Shown: piece after piece, positions 1 through 64,000 of the stretch
Layout: each line of letters begins with the position of its first letter
Position numbering within the stretch: position 1 is the stretch's first letter
Assembly (NCBI GenBank): GCA_022539475.1
Contig: VCMS01000021.1
Location: 372,001-436,000, forward strand
Length of the DNA: 64,000 nucleotides
DNA from: Gracilaria domingensis
Lineage: Eukaryota; Rhodophyta; Florideophyceae; Gracilariales; Gracilariaceae
Direction of reading: 5' to 3'
Notes under the pieces: model-generated
What the model was told of the DNA's origin: nothing
Databases searched by the model: none
What the model saw: only the letters and a program-made list of their open reading frames with translations
Program-made: the position numbers and the translations under genes

Positions 1-1082
<1,082 letters not shown>

Positions 1083-1482
1083 TCACGACACGAAGGCGAG
1101 CGACGTACTGCGAGGCTGCGGAAAGCGACGAGAGAGCTCAGCGCGGGCGCGATGCGGATCTGGATCGGTGGAATTGGCCCGCATTTGATCTCGCCGTCGG
1201 CACCGGCCCGGCTGGCGGGGCCACGGAACCAACCTGCAACCGCCACCTGATGATCTGTGGCATTCTCTGAACGGCGCTGTCCAGCAAGGCGCGTGCTGCG
1301 GGGAATTGGAGAATAAGAAAAAAAAAAAAACCAAAAACTCAGGTTGTTTCGCACGTGTTCGCGCTGTCCACTCGGCACACGCGACACGGCAGGATGCAAG
1401 CGTTCTGTAAACGCAGCGCTCGCAAACGCCACGCGGCTAGGCGCAACGCCTGAGAGAGCTGCGGCGGTGAGCAGCCGCGGCA

Positions 1483-1490
1483 TGACGTCA
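1483..1490. promoter_or_regulatory. CRE/bZIP-type palindrome TGACGTCA
   Basis: A perfect 8-bp TGACGTCA palindrome, the classical binding site of CREB/ATF-type bZIP factors, lies 443 bp upstream of the cpn60 start and 557 bp upstream of the proposed BTB start. One 8-mer is weak evidence on its own. Confidence 0.35.
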
Positions 1491-1609
1491 TATCTGAGCG
1501 GTGAGCATAACTGATATCCTGACACGCCGCGAGGGCACACCCCCCGCGGCCGTTGCGCGCGCAGGCGCAGCAAACGAGTCGTCGCGACCACGCGCGTCGC
1601 AGCGGCAGC

Positions 1610-1663
1610 GCCGCCAAAGAAGCCGCCAAAGAAGCCGCCAAAGAAGCCGCCAAAGAAGCCGCC
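1610..1663. repeat. 12-nt tandem repeat (GCCGCCAAAGAA)n
   Basis: Four exact head-to-tail copies of GCCGCCAAAGAA followed by GCCGCC. The length is a multiple of three, so both strands stay open through it, but no recognisable protein surrounds it. It is probably a minisatellite in the cpn60 upstream region. Confidence 0.85.
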
Positions 1664-1914
1664 GCGACGCGTGACTTGGCGGCGTGCGCCGGTGGGGGGT
1701 GGCAGCGCAGCAGCACTTGCTTCGATGCCGTTTGCGCACGGCGTCCGTCGATGCAACTTTTTGCATGGCGCCTGCGTTGAGGTGCTGCACCGGCACGTTT
1801 CAAGCGCGTCGTGCGAGTCGCGAGTGTTGTCGGCTAATCCGTGCAGTGCGCCCTGTGCCGTGTGTCGGTCCTCCGATGCAGTACGTACGACGGTACACAC
1901 CCCTCGTCGCCGCG

Positions 1915-1922
1915 CATAAAAG
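1915..1922 (+). promoter_or_regulatory. TATA-like element of the BTB-like gene
   Basis: CATAAAAG lies about 130 bp upstream of the chosen ATG at 2047. A start of transcription near 1945 would fit and would exclude the long upstream extension of the frame. The first ATG in such a transcript is at 2015 in another frame; it opens a 58-codon frame that overlaps the main start. Confidence 0.4.
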
Positions 1923-2046
1923 CTCTGCGTTTCAAATATTCAAACGCTGTCCCTCTGCGCGCTTGCGTTTCGATCTGCTACTCTTCGTCGCCGGTTCGCA
2001 TTCAAGCCGCGCTTATGCAGACCTCAGCCATCGCCGTGAGTCCCAA

Positions 2047-3657
2047 ATGGCGAATCGAGCACGCCCGCAACACACTTTTGTCATATGTCCCACCCGCCAG
2101 TATCTTTCCCGCTTTTGCACCGCCATCGCTCGACTTCGTCGTTATGAACGTCAAATCGTCTTTGTCTGTTCGTCCAACGCGTCGCGTTTAGCCAAGGAGT
2201 ACTTGGTGCACTACTCACGCATCATTTATCATGGAGGCCCGCTTTTGCACCATGTCAGGCCGTTTGTGGAAAACACGTCTAACTATGTTGTGCGCGTCCC
2301 AATCGAAGATAACTGTATAGCGTTTAAATACGTTACCGACTACGTTTACGCAGCAAGTGTAAACCTCAGTCGTCTATCTGTTTCGGATTGTGTCCAACTA
2401 GCTCTATCGTGCAGCAAATGGAGGTGCGTCGATTTTTACGTTGCTGTTCTACGCTTTTTAGTTCAGCGCAATCGTTTGCTTACTCCGCGTCAGTTTGCAA
2501 TCAGTACCCCGCTCTTGTGGCTTCCAAAAGAGCGAATTGTGTTTGCTGACTACTACTTTCTCAATGTCGAATTCGTCATGAAGAGAATGCATCTTACTCA
2601 CCTCATTGATCTTGCTTTTGCCTCTCACGCAGCAAACAGGATCAATCTTTCGAATCGTGTGCTCACCCACATTATGGAATCAAACCCCAACATGACGTCA
2701 ACACAGCTACTGCGCTTTTTGCCGCTGTTTCAGCACTTTCAAGTCCCTGGTTTTATGAGGAGCTACTTGGTTCGCATCATTGGTCGCAGTATTCACTCTT
2801 TAAACCCAGCGCCCCATCGTAACCGTTCTGTGTTGGCAACTGTACTCGACCCGTGCTCCCCGTCCGTCCCGAAGCACATGGAAGACACATTGTATTCCAA
2901 ACATTTGGCTGCTGTTGACAATGAAGAAATGTATTGGAATCTTGTGTGTCGAAATGGGTTGGCAGACTCTGTAATACGATTTCTTATGCGCAGTGAACGT
3001 GGCAGCTTGGTGCAAATCGTCCATACCCTTGCTCGATACATCGAACCACGGAGGGAGACGATTGAGACCCTTGCCGATATGTTGAGTGACATTAGCGCCA
3101 TGATGACCACTCGAGAAAGCGATATGCTGCTTCGGGATATGATGAACGTTGAGAATTGGTCCAAAAGGGCCACCATGCTTGTTGCGTCAGTGTTTTTGTA
3201 TGAGACGAAGGAAAGCTATGAGACTCAACTGCCTGTCAAACTGCATTGGGCCCATGTTGGAGCTCAGCCTATCATGGAACTGGCCAGCGCATCTGTGGAT
3301 GGGATTAAGTTTTGTGTGCAGGTACATAGTACAGTTGATCACGAAAGCACGGTTGTGTTGACTTGCCGCTGCAGTGAAAGCAGTTCTTTGATGCATTATA
3401 CAGCTATTCGCTTTGTGGTATGGATAGTAGACACGGACTGTCGCTGCGATTGCTTGCATCTGTTTCGAAGATTTTCTGATGGGAATTTCTTTGCTTTCGA
3501 TGAGCGGGGTCTCATGAACTGGGCTGAAATGCTTCGTCTTACTCAGAGCGTGACGTTGTTGAATGTCATTGAAGTGAATAACTGGCGTCTCAAACACGGG
3601 AAGGATTGCACCGCGCAAATGAAAATTCGGATAGAACTGCAAAGACGACAGGCTTAA
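2047..3657 (+). CDS. BTB/POZ-like domain protein, otherwise unrecognised
   Basis: A 536-residue protein. Residues about 35-140 resemble a BTB/POZ fold: a hydrophobic strand (QIVFVCSSNA), a helix with HYSRIIYH where BTB proteins carry the 'H..IL...S..F' signature, then FKYVTDYVYAASVNLS matching the 'f..ll.yiYtg.v.l' segment and a Cys-containing helix pair. The helical middle could be a BACK-like region. The C-terminal 150 residues look beta-rich, as in some BTB/MATH proteins, but I cannot assign them. BTB proteins are often substrate adaptors of Cul3 ubiquitin ligases; that role is inference only. The frame is open back to about 1684; I chose the ATG at 2047 because of the TATA-like element at 1915. 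Gene reality is likely, family assignment tentative. Confidence 0.6.
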   Translation: MANRARPQHTFVICPTRQYLSRFCTAIARLRRYERQIVFVCSSNASRLAKEYLVHYSRIIYHGGPLLHHVRPFVENTSNYVVRVPIEDNCIAFKYVTDYVYAASVNLSRLSVSDCVQLALSCSKWRCVDFYVAVLRFLVQRNRLLTPRQFAISTPLLWLPKERIVFADYYFLNVEFVMKRMHLTHLIDLAFASHAANRINLSNRVLTHIMESNPNMTSTQLLRFLPLFQHFQVPGFMRSYLVRIIGRSIHSLNPAPHRNRSVLATVLDPCSPSVPKHMEDTLYSKHLAAVDNEEMYWNLVCRNGLADSVIRFLMRSERGSLVQIVHTLARYIEPRRETIETLADMLSDISAMMTTRESDMLLRDMMNVENWSKRATMLVASVFLYETKESYETQLPVKLHWAHVGAQPIMELASASVDGIKFCVQVHSTVDHESTVVLTCRCSESSSLMHYTAIRFVVWIVDTDCRCDCLHLFRRFSDGNFFAFDERGLMNWAEMLRLTQSVTLLNVIEVNNWRLKHGKDCTAQMKIRIELQRRQA

Positions 3658-5903
3658 GGTGACTATGAATCGAAGGAAACAAAGAGGACTGCTTCCCTTT
3701 CTTTCTACAGAGTTGCCGCGGTGGGAAATGCGTGTGGGGCTTGAACACTTAATTTGTTTTTGCTTTGAAAGAGTTAGGACTACGTAGGCTTGCATGTAAA
3801 TTTTAAGGCATTCACATGTGCTTTTTCATGGATCCTTATACCCCCCTTGGTGGCTCTACACTTTGCGATAGTAATACGGCGTCTATCTTTCTATCAACTT
3901 CTATTGCAAATATCCCTCCAAACTTCGAGCTTGAAAGCAGTAAGAATGCTCCGGGGATAAGCTTACACCCGACGGAGTTTAGACATCAACATTTCAATCA
4001 TTGTCTCAATCCTTTTGTTAAGACCTTTTAAGAGCTTGAAGAGCTTGGGAATTTGACTCCATTGCTCCAAATTCACTTTCGTTTTCAGTACGTGTAGAGG
4101 GCATTATATAGGAAAAATAATAAGTTGCGCATAAGTTTAAGAAAAAGGTTGCGATATAGTCTCCTTGTCCAGACTGCGAACACAGACATGATTATCGGAA
4201 CGTAGGGTTGTCTGAACGAATAAACACTGCACAGATCGTTTTTACACTTGCCTTTTTGAATGAAAGCATATGTCGGGGTGACACAGGACTTTCATACTGA
4301 TGTAAGGACATTTGAGTCTGATTGGTGCAGCACGATTGGCGGTTCTCTGGGCAGACAGCAGAATAAACGGTAGCCTCTGTTCTTACAGCACGATCTCTCT
4401 TTCACCTTCACGTCCAAACGAGCGACACGTTGCGCTCTTCTGCGGTTGATGTGATGTTGCAGAATCTTTTCTTCACGAGACTTTTCGAATACAGGGGTAT
4501 CCTTATATCCTACCAGGGGTAGGTTGAGTATGCAAGCGATATTTGCTTGGAACGGTCTCTTATGGCTTTCGGTTGTTGTGTCAAGTGCAAACTGCTCCAC
4601 TACGTGAACATTTTGCGTTGAACTCGGCTGTTCATGTCACACCAATAATGTGGGATCTGCCGAACATGAGGTATCGATAGTCCATGTTCTGTGGGAATAC
4701 TTAACGTTTACGCTTCAACTCTCTTAAAAGGATATCGTTCTATGTGCTGCTTGTGTCGTGGAGTGAATCGAGTTAGCTTTTTATAAGCTCTACACCAAGG
4801 GGATATCGCCTGCAGCCTTCTGGTGTTCGTGCATGATGATGTAATCAATACCCACTCAACGAACAAGGCAAATGAGAATTAAACTTAATGTGTGAAGTAA
4901 GAAGTCTGCCGTATCGTTCCAGGGCATGTGCTTTGGCGAGATTGGTCTATAGGCTTGACTCTCTCGTGAGAGAACATTTCTCCGAACAGAGGCACTCGAG
5001 GCATGTGTCACTTCAGAGTTAGGCCACATACCCAAAAGTAGAGAGAGAAAGAAACTCATGCGCAGTACATATTCTGTGACTTGATCAACGCGCTACCAAC
5101 GGTAAGGATATCTCGTACGTTCTGCAAACCAGGCAATATAAAGATAACCTCTTCTCATACCACATCCTGTACAATCTGTGCTGATACCGTACATAGACGT
5201 GCTTACAATAAACAGCTCGACATCATGCCGTTGTGAATCGCCATGTGACCACACTCTCAGCAACACTGTCACTTGTGGCGCACAGAGTTTTGCAAGGGCT
5301 TTCTGACTTTATCTGGCTCTAAACGATACGCCTTCCGTCCTATGGCGCAGAGCGGTTTTCGACACGGCAGCGGAACGAGACTGTTCAGGAAAACAGTAGG
5401 TCGGCGTAAAATAGTCTTACTGTGTTCCCAAACCTAATTCGTCGTCAGTACTGAAAGTGCCTTGACCGCACGCTTTTGAGAAAGCCTTTCGTGCCCTGAA
5501 GCCACAGTGAAGAGTACAGAGGAGTACAGCTATGGAAAAATGCGTCTGCAGAGCTCATTATGGCTTACAGCAGAGTGGAGCTCTCGGCATGGCACTGACC
5601 AATTCGGTCAGACGAGTGCGCGCTGCGCATCAGGTTACGCAATCTGCGCGTAATCGATAGCTGTCGCAGTGACAGTGGCGCGCGTGCGTGGCGCACCAAC
5701 GCAGCTCCGCGCCATCAGCTTTAAACCACAACCGCACCCAGCCTCGATTTTGCCGCGCCGCTTGAGAAAACCAAGTCCTCTCTCTTCGCTTACCGTTTGC
5801 TACAATAAAGATCATAGCTATTCTTCAACAGCTTCCGTGCCAGCCGCCCGCCCTTCAACGCTTTGTTCTCCGAGCCACACTTTCTTCCCCTTGCTCGTCC
5901 GCG
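3658..5903. other. 2.2-kb gene-free stretch
   Basis: No frame here resembles a protein, and the longest frames (about 100 codons) have no domain-like pattern. I looked for tRNA A- and B-box pairs, snRNA-like segments and terminal repeats and saw none that hold together. Confidence 0.5.
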
Positions 5904-6851
5904 ATGCCGTTGTTTGGAGTCCTCGGCATTTCTTGCGTCGCAGTTGGTGCATGGCTTGCACATCGCGTTTTCCGTTTCTTCACTGGTGATTGCGATCTCA
6001 AAACGCTGTCCGCGCGTATCAATCCTCGCACTTTTAGAGGCAAGGTCGCGTGGATCACTGGCGCAAGCTCCGGCATTGGGGCCGCATTGGCCGTTCACCT
6101 TGCAAAGCACGGCGCCCTGCTAATTCTCACCTCCCGGAATGAAGAAAAGCTCAACGAACTAGCTGATCAGCTTCCATGTCCCAGAGATTTTGTACACGTC
6201 TTGCCACTAGACTTGTCGTCTAAAATCTCACATGTCGAAGATGTTGCAAGCAGCGTGCCTCCCATTTTTGGCAGGCTTGACTACGTGTTTAACAATGCTG
6301 GCATTACTTGTCGATCTACTGCATTTGACATGGAAATGGAGGGGGTGCAAAAGATGATGCAAATCAACTTTGAGTCTGCAGTAGCTCTAACCAGAGCGTG
6401 TATGCGTTCGTTACGTGAAGCCCCTGGTGGCGGCGGTACTATCGTCAACACTGTTTCGATTGCATCGATTCTCCACTCGCCTTTTCGAGCCCCCTATTGC
6501 GCATCAAAGGCGGCTTTGACAGCTTATTTTGACTGCCTTCACTGGGAGGAACCCAATATTCGTGTTGTCAATGTACATCCCGGTAGCGTTCGTACCCCTA
6601 TCGCCCACAATGCTTTGGTTCCGGGCGGGAAGCTTTATGGGAAGTCTGATGCGAGAATTGACGCAGGTCTTGACCCAGGGCGTGTTGCAGACAGGATGCT
6701 TGCCGCAGTTTCATCTGGTCTTACATCGTCATGGATTGCAAAACCAAGCGAGCTTATGTTCACACGTATCGCCGCCTGGTTACCAGATTTGTGGTCTGCT
6801 ATTGCTGCTAAAAGAGCCGAATCGTTGCGGAGAAGTATTGAAGGCTCATAG
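5904..6851 (+). CDS. Membrane-anchored short-chain dehydrogenase/reductase (SDR)
   Basis: A 315-residue classical SDR of the DHRS7/11-beta-HSD-like type. Residues 1-27 form a hydrophobic signal anchor, so the enzyme probably sits on the ER membrane. The Rossmann cofactor motif TGASSGIG is at 52-59, NNAG at 130-133, catalytic Ser at 185 and YCASK at 198-202 (Tyr198, Lys202). The PG motif follows as VHPGSVRTP. These residues imply an active NAD(P)(H)-dependent oxidoreductase; the substrate (lipid, steroid, retinoid or other carbonyl) cannot be read from the sequence. The gene converges on the NADPH oxidase gene with only 90 bp between stop codons. No intron is needed to give a full-length protein. 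Confidence 0.93.
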   Translation: MPLFGVLGISCVAVGAWLAHRVFRFFTGDCDLKTLSARINPRTFRGKVAWITGASSGIGAALAVHLAKHGALLILTSRNEEKLNELADQLPCPRDFVHVLPLDLSSKISHVEDVASSVPPIFGRLDYVFNNAGITCRSTAFDMEMEGVQKMMQINFESAVALTRACMRSLREAPGGGGTIVNTVSIASILHSPFRAPYCASKAALTAYFDCLHWEEPNIRVVNVHPGSVRTPIAHNALVPGGKLYGKSDARIDAGLDPGRVADRMLAAVSSGLTSSWIAKPSELMFTRIAAWLPDLWSAIAAKRAESLRRSIEGS

Positions 6852-6941
6852 GCTTGAAAACGACATGGAGCTGTCTTGCTACCCTTGTAAAGTGTCGTTT
6901 CCATTCATTTTGTATGTCGATATATCTTTAAACCATGCGGA

Positions 6942-9890
6942 TCAAGAGAATGTTTCTCTTTTGAATACAATCTTCACGTTGCATCCTCCCTTTCTTCTAC
7001 CTTCTGGTCTTGGCAACTCTCCTGTGTATTGATTTACAGGTATGGCATCTCCAAAGACTTCCTCTAGTTCTCGCATGTTGTCAGATCCGGCGTGCAGACC
7101 GCGAACAATACTGTTTCGCATCGCGGACATGCAAGCCTGTTGCACCTGCTCTCCCATCGCTCTTGGCCCACAAAAGAACACACCAATTGTAGAGTTATTA
7201 GGACATTGGTCGGCCATCTCATTCACTATTTCTTCCCAATCTGGTCTTCCACAATTTGTATACAAGAATCTTGCATTTCTCAGTAACGTGCGATTGCCCT
7301 GATTGTCAATCTTGTGGCATCGTGTCAAGTATCTATGCAATCGAACAGCGTCTACATTTGCGTATGGTCTCAGCTCCTTCACAAGCCATCGATCATCGTC
7401 TGGAGTCGGTGCGGTCCAATAGAAGTCCACTTCTTTGGTGGTGTAGGGATCAACTGCCAAGTTCTGAGCCAAGGCAACTCTCTCGCCAATTACACGGAAA
7501 AGACGCACTAAGATTAGGATGCTTAGAAGCGACCACCCAATCGATATCCGGAACAAAGAGAACAAGGGAATGTTTTCACCGGCCTGTGCTAGGGAGAGAC
7601 CGCCTACTACCGCATCAACCAACACCAAAGGTAATACAACGAAAAAGTCGAAGCCCTGCGTAGACTCAAGTCCGAGTTCCATTGCTTCAATACAGGCTGG
7701 AATTGCTATCAAGAATGTGATGATGACGATCAGAGCAAAATCGATTGCATTCAGGGGCTGGCTTTCGTAAAGAGCTATTCCTTCGTGAAGAATATATATG
7801 AATCCGAAGATGTAAGCTATTCCGAACACGACATATCTCACAAGCAAAACCCAAAGGAGAATCATATTCATGGTCACGCTCTTCATGAAAAGAAGAAACA
7901 TTACTCGGTTGCTATGAAAAAGTGAAAGGTCCTCGGCCCCAATAGTAGTGGGAAGCCTATCCACTGACCTCCGCATTTCAACCAAAGCCTTTCGTCTCTG
8001 CATATTACGGACAAGATTAGCAGAGCCGAAGCTCATTGCAACCATGAGATCCAAGCTCCGGCGATAAAGCGCATGGTTTGTTGATGGCTCATCATAGAGA
8101 GAATGGAGAGCTGTCATATAGTCCAGACTTCGATGGAACGTACCCATTGAGTTCTCGTAATATGATCCCATTCCATCAGCATTTACAGGTCGTGTAGATC
8201 TGCGCAAAAAGTTAGGATGAACTCTTGCATTCGACAAACCCGAGGTCATAACGTCATCCGCTCCATCATGAGCTATGATATCTACTTCTGACTCTTCAAG
8301 TTCTTCCAAAAAGCTGGTTTCCACAAATTCGATGTTGGATTGGTTTCCAGACGCCGAGGAAAGATCATCATTTCTAAGATAATCTCTAGCAGTATATGAT
8401 GATGAAGCTCTATTTCGGGGTGACCCTCTTGGAAGATGATAGTTTCTAGAACGATCTCCGAGAGTTTTCCTGTTCTCCCTAGTATTCGGTCTGTCCCGGA
8501 ACACAGGAGCAGGTATTGTGATATCTTCAAGAACTCCGAGGGATTCGAAATTTTCGGAGTAGACGTTCGTGGTGAAAATATGAGAGCTTGAACTGCCTGA
8601 TTCATGCACATTATCTCTTTGCCTTCTTTGCTCCACCCTATCCGCACTGTACAGAGGCACCGGCCTTCGGTAATCTCTAGAATCATACATTGCACTCCTC
8701 GAGCCTTGGGTTGTTTGTACAGCTCCACCAGGTACGGAAGCCATACCCCTTCTGTCAGGTGATGTTTGCCTTGGTTCTTCATTCCTTTGTCTCTGTCGCC
8801 TCGGAGTCCAGTTTGTTATCCAGTTGTGCGTATCCTTGACAATCGAACAGAATGGGGTGGCTCCCACGCCACCCCCGACAAGAATCACCCTTTCGAACTG
8901 TCCTACGTGTTGTGCTGGAGCTCCGTATGGTCCACGTATATGTACCTCGATATCTTCTCGATTTTCTCCGTTGATTCTTTCGCCAAAGAGCTGGTATAAT
9001 GAAATGGTCCAATCCCCAACGGCTTTTATGTAAAAGACCATCTCAGGTTCATGTGGTGCCGAGGCTATCGTGAATGGGTGCCACTGCCAATGACTGATTA
9101 GAGGGACTTTTAACTCGGCGTACTGACCAGCCTCAAAATGGAAAACTCGTGGAAGACGTATCTTTAGAACATCTGGACCTTGGAAAGCTGCTGCATGTTT
9201 AGAAACGAGAAGAAATGATCGCTTTTGCTTAAGACTTCGAAAGATGACATCCAGAACATAAATTACTACAGGTCCAATAACCCATTTCCACGAATTCAGC
9301 GAACCGCGATGCATTCCGTGAATAATGAGGAGCCCGTAAGCAAGAACTGCGCCGCCAACATGTACTCGGAAGAAGACTTCATAGTTTGAATGATAGACAG
9401 CAGATCTTGCAGCGATTCTAATGATAATTATAAGGAACAGAAGAACTACACCAGTGACAAAGAGGTATGTGGCTTCACCAAATCCTGGTCTCCACGGGCT
9501 TTGCACAATGTAAGTAATCACGTGGGCGATGCTATGAGCGATACTCGCCAAGACTATCAAGACACCTACAATGCGATGGAGATCAGGCATTGCTTTGTCG
9601 ATTGGTAGTACTAAACTTATTGGTGTTTTGCGCACGAAGTTTAGGGCGGATCTGGAGGCCAAGAATATAACTACACCCAAATTGAGATTCAACATAGCTC
9701 CGGCTCCCCGAGCGATTGAAGTAGTGTACCTCCGAATATCTTCATGGCGCCTGACCTCACTGACTACACCATTAAGGAAGAGAAGAAGGTTGAGAATGAT
9801 GTATAAGCCGACAAAAGTTGACACAAATCCATAACTTGACAGCAAAGATTCACTCAAAGATATATACCTTCTGCCCCATTTGCTTCTCAT
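6942..9890 (-). CDS. rboh: Red-algal type NADPH oxidase (respiratory burst oxidase) with internal membrane insertion
   Basis: A 982-residue flavocytochrome that moves electrons from NADPH through FAD and two haems across a membrane to make superoxide. A first membrane segment lies at about 20-42. The ferric-reductase domain carries the haem His pairs H105/H119 and H177/H191, each 14 residues apart. The FAD motif HPFTIAS is at 271-277; GPYG (320-323) and GGGVGATP (339-346) start the NADPH part. A polar, Arg/Ser-rich stretch (about 355-655) then leads to four extra helices (about 676-800). The NADPH-binding lobe resumes with NCGRPDW and FFCGPRAMG and ends in FKRETFS, like the terminal FxKENF of NOX enzymes. 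No EF-hands are present. The ATG at 9890 is the first after an in-frame stop. This inserted-helix architecture is known from Chondrus, Porphyra and Cyanidioschyzon. Confidence 0.95.
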   Translation of the reverse strand: MRSKWGRRYISLSESLLSSYGFVSTFVGLYIILNLLLFLNGVVSEVRRHEDIRRYTTSIARGAGAMLNLNLGVVIFLASRSALNFVRKTPISLVLPIDKAMPDLHRIVGVLIVLASIAHSIAHVITYIVQSPWRPGFGEATYLFVTGVVLLFLIIIIRIAARSAVYHSNYEVFFRVHVGGAVLAYGLLIIHGMHRGSLNSWKWVIGPVVIYVLDVIFRSLKQKRSFLLVSKHAAAFQGPDVLKIRLPRVFHFEAGQYAELKVPLISHWQWHPFTIASAPHEPEMVFYIKAVGDWTISLYQLFGERINGENREDIEVHIRGPYGAPAQHVGQFERVILVGGGVGATPFCSIVKDTHNWITNWTPRRQRQRNEEPRQTSPDRRGMASVPGGAVQTTQGSRSAMYDSRDYRRPVPLYSADRVEQRRQRDNVHESGSSSSHIFTTNVYSENFESLGVLEDITIPAPVFRDRPNTRENRKTLGDRSRNYHLPRGSPRNRASSSYTARDYLRNDDLSSASGNQSNIEFVETSFLEELEESEVDIIAHDGADDVMTSGLSNARVHPNFLRRSTRPVNADGMGSYYENSMGTFHRSLDYMTALHSLYDEPSTNHALYRRSLDLMVAMSFGSANLVRNMQRRKALVEMRRSVDRLPTTIGAEDLSLFHSNRVMFLLFMKSVTMNMILLWVLLVRYVVFGIAYIFGFIYILHEGIALYESQPLNAIDFALIVIITFLIAIPACIEAMELGLESTQGFDFFVVLPLVLVDAVVGGLSLAQAGENIPLFSLFRISIGWSLLSILILVRLFRVIGERVALAQNLAVDPYTTKEVDFYWTAPTPDDDRWLVKELRPYANVDAVRLHRYLTRCHKIDNQGNRTLLRNARFLYTNCGRPDWEEIVNEMADQCPNNSTIGVFFCGPRAMGEQVQQACMSAMRNSIVRGLHAGSDNMRELEEVFGDAIPVNQYTGELPRPEGRRKGGCNVKIVFKRETFS

Positions 9891-10916
9891 TCCGAGAGGT
9901 TTTGTACCCAAGTCTGAACAGCCGATTCAAGAACGAGAAGAGATACCGAACAAAGCGAAAACCTTACTCCTCAAGATATGCTAAGCTTTCCTACAGGCTG
10001 CTTTGCAATGAAATATGCGAAGAGTCTCAAAGAAATGAGTGAAGATTGTGCGTACGCTGGAGGAAGTTCGCAACTTGGCTACAACTGGGAGCAGAAAGCT
10101 GTTCAAGAGTTCCAGAGCGCCGTTATGGAACTGCACCCACGGCGCAGAGCTAAAGAGGAAAACGTTGTTGGATTCATCAATCGATAAAGAACGACAAAAA
10201 CGTCCATCGGCTTGTCTTTAAGCCCCGTTCTCCATTTTACGCGCAAATTCTCTTTAGATTGGTTTACTTGTGTGTGGGAGTGAGAGACAGAGAGGGTGAG
10301 GGGACAGTAAAAGATTAGACTGTGTTCCTTTGAGGTCTCGTTGTAGCGTCGACAATACGTATATTCACGGTGATTGTGAAGCTGACAAAGAGAAAGAGCA
10401 TTGTCTCACATTGTTTCCTCATTATTCCTAACGACAGTAAACCGAAGTGAATCGAAGTTGTTGTCAGTAATTTGCCGAACTGAAAGGGCATGTGCGGATC
10501 GAACGGTTCTGAAACAAACAATAGTTCTACGGTCTGGCTTGAGGTGCAGCACGATAGGAAGAGCTTGCTGGTACCAGCTGAATAATTCATGGTGTGCGAA
10601 AGCAACCAGTGTTGTGAACGATGAGACACTCTTTTTAACTGTTTCATGGGTAGATAGACACTCTCTATTGTCTCGACACGTTATGCACAGAATCGCGAAC
10701 ATGGTTGGGACTTTCCTTGTGCTTCAAAAATAGTAAACCCTCAAGTCTTAGCGCAACGCTTACGCACATCCCGTACGATACATCTTCCGTACGATATGTC
10801 TTCCTTCTTCTTGACCTTTCATTGAGTAGACGTACAGCCTGCGTCCAACTGGGATGAGTTGAAGAAAATATAGATGGCGACGTCCATTAATAGAAAACGT
10901 CCTCTCATGTTCCCAA
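9891..10916. other. Intergenic region upstream of the NADPH oxidase
   Basis: About 1 kb between two minus-strand genes. It must hold the oxidase promoter and the 3' end of the S1 transcript. I see no protein-like frame, RNA gene or notable repeat; a purine-rich GAGAGAC tract lies near 10280-10300. Confidence 0.5.
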
Positions 10917-12086
10917 TCATGCTGCTTCCGCTGGGACAGGGTCAACACCAATATCATCCAATGGAGCCATGTCTAATGTTGAAACAATATCATCGGCAAC
11001 ATCGGCAGCAGCTTTTCGTTCTTCTTCCAGGCGCTTATGATACCGAGCTGCCATTTCTTCGGCCTTCTCATAAACCATCTTAGAATCACGAAGCATATCT
11101 CCCGGCTCAGGCTCCAGAGTCTTGGTGCTGAGCGAAATTCGACCCTTCTCCTTATCCTGGTTGATGATCATACACTTGATGACTTGACCATCGGGCAAAA
11201 CAGCGCCGATATCACCCACATGATCATGAGAAATCTGAGAAACATGTAGCAATCCAGAAACTCCTCCTATGTCAATGAAGGCTCCATACGGCTTGATACC
11301 CCGAACAACGCCCTCAACTACCTCACCAGCCACCAGCTTGGTCATCTGCTTCTCAACGATTGCACGTCGGTGAGAAACAACAAGTCTTCCCTTCTCACTA
11401 TCGACTTCTAGAAACTTGAGCGGCAGCTCCATGCCAATAAGCTCTTCTCGAGGTTTCCGGATAGAGGTATGTGACGATGGAAGGAACGCACGCAAACCCT
11501 CTACGTGCACAAGAGCACCGCCGCGGTTAATGGAAGCAACTGTCGCATGCACGGTGACATCCTCAGCCTGAAGCTGGGCAACTCTTTCCCACGCGCGAGC
11601 GTACTCAATGCGGCGAATGGATACCTTGAGCTGACCATTGGCATCCTCCCTAGAAATGATTTGAAACTCTCTGTCCTCGCCAACTCTAACCGCGTCCTCC
11701 GGCCTCTCAACCCTGTTCATCGACATCTCAGCAAGAGGGCAGTACGCAGAGGCCTTGGCGCCAATATCGACAAGAGCCCCGTTCCGCTCGTACTGACTTA
11801 CGCGTCCGGTGCATATATCGCCGCTCTCAAAGCTGTAATCGAACTCAGACATAGCCTGCTCAAAGTCGGTGTACGTAAAGCCCGACGTTTCTTCAGAAAC
11901 CTCCGGGGCGCCGAATCGCATTCTCATGCGCTCAAACCTGGACAGATTCTCTGTCTTGGGCGCACGCGCAGTGACGATCATGCGTGTAGGAATGGCGGAG
12001 GGAGTGCGAGCACAGCTTCGCGGCTTGGATGAAGCCTGCGACGATGGTGCGACTGCGGCACCGAAGAAGGAGTTGACAAACGCCAT
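10917..12086 (-). CDS. rps1: Plastid 30S ribosomal protein S1
   Basis: A 389-residue protein with three S1 RNA-binding (OB-fold) repeats at about 88-160, 176-242 and 252-324; the last has the canonical GAFIDIGGVSGLLHVSQIS pattern. Three repeats match plant plastid S1 rather than the six of most bacteria. It would bind mRNA at the small subunit of plastid ribosomes. The start MAFVNSFFGAAV opens a basic, Ser/Ala-rich leader of about 45 residues with Phe near the N-terminus, typical of red-algal plastid transit peptides. The frame is open further upstream, but that part is a proline run encoded by a C-rich leader, so I chose the ATG at 12086. The acidic/Ala-rich C-terminal tail is not a known domain. 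Confidence 0.93.
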   Translation of the reverse strand: MAFVNSFFGAAVAPSSQASSKPRSCARTPSAIPTRMIVTARAPKTENLSRFERMRMRFGAPEVSEETSGFTYTDFEQAMSEFDYSFESGDICTGRVSQYERNGALVDIGAKASAYCPLAEMSMNRVERPEDAVRVGEDREFQIISREDANGQLKVSIRRIEYARAWERVAQLQAEDVTVHATVASINRGGALVHVEGLRAFLPSSHTSIRKPREELIGMELPLKFLEVDSEKGRLVVSHRRAIVEKQMTKLVAGEVVEGVVRGIKPYGAFIDIGGVSGLLHVSQISHDHVGDIGAVLPDGQVIKCMIINQDKEKGRISLSTKTLEPEPGDMLRDSKMVYEKAEEMAARYHKRLEEERKAAADVADDIVSTLDMAPLDDIGVDPVPAEAA

Positions 12087-13432
12087 GGCGGAGGGACCGA
12101 TGTGGGGGGGGGGAGGGGGGAGCGTGAGAGGGGCTGGAAAAGGGGGAACAGGGTGAGGTTTCAATCAGGGGAATGGAGCTGACGCGGGCGGTGGGCGAGG
12201 ATGGCCGGGCTCAGCGAGATTTGCGACGCGACATGCGCGAGGGCAACGCGCATGACGGACAGCGGGAACACATGCGCGAGAGATCACCGCCACCCGTTTC
12301 GCAGCCGTTTCGGCGTTGTCATCTGCTCGTCGACTACCGCCAATCATGCGCAGCCACGTTTGCCCCCGTGAAAAATGCCAAAACAACGTACAACCAGAAA
12401 AAGGAAAAAAAAAACATTCGGCACTGGGGATTCCAGACCGATCCCTCATGTCAGTACTAGCCCAGCTCAAAGCGACTTAGCTTCACAATTCGGGATGGGA
12501 TGCGGCGCATGTCAAACTTGATGTGGCCGAATGTGGTTTCCAAGTCGTTTCCATGACCTATTAAAAGAAATTATCAAGACAGAAGATGCTTTGTTACCAT
12601 ACGCGATCCGACTTTCTGGTTCGAAGTCGTCTCTCTCCTTCCCCCTTCTAACTATTCTGTTCATTGACAAACACAGAACACAGAAGATATTAATCATGTT
12701 CATACCACCACCACTAGAACGACACAAGTTTTCGATTAGGGCTTTTAGTATGCAATAGTCTCAGAACTTCTCGGTCTTCCTTCTTTCCAGCTGGATTTCC
12801 TTCAATGTAGGTTATCAAGTAAGAACTTACATTCTTAATGGTGAGGAAGGCAATTGTGTGTGCAATTGATTTGTAGATTCAGCTTATAACTTGGCTCGAA
12901 AGATACCTAGCATGCAAGAGCCGATTTGAAGTTCTCGAGACAAGTTCGTCCTTCTATTTCTCTGCGCCACAAGCGCTCCTTCTTGTTGTGACTACACATA
13001 AATGAGTAGAAAATTTGCTGCCTTTCTTCTTTGTGAGAAATCGTTTCTTTCTCCGTCTGCATATAGTTACGATGAATGAAGCAAGTGCTCCAGTGAAGGG
13101 GAGAGAAGAGAGAAGTGAGCAACGATCGCCAAAGCTTACCAGGGAATAGGAGCTCCAACCCTCCACCAGAACAAACTTTTCAAATGGCAGTTTATATAAC
13201 CCAACACACTTTTTTCTCCGTTGCAAACCTAAAGTTCACAGGCACATTTACTCGCCTACGCACAGTGTGCCTCAGTCTGATCCGCATCCGTTCGGGCAGA
13301 GCGAGAAGAAAGGGAGTTAGCAGATATATCCCGATGGAGGCCAAGAACTGACGAGAACTCAACTTCACTGGTAGGCAACAGAACCATAGCTCTCTGCTAA
13401 ACGTACGAAAGGTACAGCATGCAATAATGTAG

Positions 13433-14021
13433 CACGTGGACATGTCCTTGTCGTGGTGCCTCCCTTAGCTGAATGGCCTCAGGAGGACGAAGATCTAGAT
13501 ACTTTGAAGGGAACAAAAGACGTCCATGCACATAAAACCGGTGACGCAACCCTGGTGCAGACGAGTGCACCCTAGAGGTTTATGACTTCCTTGTACAGCA
13601 AAAAAAGTACAGTACGTGGTACATGCGGAGCGCCTTGTCGTGGTGTGCCCCTCTGCCGACGGTCTCTAGAGGATGAATGAAGAGATGAAAGGGAGAAAGA
13701 TGGCGATAAGCGTCGGTAGCAAAACGCCCGCGGTCGGAAACACCTAAGATATCTAATACTATCTCATCGTAGTCCAGCAAGTGTAGTGCAGCTACTGGTT
13801 AGTAGTTAGTGGCTGCGGTGTAGAGGTATTATAGGTCGTTGGGTCTTTAGCAAACCCACTGGTAGAAGCGTAATTAGCTTCACCGTTCCATAAAGGAGGA
13901 GGAGAGGAGAAAAGTACAGTAGTTCAGTGAGCGAAACACAGCTACGACATTGTAGATAGTAGCTACGTTGTGTAGAGAAGCGTTAGGGTGACGAGGGGTC
14001 TGTGGCGAACTCCACGCGGTA
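13433..14021. repeat. Degenerate duplicated modules of about 155-187 bp
   Basis: CCTTGTCGTGGTG occurs at 13446-13458 and 13633-13645, each time shortly after ACGTGG and ACATG, an offset of 187. A second pair, GGGTCTTTAGCAAACCCACT (from 13841) and the related GGGTCTGTGGCGAACTCCAC (from 13996), is offset by 155 and is preceded by similar TAGTAG...GTGTAGAG text. The copies are diverged, so this is old duplicated, probably transposon-derived DNA. Confidence 0.45.
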
Positions 14022-14202
14022 CAATTTGTTGGCGTACTGGCCACTCGTAAAGAAGAGGAAGCACCTTTCCGATGTGCGGACAGGTTGAGGTTGTGGATAT
14101 GTTTGGGAAGATCTGCTGCTGCAGGTGTTCTTCTTCTTCTTCTTCTTTAGTATGGTCTGCAACTCCTCATTGCGAAGAAGCAGGAAAACTACGCGAAGTA
14201 TT

Positions 14203-14490
14203 CTAAACGTAGTTCTCTCTCCTTAAGAAGGCCAAAAATTTCGACGGGTTTTGCTTACCAGGGGTAATCAACTCTAGCAGGGGTTTGTCTTCTCGCTCTC
14301 TTGGTGGTGGGAGCTCGTTTCGCCATGAAACACTTGTAAGTGGGCATCGGAAAAGAACGTGTTCGACATTCTTTTTGACGTGTGTGCCGCACTCGCACTT
14401 CAGTAGGCGTTGGTCTAGGTAAGACGCCACCGGGTGGAGTTGCTGCAGGTGTTGTAGTGACAAAGCTGTAGCGACAAATACAAGTGTATG
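14203..14490 (-). pseudogene. Non-LTR retrotransposon tail (zinc-knuckle after reverse transcriptase/RNase H)
   Basis: An open stretch without an ATG reads through LHPVASYLDQ, then CECGTHVKKNVEHVLFRC, a C-x-C-x(10)-H-x(4)-C cluster. In LINE-type elements and related reverse transcriptases the polymerase or RNase H part is followed by 'GH.pl..YL......C.CG...T..H.l..CP', and the match in order and spacing is good. No reverse transcriptase motif is found upstream within the window, so only a 3'-terminal relic is left. It could be part of a 5'-truncated insertion, which is usual for such elements. Confidence 0.6.
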
Positions 14491-15287
14491 CTATATTCTG
14501 GTGTTGAAGATTTAATTGCGTCGGGATCATCACGATCCAGATCCAGCTCTTGGTTAGAATACATACCTTTGACATTATATGTTGCTCTTTTCCTCGACAA
14601 AGCGAATGAGAAGAATGTCGGTGCTTTCTATCGCATTCGTATACGCTTGTAGCCTCGCACTATCAGCAATGGAGCGGAGTACCGCAGAAATAGAGATTCG
14701 CTACAAAACTGTCTAACAGGCACCCCCCCAAGTCGCCACAAGCCAAGAGAGCTTGCGGTGACAACCAAGGAAATGAAGAACTGAACTTTGTTCAGATTCA
14801 GTACATATACTAAGAAATCGCCGATCTTCAACGTCATTATCACCAGCATGATGCTGACGAGAATATTTTCGTTACACTCGTAAATGCGTGTGTGGGAGAG
14901 AGAAAGCAACACGATATGCACATCGTACTGCCACATTGCCGCGTACAAGAGGCTGTGACGGCAATTAACTCTATTCAGTATGCCGCATATCTCCCTCAAT
15001 CCCGACGCATTGGCAAGGAGGATTTTCGTGTCATGCATGGAGCATCATATGGCATATGCGTTCAAATAGTGTAGCAACCCTAAAATGAGCAACAACCTTG
15101 ACCATCAGTCTACCCCCCTATGTTCTCGACAGCCGTTGTCAAGAATGGGCTCGGAGCCCGCGCACCTCTCATTTGAAAGATAACCGCATGTGCGCATGCA
15201 TTCATCATAGCGATTCGAAAGGGTCTCGCTTGGTTCTCGCACATGGCATTGTTCTACAAGTCACATTTTGGCTGCCCTACAGCTCGC

Positions 15288-15296
15288 TATATAAAG
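15288..15296 (+). promoter_or_regulatory. TATA box of transketolase
   Basis: TATATAAAG lies 143 bp upstream of the ATG at 15431. Transcription from about 15320 would make 15431 the first usable ATG; the ATG at 15318 would be at or before the cap site. Confidence 0.55.
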
Positions 15297-15430
15297 CGAA
15301 GGTGTGCCATTTCGGACAATGGGCGGCACGTCGTCGTCCACACCTGGACGAGAGACAGGATTCCAATTTCACACCATCCGGAGCGTTATCCACTTTTGCG
15401 TCTCTTGGAGTCCTCAGCAAGTAATTCAAC

Positions 15431-17703
15431 ATGATACGATCTACACACGAGGGCGAAGACAGTCGTCTCCAACAGGCGTCGCCTTGCAATACGTCACATG
15501 TATCCCTGGAATCCGTCTCCCCACTTTACGCTTCTGTGAGGGGTTCACCCTCGTTCTCTTCTGACGAGGAGTTAATATCGTACAAATCCACACTGTCCAA
15601 CTACTCAACCTCGGAACAATTGGCTTTGGCGAACCTCTGTGTAAATTCTATTCGTTTTCTGTGCGTTGATGCCATTAATAATGCAAACAGTGGTCACCCG
15701 GGAGTGTGTATGGGAATGGCATCAGCTGCGTTCGTGCTTTTCGACAACCACATGAAGTTTAATCCTTCAAACCCGAGATGGCTGAATAGGGACAGATTTG
15801 TTCTTTCCGCAGGGCATGGTTCCATGCTTTTGTATTCTTTATTGTACTTTTGTGGTTACGACTCCGTGTCATTTGAAGATATCAAGCAGTTTCGTGCGCT
15901 CAATTCGACCACACCGGGACACCCTGAATGTACCGAGACAGCGGGTGTTGAGGTCTGCACAGGCCCATTGGGACAGGGCATTTCCAATGCGGTAGGAATT
16001 GCCATTGCCGAAGCTCATGTCGCTTCTGTGTTCAATCGACCCGGTTTCCCAGTGGTTGACAACTACACGTTCTGTATAGCGGGAGATGGATGTTTGATGG
16101 AAGGGATTTCTTCTGAGGCTTGTTCTCTGGCAGGCCATCTGCGACTGGGAAAGCTCATCGTTCTTTACGACGATAATCATATTTCCATAGACGGTTCGAC
16201 AGATCTTGCCTTTACGGAAGACGTACGCCAGCGTTTTGAAGCATATGGATGGCAAGTGCTTCACGTCAAAGAAGGCAGTACGGATCTCGTCTCTATCGAT
16301 AGAGCAATTCTGGAAGCGAAAAAATGCACCGACAAGCCGACCCTGATCAAGGTTACTACTGTGATTGGATATGGTGCACCCAACAAACAGAACACAGCAA
16401 AGATACATGGGGCAGCCCTCGGCGCTGATGAGACAAGCGCTGCTCGAAGGTCTCTGAAATACGAGTACGAGCCTTTCGATATCCCAGCTCCTGCATTGGA
16501 ACACCTACGGCGAAAGGTAGACGCCGGGGCCTCCCAAGAATCCTCTTGGAAGGCGATTGTTGACGAATATAAGGCTGCCTACCCCAAGCTCCACACACAA
16601 TTCGTAGAGCAGATGGGAAACCCTCCTGGCTTGTCAACAACTGTGACTGCAACCCTGCGGAAGACTGCTCTTTCACTTCGAAACAAGAGCCAAGCAACAC
16701 GGAAGCACTCGAAGGTTGTACTCAATGCTATCGCGCCGCTGGTACCGAACATGATAGGTGGAAGTGCTGATACGAGCCCTTCAACACTGACAGACTTGGA
16801 CTGCTCGACGGATTTCACGTTCAACTGTAGAAGGGGAAGGAATATTCGCTTTGGTGTGCGGGAGCATGCCATGGGAGCGATCAGCAACGGTATGGGACTG
16901 GCAGGTTACAATTTGTATCCTTTCTGCTCGACTTTCTTTGTATTCACAGGTATGTCATGATTTCCAATCTGGCCTTCGCTGCCGAACAAATCAGAGCCGT
17001 TTTCTAACTTGAATAATTCCCAGACTACATGCGAGCTGCAATGAGAATGGCATCTCTTAGTGAAACAGGAACCGTTTTCATCATGACACATGACTCTGTG
17101 GGTCTCGGGGAAGATGGACCTTCTCATCAACCAATTGAACATCTGGCATCATTCCGAGCCATGCCAAACCACAATGTATGGCGTCCGGCTGATGGCGTGG
17201 AAACAGCCGCAGCATATGCCAACGCGCTCGCTTCCCGCAAGCGTCCAAGTACAATTGTTCTATCAAGGCAGCCAACCAATGCTATGACAGAAACAGATTT
17301 TGACAATGCTCAGAAAGGCGGGTATGTCGTCTACGATACGGCGACCAAGGAAACCGATGGAGTGTTGATTGCCACTGGAACGGAAGTATCCATAGCTGTG
17401 TCTGCGGCGAAGAAGTTAGAACAAGATGGGTTTGGAGTGCGCGTGGTTTCTCTTCCATGCTGGGAAGTATTTGCTGAGCAAGGAAGACGCTATCGCAAGG
17501 GCATTATCAATGTAGGGCGAGAATGCTGCATTGCAGTGGAAGCTGGTAGTCGGTTCGGTTGGGAAAGATACGCCGATTGGTTTGTGAGTGTGGATGAGTT
17601 TGGAAAGAGCGGAAAGGGGTCAGAGGTAATGAAGGAGATGGGTATTTGTGAAGACAGCATTGTCGAAAGATTCATGCAAATGATTGCGAACTCTGAAGGG
17701 TGA
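15431..17703 (+). CDS. tkt: Transketolase, one intron (16950-17023)
   Basis: A thiamine-diphosphate enzyme that moves two-carbon ketol units in the Calvin and pentose phosphate cycles. Two exons (15431-16949 and 17024-17703) join to 732 codons. The 74-nt intron has donor GTATGT, branch-like TTCTAAC at 17002-17008 and acceptor CAG; splicing restores FVFTDYMRAAMRMA, a family-typical junction. Motifs include SGHPG, SAGHGSMLLYSLL, the ThDP motif GDGCLMEGISSEA and DDNHISIDG in the first half, then REHAMGAI and THDSVGLGEDGPSHQPIE. About 60 residues precede the conserved start (SEQLALANLC). They are Ser-rich but contain acidic residues, so plastid targeting is possible but not clear. Without splicing the protein would stop at 510 residues and lack the C-terminal domain. 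Confidence 0.95.
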
Positions 17704-18800
17704 GCATTTCGCGCTGTAGGACAGCGCCCACGTGCGACCACAACTGAGAGACAGTGCTACATGTGCTACATGTGCTCTGCAAACAATGGTGGAATTTCGG
17801 AGAAGAGTTGCGGTGAATTCGACAGTATGAAGCGCCCGCCAATGTCGGGGATGATTATCTCGTCGGAATCCGATTCGTAAGTGGGGCTCTGCAACAACGC
17901 TGCATCACGTCACACGAGCGGCACACAGGAGCGCGAATATTCCGGCGCGCACACACCAAGTTAGCAATGAGGAGACACATTGTAACTTTATCTGGCCGTG
18001 TCGCTCGTAACGTGAAATAATACACCAGTAGAATCGCTGTACATACAGCCAATCGTAAACAAGCCTCGCCGCCGTCAGGCCGGTTGCAGCGGGGAGACTT
18101 GGTCGAACGTTGTTGCAAAAATGTTTGACAGCAAGGCATGCCGATCGATATCTACGCGTGCCGCTCAGATCACATGAACAACTCGCGGGCGACGATTGAA
18201 CGTTTCCAAGATAACAATGCGGACTTCGCGTTGGTGCCGAGATCCATCGGGGCAAGTACGTCAGGTACCGTCGGTACCTCAAGTGTCAGTCGCGGCGCCT
18301 ATACCCGGGTGTACGAGCGTTGCCATCGGCGATCGGTTCCGTCCGGCGGGGAAGCGGTGAACATCACCATGCATCACGATGATGCTCAAGGTGCGGCGTG
18401 CGTCTGCACCGGCGAGCCGCGCCAGGCGAGCTGAAGTAAAAGCTGACGCGGTGGCAGTCCCGCTCTTAACAAGTGAATTCGGAACTGGGGAGTTGGAAGC
18501 TCGCAATTGCTGGCGCGCCTGCGCCGCAGCAGTGGCGGGTGGCAGCACGGCTGCCGCAAAGGGGCGCGCGCTGTCCAGGTCGACAGGCCAACAGCGCCAG
18601 CAACAGGCCATTCGCACGTCAGCAACCAATCACAGCGCGCCGCGCCGCCGCAGCCGCGCCAGCAAAATGGCGCCCTTTCCGCCTTCGCCGCGGCGCGCGC
18701 GCGCGCGCGCGAGCAATGCCGTTCCTCCACGCACGGCCGCCGCACCCCGCGCCGTTCCTCCTCGCCGCCGCGGTCCCGGCCGCAGTCCGCTCCGCCCCGC
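17704..18800. other. Intergenic region upstream of NEDD1
   Basis: About 1.1 kb. It contains a short repeat of GTGCTACAT near 17754-17774, an inverted repeat AGGTACC-GTC-GGTACCT at 18263-18279, a CCAAT box at 18626-18630 and a CG-dinucleotide run near 18695-18712. No protein-like frame or RNA gene is seen. Confidence 0.5.
18626..18630 (+). promoter_or_regulatory. CCAAT box upstream of NEDD1
   Basis: ACCAATCA, the full NF-Y type core, lies 171 bp upstream of the NEDD1 start in a CpG-rich context. Comparable CCAAT motifs occur upstream of the ATPase (22986-22990) and the RING gene (62082-62086). Confidence 0.4.
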
Positions 18801-20492
18801 ATGTCGTCCTCTCCCTTCCTTCTGTCTCTGTCGGACGACGCGCTCGCCGTCCACGATGACTCGCTGCGCGTCGTGCAGCCCTGCCACCTGTTTCACGACG
18901 CCGTCGCCGCCTTTGCTTCCAACGCGCGCGCGCTTGCGGTCGCCTCCTCGCCCTCGTGGGCCGCTGGTCGCGTCACCGTCTTCACCCAATCCGCCCGACA
19001 TCAACTGCACACCGCCGCCACGTCCGCAGTCACCCGGCTGGCGCTGTGCCCCAACACCACCTTCGTCGCGCTTGCCTACACCGATAGCACCGTGCAGCTT
19101 CTCAATGTGCACTCGCATCAAAGCGCCGAGCTTTCCGCTTCCTCGCGCGTGCTCTCTCTTTCATTCGATTCGCAAAGCACCGTATTGAGCGTTTGCACGT
19201 CGAAGACAATCACATTGTGCTCACTTCCGACGTTAAGACAAATCTCACAAATAACGCCTACATCGGCCACACGTTCCTTCCCGCGAGCCACGACGCTACG
19301 AACCAGTTTAACGAGCGCCGCCATCTCTCCACTCCACCCTCTTCTAGCGAGCAGCGACGACACGGGCTGTGTCACCGTCTATGACATAAGCGCTCCATCA
19401 ACACCGCACACGCACGCCCGATTCACCAGCGCACTACGAGCGCCCGCAACCGCCATGTGCTTCTCCTCCACTGGCGTGTTGGCAGTCGCTGGTTTCGACA
19501 AGCACATTCGTTTGTATGACTCCAACCTCAAGACGCTCCTGTTTTCAATCGCCATTCCCGCACCTGCCACAGCGCTCTCCTTCCGGGAAGACTTGATTGC
19601 CGTCGCCACAACCAACTCCGCCATCTCGCTCATCGAAGCCGATGTGAACCAGAATTCATTTGAGTACCACGCGCGCTACGAAACGTCAGAATCCCATACC
19701 ACAGCCTTATTACTATGCCCATCGTGCGTGCCCCTCACGGAGGCGAAACCATGTGCGGACGATTCTCCGAAACGAGAGGTCGATCCGTTGTCCCAAACGT
19801 TTTCAGATGTGGAAAGTTTCCTGTCGAGACTACCACCACTTCCACCGGATAAACAAGCGAAGCAGGAGCATGCTTCGAACCGATTGCATCAACGCCGGTC
19901 ATTGCCACTGCTTTCAAAGCAATCGACGGACCTGGATTGTGAGGAGGTGAGAGCGGCACAACTACCAGCCCATCTGAGCGCGAGCTTTCTGACCGATGAG
20001 CAAAGATCGCCTCCTTCGTCCGCTGGGACAGCGTCGCCCGTGTCACGTTCAGTATCACGGAAAAATTCACAAGACAGACAAGCTGACATCGAAGTCTTTG
20101 AAGGAGATTGTTCTGCTGAAAGCTCGCCCTTGTTGCAAGCTGATTCTAGGCAAGAGGCTCCATTAGAAAGAAGAAAAGCTGAAGAGTTTTTGAACATCGG
20201 AGCACCTGTTCTGAGGAAAGCGGGGGTGAAAGCGATTACGGAAGGCGAAGAGGAAAACGAGTCGATGAATATGTTTAGGAGTATACTGCGACAGGAGATG
20301 GACGTGATTCGCACCGACTTGCACCATGATATTGTTAGCATTCATTCTGAACTTGTGTTGCTCGCTTCTTCACAATCGAGGGAACTGAAGCAGGTTTTGA
20401 AAGAACGTGATGAAACGGTGATGCGATTGGAAAAGGAAGTGAGACGGCTGAAAGCAGATAACGTGAGATTGAGAAGGAAATATGGTCTGTGA
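18801..20492 (+). CDS. NEDD1: NEDD1/GCP-WD homologue (gamma-tubulin ring complex recruiter)
   Basis: A 563-residue protein. The first ~310 residues form degenerate WD40 repeats (for example LASSDDTGCVTVYD and LAVAGFDKHIRLYD). A disordered Ser/Pro-rich linker follows. The last ~75 residues are a helix beginning MNMFRSILRQEMDVIRTDLH, then HDIVSIHSEL and a terminal EKEVRRLKADNVRLRRKY. That C-terminal pattern (helix with H-x-DIV-x-L/I-H-x-E followed by E-x-E-x-x-RL-x-x-ENxRLR) is characteristic of NEDD1, whose C-terminus binds the gamma-tubulin ring complex and nucleates spindle microtubules. The start at 18801 gives the usual NEDD1 beginning in the first WD blade; upstream in-frame codons are low-complexity, GC-rich sequence. 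It converges on RPA3 with 134 bp between stops. Confidence 0.85.
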   Translation: MSSSPFLLSLSDDALAVHDDSLRVVQPCHLFHDAVAAFASNARALAVASSPSWAAGRVTVFTQSARHQLHTAATSAVTRLALCPNTTFVALAYTDSTVQLLNVHSHQSAELSASSRVLSLSFDSQSTVLSVCTSKTITLCSLPTLRQISQITPTSATRSFPRATTLRTSLTSAAISPLHPLLASSDDTGCVTVYDISAPSTPHTHARFTSALRAPATAMCFSSTGVLAVAGFDKHIRLYDSNLKTLLFSIAIPAPATALSFREDLIAVATTNSAISLIEADVNQNSFEYHARYETSESHTTALLLCPSCVPLTEAKPCADDSPKREVDPLSQTFSDVESFLSRLPPLPPDKQAKQEHASNRLHQRRSLPLLSKQSTDLDCEEVRAAQLPAHLSASFLTDEQRSPPSSAGTASPVSRSVSRKNSQDRQADIEVFEGDCSAESSPLLQADSRQEAPLERRKAEEFLNIGAPVLRKAGVKAITEGEEENESMNMFRSILRQEMDVIRTDLHHDIVSIHSELVLLASSQSRELKQVLKERDETVMRLEKEVRRLKADNVRLRRKYGL

Positions 20493-20626
20493 TAATAATT
20501 ATTGCACTAATGACGAATATAACTGGGTTTACCTTGATGACTTGTTCACTAAATGTACAGAAAGCACGTCAGAGTAACAGTTTTCTTTTCTTTTTCTTCT
20601 TGTTTGTTGTTGCCAGCGGATGTTTT

Positions 20627-21068
20627 TTAGGCGAACATGTGGGTGTAGTTGATGTGGCTTGTAACTGCGGTCGCTTGATTATACAAAGATAAATCTGCGT
20701 AGTAGTTAGAGGCGGCAGTTCATAGAGGTGACAGCGACTAGATTGCATTGTTGAGGAATAGATCACGGACACAACGTACCAAAGTTTTGGCCGACATCAG
20801 AAGCAGGGAACGTGGGACTTTCTGCAACAGCGAGATCCGGCTTGACGGTGCCTCTGACGAGAAGCTTTGTGCCGACTTGAGGGTTCATTACGGGCGGCTG
20901 GTTTCTCAGCACCGTGATCTTTGAATCGGCGGCTGTGTCCAACACAATGGTGTTTGGATTGACGATGACGACGGTGCCGGCGACGACGACTTGCTTGTTG
21001 ATGTAGTCGTTGAGCTGTTTTTGCGAGACGAAGGGGGCTGCCTGGGTCTGGGGCGTGGGCGGCTGCAT
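20627..21068 (-). CDS. RPA3: Replication protein A subunit 3 (RPA14), one intron (20695-20779)
   Basis: Exon 1 is 20780-21068 and exon 2 is 20627-20694; together they give 118 residues, the usual RPA3 size. Residues about 12-95 form the OB fold (VSQKQLNDYINKQVVVAGTV, then LLVRGTVKPD). The intron is 85 nt with donor GTACGT, branch-like CTCTAAC and acceptor ACGCAG. Splicing replaces a premature GTLCP end with NFDLSLYNQATAVTSHINYT, which matches the C-terminal helix of RPA3 (animal proteins have FDLGLYNEAV). That helix builds the three-helix core of the RPA trimer, so the spliced form is clearly right. RPA binds single-stranded DNA in replication and repair. The frame is open upstream of 21068 only through a C-rich leader. 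Confidence 0.85.
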
Positions 21069-21099
21069 GGCGGGCGGGGGCTGCGGGCGACGACTGGGT

Positions 21100-21117
21100 G
21101 GGGGGGGGGGGGGGGGG
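21100..21117. repeat. 18-base poly-G run (poly-C in the RPA3 leader)
   Basis: An uninterrupted run of 18 G on the plus strand starts 32 bp upstream of the RPA3 ATG and so would be C18 in the mRNA leader. Its exact length should be treated with care, as homopolymers this long are error-prone. Confidence 0.8.
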
Positions 21118-22901
21118 AGGACTCGCGACGGGGGAAGTGGGATCTCAGGCAGTGCGAGGGAGCGTTCGGGGTCGGGCGGGTTGCGGTTGCGCTCTGCACG
21201 CGGCGAGGTGGTTTTGGCGCGAAAGTGTGGTTTGCGTGGCACGTGGACAGCGGCGCGAGTGTGGCAACGTGGCTCGGCTTGCAACGTCGACACGACCGGG
21301 GATTCCACTTTATATCTGTGAGCTAATGTGCTCCATTGGCGCCACAGAGTCTCATCATGAGACTGACTGGAACGCGATGAGAGGCTGCGCTGGGGCGGAA
21401 GCAGTTGGCAAACAAGTCGCTCTCGAGACAAGGGGTTTGTGAACAAGACAGGGTACACTTGCCCTCGGGCCGTTACCTGAAGAACGGAGCACGTTGCTGT
21501 TAATTTGGCGACCATCCATTGCAGCTATGTGATGAGGGCACTATCAGTTTTGGGACAGGTTGGAGATGTGCGGCGGTGCTGTAGTATGCACTGGTGGTGG
21601 TGAGGTGGCTGTGGGTGTGGTTGCAACAAGTTGTCGTGGGTGGACAGGTGCTTGATGTGCTGGTAATCTTGACGACTGACTTGAGCGGCCGTCAGCTGGC
21701 ATTACCAGTTGTTTTCGCTGCTGGCACAGTGGAAGAAGCGGGCGCCCAGCGGCAGCAGCCGAAAGCATGAAGGCGACCATCATACCGTGACAGCAGCGCG
21801 CCGCCCAGGCGCATGCATTGCGGCGCGATCTAAATGCAAAGCGAGAGAGGAATGTAATGAGAGCTGCAGCAGCTGTAGCAGCAGCACGTGTGGCTGCCAT
21901 CCGCATGGAGCAAGCCCGTCTGAATTGCGCGCAAGACGCGCGCGGCGCCGCCGTTTGTGGTGCAAAGCTCAACACTGGCGCGCGCTTGCGCAGCCACACG
22001 CAGCCACAAACCGGCGCCGCGGCCGGCGCGGCGCGCAGCAAGCGCAGCCACGCGCAACGCGCGCGCGCGGTCGCGTGACGTTCACGCGCGGCGTGCGCGC
22101 GGCGCGTGCGCGCACGTGGCGCGCTCTGCTGCAAGCGCCAGCGGCATGTTTGGTGCATCGTACGCCACACAACTTGTCTACGAGCCGCCCCCCCCCACCC
22201 CCCTTCCGCCACCCCCCGCACCCGTCACACAGATGGTCGTCCGTTTCAGTTTTTCATTGCTTTTCACGTCGCCATCCACAGGCGGCCGTTTTGTCTGTTA
22301 CAGAAATGCTAAGCATTTGTGCACTTGTGCAACTGCTGGGCGTGCCCTTTCCGCCTTGCGCCGTGCCGCGGCGTCTGCCTCGATACTGCTGCCAAATAAT
22401 GTTATCTACCGCCGCTGCCGCCGTACCGTACTTTGCGCATCGCCCGTCGATCGCCGCCGTCGGCGCGCGAGCGCACACATCATCGCCGGAAAGCCAGCCA
22501 ATGGAGTCGAACGTAGCTGTCAGCGGCGGCGCGCACTTGTAGAAAGGCGGCGCAATCTCCCAAAAATAACCGCACGTTGCAGCCGCTTTATCATCGCGCG
22601 CCATTCTACCACATCATACGCGCCCATCTCACAATTCATCTCCCACCGCCAACGGTGGGCGAGCCGCCACCAGCCGCGCCACTCAGCGCCACCAGCCCCG
22701 TCGGCCACCACCCCTTCACCGCGCCGGCGCTTACGCGCGCCGCACACGATCGCCGCCGGCTCACAACCGCAAACGCGCGCGACGGCGGCCGACCATCGCG
22801 ACGTCACGCCCGGCCGTTCGCGCACGTCGCCCACGTGGAGTCGCGCCGCAGCCATTCATTTGGCAGCGTGCACGCCGTGCCCGTCACGTGCGGTCACGCG
22901 C

Positions 22902-22937
22902 GCCGCGCACGCCGCGCACGCCGCGCACGCCGCGCAC
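22902..22937. repeat. 9-nt tandem repeat (GCCGCGCAC)4
   Basis: Four exact head-to-tail copies of GCCGCGCAC in the CpG-rich spacer, about 530 bp before the ATPase start. No coding function is evident. Confidence 0.85.
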
Positions 22938-23462
22938 GCGCGAACCGTCCGTACAATGCGCCGTTAAAACGGCCACGACGGTGGGCCAATGGGCGCGGCG
23001 TGCGGCGCGCGCCGCGCGCGTGCATCGCTTGTGCGCTGCGGCCCACTGGTGCTGCTTGTGCGCAACGCGTGGCGCGCATGTGCGCCGCACTTCGACGCGG
23101 GCGGCTGCCCACCTCCCACACACCGCACGCGCGTCACGCACCCACATTCTTCGTTCACCCGCTCTCTCCCACCCGACTCTCCGCCTTCCCCCCGGCACAG
23201 CACTTAAGCCTTCAGTGCACTTCAACTTGCATTCTCCCTCCCTCTCGCAGGTCGCAACTCCCCCTTTCTTTTTCGCAACACCTCCCCCTTCCCTCGACCC
23301 ACCCCCCTTTATCCCTCCCCTCTATCCCCTGCCCCTCGCCCCCGACCCCTTTCGCACCCGAAAGCGCTTCTCTATTTCGTACCGAAGCACACGGGTCTTG
23401 TAGTTTCATAAGTCGTTTTCCGCCTCGATCCGCTTGTCGCAGCCTGTGATTTCTTCGTCACC

Positions 23463-26400
23463 ATGGGTACAGACACATTCACGCCGGGGCAGCCCCGCCG
23501 CCTGTCCCACAATGAGCTCGAAATGGCGCGCCAGTATTCCGAGACCAGCGCCAGGATCTCCGAGATCATCGAGCGCAAAAAGGCCGGAAAGAAGGATAAG
23601 GCTGACAAGCAGGAGGAACTCAAGAAGGAGCTTGAGATGTGGGAGCACAAGGTAACCGTGCAGGAGCTTTCCACCAAGTTGCAGACCGACCCAGAGAAGG
23701 GTCTCACTGAGAACGAGGCCAAGGTCCGCCTTGAAAGAGACGGACCCAACCAGCTGTCTCCCCCCAAGGTCACCCCGTGGTACATCAAGCTCCTCAGTCA
23801 GTTTGTCAACTTCTTTGCTATTCTGCTGCAAGTCGCTTCGATCCTCTGCTTCGTTGGGTATGGTCTCGATAATGAGGCTGTTGACAATCTCTACCTCGGT
23901 ATTGTGTTGTACGTTGTCGTCATTATCACCGCCGTTTTCACTTTCTTCCAGGAGTTCAAGAGTGAAAAGACCATGGAGAAGTTCAAGAACTTTTTGCCGC
24001 CCAAGTCTGTGGCCCGCCGCAGTGGAAAGGTTGTCGAGATTGACGCCTCCACCCTTGTGGTAGGAGACGTCATCGAAGTCAAGCTTGGTGACAAGATCCC
24101 AGCAGATATCCGTCTTGTTTCGAACCAGAAGCTCAAGGTCGACAACTCTCCTCTCACTGGTGAGTCTGAACCGATTGGCCGAACTGTCGATTGTACTGAT
24201 GACAACCCCCTCGAGACCAAGAATCTGGCCTTCTTCGGTACTCTTGCTGTCGACGGTACTTGCACTGGCATCGTTGTTAACACTGGTGATGATACCGTCT
24301 TCGGTCGTATCGCTGGTCTGGCTGCCGGCTCTGTGTCTGAGGTCACCACTCTGCAGATTGACATCCATCACTTTGTCATTATCATTTCTTCCGTCGCCAT
24401 CTTCCTCGGCGTTCTCTTCTTCGTCATTGGTCTCATCAAGGGAACTCCAGTTATCACGAACGTTGTGTTCTGTATCGGTATTATTGTCGCCAATGTACCC
24501 GAAGGACTGCTCGCTACTGTGACTGTGTCACTCACCTTGTCCGCCAAGCGTATGGCTAAGAAGCAGGTGCTCGTGAAGAAGCTGGAGGCTGTTGAGACCC
24601 TCGGATCCACTACTTGTATTTGCTCCGATAAGACTGGTACCTTGACCCAGAACCGAATGACTATTGTCCATGTCGCCTATGACAAGCAGCTCCACACTAC
24701 CAAGACTGCTGCCACTGAAGCCACCTTTGATCTCGAAGACCCATGCTTCAAGGAACTCTTCTACATTGGTGCTGTCTGCGGTAAGGCCGTGTTCGACGCC
24801 AAGGATATGGATGAGAACCCAGACAAGTCTATTGACGAACGCAAGGTCAACGGTGATGCTTCCGAAGCCGGTATCCTCAAGTTCTCCGAGAAGATCCGCT
24901 CCGTCCAGGACATGCGTAACAGGAACAAGCAGGTGTGCACCATTCCTTTCAACTCTGCCAACAAGTTCATGATTACCATTAACAAGATCGCCGATCAGGG
25001 AGAACGCCTCCGCCTGTGCATGAAGGGTGCCCCCGAACGTGTCATTGATCGATGCACCACCATCCTGACCAAGGACGGTATCCAGCCATTCGATGCCGCC
25101 GCTAAGTCTGTTATCAACGAGCAATTGGCCTTTATGATGGAGCGTGGTGAACGCTGCCTCGGTTTTGCCAGGATGGACCTCGATCCGAGCGAGTACCCTG
25201 TCAACTTCGCGTTCGATACTGAGGAAATCAACTTCCCAATGACCGGTCTCACCTTTGTTGGCCTCATGGCTCTTCTTGATCCGCCACGTGAGGCCGTGCC
25301 CAACGCCGTGTCGACCTGCCAGTCCGCTGGTGTCAAGGTTATCATGGTTACTGGTGATCACCCCGCTACTGCCAAGTCCATCGCCAAGCAGGTGAACATC
25401 ATCCAGAGTGCAACTGCCGAAGACGTTGCCAAGGAGCGTGGTATCTCTGTTGACGAAGTTGACCGTTCGGACATCAAGGCCATTGTCGTCCCTGGTTCCC
25501 AGATCAAGGATCTCGAACAGGATGACTGGGATCGCATTCTCGCTCACGAGCAGATTGTGTTTGCCCGTACCTCTCCGCAACAGAAGCTCATCATTGTGGA
25601 GAACAACCAGCGTCTCGGTAACATTGTCGCTGTCACAGGTGATGGTGTGAATGACTCTCCTGCCTTGAAGAAGGCTAACATCGGTATTGCTATGGGTATT
25701 GCTGGCTCTGATGTGTCCAAGGAAGCGGCTGACATGATCTTGCTCGATGACAACTTCGCTTCCATTGTGAATGGTGTTGAGGAAGGTCGTCTCATCTTCG
25801 ACAACTTGAAGAAGTCCATCGCCTACACACTCACCAGTAACATTCCGGAAATCACTCCCTTCCTGGCCTTCATTATCGTGCAGATCCCGCTTCCATTGAC
25901 CACAGTGCTTATCCTTTGCATTGATCTGGGAACTGATCTTCTGCCAGCCATTTCTCTCGCGTACGAGAACCCCGAGTCTGACATCATGCGTCGTCCTCCG
26001 CGTGACTCTCGTGTGGATCGACTGGTGAACCGCCGTCTCATCTCTTTCTCTTACTTCCAGATTGGTGTCATTCAGGCCTTGGCTGGATTCTACTGCTACC
26101 TGGTTGTCCTCGGAGATTTCGGTCTTACAGCTCACATTCTTCCCTTCCTTGACGAGGACGCGTACATTGCCTCTCCACAGAGCGATGACAAGCGTTGGTT
26201 GTTCGTTCGCCGAGACCGTCCGTTTGGTGAGGCTAAGGAAGCAGGTTGGTTCGATGAGACGGGTGACTTTGAGCGATTCTTCGATGAAGCAGTTCCCGGC
26301 TTTTTGGAACAGGATGACTCGGAGCCGGACCAGGTTGGTCTCATATACAAGCGACTTCTCGAGCCGGCTAACGAGGACCAGCTTGAGAACATGTACAAGA

Positions 26401-27005
26401 TTATCGGCAACGTAGTTGAGGCGCCACCATGCCTGGCATTCACTTGCACCGAAACTGGGCCTAACGGTGCGACTTTGAGCAATGACTACGAATGCTTCAG
26501 CAACCCTACCGCGGTGGGAGGAGTGAGTATCCCGCGCGCGGCTCTGACTAATACTGACCGCTCGGTAGAGGACTTGTTCAACAACAATGTTGACGAGGGT
26601 AGCGGTGCAGGTGAAGGATGCTACGATTTGTACACCAAGAACCAGCAAGAGGAAGCGCTGAAGACTGCTCAGACTGCCTTCTTCGTGTGCATTGTCATTG
26701 TACAGATGGGTGGTCTTCTTGTGTGCAAGACCAGATTGCTTTCATTCTTCAAGCAGGGAATGAAGAACATGGTGCTGAACATTGGGCTGCTGACTGAGGT
26801 GGCGCTGTGCGCGCTGCTGTGCTATGTTCCGTTCATTAATACTGCTTTCCAAACCCGCAGCCTCCGTTTCGTGCACTGGCTGCCGGCTATTCCGTTCTCC
26901 GTGTTTATTTTCTGCTATGACGAAATCCGAAAGTTCCTCATCCGACTTGGAGACAATAAGGGTAACAAACTGGGAGTCTGGCTGCGTGAAAACACATATT
27001 GGTAA
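23463..27005 (+). CDS. Na+/K+-ATPase-type P-type (IIC) cation pump, catalytic subunit
   Basis: An 1180-residue intronless pump close in sequence to animal Na+,K+-ATPase alpha subunits and to the KPA pumps of Porphyra/Pyropia. It would export Na+ and import K+ (or H+/K+) at the plasma membrane. Seen: TGES (232-235), VPEGL in M4 (345-349), phosphorylation motif CSDKTGTLT with Asp389, VTGDHPATA (near 629), TGDGVNDSPAL (near 726). The M5 signature TSNIPE (Ser792, Asn793, Glu796) and M6 CIDLGTD (Asp821, Asp825) match the cation sites of Na+,K+ pumps. Odd: a loop of about 170 residues between M7 and M8, much longer than in animals, and QMGG (1081-1084) where animal pumps have QWAD. Codon use is strongly biased (many C-ending codons), suggesting very high expression. 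The C-terminus ends RENTYW, like the animal KETYY end. Confidence 0.95.
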   Translation: MGTDTFTPGQPRRLSHNELEMARQYSETSARISEIIERKKAGKKDKADKQEELKKELEMWEHKVTVQELSTKLQTDPEKGLTENEAKVRLERDGPNQLSPPKVTPWYIKLLSQFVNFFAILLQVASILCFVGYGLDNEAVDNLYLGIVLYVVVIITAVFTFFQEFKSEKTMEKFKNFLPPKSVARRSGKVVEIDASTLVVGDVIEVKLGDKIPADIRLVSNQKLKVDNSPLTGESEPIGRTVDCTDDNPLETKNLAFFGTLAVDGTCTGIVVNTGDDTVFGRIAGLAAGSVSEVTTLQIDIHHFVIIISSVAIFLGVLFFVIGLIKGTPVITNVVFCIGIIVANVPEGLLATVTVSLTLSAKRMAKKQVLVKKLEAVETLGSTTCICSDKTGTLTQNRMTIVHVAYDKQLHTTKTAATEATFDLEDPCFKELFYIGAVCGKAVFDAKDMDENPDKSIDERKVNGDASEAGILKFSEKIRSVQDMRNRNKQVCTIPFNSANKFMITINKIADQGERLRLCMKGAPERVIDRCTTILTKDGIQPFDAAAKSVINEQLAFMMERGERCLGFARMDLDPSEYPVNFAFDTEEINFPMTGLTFVGLMALLDPPREAVPNAVSTCQSAGVKVIMVTGDHPATAKSIAKQVNIIQSATAEDVAKERGISVDEVDRSDIKAIVVPGSQIKDLEQDDWDRILAHEQIVFARTSPQQKLIIVENNQRLGNIVAVTGDGVNDSPALKKANIGIAMGIAGSDVSKEAADMILLDDNFASIVNGVEEGRLIFDNLKKSIAYTLTSNIPEITPFLAFIIVQIPLPLTTVLILCIDLGTDLLPAISLAYENPESDIMRRPPRDSRVDRLVNRRLISFSYFQIGVIQALAGFYCYLVVLGDFGLTAHILPFLDEDAYIASPQSDDKRWLFVRRDRPFGEAKEAGWFDETGDFERFFDEAVPGFLEQDDSEPDQVGLIYKRLLEPANEDQLENMYKIIGNVVEAPPCLAFTCTETGPNGATLSNDYECFSNPTAVGGVSIPRAALTNTDRSVEDLFNNNVDEGSGAGEGCYDLYTKNQQEEALKTAQTAFFVCIVIVQMGGLLVCKTRLLSFFKQGMKNMVLNIGLLTEVALCALLCYVPFINTAFQTRSLRFVHWLPAIPFSVFIFCYDEIRKFLIRLGDNKGNKLGVWLRENTYW

Positions 27006-27738
27006 CGCGTCCACAGCCTACGTTCATTTATATGCTTTTCGTAGCCCTTTCTAGTACTTTGCATGCCGTTGTGAAATAAAGAGGTGTTTGATCTTGTTTT
27101 GTCCTACTGGAGTGTTGATACTTGCGCGCCTGCGATGCCATCCCTGATACTAGAACTACGAAGGTACCTCTAGGAGAAGAGATTGAAGTCGAAGTGAAGC
27201 ACTCTTGATAATTGGCACGGCGCGCGAAAGACTAAGAGGTCGAAGCCGTCTGCGTAGTAAATTCCTTGCGGATCAAATATGCGAGCGGATTATTCGGCAT
27301 TATCTATCTACAGTACGTGTAGCGAGCGATGCAAGTCGCAGCCGTACATGCGCTGGGGATGAATTTGAATGCATTGCGGGCGCAGAGACCTCCAAAGCAG
27401 CGACACAACCGTTGGACAAACGGCGCTCGGTCACAGCTGCGGGTCTCGTCCGCCCGAACGATCTCACTTTGTCCACCCGCACCTCGTCAAGCTCGCCATC
27501 ACCGCCGTCGAACCAGCCAGTCGAAAACCGATATCAAACTAGCGACGCTAAAGAGAACTTGGGCTCGCGTTTTCCCCCCTCCCCCTGCCGCGGCTCTTAT
27601 CTATGGCATAGATTCTATGCGCGTCTTCATCCACGCAGTGCGGCAAGTACACACCGATCTCACACACTTTTTTGGCGCCCTGTGACAACCGTCGCATCAT
27701 CCTCGATTTGACCTCTGTGCCTGTCGCCGTCCGCCAAC
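27006..27738. other. Intergenic region between the ATPase and Nup58
   Basis: Contains an AATAAA signal at 27075-27080, 70 bp after the ATPase stop, and a C-rich tract near 27573-27592 in the leader of Nup58. Frames across it are not protein-like. Confidence 0.5.
27075..27080 (+). terminator. Polyadenylation signal of the ATPase gene
   Basis: A perfect AATAAA hexamer 70 nt downstream of the ATPase stop codon, followed by GT/T-rich sequence (GTGTTTGATCTTGTTTTGTC), the usual layout of a cleavage/polyadenylation site. Confidence 0.6.
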
Positions 27739-29259
27739 ATGTTCGGTTCGGCACAGTCCGCACCGTCGCTGTTTGCCAGCACGCCGGCGCAGAGTGCGAG
27801 TCTGTTCGGCGCAGCTTCGTCTTCGTCTCTTTTCGGTGGAGCTCCTGCGCAGCAATCTTCTTCTTATTTTTTGTTTGGCGGTGCCGCGCCGCAGTCTAGC
27901 GCCGGCTCTTTGTTCGGTGGAGCAGCTGCCTCGGCAAGCTCCGCCTCTCTTTTTGGTGGCGGCGCAGGCTCTTCCTCCTTGTTCGGCGCTCCGGCGAGTT
28001 CGTCATCGTTATTCGGTGCGCCTGCCAGTTCGTCATCGCTGTTTGGACAACAAAGCGGCGGGGGTCTTTTTGGGAGTGCTCCGGTCGCACAGCCGCAGCA
28101 AGCAAGCGCCCAGCAGCAGCAGCAAGTCGAAATCACGCTTCGAACGCGTATTTCGCAACTTCCGCAAAACTTCCAGAACGATCTGTTTGCGGTTGAACGT
28201 CATCTACGCGAGCAGCGCAACAAAGCCGCCCTTCTTTGGACGAAGCGAGGCGATGTGGACGCGAAGCTGTTGCAAACCAAAACGAACGCCGCGGATATAT
28301 CCAGGCTGTTGGTCAAGGTCAGGGCCGAGGTGGATGCTCTGGAGGCGAACGCAAACTCGCTCAAGGCGGCAGTGAGGCTGGAGCGTGCTTCCGCACAACC
28401 TGTCGTGAACGCGTTGGAAAACCTTTCTCGAAGGGGTTACTCTGGCTATCTGGATCAGAATGGTTTACCGTACATGGACACTGGCAGTAGGGTGCAGGCC
28501 GCTCATGTTCCCGATGAGTACTTTATTCGCATTGTCGAGGAGCTGGAAGGTAGGGCAACGGAGTACAAATCGGAGATCGACGAAATCGCGGCATTCTTGA
28601 AAGCACAAGGGGTCATGCTGAGCAGCGGCGCAAGTGGGTTTGGGAACGGAGGCAGCGGTAGTTTATTAGACAACCTATCGCAGAGGTACGTTGACATTGG
28701 CGTTCCCGGTGCCAACACACCTAGCATTCCGCAAGGTACGATAGAGGACGTTATCCGACGCCAGTACGAGTACTTTATGGTGGTTGCTAGTCACATTGCT
28801 GTGGCTCACGAGAACCTGAGAGCGGCACGGGAGCAGTTTCTGCATGTTTTGAAGGAGCGCGACGCCGATGCTCCAAACCCATTCCAGCAAGCGGACATGC
28901 GCGAAAAGGTGGAAAAAGATCGACAACGTCTTCAAACTGACAAACGTGCGGCTGCTGGTGCTTTGCAGTTCGTCAGTCAGATCAACTCCCAAACTCAACC
29001 GTCTTCAGGGCCTGGAACTGTGGTGGCGGCTTCGGGATCCGGCGTGGCTAGTGGCGCGGGGTTATCCACATCGCAAGCTTCGTTGTTCCAGTCTAGCGCA
29101 GCGACAGGCTCGCTGTTTGGTGCATCTGGGGGCGCAGCGAGCGCGGGTAGTGCGTCAGGAGGGCTCTTCGGTGGAGGGTTTAGCTTTGCTGGTAGTTCCT
29201 CCGCGTTAGGGGCCGATAGTGGCGACGCAAGTCGAGCCACAAGACGTAAAAGAGAGTAA
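27739..29259 (+). CDS. NUP58: FG nucleoporin of the Nup58/Nup49 type
   Basis: A 506-residue protein. Residues 1-115 are Ser/Ala/Gly-rich with many SLFG and LFGG repeats. Residues about 130-420 are helical, with heptad-like stretches (FQNDLFAVERHLREQR, YFIRIVEELEGRATEYKSEI, QYEYFMVVASHIAVAHENL). A second FG region follows (ATGSLFGA, GGLFGGGFSFAG), and the end RRKRE is basic. FG repeats on both sides of one central coiled coil are typical of Nup58/Nup45, which with Nup62 and Nup54 lines the central channel of the nuclear pore. Yeast Nup49 has FG only at the N-terminus. The ATG at 27739 starts directly with MFGS. It converges on SPOUT1 with 52 bp between stops. Confidence 0.82.
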   Translation: MFGSAQSAPSLFASTPAQSASLFGAASSSSLFGGAPAQQSSSYFLFGGAAPQSSAGSLFGGAAASASSASLFGGGAGSSSLFGAPASSSSLFGAPASSSSLFGQQSGGGLFGSAPVAQPQQASAQQQQQVEITLRTRISQLPQNFQNDLFAVERHLREQRNKAALLWTKRGDVDAKLLQTKTNAADISRLLVKVRAEVDALEANANSLKAAVRLERASAQPVVNALENLSRRGYSGYLDQNGLPYMDTGSRVQAAHVPDEYFIRIVEELEGRATEYKSEIDEIAAFLKAQGVMLSSGASGFGNGGSGSLLDNLSQRYVDIGVPGANTPSIPQGTIEDVIRRQYEYFMVVASHIAVAHENLRAAREQFLHVLKERDADAPNPFQQADMREKVEKDRQRLQTDKRAAAGALQFVSQINSQTQPSSGPGTVVAASGSGVASGAGLSTSQASLFQSSAATGSLFGASGGAASAGSASGGLFGGGFSFAGSSSALGADSGDASRATRRKRE

Positions 29260-29311
29260 CGCGCTTTAGGCACTGCCGAAACGCTGGGCGCGGAAGCGTT
29301 GTATGATAATT

Positions 29312-30328
29312 TCACACATTGGCGCTGATATATGGCTGCAGCGCAGCCAGCGAGATGAGCAGCGCTTCCTCAGTGCGGATGGTGCGCGATCCTTGATGCG
29401 GGCAGGTATTGATGTAGAAGTCAAACAGATCAGCCACAGGGTAGACGGGATGGGCACTCTGCGGAGATTTGTCGGGGTCGGACGACACATTAAGCTGCTC
29501 GAGGCGCTCGTCGCCGATGACGCTGTGCTCGAGGCCTTGCACTCCGCCAAACACAATGAGAAGGTTGTTAAACGGTGGGAAAGCCGCCGCATCGTGCGCA
29601 AAGGCGTCGATGGGGGTGCCGCGCTCGGAGGTGCCGATGACGAGATCGTACTTGTCGCACACCAAACTATTGGTGAAGACGTCGGACAGGCACTTGGCCG
29701 TGCGCACCTGGTAGCCCCAGTACATGTTCCGCGCGCGCGGGGCGTCGCGGGGCACCAGACGGCCGAAGAGGTACTTGCCCGGCACGTTGCGGTAGTCGTC
29801 GCCGGACGGCGTCATGTCGACGGTGACGCGGGTGGCGGCGGCGACGGGGCGATCGACCTCGACCAGGCGCGGCAGCCCGACGTCGACGAAGCGGGTGGGC
29901 GGCGGGTCGGACGCGGCGCGGCGCGGCGGCGCCCTGGCGACGGCGACGCCCTCGCGGAACGGCACGCAGTCGGAGCGCGCGACGTGGCTGGGGAGCGCCA
30001 GCGGGTTGAGCAGCCCCACCAGCCGCAGGTCGGCGCTCACGGGGAACAGGTGCTTGCGCAGGTACTGCGGCGTCTCCAGGTAGCGCAGCACGCGCGCAAA
30101 CAGCGCCGTCGCATCGGGCGGCGCGCCGTGCGCGCGGCGCGGCGGCGCGTCGGGCGCGCGCTCGTCGAACAGCACCACCTCCGCCACGCGGAACACCGCC
30201 GCCGCGCGCGCCACCTGCCCGGCCACGTACACGCGCAGCTCGGGCGACTGCGCGTTGAGCAGGATGGACGACGGCAGCGCGACGGAGACGGAGCGCGGCG
30301 GGCGCGGCGGGCGCGGCGGGAGCGGCAT
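29312..30328 (-). CDS. SPOUT1: SPOUT-class RNA methyltransferase (SPOUT1/C9orf114 family)
   Basis: A 338-residue protein beginning at the ATG at 30328, followed by a Pro/Arg-rich tip and the family start SVSVALPSSILLNAQSPELR, VAGQVARAAAVF and EVVLFDE. The middle has YLETPQYLRKHLFP and the C-terminal part has DLVIGTSERGTPID, LLIVFGGVQGLEHSV and the tail NTCPHQGSRTIRTEEALLISLAAL, the SAM-binding trefoil-knot region. Family members methylate 28S rRNA or small RNAs, and the human protein also acts at kinetochores/spindle poles. The 5' two thirds are extremely GC-rich (about 29700-30330), unlike the 3' end. The frame stays open upstream of 30328 for about 70 codons of Arg/Ala-rich sequence, which I regard as leader. 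It shares a 373-bp divergent region with the DHHC gene. Confidence 0.92.
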   Translation of the reverse strand: MPLPPRPPRPPRSVSVALPSSILLNAQSPELRVYVAGQVARAAAVFRVAEVVLFDERAPDAPPRRAHGAPPDATALFARVLRYLETPQYLRKHLFPVSADLRLVGLLNPLALPSHVARSDCVPFREGVAVARAPPRRAASDPPPTRFVDVGLPRLVEVDRPVAAATRVTVDMTPSGDDYRNVPGKYLFGRLVPRDAPRARNMYWGYQVRTAKCLSDVFTNSLVCDKYDLVIGTSERGTPIDAFAHDAAAFPPFNNLLIVFGGVQGLEHSVIGDERLEQLNVSSDPDKSPQSAHPVYPVADLFDFYINTCPHQGSRTIRTEEALLISLAALQPYISANV

Positions 30329-30701
30329 GGCGGCGGGGCGCGCGGGGCGCGCGGCTGTGCGGCGCGCGCGCGCGCCGGCGCGTGGCCGCGTAGCGCGCAA
30401 CGTTCGGCGCGCGCCGCTGGCGCGCGCGCGTGCGCCACAGTAAGTCCGCGGCGGGCAACGGCTGCCGAGCGCCAGCGCCCGTAACGGCGCCTCCCGCCGC
30501 GCCCGCTCCACGGCCCACCCCCCTGCGCCCCCCATCGCCCATCGCCCGCGCCCCCACCGACCCCGCCCCCCGCTACTCCTCGCGCCTTCGCGCCTCCGCC
30601 GCCCCCTTCTCCGGCTCCCCCTCCCTTCCCCTCATCCCTCCCCCCCTCCTCGTCCCCCTCCCTCCCCCCCTCCCCCACCGGCCGCCGCCTCCCCCCCCGC
30701 C
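30329..30701. promoter_or_regulatory. Short divergent (bidirectional) promoter region SPOUT1/DHHC
   Basis: Only 373 bp separate two divergent start codons, so both core promoters must lie here or overlap the leaders. The DHHC-proximal half is almost pure pyrimidine on the plus strand, the SPOUT1-proximal half is a CG-rich block. No TATA box is seen. Confidence 0.6.
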
Positions 30702-31736
30702 ATGGGAGCGCGCACCACCCGCTACGCCGCCGACTCCGCGGAGGCCGGCCGCAGCCGCGTTTGGTGCAGCGGCCTCTGCATGACCGGCCCCGACTACCGC
30801 GGCACCCTCCTCACGCTCCTGCTCGTGCTCGCCATCTTCTCCGCAGAGGTCGCCGTCTCCTTCCCCTACCTGCTCACCAACCACTCCTTCGTCGGCCTTC
30901 CCCTGCTCATCCTACTCGCCGTGTCGTTCGCCATCACCGTGTGGTCCGCCTACCTCTGCTCCACCACCGATCCCGGCATCGTTCCGCGCTCGGCCACCCT
31001 CCCGCCCTCCATCGTCGCCTTTCCCAACGTGCGCGAGCGCAGCGTCGAGTACCGCGGCAGACGCATTATCCTGCGTTTTTGCGACACTTGCCGAGTGTGG
31101 CGGCCGCCGCGCACGTCGCACTGCGCGACCTGCAACAACTGCGTCCGACGCTTCGACCACCATTGCCCCTGGCTCGGCAATGACATTGGTCTGCGCAATT
31201 ACCGCAGCTACTTTACGTTTGTCGTCTTCGCTACCATATCTGCTGCCGTTGCAATCACCACCTCTGTACTAACTATTCACTGGACAACCGAACACTTTCG
31301 AGCCGCCTTTCCCGACGAGTCCTATGCCGCCTCAATACGCCGTTCTCTTGGCTTCCGCGCCACCTCCGTCAATTTGATCATTATTCTGCTGTGCTTCCTC
31401 GCGCTGCTTTTCACAGGCGGCTTAACAGGCTTCCATCTGTACCTCATGTCCAATAATATGACTACCGCAGAGCGTTTCAAGAAGCGTGCTAGGAATTCTG
31501 CGCACGTCGAAGACGACTACAGAGGTCTCAAGGCTATATTCTTTTTGCAATGTACGCGCCGACCCGCGAGCGCCGTCACTGAAGGCTTCTTTGGCCCGGC
31601 CTATCCGGAAGAAGATGAGTTTGTTCGACTAATTGACGCACAGGTAGAAGAGGAAAAAGCTCTCATGAACATTCCGGTGCCAACCATTCCCACAGCCCCA
31701 CCGCGCGTCGTATCGATACCCGTCAATCGTATCTAA
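30702..31736 (+). CDS. DHHC palmitoyltransferase
   Basis: A 344-residue protein S-acyltransferase that attaches palmitate to Cys residues of target proteins at Golgi, ER or plasma membrane. Two membrane segments (about 34-56 and 64-86) are followed by the DPG motif (90-92) and the Cys-rich domain FCDTCRVWRPPRTSHC...CNNCVRRFDHHCPWLGN with the catalytic DHHC at 152-155. Two further membrane segments lie at about 171-192 and 225-248. The conserved TTAE segment follows (usually TTxE). The loop and tail have no ankyrin repeats. Closest in layout to plant PAT and animal ZDHHC9/14/18. No intron is needed. A pyrimidine-rich leader precedes the ATG. Confidence 0.95.
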   Translation: MGARTTRYAADSAEAGRSRVWCSGLCMTGPDYRGTLLTLLLVLAIFSAEVAVSFPYLLTNHSFVGLPLLILLAVSFAITVWSAYLCSTTDPGIVPRSATLPPSIVAFPNVRERSVEYRGRRIILRFCDTCRVWRPPRTSHCATCNNCVRRFDHHCPWLGNDIGLRNYRSYFTFVVFATISAAVAITTSVLTIHWTTEHFRAAFPDESYAASIRRSLGFRATSVNLIIILLCFLALLFTGGLTGFHLYLMSNNMTTAERFKKRARNSAHVEDDYRGLKAIFFLQCTRRPASAVTEGFFGPAYPEEDEFVRLIDAQVEEEKALMNIPVPTIPTAPPRVVSIPVNRI

Positions 31737-32208
31737 AGCGCGCCACTACGTTATTCTTGTAAATTTATCTACCGCCAACGGATGCAGGTGCGAGGTTGTA
31801 AGCTGATTCTTCGGGGGCTTCCAACTTCTTGCTGTCCATGGCCGGGACATCAACACAGTATCGGATGTACCGTCTTCGTCGCTGTATTTCCGCTATTCAC
31901 GTATCTCTGTACGTTTGACAGGGCCATGGTGCATGCTTCGTTCTGCGCAGGTGGTGATGAAAGATGTACAACTTTTGTTCATACGGGCGATCAGTGTGTC
32001 CAAGTCGATAATTGCTTATTAGTATTGAGGCCACAGTAAAAAAACTTCCATTCACATCGATGCGGCCACGTCGTGCCTGCGCTTGGCAGGCCCAACCGCG
32101 ACATGCACAAGGAGTGTTTGAGTACTCAGGTATCTTTGCTACCGCAACTTTCAGTGAGCAGCAATAAGCCAAAGAACTGATAGAGAATTCAAATATGAGC
32201 CACCGTCA
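31737..32208. other. Convergent spacer DHHC/ThiD
   Basis: 470 bp of moderately AT-rich sequence holding the 3' ends of both genes. No gene-like feature was seen. Confidence 0.5.
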
Positions 32209-33105
32209 TCAGCTTTTGTCTGAAACGGTGCGCAAAGTCTGTCCTTCATCCTTGGTGTAATTGCGTATCGAATGCATATGATTAAGCGGTCCGTTTCCGT
32301 GTCCTACCTCGATTCCATCTTTAATACCACGAAAGACAAACTCTTTTGCACTACGCACCGCATCACGGAGGTTCTCTCCATGTGCAAGAAACGAAGCTAG
32401 AGCGGCTGCTAGAGTGCATCCTGTTCCGTGCGTGTTTTTTGTCTCAATACGGGGCCCGGTGAACACTTCAAAGTCTCGCCCGTCGTAAAATATATCGGAT
32501 GCTACGCTCATATCCACATTGTCATATGACATATTGCCGTTCCCCTTCATCTCAATAATATGCCCGCCTTTGAGCAAAACGTTTCGACACCCCATTTCTA
32601 TAAGCTTCTGGCATGCACGTCTCAAATCAGACGTTGACTCGATACTCATTCCCGACAACTTTTCTGCCTCCGGCAAGTTTGGCGTTATGATTGTCGCTAC
32701 AGGGAACATCTCCCGAACCAGTGCATCTCTTGTTTCACTGATCACCAAAGAATCTCCGCTGGTGGCCACGAGCACAGGATCAACCACAACATAAGGAACA
32801 TTATATTGACGAATTGCTTCAGCCGTGCATCTAATCACGTCAGAAGTCGGAAGCATCCCGGTCTTAAGGGCCGTGATATGAATATCGGAAAGAACACTTT
32901 TCAGCTGCTTTTCTATAATTGCTACAGGAGGAACATGAACATCTTGCACGCCTTTTGTATTCTGGGCTGTGAGAGCTGTTATAACGCTTGCTCCATACAC
33001 TTTAAGAGCGGTGAAAGTTTTCAGATCCGCTTGTATTCCTGCACCGCCTCCCGAGTCGGAACCCGCGACGGTCAAAACACAAGGAACGCGAAAACTTGGA
33101 GACAT
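32209..33105 (-). CDS. thiD: Hydroxymethylpyrimidine/phosphomethylpyrimidine kinase (ThiD)
   Basis: A 298-residue ribokinase-fold enzyme that phosphorylates HMP and HMP-phosphate to HMP-diphosphate in thiamine synthesis. Residues 12-28 carry [17 protein letters not shown], the substrate-side signature. [11 protein letters not shown] (108-118), [10 protein letters not shown] and LLKGGH follow, and the anion-hole motif GTGC is at 227-230 with the Cys typical of ThiD. The protein ends without a ThiE or TenA extension, so it is not one of the fused thiamine enzymes of plants (TH1) or yeast. The ATG at 33105 is the first in frame; I see no clear plastid leader (MSPSFRVP...). Transketolase in this window needs the final product, thiamine diphosphate, but there is no sign of joint regulation. 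Confidence 0.95.
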
Positions 33106-33994
33106 CTGTAGTTCCGTATGTATCTTTTCGATCGACAGCGAGGGAGATGTTGGATGTTGGAAAGGATGAGCTCGTTTTTGTCCCAAAACTTGTCTTTGTA
33201 TAAAATTATATTCTTCCGTCTACCCTTTGGCATTGCCGCTTGCGAAATGCATTCTTTGACAAAGAACTGGAAACATCCCGTAGTCGAAGGTGTCGCAAGG
33301 GGTAGACGAGGTGAAACGAACATGTGGGGCGTGGTAGGAACAACATCGAAGCCACAGAAGAGAATGAAATTCAGGAATACTTCACCTTCATCATATTTCA
33401 TAAACAGAGAAATGGATGCCCGGCATTCGATTCTTGGAATGGACAATTTAACGAGAGCTCCATCATGCATTTGCCGATGAACGGAAGGAATATGACTAGT
33501 CGCGTCAAATCAAGATAGTCTAGAGATGACCCGATCCATGTGGCCCCAAAGAGAGGAAGAGACGGGTCGATGTAACGCACTTGAAACACTCAACTGCAAC
33601 TAGTAGTACGTCACACGAAGATTTCACTATCATAACTTTATCAGGCAGCAAAACTCCTCTCTCTGAAGCGTACACAAAAATGCAATCATGTCTTGAACGT
33701 TGCTCTCCGTGTGTTTCACGTTGAACGTCTTGTGGTGAATGTTGCACTTAAACCCTGCGCATATCTAATGCGTTGTGCTTGGGTTCAGTCTGCCACTGAT
33801 ACATAATTCAGTCCGCGCGTTATAAATCAGCAAATCTCCTGTCAAGTCCATAAGCGAACTCCTGGTGCAGAGTTACTCTGCATGCAAACGATTTCTTGTC
33901 GACACATGACTTCCTTTCCCTCGCTCATTCAAAAGCGGAACTAATGCGTTGAGACAAAATTGCCTCTGTCCAGGAATTGGGAGACCTCGAGGCC
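33106..33994. other. Divergent spacer upstream of ThiD and the 506-residue orphan
   Basis: About 0.9 kb. Just before the orphan's ATG a likely 3' splice site is present: ACTAAT at 33940-33945, then TTGCCTCTGTCCAG ending at 33973. The orphan may therefore have a small upstream exon here, but I could not choose a donor. Confidence 0.45.
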
Positions 33995-35515
33995 ATGCAA
34001 CCTGGAGATTCCTCAAACCCCGAACCTGGCGAAAGAAGAGAACGCAACTTCGGTGCTATTGAACTACTAAATTCTTTGGTCGGGTTTCCCGCTGTTACGT
34101 CCATCGAGAGTGAAGAGTATTCGAATCTGAACTCTTTTGATCCTGTTCGCACCAGTGCCCAAAACAACGTGAAGACTGCAGAGGATAACTCTGTTGGAAT
34201 TTGCGGCATTGGGCATTGCAAAGATACGAAAGATATCTCCGCTGTAGATAAGCATTTGCCTCATAAAGAACACCAGCGGGGATTCACGAAAGGCCCAGCT
34301 GCGTCAGTGACTGTGACTGAACCAACGAGTTCACCTTCAATGTTTGCTCAAGAATCAGGAACAGAAATTCAAAGCCCATCCGCAGAGGATAAGACTACCG
34401 TCCAAGTTGTTGCGGACGAAGAACCAAGATTTCACGACTCGAAAACCGTTATGGACCGAAGACTGCAAGAGGCAAACGACGTTACTGGGGCGAGAGAGCG
34501 ATCAAAACAGAAGAAGGTAAAAACACTGTCGTTTCTCGAAGATCCTTCCCCCACAGGTGTTGGCGATGCCACTACACGATTTGGGACTCCGGTAAACGAG
34601 CAGGATCTGGACCTGAACAAAACCCCTTCTTCAACAGTTCGTATGCGAGGACGTGCATCGAAGAGAGGCAATGGAAAGTCTAAGCGCAGCCAAACGCCAG
34701 CGGCTCCTCCCATAAACATGGCAGACTACGGAAGCGATGATGATATAGCTGCTGATTTGGGAGAGGCTGCTTTCGTTCAGTCTGACACTTCTGCACGAAA
34801 CCATATTGCGAAATCTGGGTCGAGAAGTACAAAATCAAACGATGCTCGCTCCATCTCGAATTCTCACGAACGCAGCGCTAGACATGCCAATCCGACACAG
34901 AAACTACATGGGCGCACGCATCGTAATGAAGAAAGGGTCTCAACGAGAGCCCGGGTATCCTTCGAGCTTCCCGAATCCTCAAATGCGAATGTTGCTGAGC
35001 CAGTAACCAAGCCAAAATGTCACACTCCATTTCCGAGAGATACTATTGATCTTCTCGCTGGTTCTGATAGTGAAGATAGTGACGGAACTCCATTAGAATG
35101 CCGTGCAAACGTCTCCCTCTCGAAAGGCACTAGAAAGCCTACTGAGAGCGTTCAGACGAAATCCAGTGTGATGGATAGTCAGGGATCGTTGCAGAACGTC
35201 AAACCTTTCTGGATGCCCGAGTTGAAAGCGGAAACCAGCGACTGCACTAACTTCCAGACGCCATGCCCCTCGAAAAAAGTGAACTTCACGGTCAAGTCTG
35301 TTCGAACGAGTTCAACTAAGACAGCAGCACCACTGTCAACACAACTGGCTCAATGTATCAGCTTCGTCAGAATTGGGGCACCAAGGAATAAGTTGACGTT
35401 TGAGCGAGCAACGGAAACACTTAACATTTCTCCGAGTTTACCCAGTCTCCAACGACCCAAGCTTGTCCCAGGGACTTATTGTTGCACATGTGGGCAGAAT
35501 GTATCCCATCTTTGA
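33995..35515 (+). CDS. Unrecognised disordered protein with C-terminal Cys pair
   Basis: I do not recognise this 506-residue protein. It is rich in Ser, Thr, Glu and Lys and appears mostly disordered, with basic patches (RMRGRASKRGNGKSKRSQ) that could be a nuclear signal and acidic serine clusters (LLAGSDSEDSDGT) of casein-kinase type. The short patch MADYGSDDDIAADLG is acidic and helix-like. Only the last 60 residues look ordered: AQCISFVRIGAPRNKLTFER, then a CCTCG pair just before the end. A nuclear role is a guess from composition. An acceptor-like CAG lies just upstream at 33971-33973 and the frame stays open past it, so the true start may be in an upstream exon. It converges on the hydrolase gene (100 bp). 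Confidence 0.7.
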   Translation: MQPGDSSNPEPGERRERNFGAIELLNSLVGFPAVTSIESEEYSNLNSFDPVRTSAQNNVKTAEDNSVGICGIGHCKDTKDISAVDKHLPHKEHQRGFTKGPAASVTVTEPTSSPSMFAQESGTEIQSPSAEDKTTVQVVADEEPRFHDSKTVMDRRLQEANDVTGARERSKQKKVKTLSFLEDPSPTGVGDATTRFGTPVNEQDLDLNKTPSSTVRMRGRASKRGNGKSKRSQTPAAPPINMADYGSDDDIAADLGEAAFVQSDTSARNHIAKSGSRSTKSNDARSISNSHERSARHANPTQKLHGRTHRNEERVSTRARVSFELPESSNANVAEPVTKPKCHTPFPRDTIDLLAGSDSEDSDGTPLECRANVSLSKGTRKPTESVQTKSSVMDSQGSLQNVKPFWMPELKAETSDCTNFQTPCPSKKVNFTVKSVRTSSTKTAAPLSTQLAQCISFVRIGAPRNKLTFERATETLNISPSLPSLQRPKLVPGTYCCTCGQNVSHL

Positions 35516-35615
35516 AAGGCCAGATGCGTTTTAGTTCGCGAACGACAGTAAATTTACTCATCAATGTACTTTTCTGTTGCATTGACAAGGGATGTACCTT
35601 TTTCTATATGTAATG

Positions 35616-36704
35616 TCATGATGAGTAACTCTTAGTTGAAAAGAATAAAGAAAGTACATTAATGAGACTAAGAACTTCTGGGATGTCTGCGACCGAGAGA
35701 GGTTGCTGATCCCCATGGTTTAGAAGGCGGGTTACTTTGGCTGATGTAGAAACTTTTCCCACTTTGTCGATAGCTTGCTTGAGCACAGCATTCTGTTCTG
35801 GTGGGATAACATCATCGGTTTGTGCGTGAATCAAAACTACGGACTTGCAACTGAGACGATCAACATACTCGATGGGAGACAATCTAGTCAGGGTATCTTT
35901 GTGATATTGATGACAAACATCCATTTTCTCTTTCAGAAAGCCAATGTCGTCGCGAAGTCGATTGAAAGTCTTAGCCTCTTCTTTGTTCTCTTCCATTAGT
36001 CTTTCCAATATATTAGACTTTTTCCCCACATTACGATAGTGGTCATCATCGCAGTAGGCTCGAAACATTGCCTCCAGCTTCTCGTTCGGTGGATGCCAAA
36101 AGTTGGCAAACATTGCGTTCAGTGCATACCTTGAATCCTCTTGATCACAACGTGTCACCATATGATGTTTACTGCTGTGAAAATCAGCATGGGCCCCAAC
36201 ACACAGAAAGGAGTCACTGGCGTTCACGATCGTAGAGGCAATGAGGGAGAGCCCAATAGGAATACAAGGGCCCACAAATGACAAGGTGCCAGACTTACAC
36301 AAAGACTTGTCTCGAACTATGCTGCGCATAATGCGCACAATAGGTTCGTACTCAAGTTTCATTTGGGCTAGAGATGTTATGTGCGGCACTATCACCACGT
36401 TGTTCGGGTTCGCGGAGGCAATCGCACGAGCCAAAACGATCACTCTGGGATCGCTGCTTCCAGAAGGCGCGTTCCCATGAATGACAACTATGGTTCGCGA
36501 ACTGGGACGCAGAGGGCGTGAGGAATAGATTCTTGTGTTACAATCTGCGACCCAGTACGACACCGAACGAATCTTTGAAGGGGCGGCGTCCGGAGCAACT
36601 AAGGTAAGAATAAACAACGCAGCTTGCAGGCGAGAAGACAGAAAGGACGGCAGATAGTCCACAAAGAGATGAAGGATAAAGAAAACGATCGATAGAAAAT
36701 TCAT
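35616..36704 (-). CDS. Membrane-anchored alpha/beta-hydrolase-like protein with Cys at the nucleophile position
   Basis: A 362-residue protein. Residues 1-37 are hydrophobic and probably a signal anchor. TIVVIHGNAPSG (71-82) is the oxyanion-strand motif of alpha/beta hydrolases. The nucleophile elbow reads LSFVGPCIPIG (141-151), so the usual G-x-S-x-G is replaced by G-P-C-I-P with Cys147 in the serine position. A helical cap region follows (180-290). VVLIHAQTDDVIPPEQ and LLNHGDQQPL supply plausible Asp and His of the triad. Some true hydrolases use Cys (dienelactone hydrolase), so activity is possible; a non-catalytic role is equally possible. The substrate is unknown. ATG at 36704 is preceded by stops. 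A hydrophobic tail ends the protein. Confidence 0.75.
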   Translation of the reverse strand: MNFLSIVFFILHLFVDYLPSFLSSRLQAALFILTLVAPDAAPSKIRSVSYWVADCNTRIYSSRPLRPSSRTIVVIHGNAPSGSSDPRVIVLARAIASANPNNVVIVPHITSLAQMKLEYEPIVRIMRSIVRDKSLCKSGTLSFVGPCIPIGLSLIASTIVNASDSFLCVGAHADFHSSKHHMVTRCDQEDSRYALNAMFANFWHPPNEKLEAMFRAYCDDDHYRNVGKKSNILERLMEENKEEAKTFNRLRDDIGFLKEKMDVCHQYHKDTLTRLSPIEYVDRLSCKSVVLIHAQTDDVIPPEQNAVLKQAIDKVGKVSTSAKVTRLLNHGDQQPLSVADIPEVLSLINVLSLFFSTKSYSS

Positions 36705-36830
36705 TTGGAGTATGATGAAGGTGATGGCAATTTGCTTGGAAAGGCTCTTTGTGTGCTGGAATCATTCAAACGCAAGAATGTCCAGGCACCAGCAGGAAGA
36801 GATTACGACTGACTGAAAACCAGTCTAGCC

Positions 36831-37298
36831 TTGGAAGGCACGGCAAGAGAAGCGACAAAGGGATACTGCTTAAAAAATGGCGCCCTCCTCCGGAGACTCG
36901 AACGCAGATACGTTTCACTTCCTTGGCTGGGAAGTTGGGCACGCAAGGGCAATGTGGATCGCGTGCACCCTTTGATGTCAGAGAAAGAGAAACAGAATAT
37001 GGGGTATACTCTGTCCTACGGAGGGGTTGTATTTTCGGATTCTCTTGTGAAGGAGCCGTTTTACCAGACACACCCACCCATGCAGCTGTCCCTTCCGCTC
37101 TCAGTGACACATCAATGCAGGATAACGTTTGCAACGATGCTTGCTGGGAAGGTCACCGACAAAGCAGCGAAGGAACTGCGACAGGAGATGCTCACAGCGA
37201 TGGTGATTGGCGATGCATCTCATGGACATGTCAATTCTTCGGCCAACCATGCGATCATGCATGATGCGGACAAATTACGCTGCGACTGCATTATGTAG
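36831..37298 (+). CDS. Possible small gene, unrecognised
   Basis: A 155-codon frame from the ATG at 36831; an internal ATG at 36975 would give 107 residues (MSEKEKQNMGYTLSYGGVVF...). The C-terminal half alternates helix-like and polar stretches (KVTDKAAKELRQEMLTAMVI) and reads more like protein than most intergenic frames here, and it ends CDCIM. I find no family resemblance. If real it would break the strand alternation of this region. Confidence 0.25.
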   Translation: MEGTAREATKGYCLKNGALLRRLERRYVSLPWLGSWARKGNVDRVHPLMSEKEKQNMGYTLSYGGVVFSDSLVKEPFYQTHPPMQLSLPLSVTHQCRITFATMLAGKVTDKAAKELRQEMLTAMVIGDASHGHVNSSANHAIMHDADKLRCDCIM

Positions 37299-37552
37299 AA
37301 ATTCTCCCTCCCGAGATTCTCGTTGAGAGCTCTACCTAATCAATTGCCAGGGGAATGCGTTCCAGTGGTAGTGACTCCGGTAATTCTTAGAATTGGCATA
37401 GTCTATGACTTTCTGTTCATAGTTTCGCTAAATGCCAATTATGTCTGATGAATGATTGCTGCAAAGATTCCTTGGAATCGTTCGACCAAGAAATTCGTTT
37501 GGGCAGGATGCACCTGGTGCAACGGAACTTCCGAGACATTTTCAGGGTATTT

Positions 37553-37569
37553 GCCAAATACTATTTGGC
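37553..37569. repeat. Perfect inverted repeat GCCAAATA-C-TATTTGGC
   Basis: Two 8-nt arms with a one-base centre. It is the first of three perfect palindromes within 180 bp upstream of the gene at 38133. Confidence 0.8.
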
Positions 37570-37628
37570 ATCTTATTTAATAAAAGCATCTTATTTAAAA
37601 GTCAATCTAAAATATTTTCTCTCCGTGA

Positions 37629-37643
37629 GATCGGAGTCCGATC
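37629..37643. repeat. Perfect inverted repeat GATCGGA-G-TCCGATC
   Basis: Two 7-nt arms with a one-base centre, followed at once by ATCGGG, a further half copy. Confidence 0.8.
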
Positions 37644-37711
37644 ATCGGGACGCATCTTGTAATTGCTGAAATGGAAAACAAATTTCAATTTAAAATTTTT
37701 GATGCGCTGCA

Positions 37712-37730
37712 TATTATGCCGCGCATAATA
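37712..37730. repeat. Perfect inverted repeat TATTATGC-CGC-GCATAATA
   Basis: Two 8-nt arms with a three-base centre. It is the third palindrome in the cluster, 403 bp before the ATG at 38133. Confidence 0.8.
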
Positions 37731-38132
37731 CGCTTCCTAAACCAACAATCAGCGACCCCCAAGTTATGTTCACCAGGATCAAGCTGTAAACTCCCTTCAA
37801 TCTTCAACACTCATATCCACTCCATTCGTCTGGCTGCATCATATCCTGCCGTGCTGTTAGTGCTGCTCTTTGCCGTCAAGTAAAGTTCCTAACGTAAGTT
37901 CTCCTAGGAACTGCGAGTACAACGGTACATATCTATTGGAGCGAACAGCCACGTATATTTGCGGGTTCGAGATCATTGAACGCGCCGGAGCCCAATGTTA
38001 TTGCAGCCAATCCCAACTTCTTGTTCAGCTGCCCCAGTTCGAAATATCGTCCTTTAAGCCCAAACCGCCCCATTATCTTCTCCGTTGATCTGAACCCGGT
38101 CTATTTGTTCAACTGTCTTCTCCCCTGGGATC

Positions 38133-40079
38133 ATGGTTTCAACCGTACCCCCCAAATCGGCGCAACCACAGCGAGCCCCGGCGAGCAAAGCCAAAACTAG
38201 GGGGCACCCTCCATCCCAAAAACGCCCAATAACTCGGATGCCAACTGTACCTGCTCCCGCACCTCCGTCATCCACTACCCCTGTTGCTAAAACCAGCACA
38301 CAGGATCGTCGTACGTCCTCCAGACAAGCAGGCACTAGCAAGCCCCCCAGAATTTTCACTTCGGGCAAAGATATTAGCGATGATGATAAGGCGGAACTCA
38401 TGAAGAACTACCGAGAATACATTTCAACTGGGCGTAGGCCTTCGGAGTTCATGTCAAAAGAAGAAGAAATCCGGTTGGAGAACATTGCCAAGAATCACAT
38501 TCCCCGAACCCTTCGAGAAGCCGTGGATGCGATTGAGATTATCAAGATTCAGAAGAAGACCATGCTCGCTGCTTTGCGAACATTGAATGTCAAGGTTGCA
38601 GAACTTCGAATTGTCTACTGTCGAGAGATACTGGCTACCAAACTGGTTCAGCGTCAGTTATGCGTTAGCACCGTGCTGGATTGTATAGATGACTTTGACA
38701 TCAAGAATCCCTCGCTTGCAAATGAACGTCATCACCGTCTGCGCAGGTTGCCGGAGACTTTTGCAAGAGGTCCGGACAAAAGAAAGAAAGCAGAACAGCG
38801 TATTTTCTGGGACGGCGGAGATGTACCCTTGTATGATGACAAGGGAGATGTAGTTCCTGGAATGCCTCCATTGGACGAAGTAATTGCTCGGATGGAGAGT
38901 GCGAAATCGAAGCCAGAACCCGATGTTGAGGTCGTGCTAAGTGAACCAGCTCCCAAAGAACGCGAAGAGATAGTCGAACAAACTCTCCCTCCGGCAGATT
39001 TTGGGAACGTGGCGGCTGAAGAAACACAGGACGATAACTCTGAGGCGTCAGACGATACCCCGCCCTTTAGTGACGGGGAGTATTGCAGACTACTTCATGT
39101 CCTAGCAGATAAACGCGTTGGACCTCATTTAAATGAGCTACGAAACCCTGAACTGAAAGAGAAGCCATGGGCGTTGTATGTGGCGCCTATTTTCAACGAT
39201 AAGAAGTTCAGACCGGTTCCTATTAAATCTGTCTCAGGAGGAGTGAAAAGGAGTCATATAATTGGTATCTATCCAAGATTTATTGTTCATCGAGACGGTG
39301 AAACTCTTCAACAAAAGTTCGCTGAGTTTAAGTCGTTATACAGAGCAGCCGTTCGAGGATATTTGCAATTTGGCGACGATGATTCACGTACATTTGCCGA
39401 CTTTAGTCAGTCGAAACGATACATAATGTACGCGTTCTGTTTGTTGGAGAAATTCCCGCACCTTGAGCCTCTTACGCTGCGGCTCGAGGAAGCAGGACCG
39501 GAAGTAAGAGGGAGACCAGGAAATACATTGAAACGTCCCGTCACAATGGTAGACCTAGAGGGGGAAGACGACCTTGCTGACATACAGTCAACACCCGTTG
39601 CTAAGCGGGCTAAGGCCGCTATGCTTGGCGATAAGGAACGCGACGAGCTTACAAAGATAATAGAGGGCGGTGTACCAGAGGACCTTGGAAACACAGGCGG
39701 TCAATCTGGAGTCAATCTTCCTATGACGAAGTCGGAGGAAATTCAATGGCGCGAACGTGAAGAGAAAGATAAGCCAGTTTACGACGCTATAGCTCAAACT
39801 GGTGGTATGGGTAGTGAAGGACTGTTGTGGTGCTTGTTAAGATCTGCGCCTGGGTCGGCGAAGTTCATTGACATCGAAGATAGATTGCGAGAGAAAATCG
39901 TCACGGAATTAAGACATGCTCAGGACCGCCATCTCATTTCCCTTCTCACAGGTTTGCGAGAAGCGCGCTCTTTGTTAGCAGATTCACGGGATCCCCAGGA
40001 AGCAGCCCTACTTGCCAGCGCGAAGAATCTCATGCTTTCGAATTTGCGATCTAATCTTCGCCAACGTCAGAAGAGATGA
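38133..40079 (+). CDS. Unrecognised 648-residue protein, probably nuclear
   Basis: I do not recognise this family. Residues 1-90 are Pro/Ser/Lys-rich and disordered. Residues about 85-235 are helical and polar (KAELMKNYREYISTGRRPSE, LREAVDAIEIIKIQKKTMLAAL, VAELRIVYCREILATKLVQRQ). An acidic linker (about 265-310) leads to a compact domain with DGEYCRLLHVLADKRVGPHL, a segment naming an IIGIYPRFIVHRDG core, and YIMYAFCLLEKFPHLEPLTL. After a basic patch (VAKRAKAA) the C-terminus is helical (LLWCLLRSAPGSAKFIDIED ... LLTGLREARSLL) and ends RQRQKR. The helical N-terminal segment, acidic linker and basic patches would fit a chromatin or transcription complex subunit, but that is only a guess from composition. 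The frame is intact and intronless. It converges on eIF2A (140 bp between stops). Confidence 0.8.
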   Translation: MVSTVPPKSAQPQRAPASKAKTRGHPPSQKRPITRMPTVPAPAPPSSTTPVAKTSTQDRRTSSRQAGTSKPPRIFTSGKDISDDDKAELMKNYREYISTGRRPSEFMSKEEEIRLENIAKNHIPRTLREAVDAIEIIKIQKKTMLAALRTLNVKVAELRIVYCREILATKLVQRQLCVSTVLDCIDDFDIKNPSLANERHHRLRRLPETFARGPDKRKKAEQRIFWDGGDVPLYDDKGDVVPGMPPLDEVIARMESAKSKPEPDVEVVLSEPAPKEREEIVEQTLPPADFGNVAAEETQDDNSEASDDTPPFSDGEYCRLLHVLADKRVGPHLNELRNPELKEKPWALYVAPIFNDKKFRPVPIKSVSGGVKRSHIIGIYPRFIVHRDGETLQQKFAEFKSLYRAAVRGYLQFGDDDSRTFADFSQSKRYIMYAFCLLEKFPHLEPLTLRLEEAGPEVRGRPGNTLKRPVTMVDLEGEDDLADIQSTPVAKRAKAAMLGDKERDELTKIIEGGVPEDLGNTGGQSGVNLPMTKSEEIQWREREEKDKPVYDAIAQTGGMGSEGLLWCLLRSAPGSAKFIDIEDRLREKIVTELRHAQDRHLISLLTGLREARSLLADSRDPQEAALLASAKNLMLSNLRSNLRQRQKR

Positions 40080-40219
40080 TGGTGAATGGTTTATGGTGAA
40101 AGGGAGGGATTCGTTTCGGACCAGCGAAGAACTTTGTATTTGCTATGCGTTCGGGCAACTAAGGAAGAACTTTCATTTATTGCAACTTGTGACATTGTCG
40201 GGATGCCCATTTTATGGGT

Positions 40220-42134
40220 TCAGGAGACTGACAACTCAGATATTCTCTTTTCCACTGCTTCAAGTTCGTTTTGCACATCCGATTTCGTCTGAAGCTTGTC
40301 TTCTTGCTCTTGATTGAGCTCCTTGCCTTCGGCCTTACTTACTTCCAATGCTTCAATACCACGAAGTTTCTTTTTGAGTCTCTTCGCACGCTTCTCAGCA
40401 TCTGCGATGCTTGCGATATCCTGGGGATTTGTGTTTGCGGCGTTGCTCTGCTCTGTTGGCGCTGATTCTGCAGCTTGTTTCGCCTTCAGCTGACGATCAC
40501 GTTCCTTCTTCTTCCGTCGGGCAATAGCAGCCTTCGAAGGCCCATCCACCATGTCAGGATCCATTCCGGGAACAATCTTCTTACCACCAGAAGAGCGAGG
40601 TGCAGAAGCAGAATTGCCCACCCCGCTGGAGAGGAAGGCGCTTTTGTCAACCTTCCCTGCTGCCAGATGGTGATGGAGCTTCAGAGTAGAGGCCATACCT
40701 CTACTGCCAGGGGGGCGATAAACGCCTGCACTCTGCTTCGTGTTACCATTCGCGGCCCTTGACTCATCTGCGGACTGAATAGGGCCTCCGATCATGTCAT
40801 CCATAGTAAGCTTTGGATCAGCGTACACGACTCGTAATGCAGGTTTAAAAACAGCTTGGTAAAGATGACCATCTCCTAGCTTCTGTTCGTGAACCAGTTT
40901 CCCGTCAAATCTAACGACTTTAAAGCCATTATCGACACGAAGTCTAGGGAAAGTGGTAGCTCCAAGGAAGTATCGTGAACATGGAGACCAACTACACATC
41001 GTAGTACACGGCATCTGAGCCCGGCCTACTAACGACATTTTGTTCTTGTCCCAAAACTCCACAGCGCCAGCTAGATTGCCGAAGCCACCGAGGGCAACGA
41101 AGCGTCCATGAGGTGAAAAATGGATTTCGTTTCGGGCGCCAGTGCCAAAGTCGAACACTGGCTCACACTTTTCATTGAACATTGTGGCACGAGCGGGCAT
41201 AAAGCCGTAGATAATTATGAATTCATTACCGGTAGGACTCCATGCGGCGCTAAAGGTTGGCCCTTCCTGAGGTAAGTCAACCCTTTGGTTGAACACGCCA
41301 AGATTGTCCATATAGTAGACCTCGCTGTTTCCGTAGTAGCTCTTGCCCTCGTTGTCGATATTTGTACTAACCAAGGCCAAAACTGCCTTTCCTTTGGAGT
41401 TCCACTTAAAAGACACAGAATCGGCGTTGAATGTCGAACGTGAAGCAAGCTCTTCACCTCCTTCATCTGGATGCTTGAAAACGCAAAGCTTTCCTGGAGA
41501 GCCCTTTAAGCTCGGAATGAAAGTGGCGATTGTGAATGGAGCAGGCCCAGGACTCAAAGCAAATTTTGAAACTCCTGGGACGCGCAAAATTGCATATGGA
41601 GGTTTGTCCAAGGCATCAGACTTGTAGAAATGCACGTTGTTCGTAACGCAGTGAGCGGCTATAGACTCATCATCACTCCATTGAATAGATGGCCAAAACC
41701 CAATGTGAAATAGTTTCTGATGGAACCCTCCCAATCGTCCCAGTCTTGGCGTTGTACACAACCAAATTGCGAACGGAAACACCACTCACTGGACGACACC
41801 AAGTGAGGAGATAAGTTCCTCGCGGAGAAAAGGCTGCAAAATCAACCTTAAGCGGCGTTTGCTTATCACCTAGCCCACCGCACGAGCAAATCACATGAGT
41901 GGTGACACTGTCGCGAATGACAGCTTCTTGATTGTCACCCTCGATTGAGAAAAAACAATCTCCGTTCGGGGCAAACTGCGAGTCCCTGCTTGCCAGAAGT
42001 GACCTGCGTTCTTCACTCTCAGTACCTTCTTGGTACGGGAATTGAGTGATGAAGGCGCGCGTCTTTTCCCTCACGAGGATGGCGAGCGGTCTAGTATGCA
42101 CGGTTTGCTGGATAGATTGTTTTGTAGAAGCCAT
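40220..42134 (-). CDS. EIF2A: Eukaryotic translation initiation factor 2A (eIF2A), reading frame broken at 41726-41732
   Basis: eIF2A delivers initiator Met-tRNA to 40S subunits in a GTP-independent way. The first frame starts at the ATG at 42134 and runs through SPRGTYLLTW and VVYNAKTGTIG. It then loses homology and stops after 153 codons. The following eIF2A sequence (GFHQKLFHIGFWPSIQWSDDE) continues in the next frame from the same place, down to 40220. Both frames meet at GGGAGGG (minus strand; 41726-41732). One extra G, or two lost bases, explains it; the two parts total 1915 nt, one more than a multiple of three. The second part has the beta-propeller blades (GFMPARATMFNEKCEPVFDF, NEIHFSPHGRFVALGG), the IVPGMDP segment and the Lys-rich coiled C-terminus, all well conserved. 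No GT-AG intron fits. A sequencing error, a recent mutation or +1 frameshifting are the options. Confidence 0.85.
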
Positions 42135-43230
42135 TGAAGCGAAAGTGTCGAAGTGACGATGCGAGCGTTCCGACGAGGAATGTTGGGGTTATATGTCCGG
42201 CCTTCTTCAGTTCTTACTTGTTTGTTTGTTGTCTGGGACGGGATGTGTCAGCCTTGTTTATTTAGTGTCTTCATGGCGTATGGATCGATCTCGGGGATGA
42301 GTTTTCGCGACCATGGAAAGCTTGACGGGAGTGTCGCGACCGAATTGCCGGATCGCGGCGGTGAGCGACAAACTCTCTCAAGACCCTTCAACATGGAGTG
42401 CGAGCAACATCTAAGCCAGTCGGCGGTCGGCGACTCGCAAATGTGCAACTGCCCAACCATGGAATACTTCCGGTAGCCGTCTGCCGAAGGGCGACTACAG
42501 TACAACCACCCTGTAGAACGAATATGGGAGATAATTCAATCGATACTGCCTTCCCGGAATATCCGTGATGGAAGAAGTTCTAAGGACTGATTTGTAATTA
42601 TACTACATTTGTAATAGAATTGCCGACCTATCCGACAGTAGAGGAAATGTAATATCCGAAAGAATACTTGAGCAACGTGCACAGCGGCTGTAGCGCGAGT
42701 AGCCTTGTCTTCATAATCTATGGTGTTTCAACGTTAGGTCGTACAGTACCCATACGCATCCTAGGATTTGTCGTGCCGCCGTGATAACGATGGGACGACC
42801 TCCTACCAAACCTTTCGTCGTTTCGTTTCTTGTGGGCAAGTGTGCGTAAACTGCTGCATTTGGAGTTTGGATGTGGTACCTCACGGAGCCCCTGTTTTCT
42901 AATACCTTTAAACCGTGCTTCATCTCACACCGATTCCGGTACTAATCTGTACACAAGTTGCTTTCCTGTACGCTTCAATCGCCTCGGTATCTATTCGGCT
43001 TTGTAACCGACACGGACGCGTGAAGATAGCCTTTTAGGTTAACATCTGCTCTGCTTCTCAGTGGGGAAACTCTCCAAACCCATCTGTCGAATAATATTAT
43101 ACGATATCCACACAGGACCAACCCTTACTACAACTGCCATCGAGGGGCGCTACACCCAACCACCCAGAGCTAAGGATATATTTTGGTTGAGGACGTCATC
43201 AGGCGCTGGCCGCATGGGAGCTGACCCTTC
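42135..43230. other. Divergent spacer eIF2A/PAT1
   Basis: 1.1 kb without a recognisable gene. GACGTCAT, close to a CRE site, occurs at 43192-43199, about 40 bp before the PAT1 start. Confidence 0.5.
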
Positions 43231-45567
43231 ATGGACGACCAAGACTATTTTGGCTACATTACCGTACCGGATAATGAGGACGAGGAGAACGCAGCCAATG
43301 ACTTAACCTTTGGAGATATTGGAGACATCAAGGCTGGAGATGATGCTTCCGATGCTTTGTGGAAACCAGATCATCATACTCTTTCCCGAAAAATTGAGGA
43401 AGAGAAAGAAGTTGTTCAGAGATCTCGATTTGCACCAACTTCCGCGCGAACCACACGGGGCGATCCCTTTGAAAACCATACCCCTTTTACACGAAGTGAT
43501 CAAGATGCAATGCCCTCAGACGCCGCCTGGAATCGTCTCCTAAAAGCAGTTCAGGGACAACAAGATATGCGGCAAACGGAAAACCAACGGCATAATTCTT
43601 CCCGACCTCAACATGTATCATTCATGAGTTCGTCTCCAAGCGATCGCGCAACGCAGCCCGTATCAAATGCTCAACCACAAGTCCCTCAGCAAATGTCCCC
43701 GTTGATGAATCCTGTCGAATACGAGCGATCGATGGTTGCGTACTATGAACAACAAACACGACAATTATTAATGCGCCATAAGGAAACAGCAGAGCTACAG
43801 CTAAGAGAGGCAATTGCTGCACAGAACGCCGGTGTTGTATTTGATAGAGCTAAGTTTGATGAACATCAAGCCGCTGCCCGCCAGAGGATACTTAATGAGT
43901 TTTATACTCGCGTCAATCAAATTCGTTACCTTGCTTGGCTTCAATCGCGACAGCTAGAACAGCACAATACAACAATTCCGAAGCAAGGCCAAAGTGCTAT
44001 GCGTGATGATCGATCAACTGCTTTTGGTCCTCAAGCCCAAGGTCAGGAGCGTACCTCGGACAATGTGCTCAGACATGGTCAGTATGGCAATGGCCACGCA
44101 CAGTCTTCCATTAATCATTCCGGTCCAAATCACGTATCTACAAGGAACGGAAACTCACGAGTTCTTTCTGCGCTTCACAACAAAGGGGAATCAAATGCTG
44201 TACACTATCCCAAAACTGAAGCAGTTGATGTGCGTGAACTGGAACGTCGTCTGCTGGAGGCAAGCATAGATAAGCCGTCTAGGACGAGCTACGAGCGAAA
44301 TGTAGGAAACACAGCCGTCGAAGGAAGAGCGGAGCTTAGAAGACATGGGAAGAAGGTTCGACGGCTTGAGTCAATGACTGATAAGGATCAGGAGTTAGTC
44401 TTCAGGGTTCATTTGAGGCAGGTAGAATCGGCAGTTACATATAAGGATGACTACTATAATGGTATGTATCGTAGGAATGAAAAGCTTGGGATTGGAGAAC
44501 TATATTCAGATCTTGCAAACAGCGTTAATGAGATGAGGTTAAGAAATCGAATGCGTGGGACAAGTGGTCGCCCATACAGGAGTCGTCGATCGAAACGTCT
44601 CCTTCAGTCGAATGAAAACCAGTTATCATCATCTCCACAATCCAATGAGTCATCCATGAACGCTCTAGCGACTGCGCTCGGTTCAGTTCAAACATGGAAC
44701 CCCAAAGCCCCAAGGAGGGTTATGGACTTTAGCTCAATTGAACGCAAAGCTGGTAAAGGGCCTGAGTCTAAGCTGCTCCGGGACGACGAACGAGTGAAAG
44801 TGCGACATGAGATTGAGAGAGGTTATGATATAATGGCTTCGATTCATGACATCGTTAGAGGTGAAAGCGCGGAAGCGCTGGAAGACCAAGTGCTAAGTCT
44901 TTTTCAAACATTACATATTGAAAACACTAACGAAGAACCGCCTGATTCCGCTATTGTCGCAAATCCGGGACTTCGTTTCTTCGGCACGCTCTGTGTTTTG
45001 GAGAAGGGCAGGCGATATTTGGCAAGGGTGCTAGATATTCTCGACATATCGGAGCGGATTCGGGTTATACCATCGGTGTTTGAAAGCCTAGGGGCAATGG
45101 TATATTCTCTCCAACGCAGTCGACGTTCCGCTCCATCCATGGACGATGATATTGTATCTAAGTCCCTTCAGACGATAAGTGACTCGCACACGTCAGCATT
45201 CGATTGCATTACAATGTTGTCTTCATTCAGCTCAACGCATTCTGGTCGCCCTGATGCCTTTTTGACCACATTTCGAAGCGCGTCTGGTGCCAAACTCATG
45301 TATTGCTGCATGCAAAGGATATCTAGGGGTTTGTATAAAAAGGAAATAGATGAACAAGATGTGAATCGAGCTGGAGTCGCCAAGCTCGCGAAAGTATTTA
45401 CTGAAATGCTACAACGCATGTTTGATGAGGCAGAACTTGTTAATAGAGTGTGGGAAGTGACGGCAAGTTTCGACAGCATTTTATCTGGCGAACCAAGGTC
45501 AGTGCTTCGTGCAGAGCTCAATCGACTGTTGCGAAGCGGTGCCGCTCCCCCACCCCCAGAAGGATAG
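43231..45567 (+). CDS. PAT1: PAT1 mRNA-decay factor
   Basis: A 778-residue homologue of Pat1/PatL, the decapping activator that bridges Dhh1/DDX6, the Lsm1-7 ring and the decapping enzyme in P-bodies. The N-terminus has acidic residues followed by NDLTFGDIGD, equivalent to the conserved 'DTFG' segment that binds DDX6. The middle (about 80-370) is Gln/Asn/Ser-rich, and includes a helical MVAYYEQQTRQLLMRHKETAELQLREA stretch (abridged here from a longer helix). The PAT1 core begins at MTDKDQELVFRVHLRQVES and DDYYNGMYRR. The C-terminal alpha-alpha superhelix (about 500-770) contains VMDFSSIERK, RYLARVLDIL and VFTEMLQRMFDEAELV. The start at 43231 gives MDDQDYFGYI. No intron is needed. Its 3' end is nearly back to back with the DFRP1-like gene (76 bp). 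Confidence 0.87.
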   Translation: MDDQDYFGYITVPDNEDEENAANDLTFGDIGDIKAGDDASDALWKPDHHTLSRKIEEEKEVVQRSRFAPTSARTTRGDPFENHTPFTRSDQDAMPSDAAWNRLLKAVQGQQDMRQTENQRHNSSRPQHVSFMSSSPSDRATQPVSNAQPQVPQQMSPLMNPVEYERSMVAYYEQQTRQLLMRHKETAELQLREAIAAQNAGVVFDRAKFDEHQAAARQRILNEFYTRVNQIRYLAWLQSRQLEQHNTTIPKQGQSAMRDDRSTAFGPQAQGQERTSDNVLRHGQYGNGHAQSSINHSGPNHVSTRNGNSRVLSALHNKGESNAVHYPKTEAVDVRELERRLLEASIDKPSRTSYERNVGNTAVEGRAELRRHGKKVRRLESMTDKDQELVFRVHLRQVESAVTYKDDYYNGMYRRNEKLGIGELYSDLANSVNEMRLRNRMRGTSGRPYRSRRSKRLLQSNENQLSSSPQSNESSMNALATALGSVQTWNPKAPRRVMDFSSIERKAGKGPESKLLRDDERVKVRHEIERGYDIMASIHDIVRGESAEALEDQVLSLFQTLHIENTNEEPPDSAIVANPGLRFFGTLCVLEKGRRYLARVLDILDISERIRVIPSVFESLGAMVYSLQRSRRSAPSMDDDIVSKSLQTISDSHTSAFDCITMLSSFSSTHSGRPDAFLTTFRSASGAKLMYCCMQRISRGLYKKEIDEQDVNRAGVAKLAKVFTEMLQRMFDEAELVNRVWEVTASFDSILSGEPRSVLRAELNRLLRSGAAPPPPEG

Positions 45568-45643
45568 CAGTTGCTGGGACGGAAGATTACAGCGGACATA
45601 TACAGTGGATGGACACAGTCCAATCTGTACAGAACTAGGGTGT

Positions 45644-46399
45644 CTAAGTGAATAAAGTCTCATCACCTACCATGACCTCAGCCGACTCAGGTAAACCATC
45701 AGCAGCCTCCCCTTCGAACAAAGATGCATCTGGTTGGACCTCAGAAGAGCTAGCATGATTTTCGTCGTCATACGTGGTATAATCTCCATCAGCTTTAAGT
45801 ACAGTATCGTCCGCCTCTTCGTCGTCAACGAAGATCTCAGCATTAGACTGAAATAGTTGCCTCCCAGTTAAGCCCTGACCCCTTGACCTCTCTGCCTTTG
45901 ACATCTTCTTATAGGCCGCAGCCCTCTTTGCTTCCTGCTCAGCCTTTTTTTCTCTCACCTTTTCCTCTTTCCATTTGAGGAAGAGTTCCTTCGTGACCGG
46001 TGTATGGGTGGTAAGCTTTGCTCTCTCCTCCTCAATCTGATCCTCTATTGGGAGATTAGCGATTCGAATTCTTTCCTTCTCAGCTTCTTCCTCGAGTCGC
46101 TTACGCTCTGCCTCTTCCGCGGACATCTTTTTCGGCTTCTCTTTCACGGGTTGGTTCATGAGCTCAAGCTCCGCGAGACGAGCTTGCATCTGGGCAAGGC
46201 GAGCATTGCTCGCAGCCGAAGACGACCCCGCACCAGCGGACCTTTTTCGCGGTCCGTCAACCTTCTGACTGGCTTGCTTCTTAACGGTTTCGACATATTG
46301 CTGGACCTTACGACTCTTCTTCTTGTTCTTAAGTCCAAAAGTCTTGTCCTCAACTATCTTCTTCTTCTGCTCTTCGGCCTTTTTCTTCTTCGGAGGCAT
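45644..46399 (-). CDS. DFRP1/TMA46-like protein (ZC3H15 family) without the CCCH zinc fingers
   Basis: A 251-residue Lys/Glu-rich protein. The N-terminus MPPKKKKAEEQKKK then VEDKTFGLKNKKKS matches ZC3H15/Tma46. The C-terminal half matches the DFRP domain that binds the translational GTPase DRG1: QIEEERAKL, TPVTKELFLKWKEEK, then GLTGRQLFQSNAEIFVDDEEADD. Between them, where family members carry two CCCH zinc fingers, this protein has only a short helical segment (about 60-115) with no Cys or His pattern. It also ends at DETLFT, where animal proteins continue with an acidic tail. DRG1-DFRP1 associates with ribosomes and relieves stalling. I saw no splice sites that would add the missing fingers. 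ATG at 46399 is clear. Confidence 0.75.
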   Translation of the reverse strand: MPPKKKKAEEQKKKIVEDKTFGLKNKKKSRKVQQYVETVKKQASQKVDGPRKRSAGAGSSSAASNARLAQMQARLAELELMNQPVKEKPKKMSAEEAERKRLEEEAEKERIRIANLPIEDQIEEERAKLTTHTPVTKELFLKWKEEKVREKKAEQEAKRAAAYKKMSKAERSRGQGLTGRQLFQSNAEIFVDDEEADDTVLKADGDYTTYDDENHASSSEVQPDASLFEGEAADGLPESAEVMVGDETLFT

Positions 46400-46568
46400 G
46401 GTTGGTCCGCGGCGAAGGAGTTAAATATTTTCGCTAGCTTCAACAACGTTGGCTGCTTTCGTCCCTCTCGACACGAGACGAAGCCGTACACGAAGATGGT
46501 TAGAGACTACGTTAGTGATGCAAGAGTTCAGATGCGAAAGCGCTCACACATGTGCCTGGGCTGTGTCA

Positions 46569-46589
46569 TGAGTCATGAGTCATGACTCA
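46569..46589. promoter_or_regulatory. Three abutting AP-1/GCN4-type heptamers
   Basis: TGAGTCA (46569-46575), TGAGTCA (46576-46582) and TGACTCA (46583-46589) follow one another without a gap. The last two lie within a perfect 20-bp palindrome (46573-46592). TGA(G/C)TCA is the classical bZIP (AP-1, Gcn4) site. The array lies 170 bp upstream of the DFRP1-like ATG and 525 bp upstream of WDR70. Confidence 0.55.
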
Positions 46590-46603
46590 TGAGCAACTGT
46601 GGA

Positions 46604-46618
46604 CCCAGTAATACTGGG
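46604..46618. repeat. Perfect inverted repeat CCCAGTA-A-TACTGGG
   Basis: 7-nt arms with one central base, 15 bp from the bZIP heptamer array. A partial CCAGTA copy follows at once, and GGACCCAG recurs near 46631. Confidence 0.75.
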
Positions 46619-47113
46619 CCAGTATGTGTAGGACCCAGCCGTGGCCCCTCCGTGGACTTCCGGGGCTGCTGTATGTCCGACATTCCAATGATGGCACCAC
46701 CACGCTTCCAAAAACTAGAAATCAGCCAGAATTCTGCTTCACATTTCTCTTTCAAAAACTAAAAAAAATACCAAGGGTTAACCAGAAATGCCAAGGGTAC
46801 AACCGTGTACGGTAGATACCAAGTCAAGAAATCTTTCGTCGCACTTTGATCCGAATCCGCATGAGATTCTGGATATGCTCGTTTCTGTGCGAGGCCTTGT
46901 CTGTGCAAGTTCTTCCGCTGTGCCTCCCCCTCCTTCATTCTATCCTTGTTGGGAAAGTGGACGCCCAAACGCCGAGTCTTTGAGTTGCATCTAGGTCATT
47001 CCTTAAGCGAACCTATCACCCTTGCCAGCTGAGGGTTTACAACTGAATTACTTGTATTTCGATGGAGCAGTCTGTAATGCGACCAAAGCTTACCTCCGAG
47101 GTTGTATTCCGAT

Positions 47114-49255
47114 ATGTCGTTTTTCCAAACCGAAGATGAATCAGATAGCGAGAAAGTCGAAAAGAAACGTTTTGGCCGGTTCCGTGCACATAAGGATACC
47201 ATTCATACAGTTACAAAGCTTTCTGGAAAGGTACTTGAAGATGTAGATAACGATTCTCAACTGCTCTCAGAAGAGCAGGAGTTGGAGCAACTGAGAAAGC
47301 ACAGTCGTTATCAAGTATATGCCGCCTCAAAGAAAAGTCAACAACATTCGCCACCATCCCAGAAGAAGCTCACCCCAAATACCGCCTTTGAAAGAGAAGA
47401 GGTGGAGGAAGTCGCACAGAAAACCCAGCCTCATGACCCAGCTTCAAAAGAAGAGGTTAGCCACGTGCTCTATGAAGCCAGGAACTCAAATCTCGATGCT
47501 GAAAAGAATATGAAGTTTAGGCGTGAAAGTCAAAGGAAACGCAGAAAACCCAACCCCGACATTGACCCGAAGATCATAGATGATTCTTCATCGGATGATA
47601 GCAGCGGGAGTGGTGAAGAGGATGTTGAAGAAGCTCCACTTGGTCCAGCTTTACCACATCCCCATATTGAGAGCAACCTCGACATCGTAAGTCAAGAGGG
47701 AATTCCGGTCAAGAGCAAAGTTCAGTTGGGGTCACCCCACAATTCCTACGTCACTGGAATCGCGATAGATAACGCTGGAAATCGACTAGTATCTGTTTCC
47801 CTGGACTCTGAAGCGAAGATGTGGGACTTCAATTCCATGAACTCGAACATGATTCCATTCCGAACCTTTAAACCCCTCGGAGAATCCCCGCTACGAACCA
47901 TTGAAGGCACAATATATGGAGGCCAGCTCTTGTGCTCAGGAAGGGCGAACTCTGCAGTTGTCATGGATAGAGAGGGATCGAGCCTTGCTCAGACAATGCA
48001 AGGGGATATGTATATAGTTGACGCCGCGAGGACTAAGGGTCATACTGCTTCTATTGCGGCTGCGAAATGGCATCCATATCAAGATTCTACTGTCTCTCAG
48101 ATTCTGACTACGTCATTGGATGGCACAATCCGCACATGGGACGTTAGCCGAACATCTCGGAAACCCATGATCCGAATTCCAGTCATGACCCAACTGTCTG
48201 TCAGGAGGCTAAGAAACCGTCATGGTGGTCGTATAATCGCAACGGCCTTTGACTGGATGCATGACAGGCATAGCGCAGTTTTTGGATGTAGTGATGGGAC
48301 AATGAAAGTTTTTGATGTACGATCAAGCATTAATCGACCAGCAGCTCAATCAGCACCAGGCGTAAAACAGGGTGAGGAAGTAACTGGTATGTGCTGCTCT
48401 CCTTCTTCGACACAGCCCTTCGTGCTGGTTCGTAGTACAGATGATTGTCTGCGCGTCTATGACTCGCGCCGCTTCAAAGAACCCTTAGCGACCTTTACAG
48501 GTCTTCCGAACTCTATCTCAGAGACAAATGTTTGCTTCCTTGGTCCATCTGGTGATGTTTTCGCAACAGGAACAAGTACAACAAGGAAGTCAAACGGTCT
48601 AGCTGGTTCCATTAGAATATTCTCCATTAAAGAAATGAAGGAGGTGATGCGCATTGACTCTGACAGAGATACGGGGAGCGTGATATCTCTAATGTGGAAA
48701 GAATCATTGAATCAATTAATCGTTGGAACGGGAAGCGGAGATATATTAGTATACTACGATATGGTTTTGAGCCAAAGGGGCGTTCTCAACTGCCTGACTA
48801 AAACGGCAAATCGAAAAGTTCAAGGAATGGCTTCAGTTCATGCTGAAGTTGCTATTCCGGGATCATCGTTCATGCCCAATAGGGATAAGAGACTAGCCAG
48901 TGTTTCAAACGTCGATACTGAAATCATATCAAAGAGAACTGGGGTGTCATTGTTGAAACCAAGCACATCCTCACTTCCCAAGAGAAACGTGGGAAAGTCG
49001 GCTACGCTTGCTCAACATCTTTCGAAGCAGGAAGTGTCCAAAGAATGGTCCCGGGATCCGAGAGAAGCACTTCTTCAATACGCTGACGTGGCGAGCAAAG
49101 ACCCTCAGTTCACAAAGGTTTATGAGAAGACTCAGCCCCTGCCTTTGCTAGCGGAAAAAACAGCAGAAGAGGAAGAAGAGGAATCGAGGAAAGCAATTTA
49201 CGACAGGGACAGGCTCAGGAAGTTCAGGAAGCACACCGGTTCAGATCCTCAATAG
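47114..49255 (+). CDS. WDR70: WDR70/GAD-1 type WD40-repeat protein
   Basis: A 713-residue protein. The first ~170 residues are polar and acidic (DDSSSDDSSGSGEEDVEE). WD40 blades run from about 190 to 560, with segments diagnostic of WDR70: HNSYVTGIAIDNAGNRLVSV, KMWDFNSMN, GDMYIVDAARTKGHTA, LDGTIRTWDV, VYDSRRFKEPLATF, LIVGTGSGDILVYYD and LSQRGVLNC. The C-terminus has SRDPREALLQYADVASKDPQFTKVYEKTQP, the family's closing motif, here given as two joined well-known parts: DPREALLQYAD and VYEKTQP. WDR70 homologues are nuclear and linked to histone H2B ubiquitination and DNA-break processing. The start is the ATG at 47114 (MSFFQTEDES); no upstream ATG is in frame. It converges on the HIT4-like gene. 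Confidence 0.93.
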   Translation: MSFFQTEDESDSEKVEKKRFGRFRAHKDTIHTVTKLSGKVLEDVDNDSQLLSEEQELEQLRKHSRYQVYAASKKSQQHSPPSQKKLTPNTAFEREEVEEVAQKTQPHDPASKEEVSHVLYEARNSNLDAEKNMKFRRESQRKRRKPNPDIDPKIIDDSSSDDSSGSGEEDVEEAPLGPALPHPHIESNLDIVSQEGIPVKSKVQLGSPHNSYVTGIAIDNAGNRLVSVSLDSEAKMWDFNSMNSNMIPFRTFKPLGESPLRTIEGTIYGGQLLCSGRANSAVVMDREGSSLAQTMQGDMYIVDAARTKGHTASIAAAKWHPYQDSTVSQILTTSLDGTIRTWDVSRTSRKPMIRIPVMTQLSVRRLRNRHGGRIIATAFDWMHDRHSAVFGCSDGTMKVFDVRSSINRPAAQSAPGVKQGEEVTGMCCSPSSTQPFVLVRSTDDCLRVYDSRRFKEPLATFTGLPNSISETNVCFLGPSGDVFATGTSTTRKSNGLAGSIRIFSIKEMKEVMRIDSDRDTGSVISLMWKESLNQLIVGTGSGDILVYYDMVLSQRGVLNCLTKTANRKVQGMASVHAEVAIPGSSFMPNRDKRLASVSNVDTEIISKRTGVSLLKPSTSSLPKRNVGKSATLAQHLSKQEVSKEWSRDPREALLQYADVASKDPQFTKVYEKTQPLPLLAEKTAEEEEEESRKAIYDRDRLRKFRKHTGSDPQ

Positions 49256-49479
49256 CTTCAGTTGATGAGTTCTCTCTTACGCTTAGATCAATGTTCTTCG
49301 TCTGCTTAGAGATCTCTGAAGAGATTGAAGAGTTTGGTTTGGATGTTATCTAAAAATTAAGATAAAGAGTTAATTCGACACGGGGGAATCTCGAATAAAA
49401 GACCACACCTCCAGCAAAATTGTCGTTCAAGCAAAAAGGATAAGACAGATGTGTTGCTGATCATGCTTGCGCGAAAATT

Positions 49480-50793
49480 TCAACGAACCTCATGGGCCTG
49501 ACCGTAATACCTATTCACGAGACGAGATTTGACCTTTGAAACATCAGGCCACTCATTCTGCGGATAAAATTTGATTAGCTTCATGTTTCTAATCCCTTCT
49601 AGTTCTTCTTTCGACATCGCCTTAATGCGGTTCTGACGTTCTTCCTTAACCGCCTTTTGTTCCTGCTTTGCATTTTTTACGGCTGTTTCAATAGCCTGCC
49701 TTAACGGCTGCGAGTGCTTATCTTTGTCAAGCATCTCTTCACCCACAGTTTCTTCAACAAATTCATTGAGTTCGTCCATCTCGTAATCGAATTCGCACAT
49801 TAGAGGCGCTGACCTACCTTCGAGATCAACCAAGACTTGCACCACGGTGTCTGCAATGTCGTCATCTTCTTTGTCGGGATAGAAGAAGTACGGCAGAACG
49901 TAGTCGTACTTGTGCACAGCTTCTTCACCGCGTGGTTTCAGAGATACAAATCGTTGGTTACATTTCAGAACGTGAACGTTCGGCCTGAAGCGAGATCTGA
50001 AGGCAACATTCTGCGGTGCGTACGCCTGCCATGAAATTCGTAGATCTGCCATTGGAACGATATCTTCTTTCGCTCTTTGCACGCTCTTGAGACCTACGGT
50101 AGCAGGAGGGGATATATCTGAAACGATTGCGGTTATCACAGGAACCGGAACGACCTCGCCTCTGTTGTCATCTTCATCCACCATTATTAACTGAGGTTCA
50201 GTGCCGCCAAACAAGTAGATTTTCTTTCCAGCTAGATCCCCATCTGTAAGAGCCTCATCGAGATGATCGAAATCCCAGTCTTCCTTGTACACATCGTTTA
50301 TTTGATCCCATTCTGTCCCGGCAAGATAAATGTCTTTCCATATTTCATCGTAAATAGCCCGTGCAGATCTTCTTGAGGTTTGGGATTTGGATGTTCTTGC
50401 TTGCTTCTTTGGTGGGCTTACGTCTTCATCGCGAGAAGCAGCAGTTCTTTTGCCGGATTTTTTAACACCAGGCTGGGATCTTACTTTCCCTGCAGGAGAC
50501 GACGGGGCTTTTTTCCTAGTTCTTGCCTCTGCATCATCGCCTTTGTCGAGCGATGTGGCTTTTTTCACGACGGCATGAGTTGAATTTGGCTTGGATGCCT
50601 TCGATGCAGCAGACTTCGGCTTTCTGGAACTGGCACCTGTAGAGGATGCTGAAGACTTGGCCGTGGTCGTCTGGTTTGAGCGTGTGGTTCTTGCTCTACC
50701 AGTGCGCCCTCTTGCTTCGACTTCCGAAGCACTCTCTCTGGTGCTTGCTCTGGTAGCGGCTTGACGCCCTCCTCTCCTCGGGCGCGGAGGCAT
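49480..50793 (-). CDS. HIT4: HIT4-like chromatin protein (HEAT INTOLERANT 4 family)
   Basis: A 437-residue protein. Residues 1-140 are basic and Ser/Ala/Lys/Arg-rich, like a histone tail or linker, with PPKKQAR and similar nuclear signals. Residues about 150-437 match plant HIT4: GKKIYLFGGTEPQLI, VVPVPVITAIVSD, GLKSVQRAKEDIVPMADLRI, KYDYVLPYFFYP, CEFDYEMDELNEFVEE and the end FYPQNEWPDVSKVKSRLVN followed by RYYGQAHEV. In Arabidopsis HIT4 is a chromocentre protein needed for heat-induced chromatin decondensation and release of silencing. The function in an alga is inferred only from this similarity. The ATG at 50793 (MPPRPRRGGR) is the first in frame. Confidence 0.85.
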   Translation of the reverse strand: MPPRPRRGGRQAATRASTRESASEVEARGRTGRARTTRSNQTTTAKSSASSTGASSRKPKSAASKASKPNSTHAVVKKATSLDKGDDAEARTRKKAPSSPAGKVRSQPGVKKSGKRTAASRDEDVSPPKKQARTSKSQTSRRSARAIYDEIWKDIYLAGTEWDQINDVYKEDWDFDHLDEALTDGDLAGKKIYLFGGTEPQLIMVDEDDNRGEVVPVPVITAIVSDISPPATVGLKSVQRAKEDIVPMADLRISWQAYAPQNVAFRSRFRPNVHVLKCNQRFVSLKPRGEEAVHKYDYVLPYFFYPDKEDDDIADTVVQVLVDLEGRSAPLMCEFDYEMDELNEFVEETVGEEMLDKDKHSQPLRQAIETAVKNAKQEQKAVKEERQNRIKAMSKEELEGIRNMKLIKFYPQNEWPDVSKVKSRLVNRYYGQAHEVR

Positions 50794-51842
50794 CGTGATC
50801 AAGATGAGAAGGTGCAAGAGCTGATGTAGCTGGGGAAAAGTTTAGATGATGGAGTTGCGGAGACGTCGAGGGGCAACGGATATAAGTCTGGGCGCGTTAA
50901 GAAATCTTTTTCTCGTGCTTCTATATTTGAATCATATTTGAATTGCGCGCCGTAGAGTCTAGACTGAGCTTTTGCGATCCAAAACTCTGGTAAAATTGCT
51001 TTTTTGAAACGGTAAAACAGCGCTGCCATGCACACGGTAGTGGGATGGGATTTTCTTAAATGCAATTCAATGTATTTTCTGCCACATAACGCGCTATGAA
51101 CTTCATAACATTTTGGGTGACACCCAATGGTATATTAATCGGTGATCTGTACCCTTCGCATAGATTTTTGCCTAAAAATCCAAATACACGTGTCAGCAAA
51201 TGTTGCCTCTGGAAGGCATCAAGGTACCCAGATTTTAGAGGTTTTTTTAGCGGGGTGCGATTTTAGGGGGTTTCGGGTGGGTACAGATTTGAAAAAGAAC
51301 CCTGATTTTAGGGGCTTTTGCAGGGGTAGGGATTTTGTTTCATATTAGGGTTATAAGGTGGGTACAGGTTTCACTTAATGGGTGTGATACCTTCGTACTA
51401 TTACAAAGTTTGTAACATTAAATGTGATGATCACAGTTCCAACGGCTTGAAGTCAAAACAAAATGGTGCAGAATAATTCACTTTTCAATTATTCATTATG
51501 AAACTCTACGCTACAGATATCATTAATCAAGCCGGATTAATGAAGAGCTGGGATCGGACAGGTGTTTCGCAATGCCACAGGTTTTGGCGGGAAAGGTCTC
51601 GCTCGACGCGTAGTATCCCTGGTGCGTCATCAGAGGGTTTATCAACTACATTTCCGTTCTTCATTTGCGTTAGCCCTGGTCTTGGAACTGGTGCACAGTT
51701 TCTGTACAGAAGCGTTGCTCTTCTCTGCAATCGAAGCAAATGAACGTCTCTCCCTCTCTCTCTGGATAATCCGCTAGTCCTATTATTGAAGTTCGCTGCA
51801 AAGCTTGATACTCCTGTCTCTGGGTTTCGGAGCAACCCGCTC
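50794..51842. other. Divergent spacer HIT4-like/SLD5
   Basis: 1.05 kb, AT-rich. It contains the degenerate GATTTTAGGGG repeat (51221-51371). A pyrimidine tract ending CTAG at about 51745-51777 just upstream of SLD5 could be leader or a splice acceptor. No protein-like frame. Confidence 0.5.
51221..51371. repeat. Degenerate T2AG3-like repeat block
   Basis: GATTTTAGAGGTTT (51231), GATTTTAGGGGGTTT (51259), GATTTTAGGGGCTTTT (51304) and a rough fourth copy ending ATATTAGGGTTAT (near 51342) are spaced 28-45 bp. GTGGGTACAGATTT (51277) and GTGGGTACAGGTTT (51358) form a second repeated motif. The copies resemble telomere-type TTTTAGGG units but are not in register. Confidence 0.6.
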
Positions 51843-52640
51843 ATGAACAATCTTCGACAAACCAATCATCCGAGTTCTGGTTCCCTCGCTCTAATGTCTT
51901 CAAACCCAGGCAATGGCGATGAGATACCCAGGTTTTCCTTTGGGTCGATGGCCCTCGCGGAGGAGCAAAGCAACATTGGGCGCGCGCAGTCCCGGCTTCC
52001 GAATGGTCCTGAAGGCGATGACCCATCACAAGTTGGTCTCAATGAGGCTATTGATATGATGGCAATGCTAGCAAGAAACGAACAATTCAGTCCAGAGATC
52101 CTTCCTTACGAAAACCAAACAATTGAGGTCATGCGCACACTCGTTGATCAGCAATCAGATCTCGTTGACGAGGAGGATGATACCGAGGACAGTATTTCAT
52201 TCGAGTCGCAGCTCAAAAGACTTGAAATCGATCGAATTAATTACACCCTTCGCCACTACTTCCGAGTTCGTATAAAGAAAATCGAGGAGAACATCCTTTT
52301 TTTGTTCAAGAATGCGGACATGCTCGACCAGTTATCTGACGCTGAAAAGACATATGCCTCGGGCTATAAGAAGTTGTTAGAAGACCACTTCAAGAAATCA
52401 TTTTTGTCTATGTTACCGCAAAAGATTCAAGTAGTTGAAAAAGATGGTTCAGTTGAGCCCGACGCTGGTCCTAGTCTGGATCGCTTCGTGTTTTGTCGAG
52501 TCCGGGATACTGTGGGTCGTGTCGCTGTTGGGGAGGACGCCATGAGCGACGCGATCACTCTTAACCAAAACGACATTCTTTGCGTGCGATACAAGACCGT
52601 CGCGGAGCTTTTAAAGAGCGAGGCGGTAGAATTGTTATAA
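51843..52640 (+). CDS. SLD5: GINS complex subunit SLD5 (GINS4)
   Basis: A 265-residue homologue of Sld5. GINS joins Cdc45 and MCM2-7 in the replicative helicase. Residues 1-60 are a polar extension absent from animal Sld5. The A domain follows (LNEAIDMMAMLARNEQFSPE, ILPYENQTIEVMRTLVDQQ, then LKRLEIDRINYTLRHYFRVR and IKKIEENILF). The small C-terminal B domain reads LDRFVFCRVRD and VRYKTVAELLKSEAVELL, the usual Sld5 end. ATG at 51843 is the first in the open frame, which extends upstream without an ATG. RPA3, another replication gene, lies in the same window but far away. It converges on PPCS with 84 bp between stops. Confidence 0.9.
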   Translation: MNNLRQTNHPSSGSLALMSSNPGNGDEIPRFSFGSMALAEEQSNIGRAQSRLPNGPEGDDPSQVGLNEAIDMMAMLARNEQFSPEILPYENQTIEVMRTLVDQQSDLVDEEDDTEDSISFESQLKRLEIDRINYTLRHYFRVRIKKIEENILFLFKNADMLDQLSDAEKTYASGYKKLLEDHFKKSFLSMLPQKIQVVEKDGSVEPDAGPSLDRFVFCRVRDTVGRVAVGEDAMSDAITLNQNDILCVRYKTVAELLKSEAVELL

Positions 52641-52724
52641 CCCACATTTGAATTGATTACTATCTTCCCTCGACCAAGGAACCTAGGATAAAAGCTGCCG
52701 AGCATGTATTAACTGTACACATAA

Positions 52725-53761
52725 CTAACCATGGCCAATGTAACGTTCATGCATGATCCCAATTTCATTCACCAACGCCTCTTCCACACATTCGTTCGCA
52801 TTATTGCGCTTAAGAACTCGTGTAGCAGCTGTGTCGAAAATCAACACTTCTTGATATCTGGTCTGCAACAAGTTCCCGATCACGCAATTCACCCCATAGA
52901 GCTGAAGCGCAGCTTTTGACTTTTTCACTAAGAGGTCTGAGTCTGTTTCAAGCTATGAAGATGTCGACATCATACAAGTTTGCGCTAGTTAGTCGACGTT
53001 CCCATTGCGTCGGTTCTTACGGAGGAGAGCACATTTATTGCCTGTGACACAAAACTTACCTTGAACGATGCGATAAAAGCCTCGGGAGCCCATTCTTGCC
53101 GAAGCAACCCGAGGCATTTTGGGACCCGATTCAAGGTAATCACCAAGTCTTCCGCGTGAGATTGAATTTTATGTTTGGGAAGTCGATCATAAGGAATGTA
53201 GAAGTCTGATACAGCGGCTGCTAGAAAGAAAAGTACTGACTTTCCCAACGGTCTCAGAGTTTCTGCCACTGCAAATAAGTTAAAGAGATACTCTTGAACT
53301 GTTTTATATGTGATAAAGAATATACGATCTTGTGTCTCCTTCCGAGATTTCAGTACTTTCGCTATGGATTCGTCCCGAAACTTTATGTCACTGCCTGATA
53401 TTTGACTTATATCGGCAATTCTTTGTGGTGATATATCTCTCAGGAAAGGAAGCTTCGAACCTTCACGGTACAAGAAAACAACGGCGTACGCATTTCGTTC
53501 GAAACCGTTACCGTCTTGTCCGATATGGAGCTGTCTCACAAAGTTTTCAGCGGATCTAGCCCCCCTGGTACCTGTGCTGAAATTGTTAAGATATCTTACC
53601 GCTCTCTGTTCTAAAGGAACTGATGTACCGCCGGAAGTGACGACAGCAATCCTTAGGTTTCCAGTTTTTGCGCGATGAACAAATGATTCCAGCTTCGCTT
53701 TTTCAAAACCCTCTGAAATAGGGACTGTTCCGAAGACATTAAAAGAACGTGAATCGCCCAT
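52725..53761 (-). CDS. PPCS: Phosphopantothenate-cysteine ligase, one intron (52953-53059)
   Basis: Joins 4'-phosphopantothenate with cysteine in coenzyme A synthesis. Exon 1 is 53060-53761 and exon 2 is 52725-52952; together 309 residues, the size of human PPCS. Motifs: VVTSGGTSVPLE (41-51), YLNNFSTGTRGARSAE (57-72), LAAAVSDFYIPYD and HKIQS in exon 1. Exon 1 ends at EAFIASFK. The 107-nt intron has donor GTAAGT, branch-like GACTAAC and acceptor TAG. Exon 2 begins LETDSDLLVKKSKAALQLYG and continues VNCVIGNLLQTR, matching the eukaryotic PPCS C-terminus in order. Without splicing the frame stops 25 codons later and loses the last 76 codons. The ATG at 53761 is the first in frame. It is divergent from DPH2. 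Confidence 0.92.
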
Positions 53762-54266
53762 GTGTTCAAGATAATACCAGCATCCAAGCCGTGGGTTAAG
53801 AAGTTCAACAACAGCTTTGTATCTGACGGTTGTAGTGCCCACGATCTCTACATGTAGGTGCTCAAACTCCTTTTTTTTGCTCTATGCGATGAGCGCGAAA
53901 GCAACTTCATTACAAAGTCAAATTGAGGGGAAAGTTTTTTTCGTCTAAATGCATTCATTCAGAGCATTGCAAATGGCGCAACACAGGATTATGCTCGTCA
54001 ATTCTCCACGAGGGCGAATTCTTCCAATTTTGGACTCCGAAACTTCCGCTCCGTGCAAAGACGAAGAAACAGACAAGCGAGGAAATCTGGCCGATGGTTG
54101 ATCTACAAATCAGCTCTATTTCCCACAGGATGCCATATTTCGCAGAAGAATAGCTTTGCGCTTCAGTACTATCGGCACCCAACGTCCATTTATCATACGA
54201 ACAGGAGGCTTGGGTTTTCGGGTTTCTGTGCTACCGTTTTGAATTTCTAGAACTGGAGCAACCAAA
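53762..54266. other. Divergent spacer PPCS/DPH2
   Basis: 505 bp that must contain both promoters. No TATA box or distinct repeat was recognised. Confidence 0.5.
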
Positions 54267-55832
54267 ATGCCTGGGATCTCGGAGGATGTTTTGAAGTCAA
54301 TGGACTGCTGGCTACCAGTGTCTCGCGGTCTAAACGGTTTCGATGCCAAGACATCTGAAGAAGTGATCAACGTCTATCACGTTAAGAAGACTGCGGAAGT
54401 TATCTATAATTATGCACACGGAAATGTGTTTTATGTCGCTCTTCAATTTCCTGATCACATGTTGCATGTAGGCCCATTTATCTGTGAGACCCTACGCTTA
54501 CTAACGGAGGCATATAAGGTCAATCACGAGGATTGCCCAACCTTTGGTTTCTTTTTGCTCGGAGATACATCCTATGGGGAATGCTGCGTAGACGAGGTTG
54601 CAGCGCAACACCTGTCATGTGATCTTGTTGTGCATTACGGAAACGCGTGTTTGTCTCCAACTCGAACCCTGCCGGTGTTATATGTTTATCCAAGAGCTAC
54701 CTTCGGGCACCCTAGAGATGCCTGCACAATATTTAGGGAAAGCATAATACAAATCGCTCAGGCTACAGACGCGGAGAAAGTTATTATTCTTTTCGATCTA
54801 GAGCTCGAAAGTTGTTTCACAAACGACAGCTTTCAAGCGGGGGAACATCAAGTGTCGTTTTCAAGTCTCCAAGTTGACATAGATATTCAGGTCGCTGCCC
54901 TTCGAATCTATAATGCTCAGACCGTGCGAACACCAGGCACCGTAGGCTCAAATGGGGATGGTGACGGAACGGTAGTCGGACCTCATGTGATTAGCTTTGG
55001 AACGGTACCAGCGGACAAAACAGCATTTGTCTGGTATACTCGATGCGAGGAAGATGCTAGTTATCCCCCATTGCTTCGAAATGCGGCCATTCAGTTGGGT
55101 TCGGGAGCATCCAACCCATCACGCAAATTCTTCTCGGTATCGCTTGTTGGTGAACCACGCGACGCAGTTCAGCTGATTGAACCTTCGAGAATCTTGCGGA
55201 AGCGCTTTGCCGTTGTGGGGAAAATACAAGGAGCAGAAAGAGTTGGAATCATCCCAGGGACTCTAGGTGTTTCTGGAAACACTGATATCATTGAAAGATG
55301 CAAGGCGCTCGTCAATCTGGCTGGAAAACGCCCCTACGTGATCCTTGTCGGGAAACCGAACCCCGTAAAGTTGGCGAACTACCCCGAAATTGACGTCTTT
55401 GTACTCGTGGCATGTCCACAAAACGGCTTAATTGATGATAAGGAATACTTGCGACCGATCGCAACCCCGTTTGAATTGGAAGCAGCCATTCTCATGGATG
55501 GGGATATATTCAGTGAGCCATACAGTATGGATTTTCAAGAACTGCTAAAGAAAGAGCTTCGCAGCCCTGACTATGCAGACGATGAGAGGCAATTAATCTC
55601 CAGAAGCAGCAACTGGTCACTTGCAGTAGATGAGGGCAGTAGTGGAGCCGGTTATTTGAAGAGCAGGCACTGGCAAGGCCTGAAATATGGAGAAGGAGGC
55701 TCTGATGATGAAACTAGAGTAGAACAGCTTCCTACTCTTATTGAACGTGGGGAATACGGAATTGCAAGTGGTTACAGCAGGGAGCAGGAAGCGAATCTTA
55801 AGGGAAACGAACAGTCGTATCAACCCCATTGA
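54267..55832 (+). CDS. DPH2: Diphthamide biosynthesis protein DPH2
   Basis: A 521-residue protein that pairs with DPH1 in a radical-type iron-sulfur enzyme which adds the 3-amino-3-carboxypropyl group of SAM to a histidine of elongation factor 2. Motifs in order: YVALQFPDHML, FLLGDTSYGECCVDEVAA, DLVVHYGNACLSPTRTLPVL with a cluster Cys, then YVILVGKPNPVKLANYPEID and VFVLVACPQNGLID with the C-terminal Cys, and PIATPFELEAA. Length and motif order fit DPH2 rather than DPH1. The C-terminus includes SRHWQGLKYGEGG, which matches the 'R.w.GL' end of the family. Start ATG at 54267 is in a good context (ACCAAAATGC). EF2 itself is not in the window. It converges on the Sec14 gene. Confidence 0.95.
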   Translation: MPGISEDVLKSMDCWLPVSRGLNGFDAKTSEEVINVYHVKKTAEVIYNYAHGNVFYVALQFPDHMLHVGPFICETLRLLTEAYKVNHEDCPTFGFFLLGDTSYGECCVDEVAAQHLSCDLVVHYGNACLSPTRTLPVLYVYPRATFGHPRDACTIFRESIIQIAQATDAEKVIILFDLELESCFTNDSFQAGEHQVSFSSLQVDIDIQVAALRIYNAQTVRTPGTVGSNGDGDGTVVGPHVISFGTVPADKTAFVWYTRCEEDASYPPLLRNAAIQLGSGASNPSRKFFSVSLVGEPRDAVQLIEPSRILRKRFAVVGKIQGAERVGIIPGTLGVSGNTDIIERCKALVNLAGKRPYVILVGKPNPVKLANYPEIDVFVLVACPQNGLIDDKEYLRPIATPFELEAAILMDGDIFSEPYSMDFQELLKKELRSPDYADDERQLISRSSNWSLAVDEGSSGAGYLKSRHWQGLKYGEGGSDDETRVEQLPTLIERGEYGIASGYSREQEANLKGNEQSYQPH

Positions 55833-56250
55833 CAGAGACTGCTAGATGCGGAGTATTATGCTGGGTGAAAAGGTCAGACCATTCAACACGTGAAATGTAC
55901 ATAAACAATAATCTGTGCATGATGTATATTCTAAAGGAAGGACTGGATATCTTCACAGCCCAAAATGGTTTTACAAAATTGACCAGTCTGTATGAGACTT
56001 CAGTTGTGCCACGACAGTACGAGGGCTATCCTTAGGGATAAGGATAGCCCTCCTGCCTTTGGAAATCAGTCCAGGACCGATGAGCAAAGGCCTTTGGATG
56101 ATTCGCATTCTCTGCTGCAAACAAAATCATCATTCGGCACAAGATTGGCCAGCGAGTGATCGCGTGACTTCTAACTGCAAGCGTGCAGTATCTATATTGT
56201 CGAAAGGGAATGAAAATTAGTGACGCCACTTCGGACGAAGACCCTAGAGA
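55833..56250. other. Convergent spacer DPH2/Sec14 with a perfect hairpin
   Basis: 418 bp holding the 3' ends of both genes. The only distinct feature is the long perfect inverted repeat at 56021-56052. Confidence 0.5.
56021..56052. repeat. Perfect 14-bp inverted repeat, 4-base loop
   Basis: GAGGGCTATCCTTA, loop GGGA, then TAAGGATAGCCCTC. It lies midway between two convergent stop codons (188 bp after DPH2, 199 bp after Sec14). It could act on RNA from either strand, for example in 3' end formation, or be a small mobile-element relic. Confidence 0.85.
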
Positions 56251-57324
56251 TCATCTGTTGGAATCGAATTCAGATGCGACGTCTGGCCATATAGCTGGGA
56301 AAATTGTTTCGAGCTCGCCTCCAAGAAATGTGGGAATGGATTTTGTCGCAATGTACTTGCTGAGAGTAGCAGCGGGGTCATCCTCTGAAGCCCAAACGAT
56401 CTTTTCCTTGGCACCCGCATCTATGATGGGGCTTACGACAGTATACGCTGCTCGAATGGTGACCGGATAGTTGACGAGGAAAACGTAACCCAATCGGTCT
56501 GGATAGTAATCCTGTAATGTCTGAATGCCCTCTTTGACAAGGCGGTATGGGGCATTCCTGCGGATGGACCATTCGCGAAAGTCCAAAATGATTATGATCT
56601 CATCCAAGATGTACGTATGAGCGAAGTACATGGATTCGAGAAACGATAGCAAAGCGTTCTGAAAGTCCGCACGATCGACTTTTCTCTTGTCGAGGAGGCG
56701 CGGGAGACCATACGCGACCGGCTGCTTGCAAGTCTCGGGATCAGATACAATGTGCATCGGGAAGCAAGAGTTGGGTCGGAGCATGTTGATAGCACTTTGA
56801 GAAAGGTACAGGTGCATATCAGTTGCTTCGCGCCATTTAAAGGTGTTGAGCATCATAACAAACGCGTCATGAGAGTTGCCCTGGCGCGCTCGGAGAAACT
56901 GGACAAGTACGCGACGGCGACTGTGCACACTTTCACAGAGCTCAATGATGAGACAATCGTCCGACATGGAGGCGTACTTGGGGCTGAGATTGCCGACTGG
57001 TCCGAAAGTATGCTCCACTTTGGCGCTGAGCTCAGCTAAGGCTGTGGGCACAGGGGCGGGTTGAGAATCGTTAGATGAGGTGTGGAACAACTTGCGCATG
57101 GACGGCAGTGAGGGAACGTGCGGCACTGAGACGTGCGGCACATGTGGCAGCGATACATGCGGCAAATGGGATCGCGACAACGGCGAATGAGGTCGGACTT
57201 CATTGGACGCCGTCGCCGGTGCACCATGTGAGTCGGTAGGCTCCTCCCGCGACAGAGACGAAGAGCGCATCGGCTCGGAAGAAGAGGCTCCTGCGGCGCC
57301 GGAGAACGGGATGTAACGCCGCAT
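56251..57324 (-). CDS. Sec14-like CRAL-TRIO lipid-transfer protein
   Basis: A 357-residue protein. Residues 1-95 are disordered with a short tandem motif (LPHVSLPHVPHVSVPHVP). The CRAL-TRIO-N helices lie at about 110-165 (RRRVLVQFLRARQGNSHDAF, MMLNTFKWREATDM). The lipid-binding CRAL-TRIO domain follows (about 190-345) with PVAYGLPRLLDKRKVDRADF, IIIILDFREWSI, LQDYYPDRLGYVFLVNYPVT and a closing IATKSIPTFLGGELE. Members carry phosphatidylinositol or other lipids between membranes. The P-x-R-L-G-x-x-x-x-x-N-x-P signature is intact, so lipid binding is likely. No GOLD or other C-terminal domain. ATG at 57324 is followed by MRRYIPFSG; the upstream region is a GC-rich leader. Confidence 0.9.
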   Translation of the reverse strand: MRRYIPFSGAAGASSSEPMRSSSLSREEPTDSHGAPATASNEVRPHSPLSRSHLPHVSLPHVPHVSVPHVPSLPSMRKLFHTSSNDSQPAPVPTALAELSAKVEHTFGPVGNLSPKYASMSDDCLIIELCESVHSRRRVLVQFLRARQGNSHDAFVMMLNTFKWREATDMHLYLSQSAINMLRPNSCFPMHIVSDPETCKQPVAYGLPRLLDKRKVDRADFQNALLSFLESMYFAHTYILDEIIIILDFREWSIRRNAPYRLVKEGIQTLQDYYPDRLGYVFLVNYPVTIRAAYTVVSPIIDAGAKEKIVWASEDDPAATLSKYIATKSIPTFLGGELETIFPAIWPDVASEFDSNR

Positions 57325-57814
57325 GAGAAAAACGCGCGCAGACAGGCTGGAAGAAGGCGTCGCTCAGGACCAAGGCGTGGACGGGGATGGGAGCCGCGAC
57401 GACGGTGGTGGCGCGGGGCGGTTGGCTGACGCGGTGGACGATGTAGAGGGCGCAACGCACGAGCGCGCGCGAGCGGACGAAGGCCGCGCGGCGTGCGGCG
57501 CTGACGTGCTCGCCGCGGCCGCCATCCGTGGGGCCGCATTGCGCGGGTGGATGGCCACGCGCGCTGCGCGCCCGCAGTGCTGGCCCCGCGCACGCCCTTC
57601 CGAGTCACGCCGTGTCACCGCGCTCACGTGAACGCCGCCTGTTTTTCGGAAAATGCTTCTGTAAGCCCGCGTCACGCGCTTCGCACGGCGACGGCGGCGA
57701 TTGTCTTGTGTCGCCGCACCCTTTCCCTCGCTTTGATCCTCGCCGCCGTCGGATCTGTGATCGACGCCCACTAGAGTTGCGAGCCTGTGCTAGTAGACTG
57801 TAGTTGACCACGAC
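57325..57814. other. Divergent spacer Sec14/nucleolin-like
   Basis: 490 bp, CpG-rich in its first 300 bp. Both promoters must lie here. Open frames on both strands are not protein-like. Confidence 0.5.
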
Positions 57815-59455
57815 ATGTCGCGTACTAAGAAGGCCGCCAAGGCCGCTAAGGCCGCCAAGAGGAAGCTCAAGGAGGCCGCAGCCGCTGACGGGACGGATGC
57901 CAAGGCCGCGCCGCCGGCAGAGGTGAAACCCTCGAAGACTACCAAGCATAGCTCCAAGGCGCCATCTGCCGTCGTGTCCAACGCAAACGCCGTCCAGCTC
58001 CCTGATTCGCATTCCAAGGGCAGCTCTAAGAAGGACAAGAAGAAGAAGAAGAGCAAGAAGAAGCCACCAACCCCACCCCCCGAGTCCGATGACGACTCTA
58101 GTGCTGACGAAAGTGATACATCTGGCAGCAGTAGTGAGGAAGAACAGCCGAAGGCAAAAACAACCCGAGCTCGTCCCGCGGCAAAGAAGCACAAGAAGCC
58201 GGGAAAAACTGAAGAAGATGACGATGTAAGTGATGAGGACTCCAGCAGCGATGAACAACCCAATTCACCACCCCCAAAGGCTAAAGCAGCCAAACATCCA
58301 AAGTCCAAAGTCCGTGGAAAGCCCGCGGACGACGACAGCTCAAGCTCGGAAGATGAGTCATCGTCGGAGGAGGAGGAGGAGGATGTCCCCAAAGAGGTCA
58401 AGCCTAAGAAGCACACCAAAGTTGGTGCTAAGGGCCGCAAGCCAGCCGGGGGTGACGAAGAAAGCAGTGAAAGTGATGATTCTGATAGCGACGATGAAGT
58501 AGCGTCTCCAAAGCAGAACGGAGCGCCTAAACCTTCCTCGAAAGCAACCTCCAGTAGCAGTGAATCAGATAGTGATGGAAGCTCTGAGAGCGAGGCTGAC
58601 CCGCCAGGCAAGCTTTCCAAGAAAGATCAAGCTCAAGACAGCGAAAGCTCCAGTTCTTCTGATGATGAAAGCGATGAACCTAAACAAAAGGCCAAGTCTC
58701 TCAAACCGGTCAAGGCTCAGGCAAACGGAAAGACGGCACCCACCGATTCTTCGGAAAGTTCCAGCGAATCAGGGGACAGTTCAAATGATGACGAAGAGGA
58801 GGAGAAGGCTCCTATGGAAGTTGATAAGGTGCCTAACTCAGAAAACGATGCTGGCGCTGATTTTGCGGAGAAGAAGAGGAAGCGAGATTCGTCCCATTTT
58901 GAGGCCCAGCCCAATAAGCGGCACCAGCCGGCTGCCGCTGCGGGTGAAGAACTTCGCGTGTTCGTCGGAGGTGTGCCATTTTCGTGCACAGAAGACGAAC
59001 TGGGTAGTCTCCTCTCGGAATGTGGTGAAATTACTGATCTCTTCCTCCCGCGAGACAGAGAGTCTGATCGTATTCGCGGCTATGCCTTTGTGAGCTTTGC
59101 GGACTCTGCTAGCGTAGAAGCAGCACTTAAGCTGGACGGTACCTATTTGAAAGGCAGGCGCTTGAGGATAAATCCCGCGGGATCCAAGCCTAGCAATGGA
59201 CCAAGACGAGGTGGTCCTCGGGGACGTGGTGGTGGACGTGGCGGACGCGGAGGTCGTGGGGGTCGCGGTGGATACGTGGGAGGTTTTGGTGATGGCGGCG
59301 GTGGGCGTGAGTGGGGTCGAGGTGGTGGTTATCGAGGAGGTCGTGGGAGAGGTTTCGGCAATCGCGGAGGGTTTGGTGGTCGTGGGGGCTCGGCAAACTT
59401 TGCAAATGGTGGAGTTAAGGGAACGAAGACCACATTTGAAGATGATAGTGACTGA
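57815..59455 (+). CDS. Nucleolin/Nsr1-like RNA-binding protein with one RRM
   Basis: A 546-residue protein with the three-part build of nucleolin. Residues 1-365 are Lys-rich (AAKAAKAAKRKLKEAAAA) alternating with acidic serine tracts (DDSSSSEDESSSEEEEEDV, ESSSESGDSSNDDEEEE). A single RRM lies at about 378-455, with RNP2 as VFVGGV and RNP1 as RGYAFVSF. The C-terminus (about 460-525) is a Gly/Arg-rich GAR domain (RGGRGGRGGRGG). The end TKTTFEDDSD resembles the TTFDDSD end of Nsr1/nucleolin. Such proteins act in rRNA transcription and processing in the nucleolus. Animal nucleolin has four RRMs and plant/yeast forms two; one is unusual. ATG at 57815 begins MSRTKKAAKAA. No intron. Confidence 0.88.
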   Translation: MSRTKKAAKAAKAAKRKLKEAAAADGTDAKAAPPAEVKPSKTTKHSSKAPSAVVSNANAVQLPDSHSKGSSKKDKKKKKSKKKPPTPPPESDDDSSADESDTSGSSSEEEQPKAKTTRARPAAKKHKKPGKTEEDDDVSDEDSSSDEQPNSPPPKAKAAKHPKSKVRGKPADDDSSSSEDESSSEEEEEDVPKEVKPKKHTKVGAKGRKPAGGDEESSESDDSDSDDEVASPKQNGAPKPSSKATSSSSESDSDGSSESEADPPGKLSKKDQAQDSESSSSSDDESDEPKQKAKSLKPVKAQANGKTAPTDSSESSSESGDSSNDDEEEEKAPMEVDKVPNSENDAGADFAEKKRKRDSSHFEAQPNKRHQPAAAAGEELRVFVGGVPFSCTEDELGSLLSECGEITDLFLPRDRESDRIRGYAFVSFADSASVEAALKLDGTYLKGRRLRINPAGSKPSNGPRRGGPRGRGGGRGGRGGRGGRGGYVGGFGDGGGGREWGRGGGYRGGRGRGFGNRGGFGGRGGSANFANGGVKGTKTTFEDDSD

Positions 59456-59663
59456 TGATGCTTGTCTCAGAGAAAGACCTGAAAGTTTCGAAACCGGAAG
59501 TCAAATTCGTGCCGTTTCTGATGCCACTGTTATGATACAGTTCTATGAGCAAAGGCTCACCTCACCGTTGGCGTTCAAGTCAGATGTGAACCTGAGGTCT
59601 ACCATCGTATGTAGAAGTGATGCTGATACGGTCTTTGTGAACTCATCAACTATGTGTTTACTT

Positions 59664-60850
59664 TTATCCGCTAGATGAGTTCTCACTTACAGCGGCAACA
59701 GAATCTGCGAACCAGCGGCGACTGTCAAAATATGTTTCCTCGACGTCAAAGCCGGCGGACTCTAAACTCTTGTGGATGGAACTCACAGTGTACTTTCGCG
59801 ACGTTTCTGTGTGGATGGCTTCATATGCTTCGAAATTGAATTCGAGAGTTTCGGATCCATCACTACCTTGGGTTGAGTTCTCCGGTTTCATCGAGACAGT
59901 CTGAGCTTCAGTTGAGATCAAGAAACTCAAAGCGGCCCCGTGTATAGGGTCGTAACTGGCGTAATGAATAAACTTTGAACGGTTGAAATCCATGTTCAGC
60001 TCTTGATTCATTCTGGTAAGAAGGTTTAGATTGAAATCCCTAGTAACTCCCAGAGAATCCGAGTAGGCCCGCAGGGTGATGCGAGGGTCTTTCTTAATAT
60101 CTGTGCCGACCATGAAGAGGTCTCCTGGTTTGAGGCTGTTTCGGATTGTCCTCAGAAATTCGGCTTCGCTCTCCTCCGAAAAGTTTCCCAGTGAAGATCC
60201 CAAGAACAGGACAACTGTTTTCCGATTCGACGAAGATACTACATGTTGTACGCATTCGACATACTCCCCAACTATTCCATGGACGTTTATGGGTTTGTCT
60301 TCGAAGTGATGGCCCAAAGACTTAAACAACAACTCCATAGCACGTCGGGATATGTCGACTGGGATGTATTCAAAATCAACCTCTGCATCGATAAGGACCT
60401 CCAACAATACCTTAATCTTCCGGCCATCTCCAGCTCCAAGTTCTATAATGTTGATGGTTTGGGATCCATCCAAATCTTTGAAGTGGTTTTTGACTATCTT
60501 TGCGGACTGGGTTCTGAGAATTTCCATTTCACAGCCAGTCAAATAGTATTCTTCCAGTTCAGTTATATCTGCGTAAATGTCTATCCAAACGCATTGGTAG
60601 CAGATAAACATAAAAGTGTCAGAAGTTGGCCACAGAGAACCTTCGAGATGCAACGATATTCGGTCACAAACGGCCGAAACGTATTACTCGCAGGTCACAT
60701 ACCACTTCCATTGTTGTCATAAAAGTACATGGAAGAGAGTTCTTTTCCTGAACCGGAGAGACCTTTGATAACATCCGAACGAAAAATCCTTCTGGCCGCT
60801 TCTTTCTCCTCATTACGTATGGTGGTTAATTCGAAGGATCTGTAAGCCAT
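59664..60850 (-). CDS. EgtD-like SAM methyltransferase (histidine N-alpha-trimethylation type), one intron (60581-60702)
   Basis: Exon 1 is 60703-60850 and exon 2 is 59664-60580; together 354 residues. The join reads FYDNNGSDIYADITELEEYY, equal in length and pattern to the EgtD signature 'FYD..GS.LF..IT.LpEYY', which fixes the acceptor at GGATAG (not the TACGCAG 12 nt later). Donor GTATGT. Exon 2 has the SAM motif IIELGAGDGRK, PVDISRRAME, LFLGSSLGNF, SLGVTRDFNLNLL and IHTETSRKYTV. In EgtD the last motif (E-I-S in bacteria) and the N of LGS-x-GN line the histidine pocket. EgtD trimethylates histidine to hercynine for ergothioneine. The protein is stand-alone, without the EgtB-type sulfoxide synthase fused in fungal Egt1. 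Substrate assignment is by similarity; related enzymes act on other amino acids. Confidence 0.85.
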
Positions 60851-60999
60851 TGTATAATAGACAATATATGAGAGTTTGCCTACAAGTTGAACTCAGAACA
60901 GCTGAGGAAGAAATGGATCTTCAGGATGCGCACCAGCTCGATGATGGAAAAGCCAAGAAGGAAGCCATTGTGCTCGCCCTTATGAATGGTGTCGCGTGA

Positions 61000-61425
61000 T
61001 CACGACGGTCCGGATGGGGCCGGTGGCCCAGGTTCCCATGGCTTACGTCTCGAACTGAAGCAGTTTCGATACGCAAGTACCATGCAAAATAACCACGCGC
61101 ACGAATATCTGTCATTTGTTGCCTCTTGTATGGACTCAAGCAGGGTTTCATAGATACCTTGCTCGTCCCAGCCAATGCCATCCTGCTTTCGCCAGAGCGG
61201 GAGCTGGAGAAATCTCTCCATGAACGGTGGAGTCGTGTGGATGTTGCGTGCATCTAGATAGTTCCGACTTGGAAGACACGCAGAGGATGCGGATTTGTGT
61301 GCGGCCGACATTCGACGGCATTTGTGTTCAGATTGGAGATTTGATTGGATGGATTCGATGCAGAAGGTTTCTTCCTGTAACATGTTAACCTTACCCCTGG
61401 GATACATGATGTTCGATGGTTTCAT
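61000..61425 (-). CDS. Doubtful small gene, unrecognised
   Basis: A 141-codon frame; an internal ATG (about 61309) gives MSAAHKSASSACLPSRNYLD followed by a plausible helical stretch (WDEQGIYETLLESIQEATND). Near its end a donor-like GTAAGC occurs (about 61042), so it might be the first exon of a longer gene, but no family resemblance was found and no second exon is obvious. Confidence 0.25.
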   Translation of the reverse strand: MKPSNIMYPRGKVNMLQEETFCIESIQSNLQSEHKCRRMSAAHKSASSACLPSRNYLDARNIHTTPPFMERFLQLPLWRKQDGIGWDEQGIYETLLESIQEATNDRYSCAWLFCMVLAYRNCFSSRRKPWEPGPPAPSGPS

Positions 61426-61797
61426 ACTCCTACGAATGATATCCCAAGCAAGTCGAATATATGGTGTTCATTGGCGCATTCCCTCTCGTTGCGCAACCGC
61501 AGGATGTGATCACTTCCGAAAACTGGCTGTTTTGAAAGCTTCCCAAGGGGTCGCCCTATCTATCTACGGGTAAACAAAAGACATGTACCGCACAAGCCCG
61601 CTGCAACTGCAGCTCTCATGCTGATGACTCAGAACACTTTCGCCCCAATCCTAATCGATTCTGATGCCAAATGAAAGAAAGCCAGCGCCGCATGCTGCGG
61701 CGCATATGCTATCAAGGGCACAAAATTTAATTTTATGCTTCGGTTGAATCTGGAGGGCCACCTACCACGGAAGGAGGCCCCTGGTATATCTACCCTT

Positions 61798-61815
61798 GGT
61801 ATCCTGAAGGATACC
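61798..61815. repeat. Perfect inverted repeat GGTATCCT-GA-AGGATACC
   Basis: 8-nt arms with a two-base centre, about 80 bp before the TATA-like box of the RING gene; related TACCCTTG and GGTATATC text flanks it. Confidence 0.8.
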
Positions 61816-61892
61816 CTTGTATCTACCGGCCGAACCTGCCACTTTGGGCGAAGCTTGAACATGCTTTTAAGAGCCCCACACCGAAAGGGCGT

Positions 61893-61900
61893 CATATAAG
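61893..61900 (+). promoter_or_regulatory. TATA-like element upstream of the RING gene
   Basis: CATATAAG. If used, transcription would begin near 61925 and the first in-frame ATGs would be 61957 and 61984, well before the ATG at 62341 chosen for the RING protein. This leaves the start open. Confidence 0.4.
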
Positions 61901-62340
61901 TGGCCACGTTGCCGAAAACGAAACCGCCGCGAGGACCCGATTGGGGTGGGAATGATATGCGGCAGCGGTGCCGCCGACGGCCAATGGCGTCGACGCACGT
62001 CGCGCGATACGTCGGCACCGCACGCGTGCCAATCTCGCCACCGTCACGAGTTCGGAAGCCAGCATCGCTCGGCGCGGTAAGCCAATCGCTCCATCGCCTC
62101 GCACCGCCACCGCCCTCCCCAATCGCCCCAACTCCTCCGCCGCACTCGCGACTTGCAGTCCATCACCCCTCCTCTACGGCACCGCTCCGCCTCGTGTCGC
62201 CTCCCGTCGGTTCTCTCACCACTGCCGGCCCTTCCGCTTGTGCCTACGTGCTCCGCTCTCCGTTGCTCCCGACCGCCCCCGTCTGCCTTGCGTCCGCCTC
62301 GCGTTATACCTCGTCCTCGTGCTCCGCGCTCGCTCGCATC

Positions 62341-63252
62341 ATGCCTTTCCGCCGCATCTTTCCGGGCGAGGACTCCTTCCCGCACCGCGGGCGGCGCCCG
62401 CGCGTCTCGTTTCGTAACTCCTATCGCCAGGGCGTGCATCATCGTCGCCATTCCGCTCTTACAACAGCACAAGTCTCTACGCATCCGTACTCTGATACCG
62501 CAGCCCATCTCAAGCCAATATACATTTACCCCGGGCTGTTGAGAATTGTGCGCGAGAAGGCTATTGCCCTGGACAACCAATGCCCAGCAGTGCACTACAA
62601 ATGCCAAAAGTGCACCGAGCAAAACCCGAACTCGTCGCCGACACATCAATGCGAACATAGTGTGTGCTGCTCCATCTGTCTCGAAAAGTTCCATAGCAAG
62701 GACTTGGTGCGAAAACTGCCGTGCGATGCCAATCATATGTTTCATTCCAAATGCATTCTAGATTGGTTCGCCTTTCAACAACGATGCCCTCTTTGCAACG
62801 AACATGTGTCCAACAGTCTGCAAAGGCCCGCCCCACTCCGCGCAGAGTCGCCCGGCCTTCCGCTCGATTTTCGGCGACGCTTTGACGACCGTAGAGACAT
62901 TTGCCAAAGAGTTTTGCGGTTTCTGGGCGTTGATACCGACCTTGCACGTGGCTCAAGAGAAATCAGAGACGCACCTCCGGCCGATCGCCCACTTCGCGCC
63001 GATGTTGGTGATATCTTTTGCCCATCTGCTTCCAATCCCGAGCAAGATCGATTCCAGTCAAGCCCGGATATTGGACACGAACTTCACCAACAAGACGAAA
63101 GGGAAAGCTCTGAACATAGCAGAGCGTCTGGCACGAATTCGACGTCTTCGGATACTAATAAGTGGCAACAGAGATCCAAAGGGCCTCGAACATATTCGTA
63201 TATCGTGCACGATAACGTTCGAATGGAAATGAACGCCCGTATTCCTGTATGA
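62341..63252 (+). CDS. RING-H2 E3 ubiquitin ligase-like protein
   Basis: A 303-residue protein from the ATG at 62341. The RING-H2 finger is at 110-152: C110, C113, C128, H132, H135, C138, C149 and C152, with the typical CSICLEKF start, HSKCILDWF centre and CPLC end. An extra Cys/His group just upstream (YKCQKCTEQ and HQCEHSVC, 87-109) may bind another zinc. The C-terminal half is polar and disordered. It would recruit an E2 and ubiquitinate unknown targets; no membrane segment is seen. The frame is open for about 147 codons upstream (Pro/Ser/Arg-rich) with ATGs at 61957 and 61984, so a longer protein with a basic Pro-rich extension is possible. The C-rich composition of that stretch resembles leaders of other genes here, so I favour 62341. 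Confidence 0.85.
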   Translation: MPFRRIFPGEDSFPHRGRRPRVSFRNSYRQGVHHRRHSALTTAQVSTHPYSDTAAHLKPIYIYPGLLRIVREKAIALDNQCPAVHYKCQKCTEQNPNSSPTHQCEHSVCCSICLEKFHSKDLVRKLPCDANHMFHSKCILDWFAFQQRCPLCNEHVSNSLQRPAPLRAESPGLPLDFRRRFDDRRDICQRVLRFLGVDTDLARGSREIRDAPPADRPLRADVGDIFCPSASNPEQDRFQSSPDIGHELHQQDERESSEHSRASGTNSTSSDTNKWQQRSKGPRTYSYIVHDNVRMEMNARIPV

Positions 63253-64000
63253 CCGAAAAGTTAATTCAAGTATTCCTTCTGAAACCGTATCATCTTCTTT
63301 TCTATCTTGGCACAGCTTGCCTCTTACGATTCACTTCAGTGTAATGAAGAATTCCTCTTGTGTTCTTTCTAGTGGTTGTTTTATCTATGGTTGTTGCATG
63401 ATGCGAGACTCGTCAAACTCCTTGTGTTGTACAAATACTACTGCGACAGACTTGCACAGGACAGGCACTGGGTATCGACATCACCCAGTGCTATGATGTC
63501 GGAATTGCTGTTACCTCTCTCTCATCGTGGAGCTTCCCACGATTGCCCTGCAGTGTTCGTACCTTGAGCAACTGTTCGTAAGTACTTGTCCTTTTTCTCG
63601 CGAGCAATCATTTACCGACGGCGGGCTCAGAGAACAAAAGTGTAAAGCTTTAGGTGGTGACAAAGATTAGGCAGCTTGTTGACGACAACGCAAATGTCGT
63701 ACATCCGCATTTGTCTGACACTGCTAGGGTCTTCAACCTTCCAGATGCATCAATAATGTTGGAAATGAGAAAATGTTGCATACTATGGTTCCACTTCCGA
63801 GCTGTTGCGTGTTACTGTCTGCGAAAGAGGCCACGTTGATCCCTCTCGATCTTTTGGCCTCACTATGCGACGCGTGGTGCGGAGCTATGAGGCCACTTTT
63901 CAGGTCGCAAGACCGGACTATAAGTATCGCACGATGATTGTGCTATCTATGTGAGCGGTGGTAACATTCCATCAACGCGATAGCAAGACAACGTTGGTGC
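63253..64000. other. Region after the RING gene
   Basis: 750 bp to the window edge without a recognisable gene. Frames up to 63 codons are not protein-like. It may be a promoter or 3' region of a gene outside the window. Confidence 0.5.

Follow-up and report, generated by a model that had tools for sequence, protein, structure and literature searches.

The window analysed here comprises 64,000 nucleotides of one contig (C21) from Gracilaria domingensis, a red alga with a genome of 77.9 Mb. It holds 28 genes by our count, which includes a minus-strand gene starting at 1040 and cut off by the left edge, and which merges the transketolase frames 15431-16960 and 17029-17703 into one gene. Between 27739 and 63252 lies a block of 19 genes with the orientation +-+-+-+-+-+-+-+-+-+, strand switching in 18 of 18 neighbour pairs; over the whole window 23 of 27 pairs switch. 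An earlier note on this DNA had given both figures, and a recount of the orientations returned the same values. Rfam gave a single match in the window, a 5S rRNA gene outside the block, and ARAGORN, run with the bacterial code, found no tRNA there.

Gene content of the alternating block

The block opens with a gene for an FG-repeat nucleoporin (27739..29259, +; Pfam Nucleoporin_FG, 33.2 bits; coding score 96.3), called Nup58 in the earlier note, and continues with a putative RNA methyltransferase (29312..30535, -; Methyltrn_RNA_3, 3.4e-90), matched from residue 83 onward, the coordinates of which are taken from the first ATG while the real start may lie further inside. Then come a DHHC palmitoyltransferase (30702..31736, +; DHHC, 1.2e-37), a phosphomethylpyrimidine kinase (32209..33105, -; Phos_pyr_kin, 3.1e-95), a protein without a Pfam match (33995..35515, +; coding score 70.9), a possible alpha/beta hydrolase (35616..36704, -; sub-threshold BD-FAE/Peptidase_S9; coding score 79.8) and a second protein without a match (38133..40079, +; coding score 134.4). 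The eighth gene encodes eIF2A (40220..42134, -; eIF2A, 1.6e-49, the profile entered at 48) and consists of a main frame at 40220-41785 and an upstream part, in a different frame, from about 42134. It is followed by an unmatched protein (43231..45567, +; coding score 158.3), a DFRP/Tma46-like protein (45644..46399, -; DFRP_C, 1e-19), a WD40 protein (47114..49255, +; WD40, 45.9 bits), another unmatched protein (49480..50793, -; coding score 109.0) and the GINS subunit Sld5 (51843..52640, +; SLD5_C, 1.7e-13). Gene 14 (52985..53761, -) encodes a DFP-domain protein (DFP, 4.8e-9), which we take to be of the phosphopantothenate-cysteine ligase type. The remaining genes encode a diphthamide synthesis protein (54267..55832, +; Diphthamide_syn, 1.4e-55), a CRAL/TRIO protein (56251..57324, -; CRAL_TRIO, 5.6e-24), an RRM protein (57815..59455, +; RRM_1, 3.1e-18), a member of the histidine-specific methyltransferase family (59664..60611, -; Methyltransf_33, 1.2e-78) and a RING protein (61957..63252, +; zf-RING_2, 3e-11).

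Fourteen of the 19 thus score above the curated cut-off in Pfam, one has a sub-threshold match and four have none. Coding scores are at least 45.7 in 18 of the 19, a value reached by no null frame of similar length, such frames being few (3 to 18) and none being available for 7 of those 18 genes. The low score is that of gene 14 (7.1), equalled by 1 of 17 null frames. Two small frames stand outside the gene count. The minus-strand frame at 61000..61425 was rejected as non-coding by score, 54% of 68 null frames scoring as high. The plus-strand frame at 36975..37298 (best ATG 36975; the frame at 36831 in the earlier note) has a borderline coding score, reached by 6.8% of 132 null frames, and no Pfam match, and is unsupported as a gene. 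It had been cautioned that these frames, if real, would break the alternation; with both real the block would indeed stand at 18 of 20 (p 2e-4 against 50%), but neither is supported. The analysis confirms that the alternation of these 19 ordinary genes in compact red algal DNA is real.

Spacing between neighbouring genes

The convergent gaps of the block measure 52, 76, 100, 140, 208, 224, 344, 418 and 472 bp (median 208). The earlier stop-to-stop list contained all of these except 344; its median of 134 does not stand, its value of 90 belongs to the gap 6851-6942, which lies outside the block, and no gap could be matched to its 84 and 134. The nine divergent gaps range from 166 to 1428 bp, with a median of 889. 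One gap, 41312-43230, is partly coding, since the upstream part of eIF2A lies within it, and the real gap is therefore about 1.1 kb.

Over the 82 curated neighbour pairs, median spacers are 314.5 bp for convergent (n 30), 889 bp for divergent (n 29) and 1097 bp for tandem pairs (n 23). Convergent gaps are much shorter than divergent (p 7e-5) and tandem ones (p 1e-5), which is the convergent packing of a compact genome, and of the 16 gaps under 300 bp, 15 are convergent, one is divergent and none is tandem. Between divergent and tandem spacers there is no clear difference (p 0.11). The tandem median lies 495 bp above the average of the other two medians (bootstrap 171 to 1788); in the pairs outside the block alone the excess is 409.5 bp and not significant (bootstrap -110.5 to 1734.5). 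A motif search near the starts and stops of 86 genes yielded C-rich leaders upstream of the ATG and no clear poly(A) signal.

Strand switching outside the block

Of the 64 curated pairs that lie outside the block, 41 switch strand (64%, CI 51-76; p 0.016) and 23 are tandem; 49 of the 64 lie on the same contig as the block. That contig carries a second run, of 11 switches, at about 483,455-511,218, and on contig C3 2 of 6 pairs switch. Switching was found in 34 of 48 pairs with spacers under 2 kb and in 7 of 16 with spacers of at least 2 kb (Fisher p 0.07). Raw unmerged frame calls gave 53-63% switches to the right of the window, depending on the score cut-off, and 20-47% in the transposon-rich left part. 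Dinoflagellates and trypanosomatids have long gene arrays on one strand; the curated Gracilaria stretches, in contrast, contain no same-strand run longer than 4.

Codon score was rejected as the sole criterion for gene calling, several Pfam-matched genes (PAP_fibrillin, Pex2_Pex12, mitochondrial carrier, DFP) scoring as low as null frames. Borderline frames were decided by Pfam where tested, and part of the curated genes rest on coding score alone (no Pfam match, or unscanned). Where pieces on one strand were joined manually, the grounds were a Pfam match in both pieces for transketolase and a proteasome subunit, a match in one piece plus adjacency for XPD-like and SNF2 helicases, and adjacency only for a pair on the left of C21 (-15115 to -14021 in window coordinates), Pfam marking one of its two pieces. 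Splitting this last pair (48 bp gap, merging unproven) gives 41 of 65 (p 0.023) and adds one tandem gap under 300 bp. Left out of the count were C21 before about -17,400 in the same coordinates, judged transposon-rich mainly by eye from first residues (four far-left frames sent to Pfam gave one MULE transposase, one Ulp1 peptidase and two without a match); a Plavaka transposase gene on the far right; the frames 108320, 109985 and -18527; and stretches of C62 and C130, judged by eye to be retrotransposon pieces, the single C130 frame sent to Pfam having no match. A RING match at C11:219129 (-), directly after the last C11 gene (+), is uncounted and would add one switch.

A coarser check on other contigs used 540 gene entries from eleven Pfam families, paired by script. 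For several families it covered the first part of the candidates (for example, 20 of 104 scored for AAA, 150 of 1208 for WD40 and 19 of 126 for ABC), and WD40 entries from frames longer than about 1,200 aa and the plastid-like C680 were left out. Among the matches listed, 11 of the 21 domain-hit pairs separated by under 3 kb lay on opposite strands, as did 3 of the 17 separated by 3-5 kb. Before pruning, the different-family pairs listed under 3 kb numbered 12 opposite and 16 same; removed afterwards were four pairs within one open frame (C4, C25, C68, C133), one C21 pair that the curated count already includes, and one opposite (C564) and one same-strand (C370) pair that are assembly duplicates. 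At 3-5 kb the listed matches had stood at 3 opposite and 16 same before two C21 pairs were removed. Pairs within one family under 3 kb, with 1 of 7 opposite among the matches listed, were left out because they are likely tandem duplicates; including them gives 12 of 28. Separately, phycobilisome linker genes were seen on several contigs of the assembly.

The domain-hit check lends a strand bias no support. Calibration on curated spacing predicts that about half of the pairs at 3-5 kb are opposite under any bias. A switch frequency of 0.4-0.5 accounts for the counts slightly better than one of 0.64 does (log-likelihood -6.8 to -7.2 vs -7.7); the bias may therefore be a feature of C21. Curated and close domain-hit pairs combined, the latter among the matches listed, give 52 of 85, or 61% (CI 50-72).

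Interpretation of the run and comparison with other algae

The chance of about 1 in 260,000 put forward earlier is arithmetically sound for one pre-chosen run (0.5^18 = 1 in 262,144), but it is not the relevant probability, because this run was chosen by visual inspection of a long sequence. In simulations of 9,000 genes, a run of 18 arose at least once with a chance of 0.005-0.013 at a switch probability of 0.5, 0.25-0.39 at 0.61, 0.49-0.65 at 0.64 and 0.98 at 0.71. Since the chance is about 25-65% at 61-64% switching, no more than a modest bias is required, perhaps one confined to gene-dense DNA, and the best reading of the run is a lucky extreme case of a mild tendency known from compact genomes, not a strict rule.

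We lean, by somewhat more than even judgement, to ordinary, genuine gene order in a nuclear island dense in genes and poor in transposons, with the run as the extreme of a mild opposite-strand bias. Opposite-strand neighbours would be somewhat commoner than same-strand ones in such islands, at about 60-70%, and a run of 18 switches would be the extreme expected somewhere in about 9,000 genes. Packing would be the cause: facing 3' ends would need almost no space between them, two 5' ends pointing apart could use one promoter-sized gap, and a tandem pair would have to fit a terminator and a promoter into one gap without read-through into the next promoter, so that tandem pairs would survive less often as spacers shrink. 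We infer that the bias extends beyond C21. The genome-wide packing rule that the earlier note entertained is at best a tendency, the curated excess (mostly from C21) speaking for it and the domain-hit counts, among the matches listed, against it. A genome-wide frequency near 50% with the block as an outlier, which the same note held would refute its proposal, is not what the curated sample gives, whereas the domain-hit sample, among the matches listed, would fit it.

A chance run in a genome without general orientation bias, the block being noticed for its striking appearance, we regard as unlikely. The domain-hit pairs from other contigs (11/21 and 3/17 among the matches listed), their slightly better fit at 0.4-0.5 and the low count on C3 are what it would predict; against it, just 0.015-0.019 runs of 18 are expected at even switching in 8,000-10,000 genes, the curated pairs beyond the block switch in 41 of 64 cases, and the contig of the block carries a further run of 11. 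That pair of runs would suit a strong structural rule of the genome or contig, under which alternation is actively maintained and tandem pairs are exceptions, for example through selection against tandem pairs or through conserved divergent-pair modules. So would the lack of a tandem spacer under 300 bp among the 82 curated pairs and the more than additive tandem spacing, and modules joined end to end would preserve alternation even if inverted. Such a rule sits poorly with the 23 tandem pairs among the 64 outside the block and with the 10 of 21 close domain-hit pairs on the same strand (among the matches listed), and we think it rather improbable.

Functional coupling, in which bidirectional promoters would co-regulate divergent partners and convergent pairs would regulate each other through antisense 3' ends, we hold to be very improbable. 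It draws on short gaps: start codons are less than 1 kb apart in 5 of 9 divergent pairs of the block, where shared bidirectional promoters are possible, and 4 of 9 stop-to-stop gaps measure 52-140 bp, where spacing alone makes antisense 3' ends likely. Bidirectional promoters are described for divergent genes less than 1 kb apart (PMC2871058), a likeness qualified by our measuring between start codons, not transcription starts. Pfam names, with 5 of the 19 genes unnamed, give no obvious functional tie between partners; the C-rich composition upstream of starts follows each gene's own sense, which, as a mean of 86 genes and not per gap, suggests two separate 5' flanks instead of one symmetrical element; and in Ectocarpus, by the passage cited, close divergent pairs show no correlated expression (Pearson 0.054 at distances below 600 bp; PMC7784034).

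The arrangement may belong with the known alternating-strand tendency of compact or algal genomes. The Ectocarpus passages (PMC7784034) describe neighbours tending toward opposite strands and many divergent pairs, as in Gracilaria, in a multicellular alga whose genome is not minimal either; divergent pairs make up 61.7% of genes flanking TSS-adjacent gaps, and close ones have a common nucleosome-depleted region. Ectocarpus is nevertheless a brown alga of an unrelated lineage, its median gaps are 409 (divergent) and 2293 (tandem) where ours do not clearly differ, and its figure is genome-wide, whereas ours comes from curated pairs mostly on C21 and from domain hits among the matches listed. For kelp, closely adjacent genes on alternate strands are given as the cause of merged transcript contigs (PMC6742357), the same description as fits the Gracilaria block, but in a passing remark on brown algae. 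The chromerids Chromera and Vitrella, algal genomes of which one is compact, likewise have close neighbours head-to-head above chance, in data not shown there; the passage concerned treats head-to-head pairs under 1 kb alone and does not mention long alternating runs (PMC4501334). We found no publication describing alternating strands in a red alga, which is weak evidence of absence, most subscription literature lying outside our coverage.

Were the bias genome-wide, red and brown seaweeds, not close relatives, would have an unusual gene arrangement in common, and it would become testable whether tandem avoidance reflects transcriptional read-through or open chromatin common to divergent pairs. 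The bolder proposal that tandem pairs are selected against in gene-dense islands, with alternation the default there (above 70%) and long runs maintained, is doubtful; if true, red algae would have reached the brown-algal arrangement independently, and such runs would mark islands kept free of transposon insertion. For annotation, the practical consequence of alternating genes whose stops lie 50-500 bp apart is that neighbours may be fused when the RNA-seq is unstranded.

Strand alternation and spacers in the block

Counted gene by gene, the 19 genes of the block at 27739-63252, from a Nup58-like gene to a RING gene, alternate strand without interruption (18/18 switches), and 23 of 27 neighbour pairs switch over the whole window, both as the earlier note had it. 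Pfam matches above cut-off were obtained for 14 of the 19 genes, and the coding score of 18 was unmatched by any null (comparison) frame of similar length, such frames being few and, for seven genes, absent. Of two small frames, that at 61000-61425 is non-coding by score, and that at 36975-37298 has a borderline score and is unsupported as a gene. The reported pairing of short convergent (stop-to-stop) with long divergent (start-to-start) spacers holds with corrected values: nine convergent spacers span 52-472 bp (median 208) and nine divergent spacers 166-1428 bp (median 889). For the 166 bp spacer, one end was set at the first ATG in a putative RNA methyltransferase gene (29312-30535, -); as the domain of that gene starts only at residue 83, the true gap may exceed 166 bp. 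Because the eIF2A gene (40220-42134, -) starts at about 42134, the longest divergent gap is shortened.

Background switch frequency

The alternation exceeds coin-toss expectation; its proper yardstick is the switch frequency of the genome itself. We curated neighbour pairs from contig VCMS01000021.1 (C21), which holds the window at 372001-436000, from position 272001 to the contig end, and from 20 kb of each of five other contigs, by gene calling, Pfam searches of many genes, merging of split genes and removal of transposons. Outside the block 41/64 pairs switch (64%, CI 51-76, p 0.016), mostly on the one contig C21 (22/33 on its right side, 10/16 on its left), with 2/6 on C3, 3/5 on C37, 4/4 on C11 and zero counted pairs from C62 and C130. 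A second run on C21, of 11 switches outside the block, fits a modest bias and would also fit a bias peculiar to that contig.

Simulations assumed about 9,000 genes (four Gracilaria assemblies are assigned 6,807-9,460 in PMC10388701), with and without island breaks. The chance of at least one run of at least 18 switches was 0.25-0.65 at 61-64% switches, varying with p and island breaks, and about 0.01 at 50%. Outside the block, pairs with spacers below 2 kb switch in 34 of 48 cases (71%), a frequency at which the chance of such a run is near 1. Modest bias therefore suffices, and absence of bias hardly does.

A coarser count used genome-wide domain matches of eleven Pfam families (540 entries among the matches listed), leaving out matches within one frame, C21 pairs and assembly duplicates. 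Among the matches listed, 11/21 different-family pairs less than 3 kb apart lie on opposite strands, and at 3-5 kb outside C21 3/17 are opposite and 14/17 same-strand. The opposite-strand share at 3-5 kb is below the prediction of every switch frequency tried (about 0.5); calibrated on curated spacing, just a quarter of 3-5 kb pairs are true neighbours. For the two classes taken jointly, the fit slightly favours a frequency of 0.4-0.5 over 0.64, the difference being under 1 log unit; this count thus gives the excess no confirmation. Pairs less than 3 kb apart do not differ significantly from curated pairs (Fisher p 0.44), and the two combined give 52/85 switches (61%, CI 50-72, p 0.025). The genome-wide packing rule suggested earlier has partial support, as a tendency found mainly on C21, which the domain-match pairs fail to confirm. 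A literature search of incomplete coverage found no report of strand alternation in red algae.

Packing as the proposed cause, and a possible cost of tandem neighbours

Packing is, we think, the best explanation of the alternation. As genes become compacted, convergent ends would need nearly no room and one gap could serve both divergent starts; tandem (same-strand) neighbours would need terminator and promoter kept apart. Over all 82 curated pairs, median spacers are 314.5 bp (convergent), 889 bp (divergent) and 1097 bp (tandem), and gaps below 300 bp are all convergent but one, which is divergent. On the left of C21, two same-strand frames 48 bp apart (L009:4885-5979, -), one with DUF493 and the other without a match, are either one split gene, as merged in the count, or two very close tandem genes; counted as two, they make one tandem exception of 48 bp. 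An additive model, with a length of its own for each 5' and each 3' side, places tandem gaps midway, near 602 bp. Observed tandem gaps exceed this by 495 bp over all 82 pairs (bootstrap 171 to 1788), and non-significantly outside the block alone. Such an excess is expected either from an extra cost of tandem pairs or from space common to divergent genes, and the data fit both.

Ectocarpus, where according to PMC7784034 adjacent genes tend to lie on opposite strands, offers a precedent for the arrangement proposed in G. domingensis. Its close divergent pairs are described there as having one nucleosome-depleted region in common and uncorrelated expression (PMC7784034); common regulation is therefore not to be presumed in the block. 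Mean composition upstream of start codons, averaged over genes, is C-rich in each gene's own sense, which hints that each gene retains its own 5' flank.

Host genome and neighbouring genes

The assembly comprises 77.9 Mb in 680 contigs, and most genes take the form of a single long frame. Contig C680 looks like the plastid; eight other contigs carry phycobilisome linker genes. A family search without positive control found no match in the genome to the cryptophyte phycoerythrin alpha family, and the host is taken to be a red alga. Many single WD40 frames of ~1,300-1,500 aa with several repeats each, possibly an expanded family, occur on many contigs (C45, C56, C284, C220 and C15 among them). 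The contig pairs C133/C564 and C369/C370 each share two matches of equal score and nearly identical spacing, and are perhaps duplicated haplotypes remaining in the assembly.

Elsewhere in the window, a single 5S rRNA gene (12413-12534, -; 78.4 bits) adjoins a plastid-type ribosomal protein S1 gene (10917-12086). Transketolase (15431-17703, +) is split over two frames with about 70 bp between them, either by a short intron or by a frameshift. A ferric-reductase/NADPH-oxidase type gene (6942-9890, -) has FAD and NAD binding domains almost 500 residues apart, and a Na+/K+-ATPase alpha-type pump of 1180 aa, here in an alga, is encoded at 23463-27005 (+). Close to the right end of C21 lies a Plavaka transposase gene (L020:3517-6045, -; 842 aa). 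A single 1130 aa frame (L012:5995-9387, -) joins enoyl-CoA hydratase, 3-hydroxyacyl-CoA dehydrogenase and thiolase; its product is a beta-oxidation enzyme fusion.
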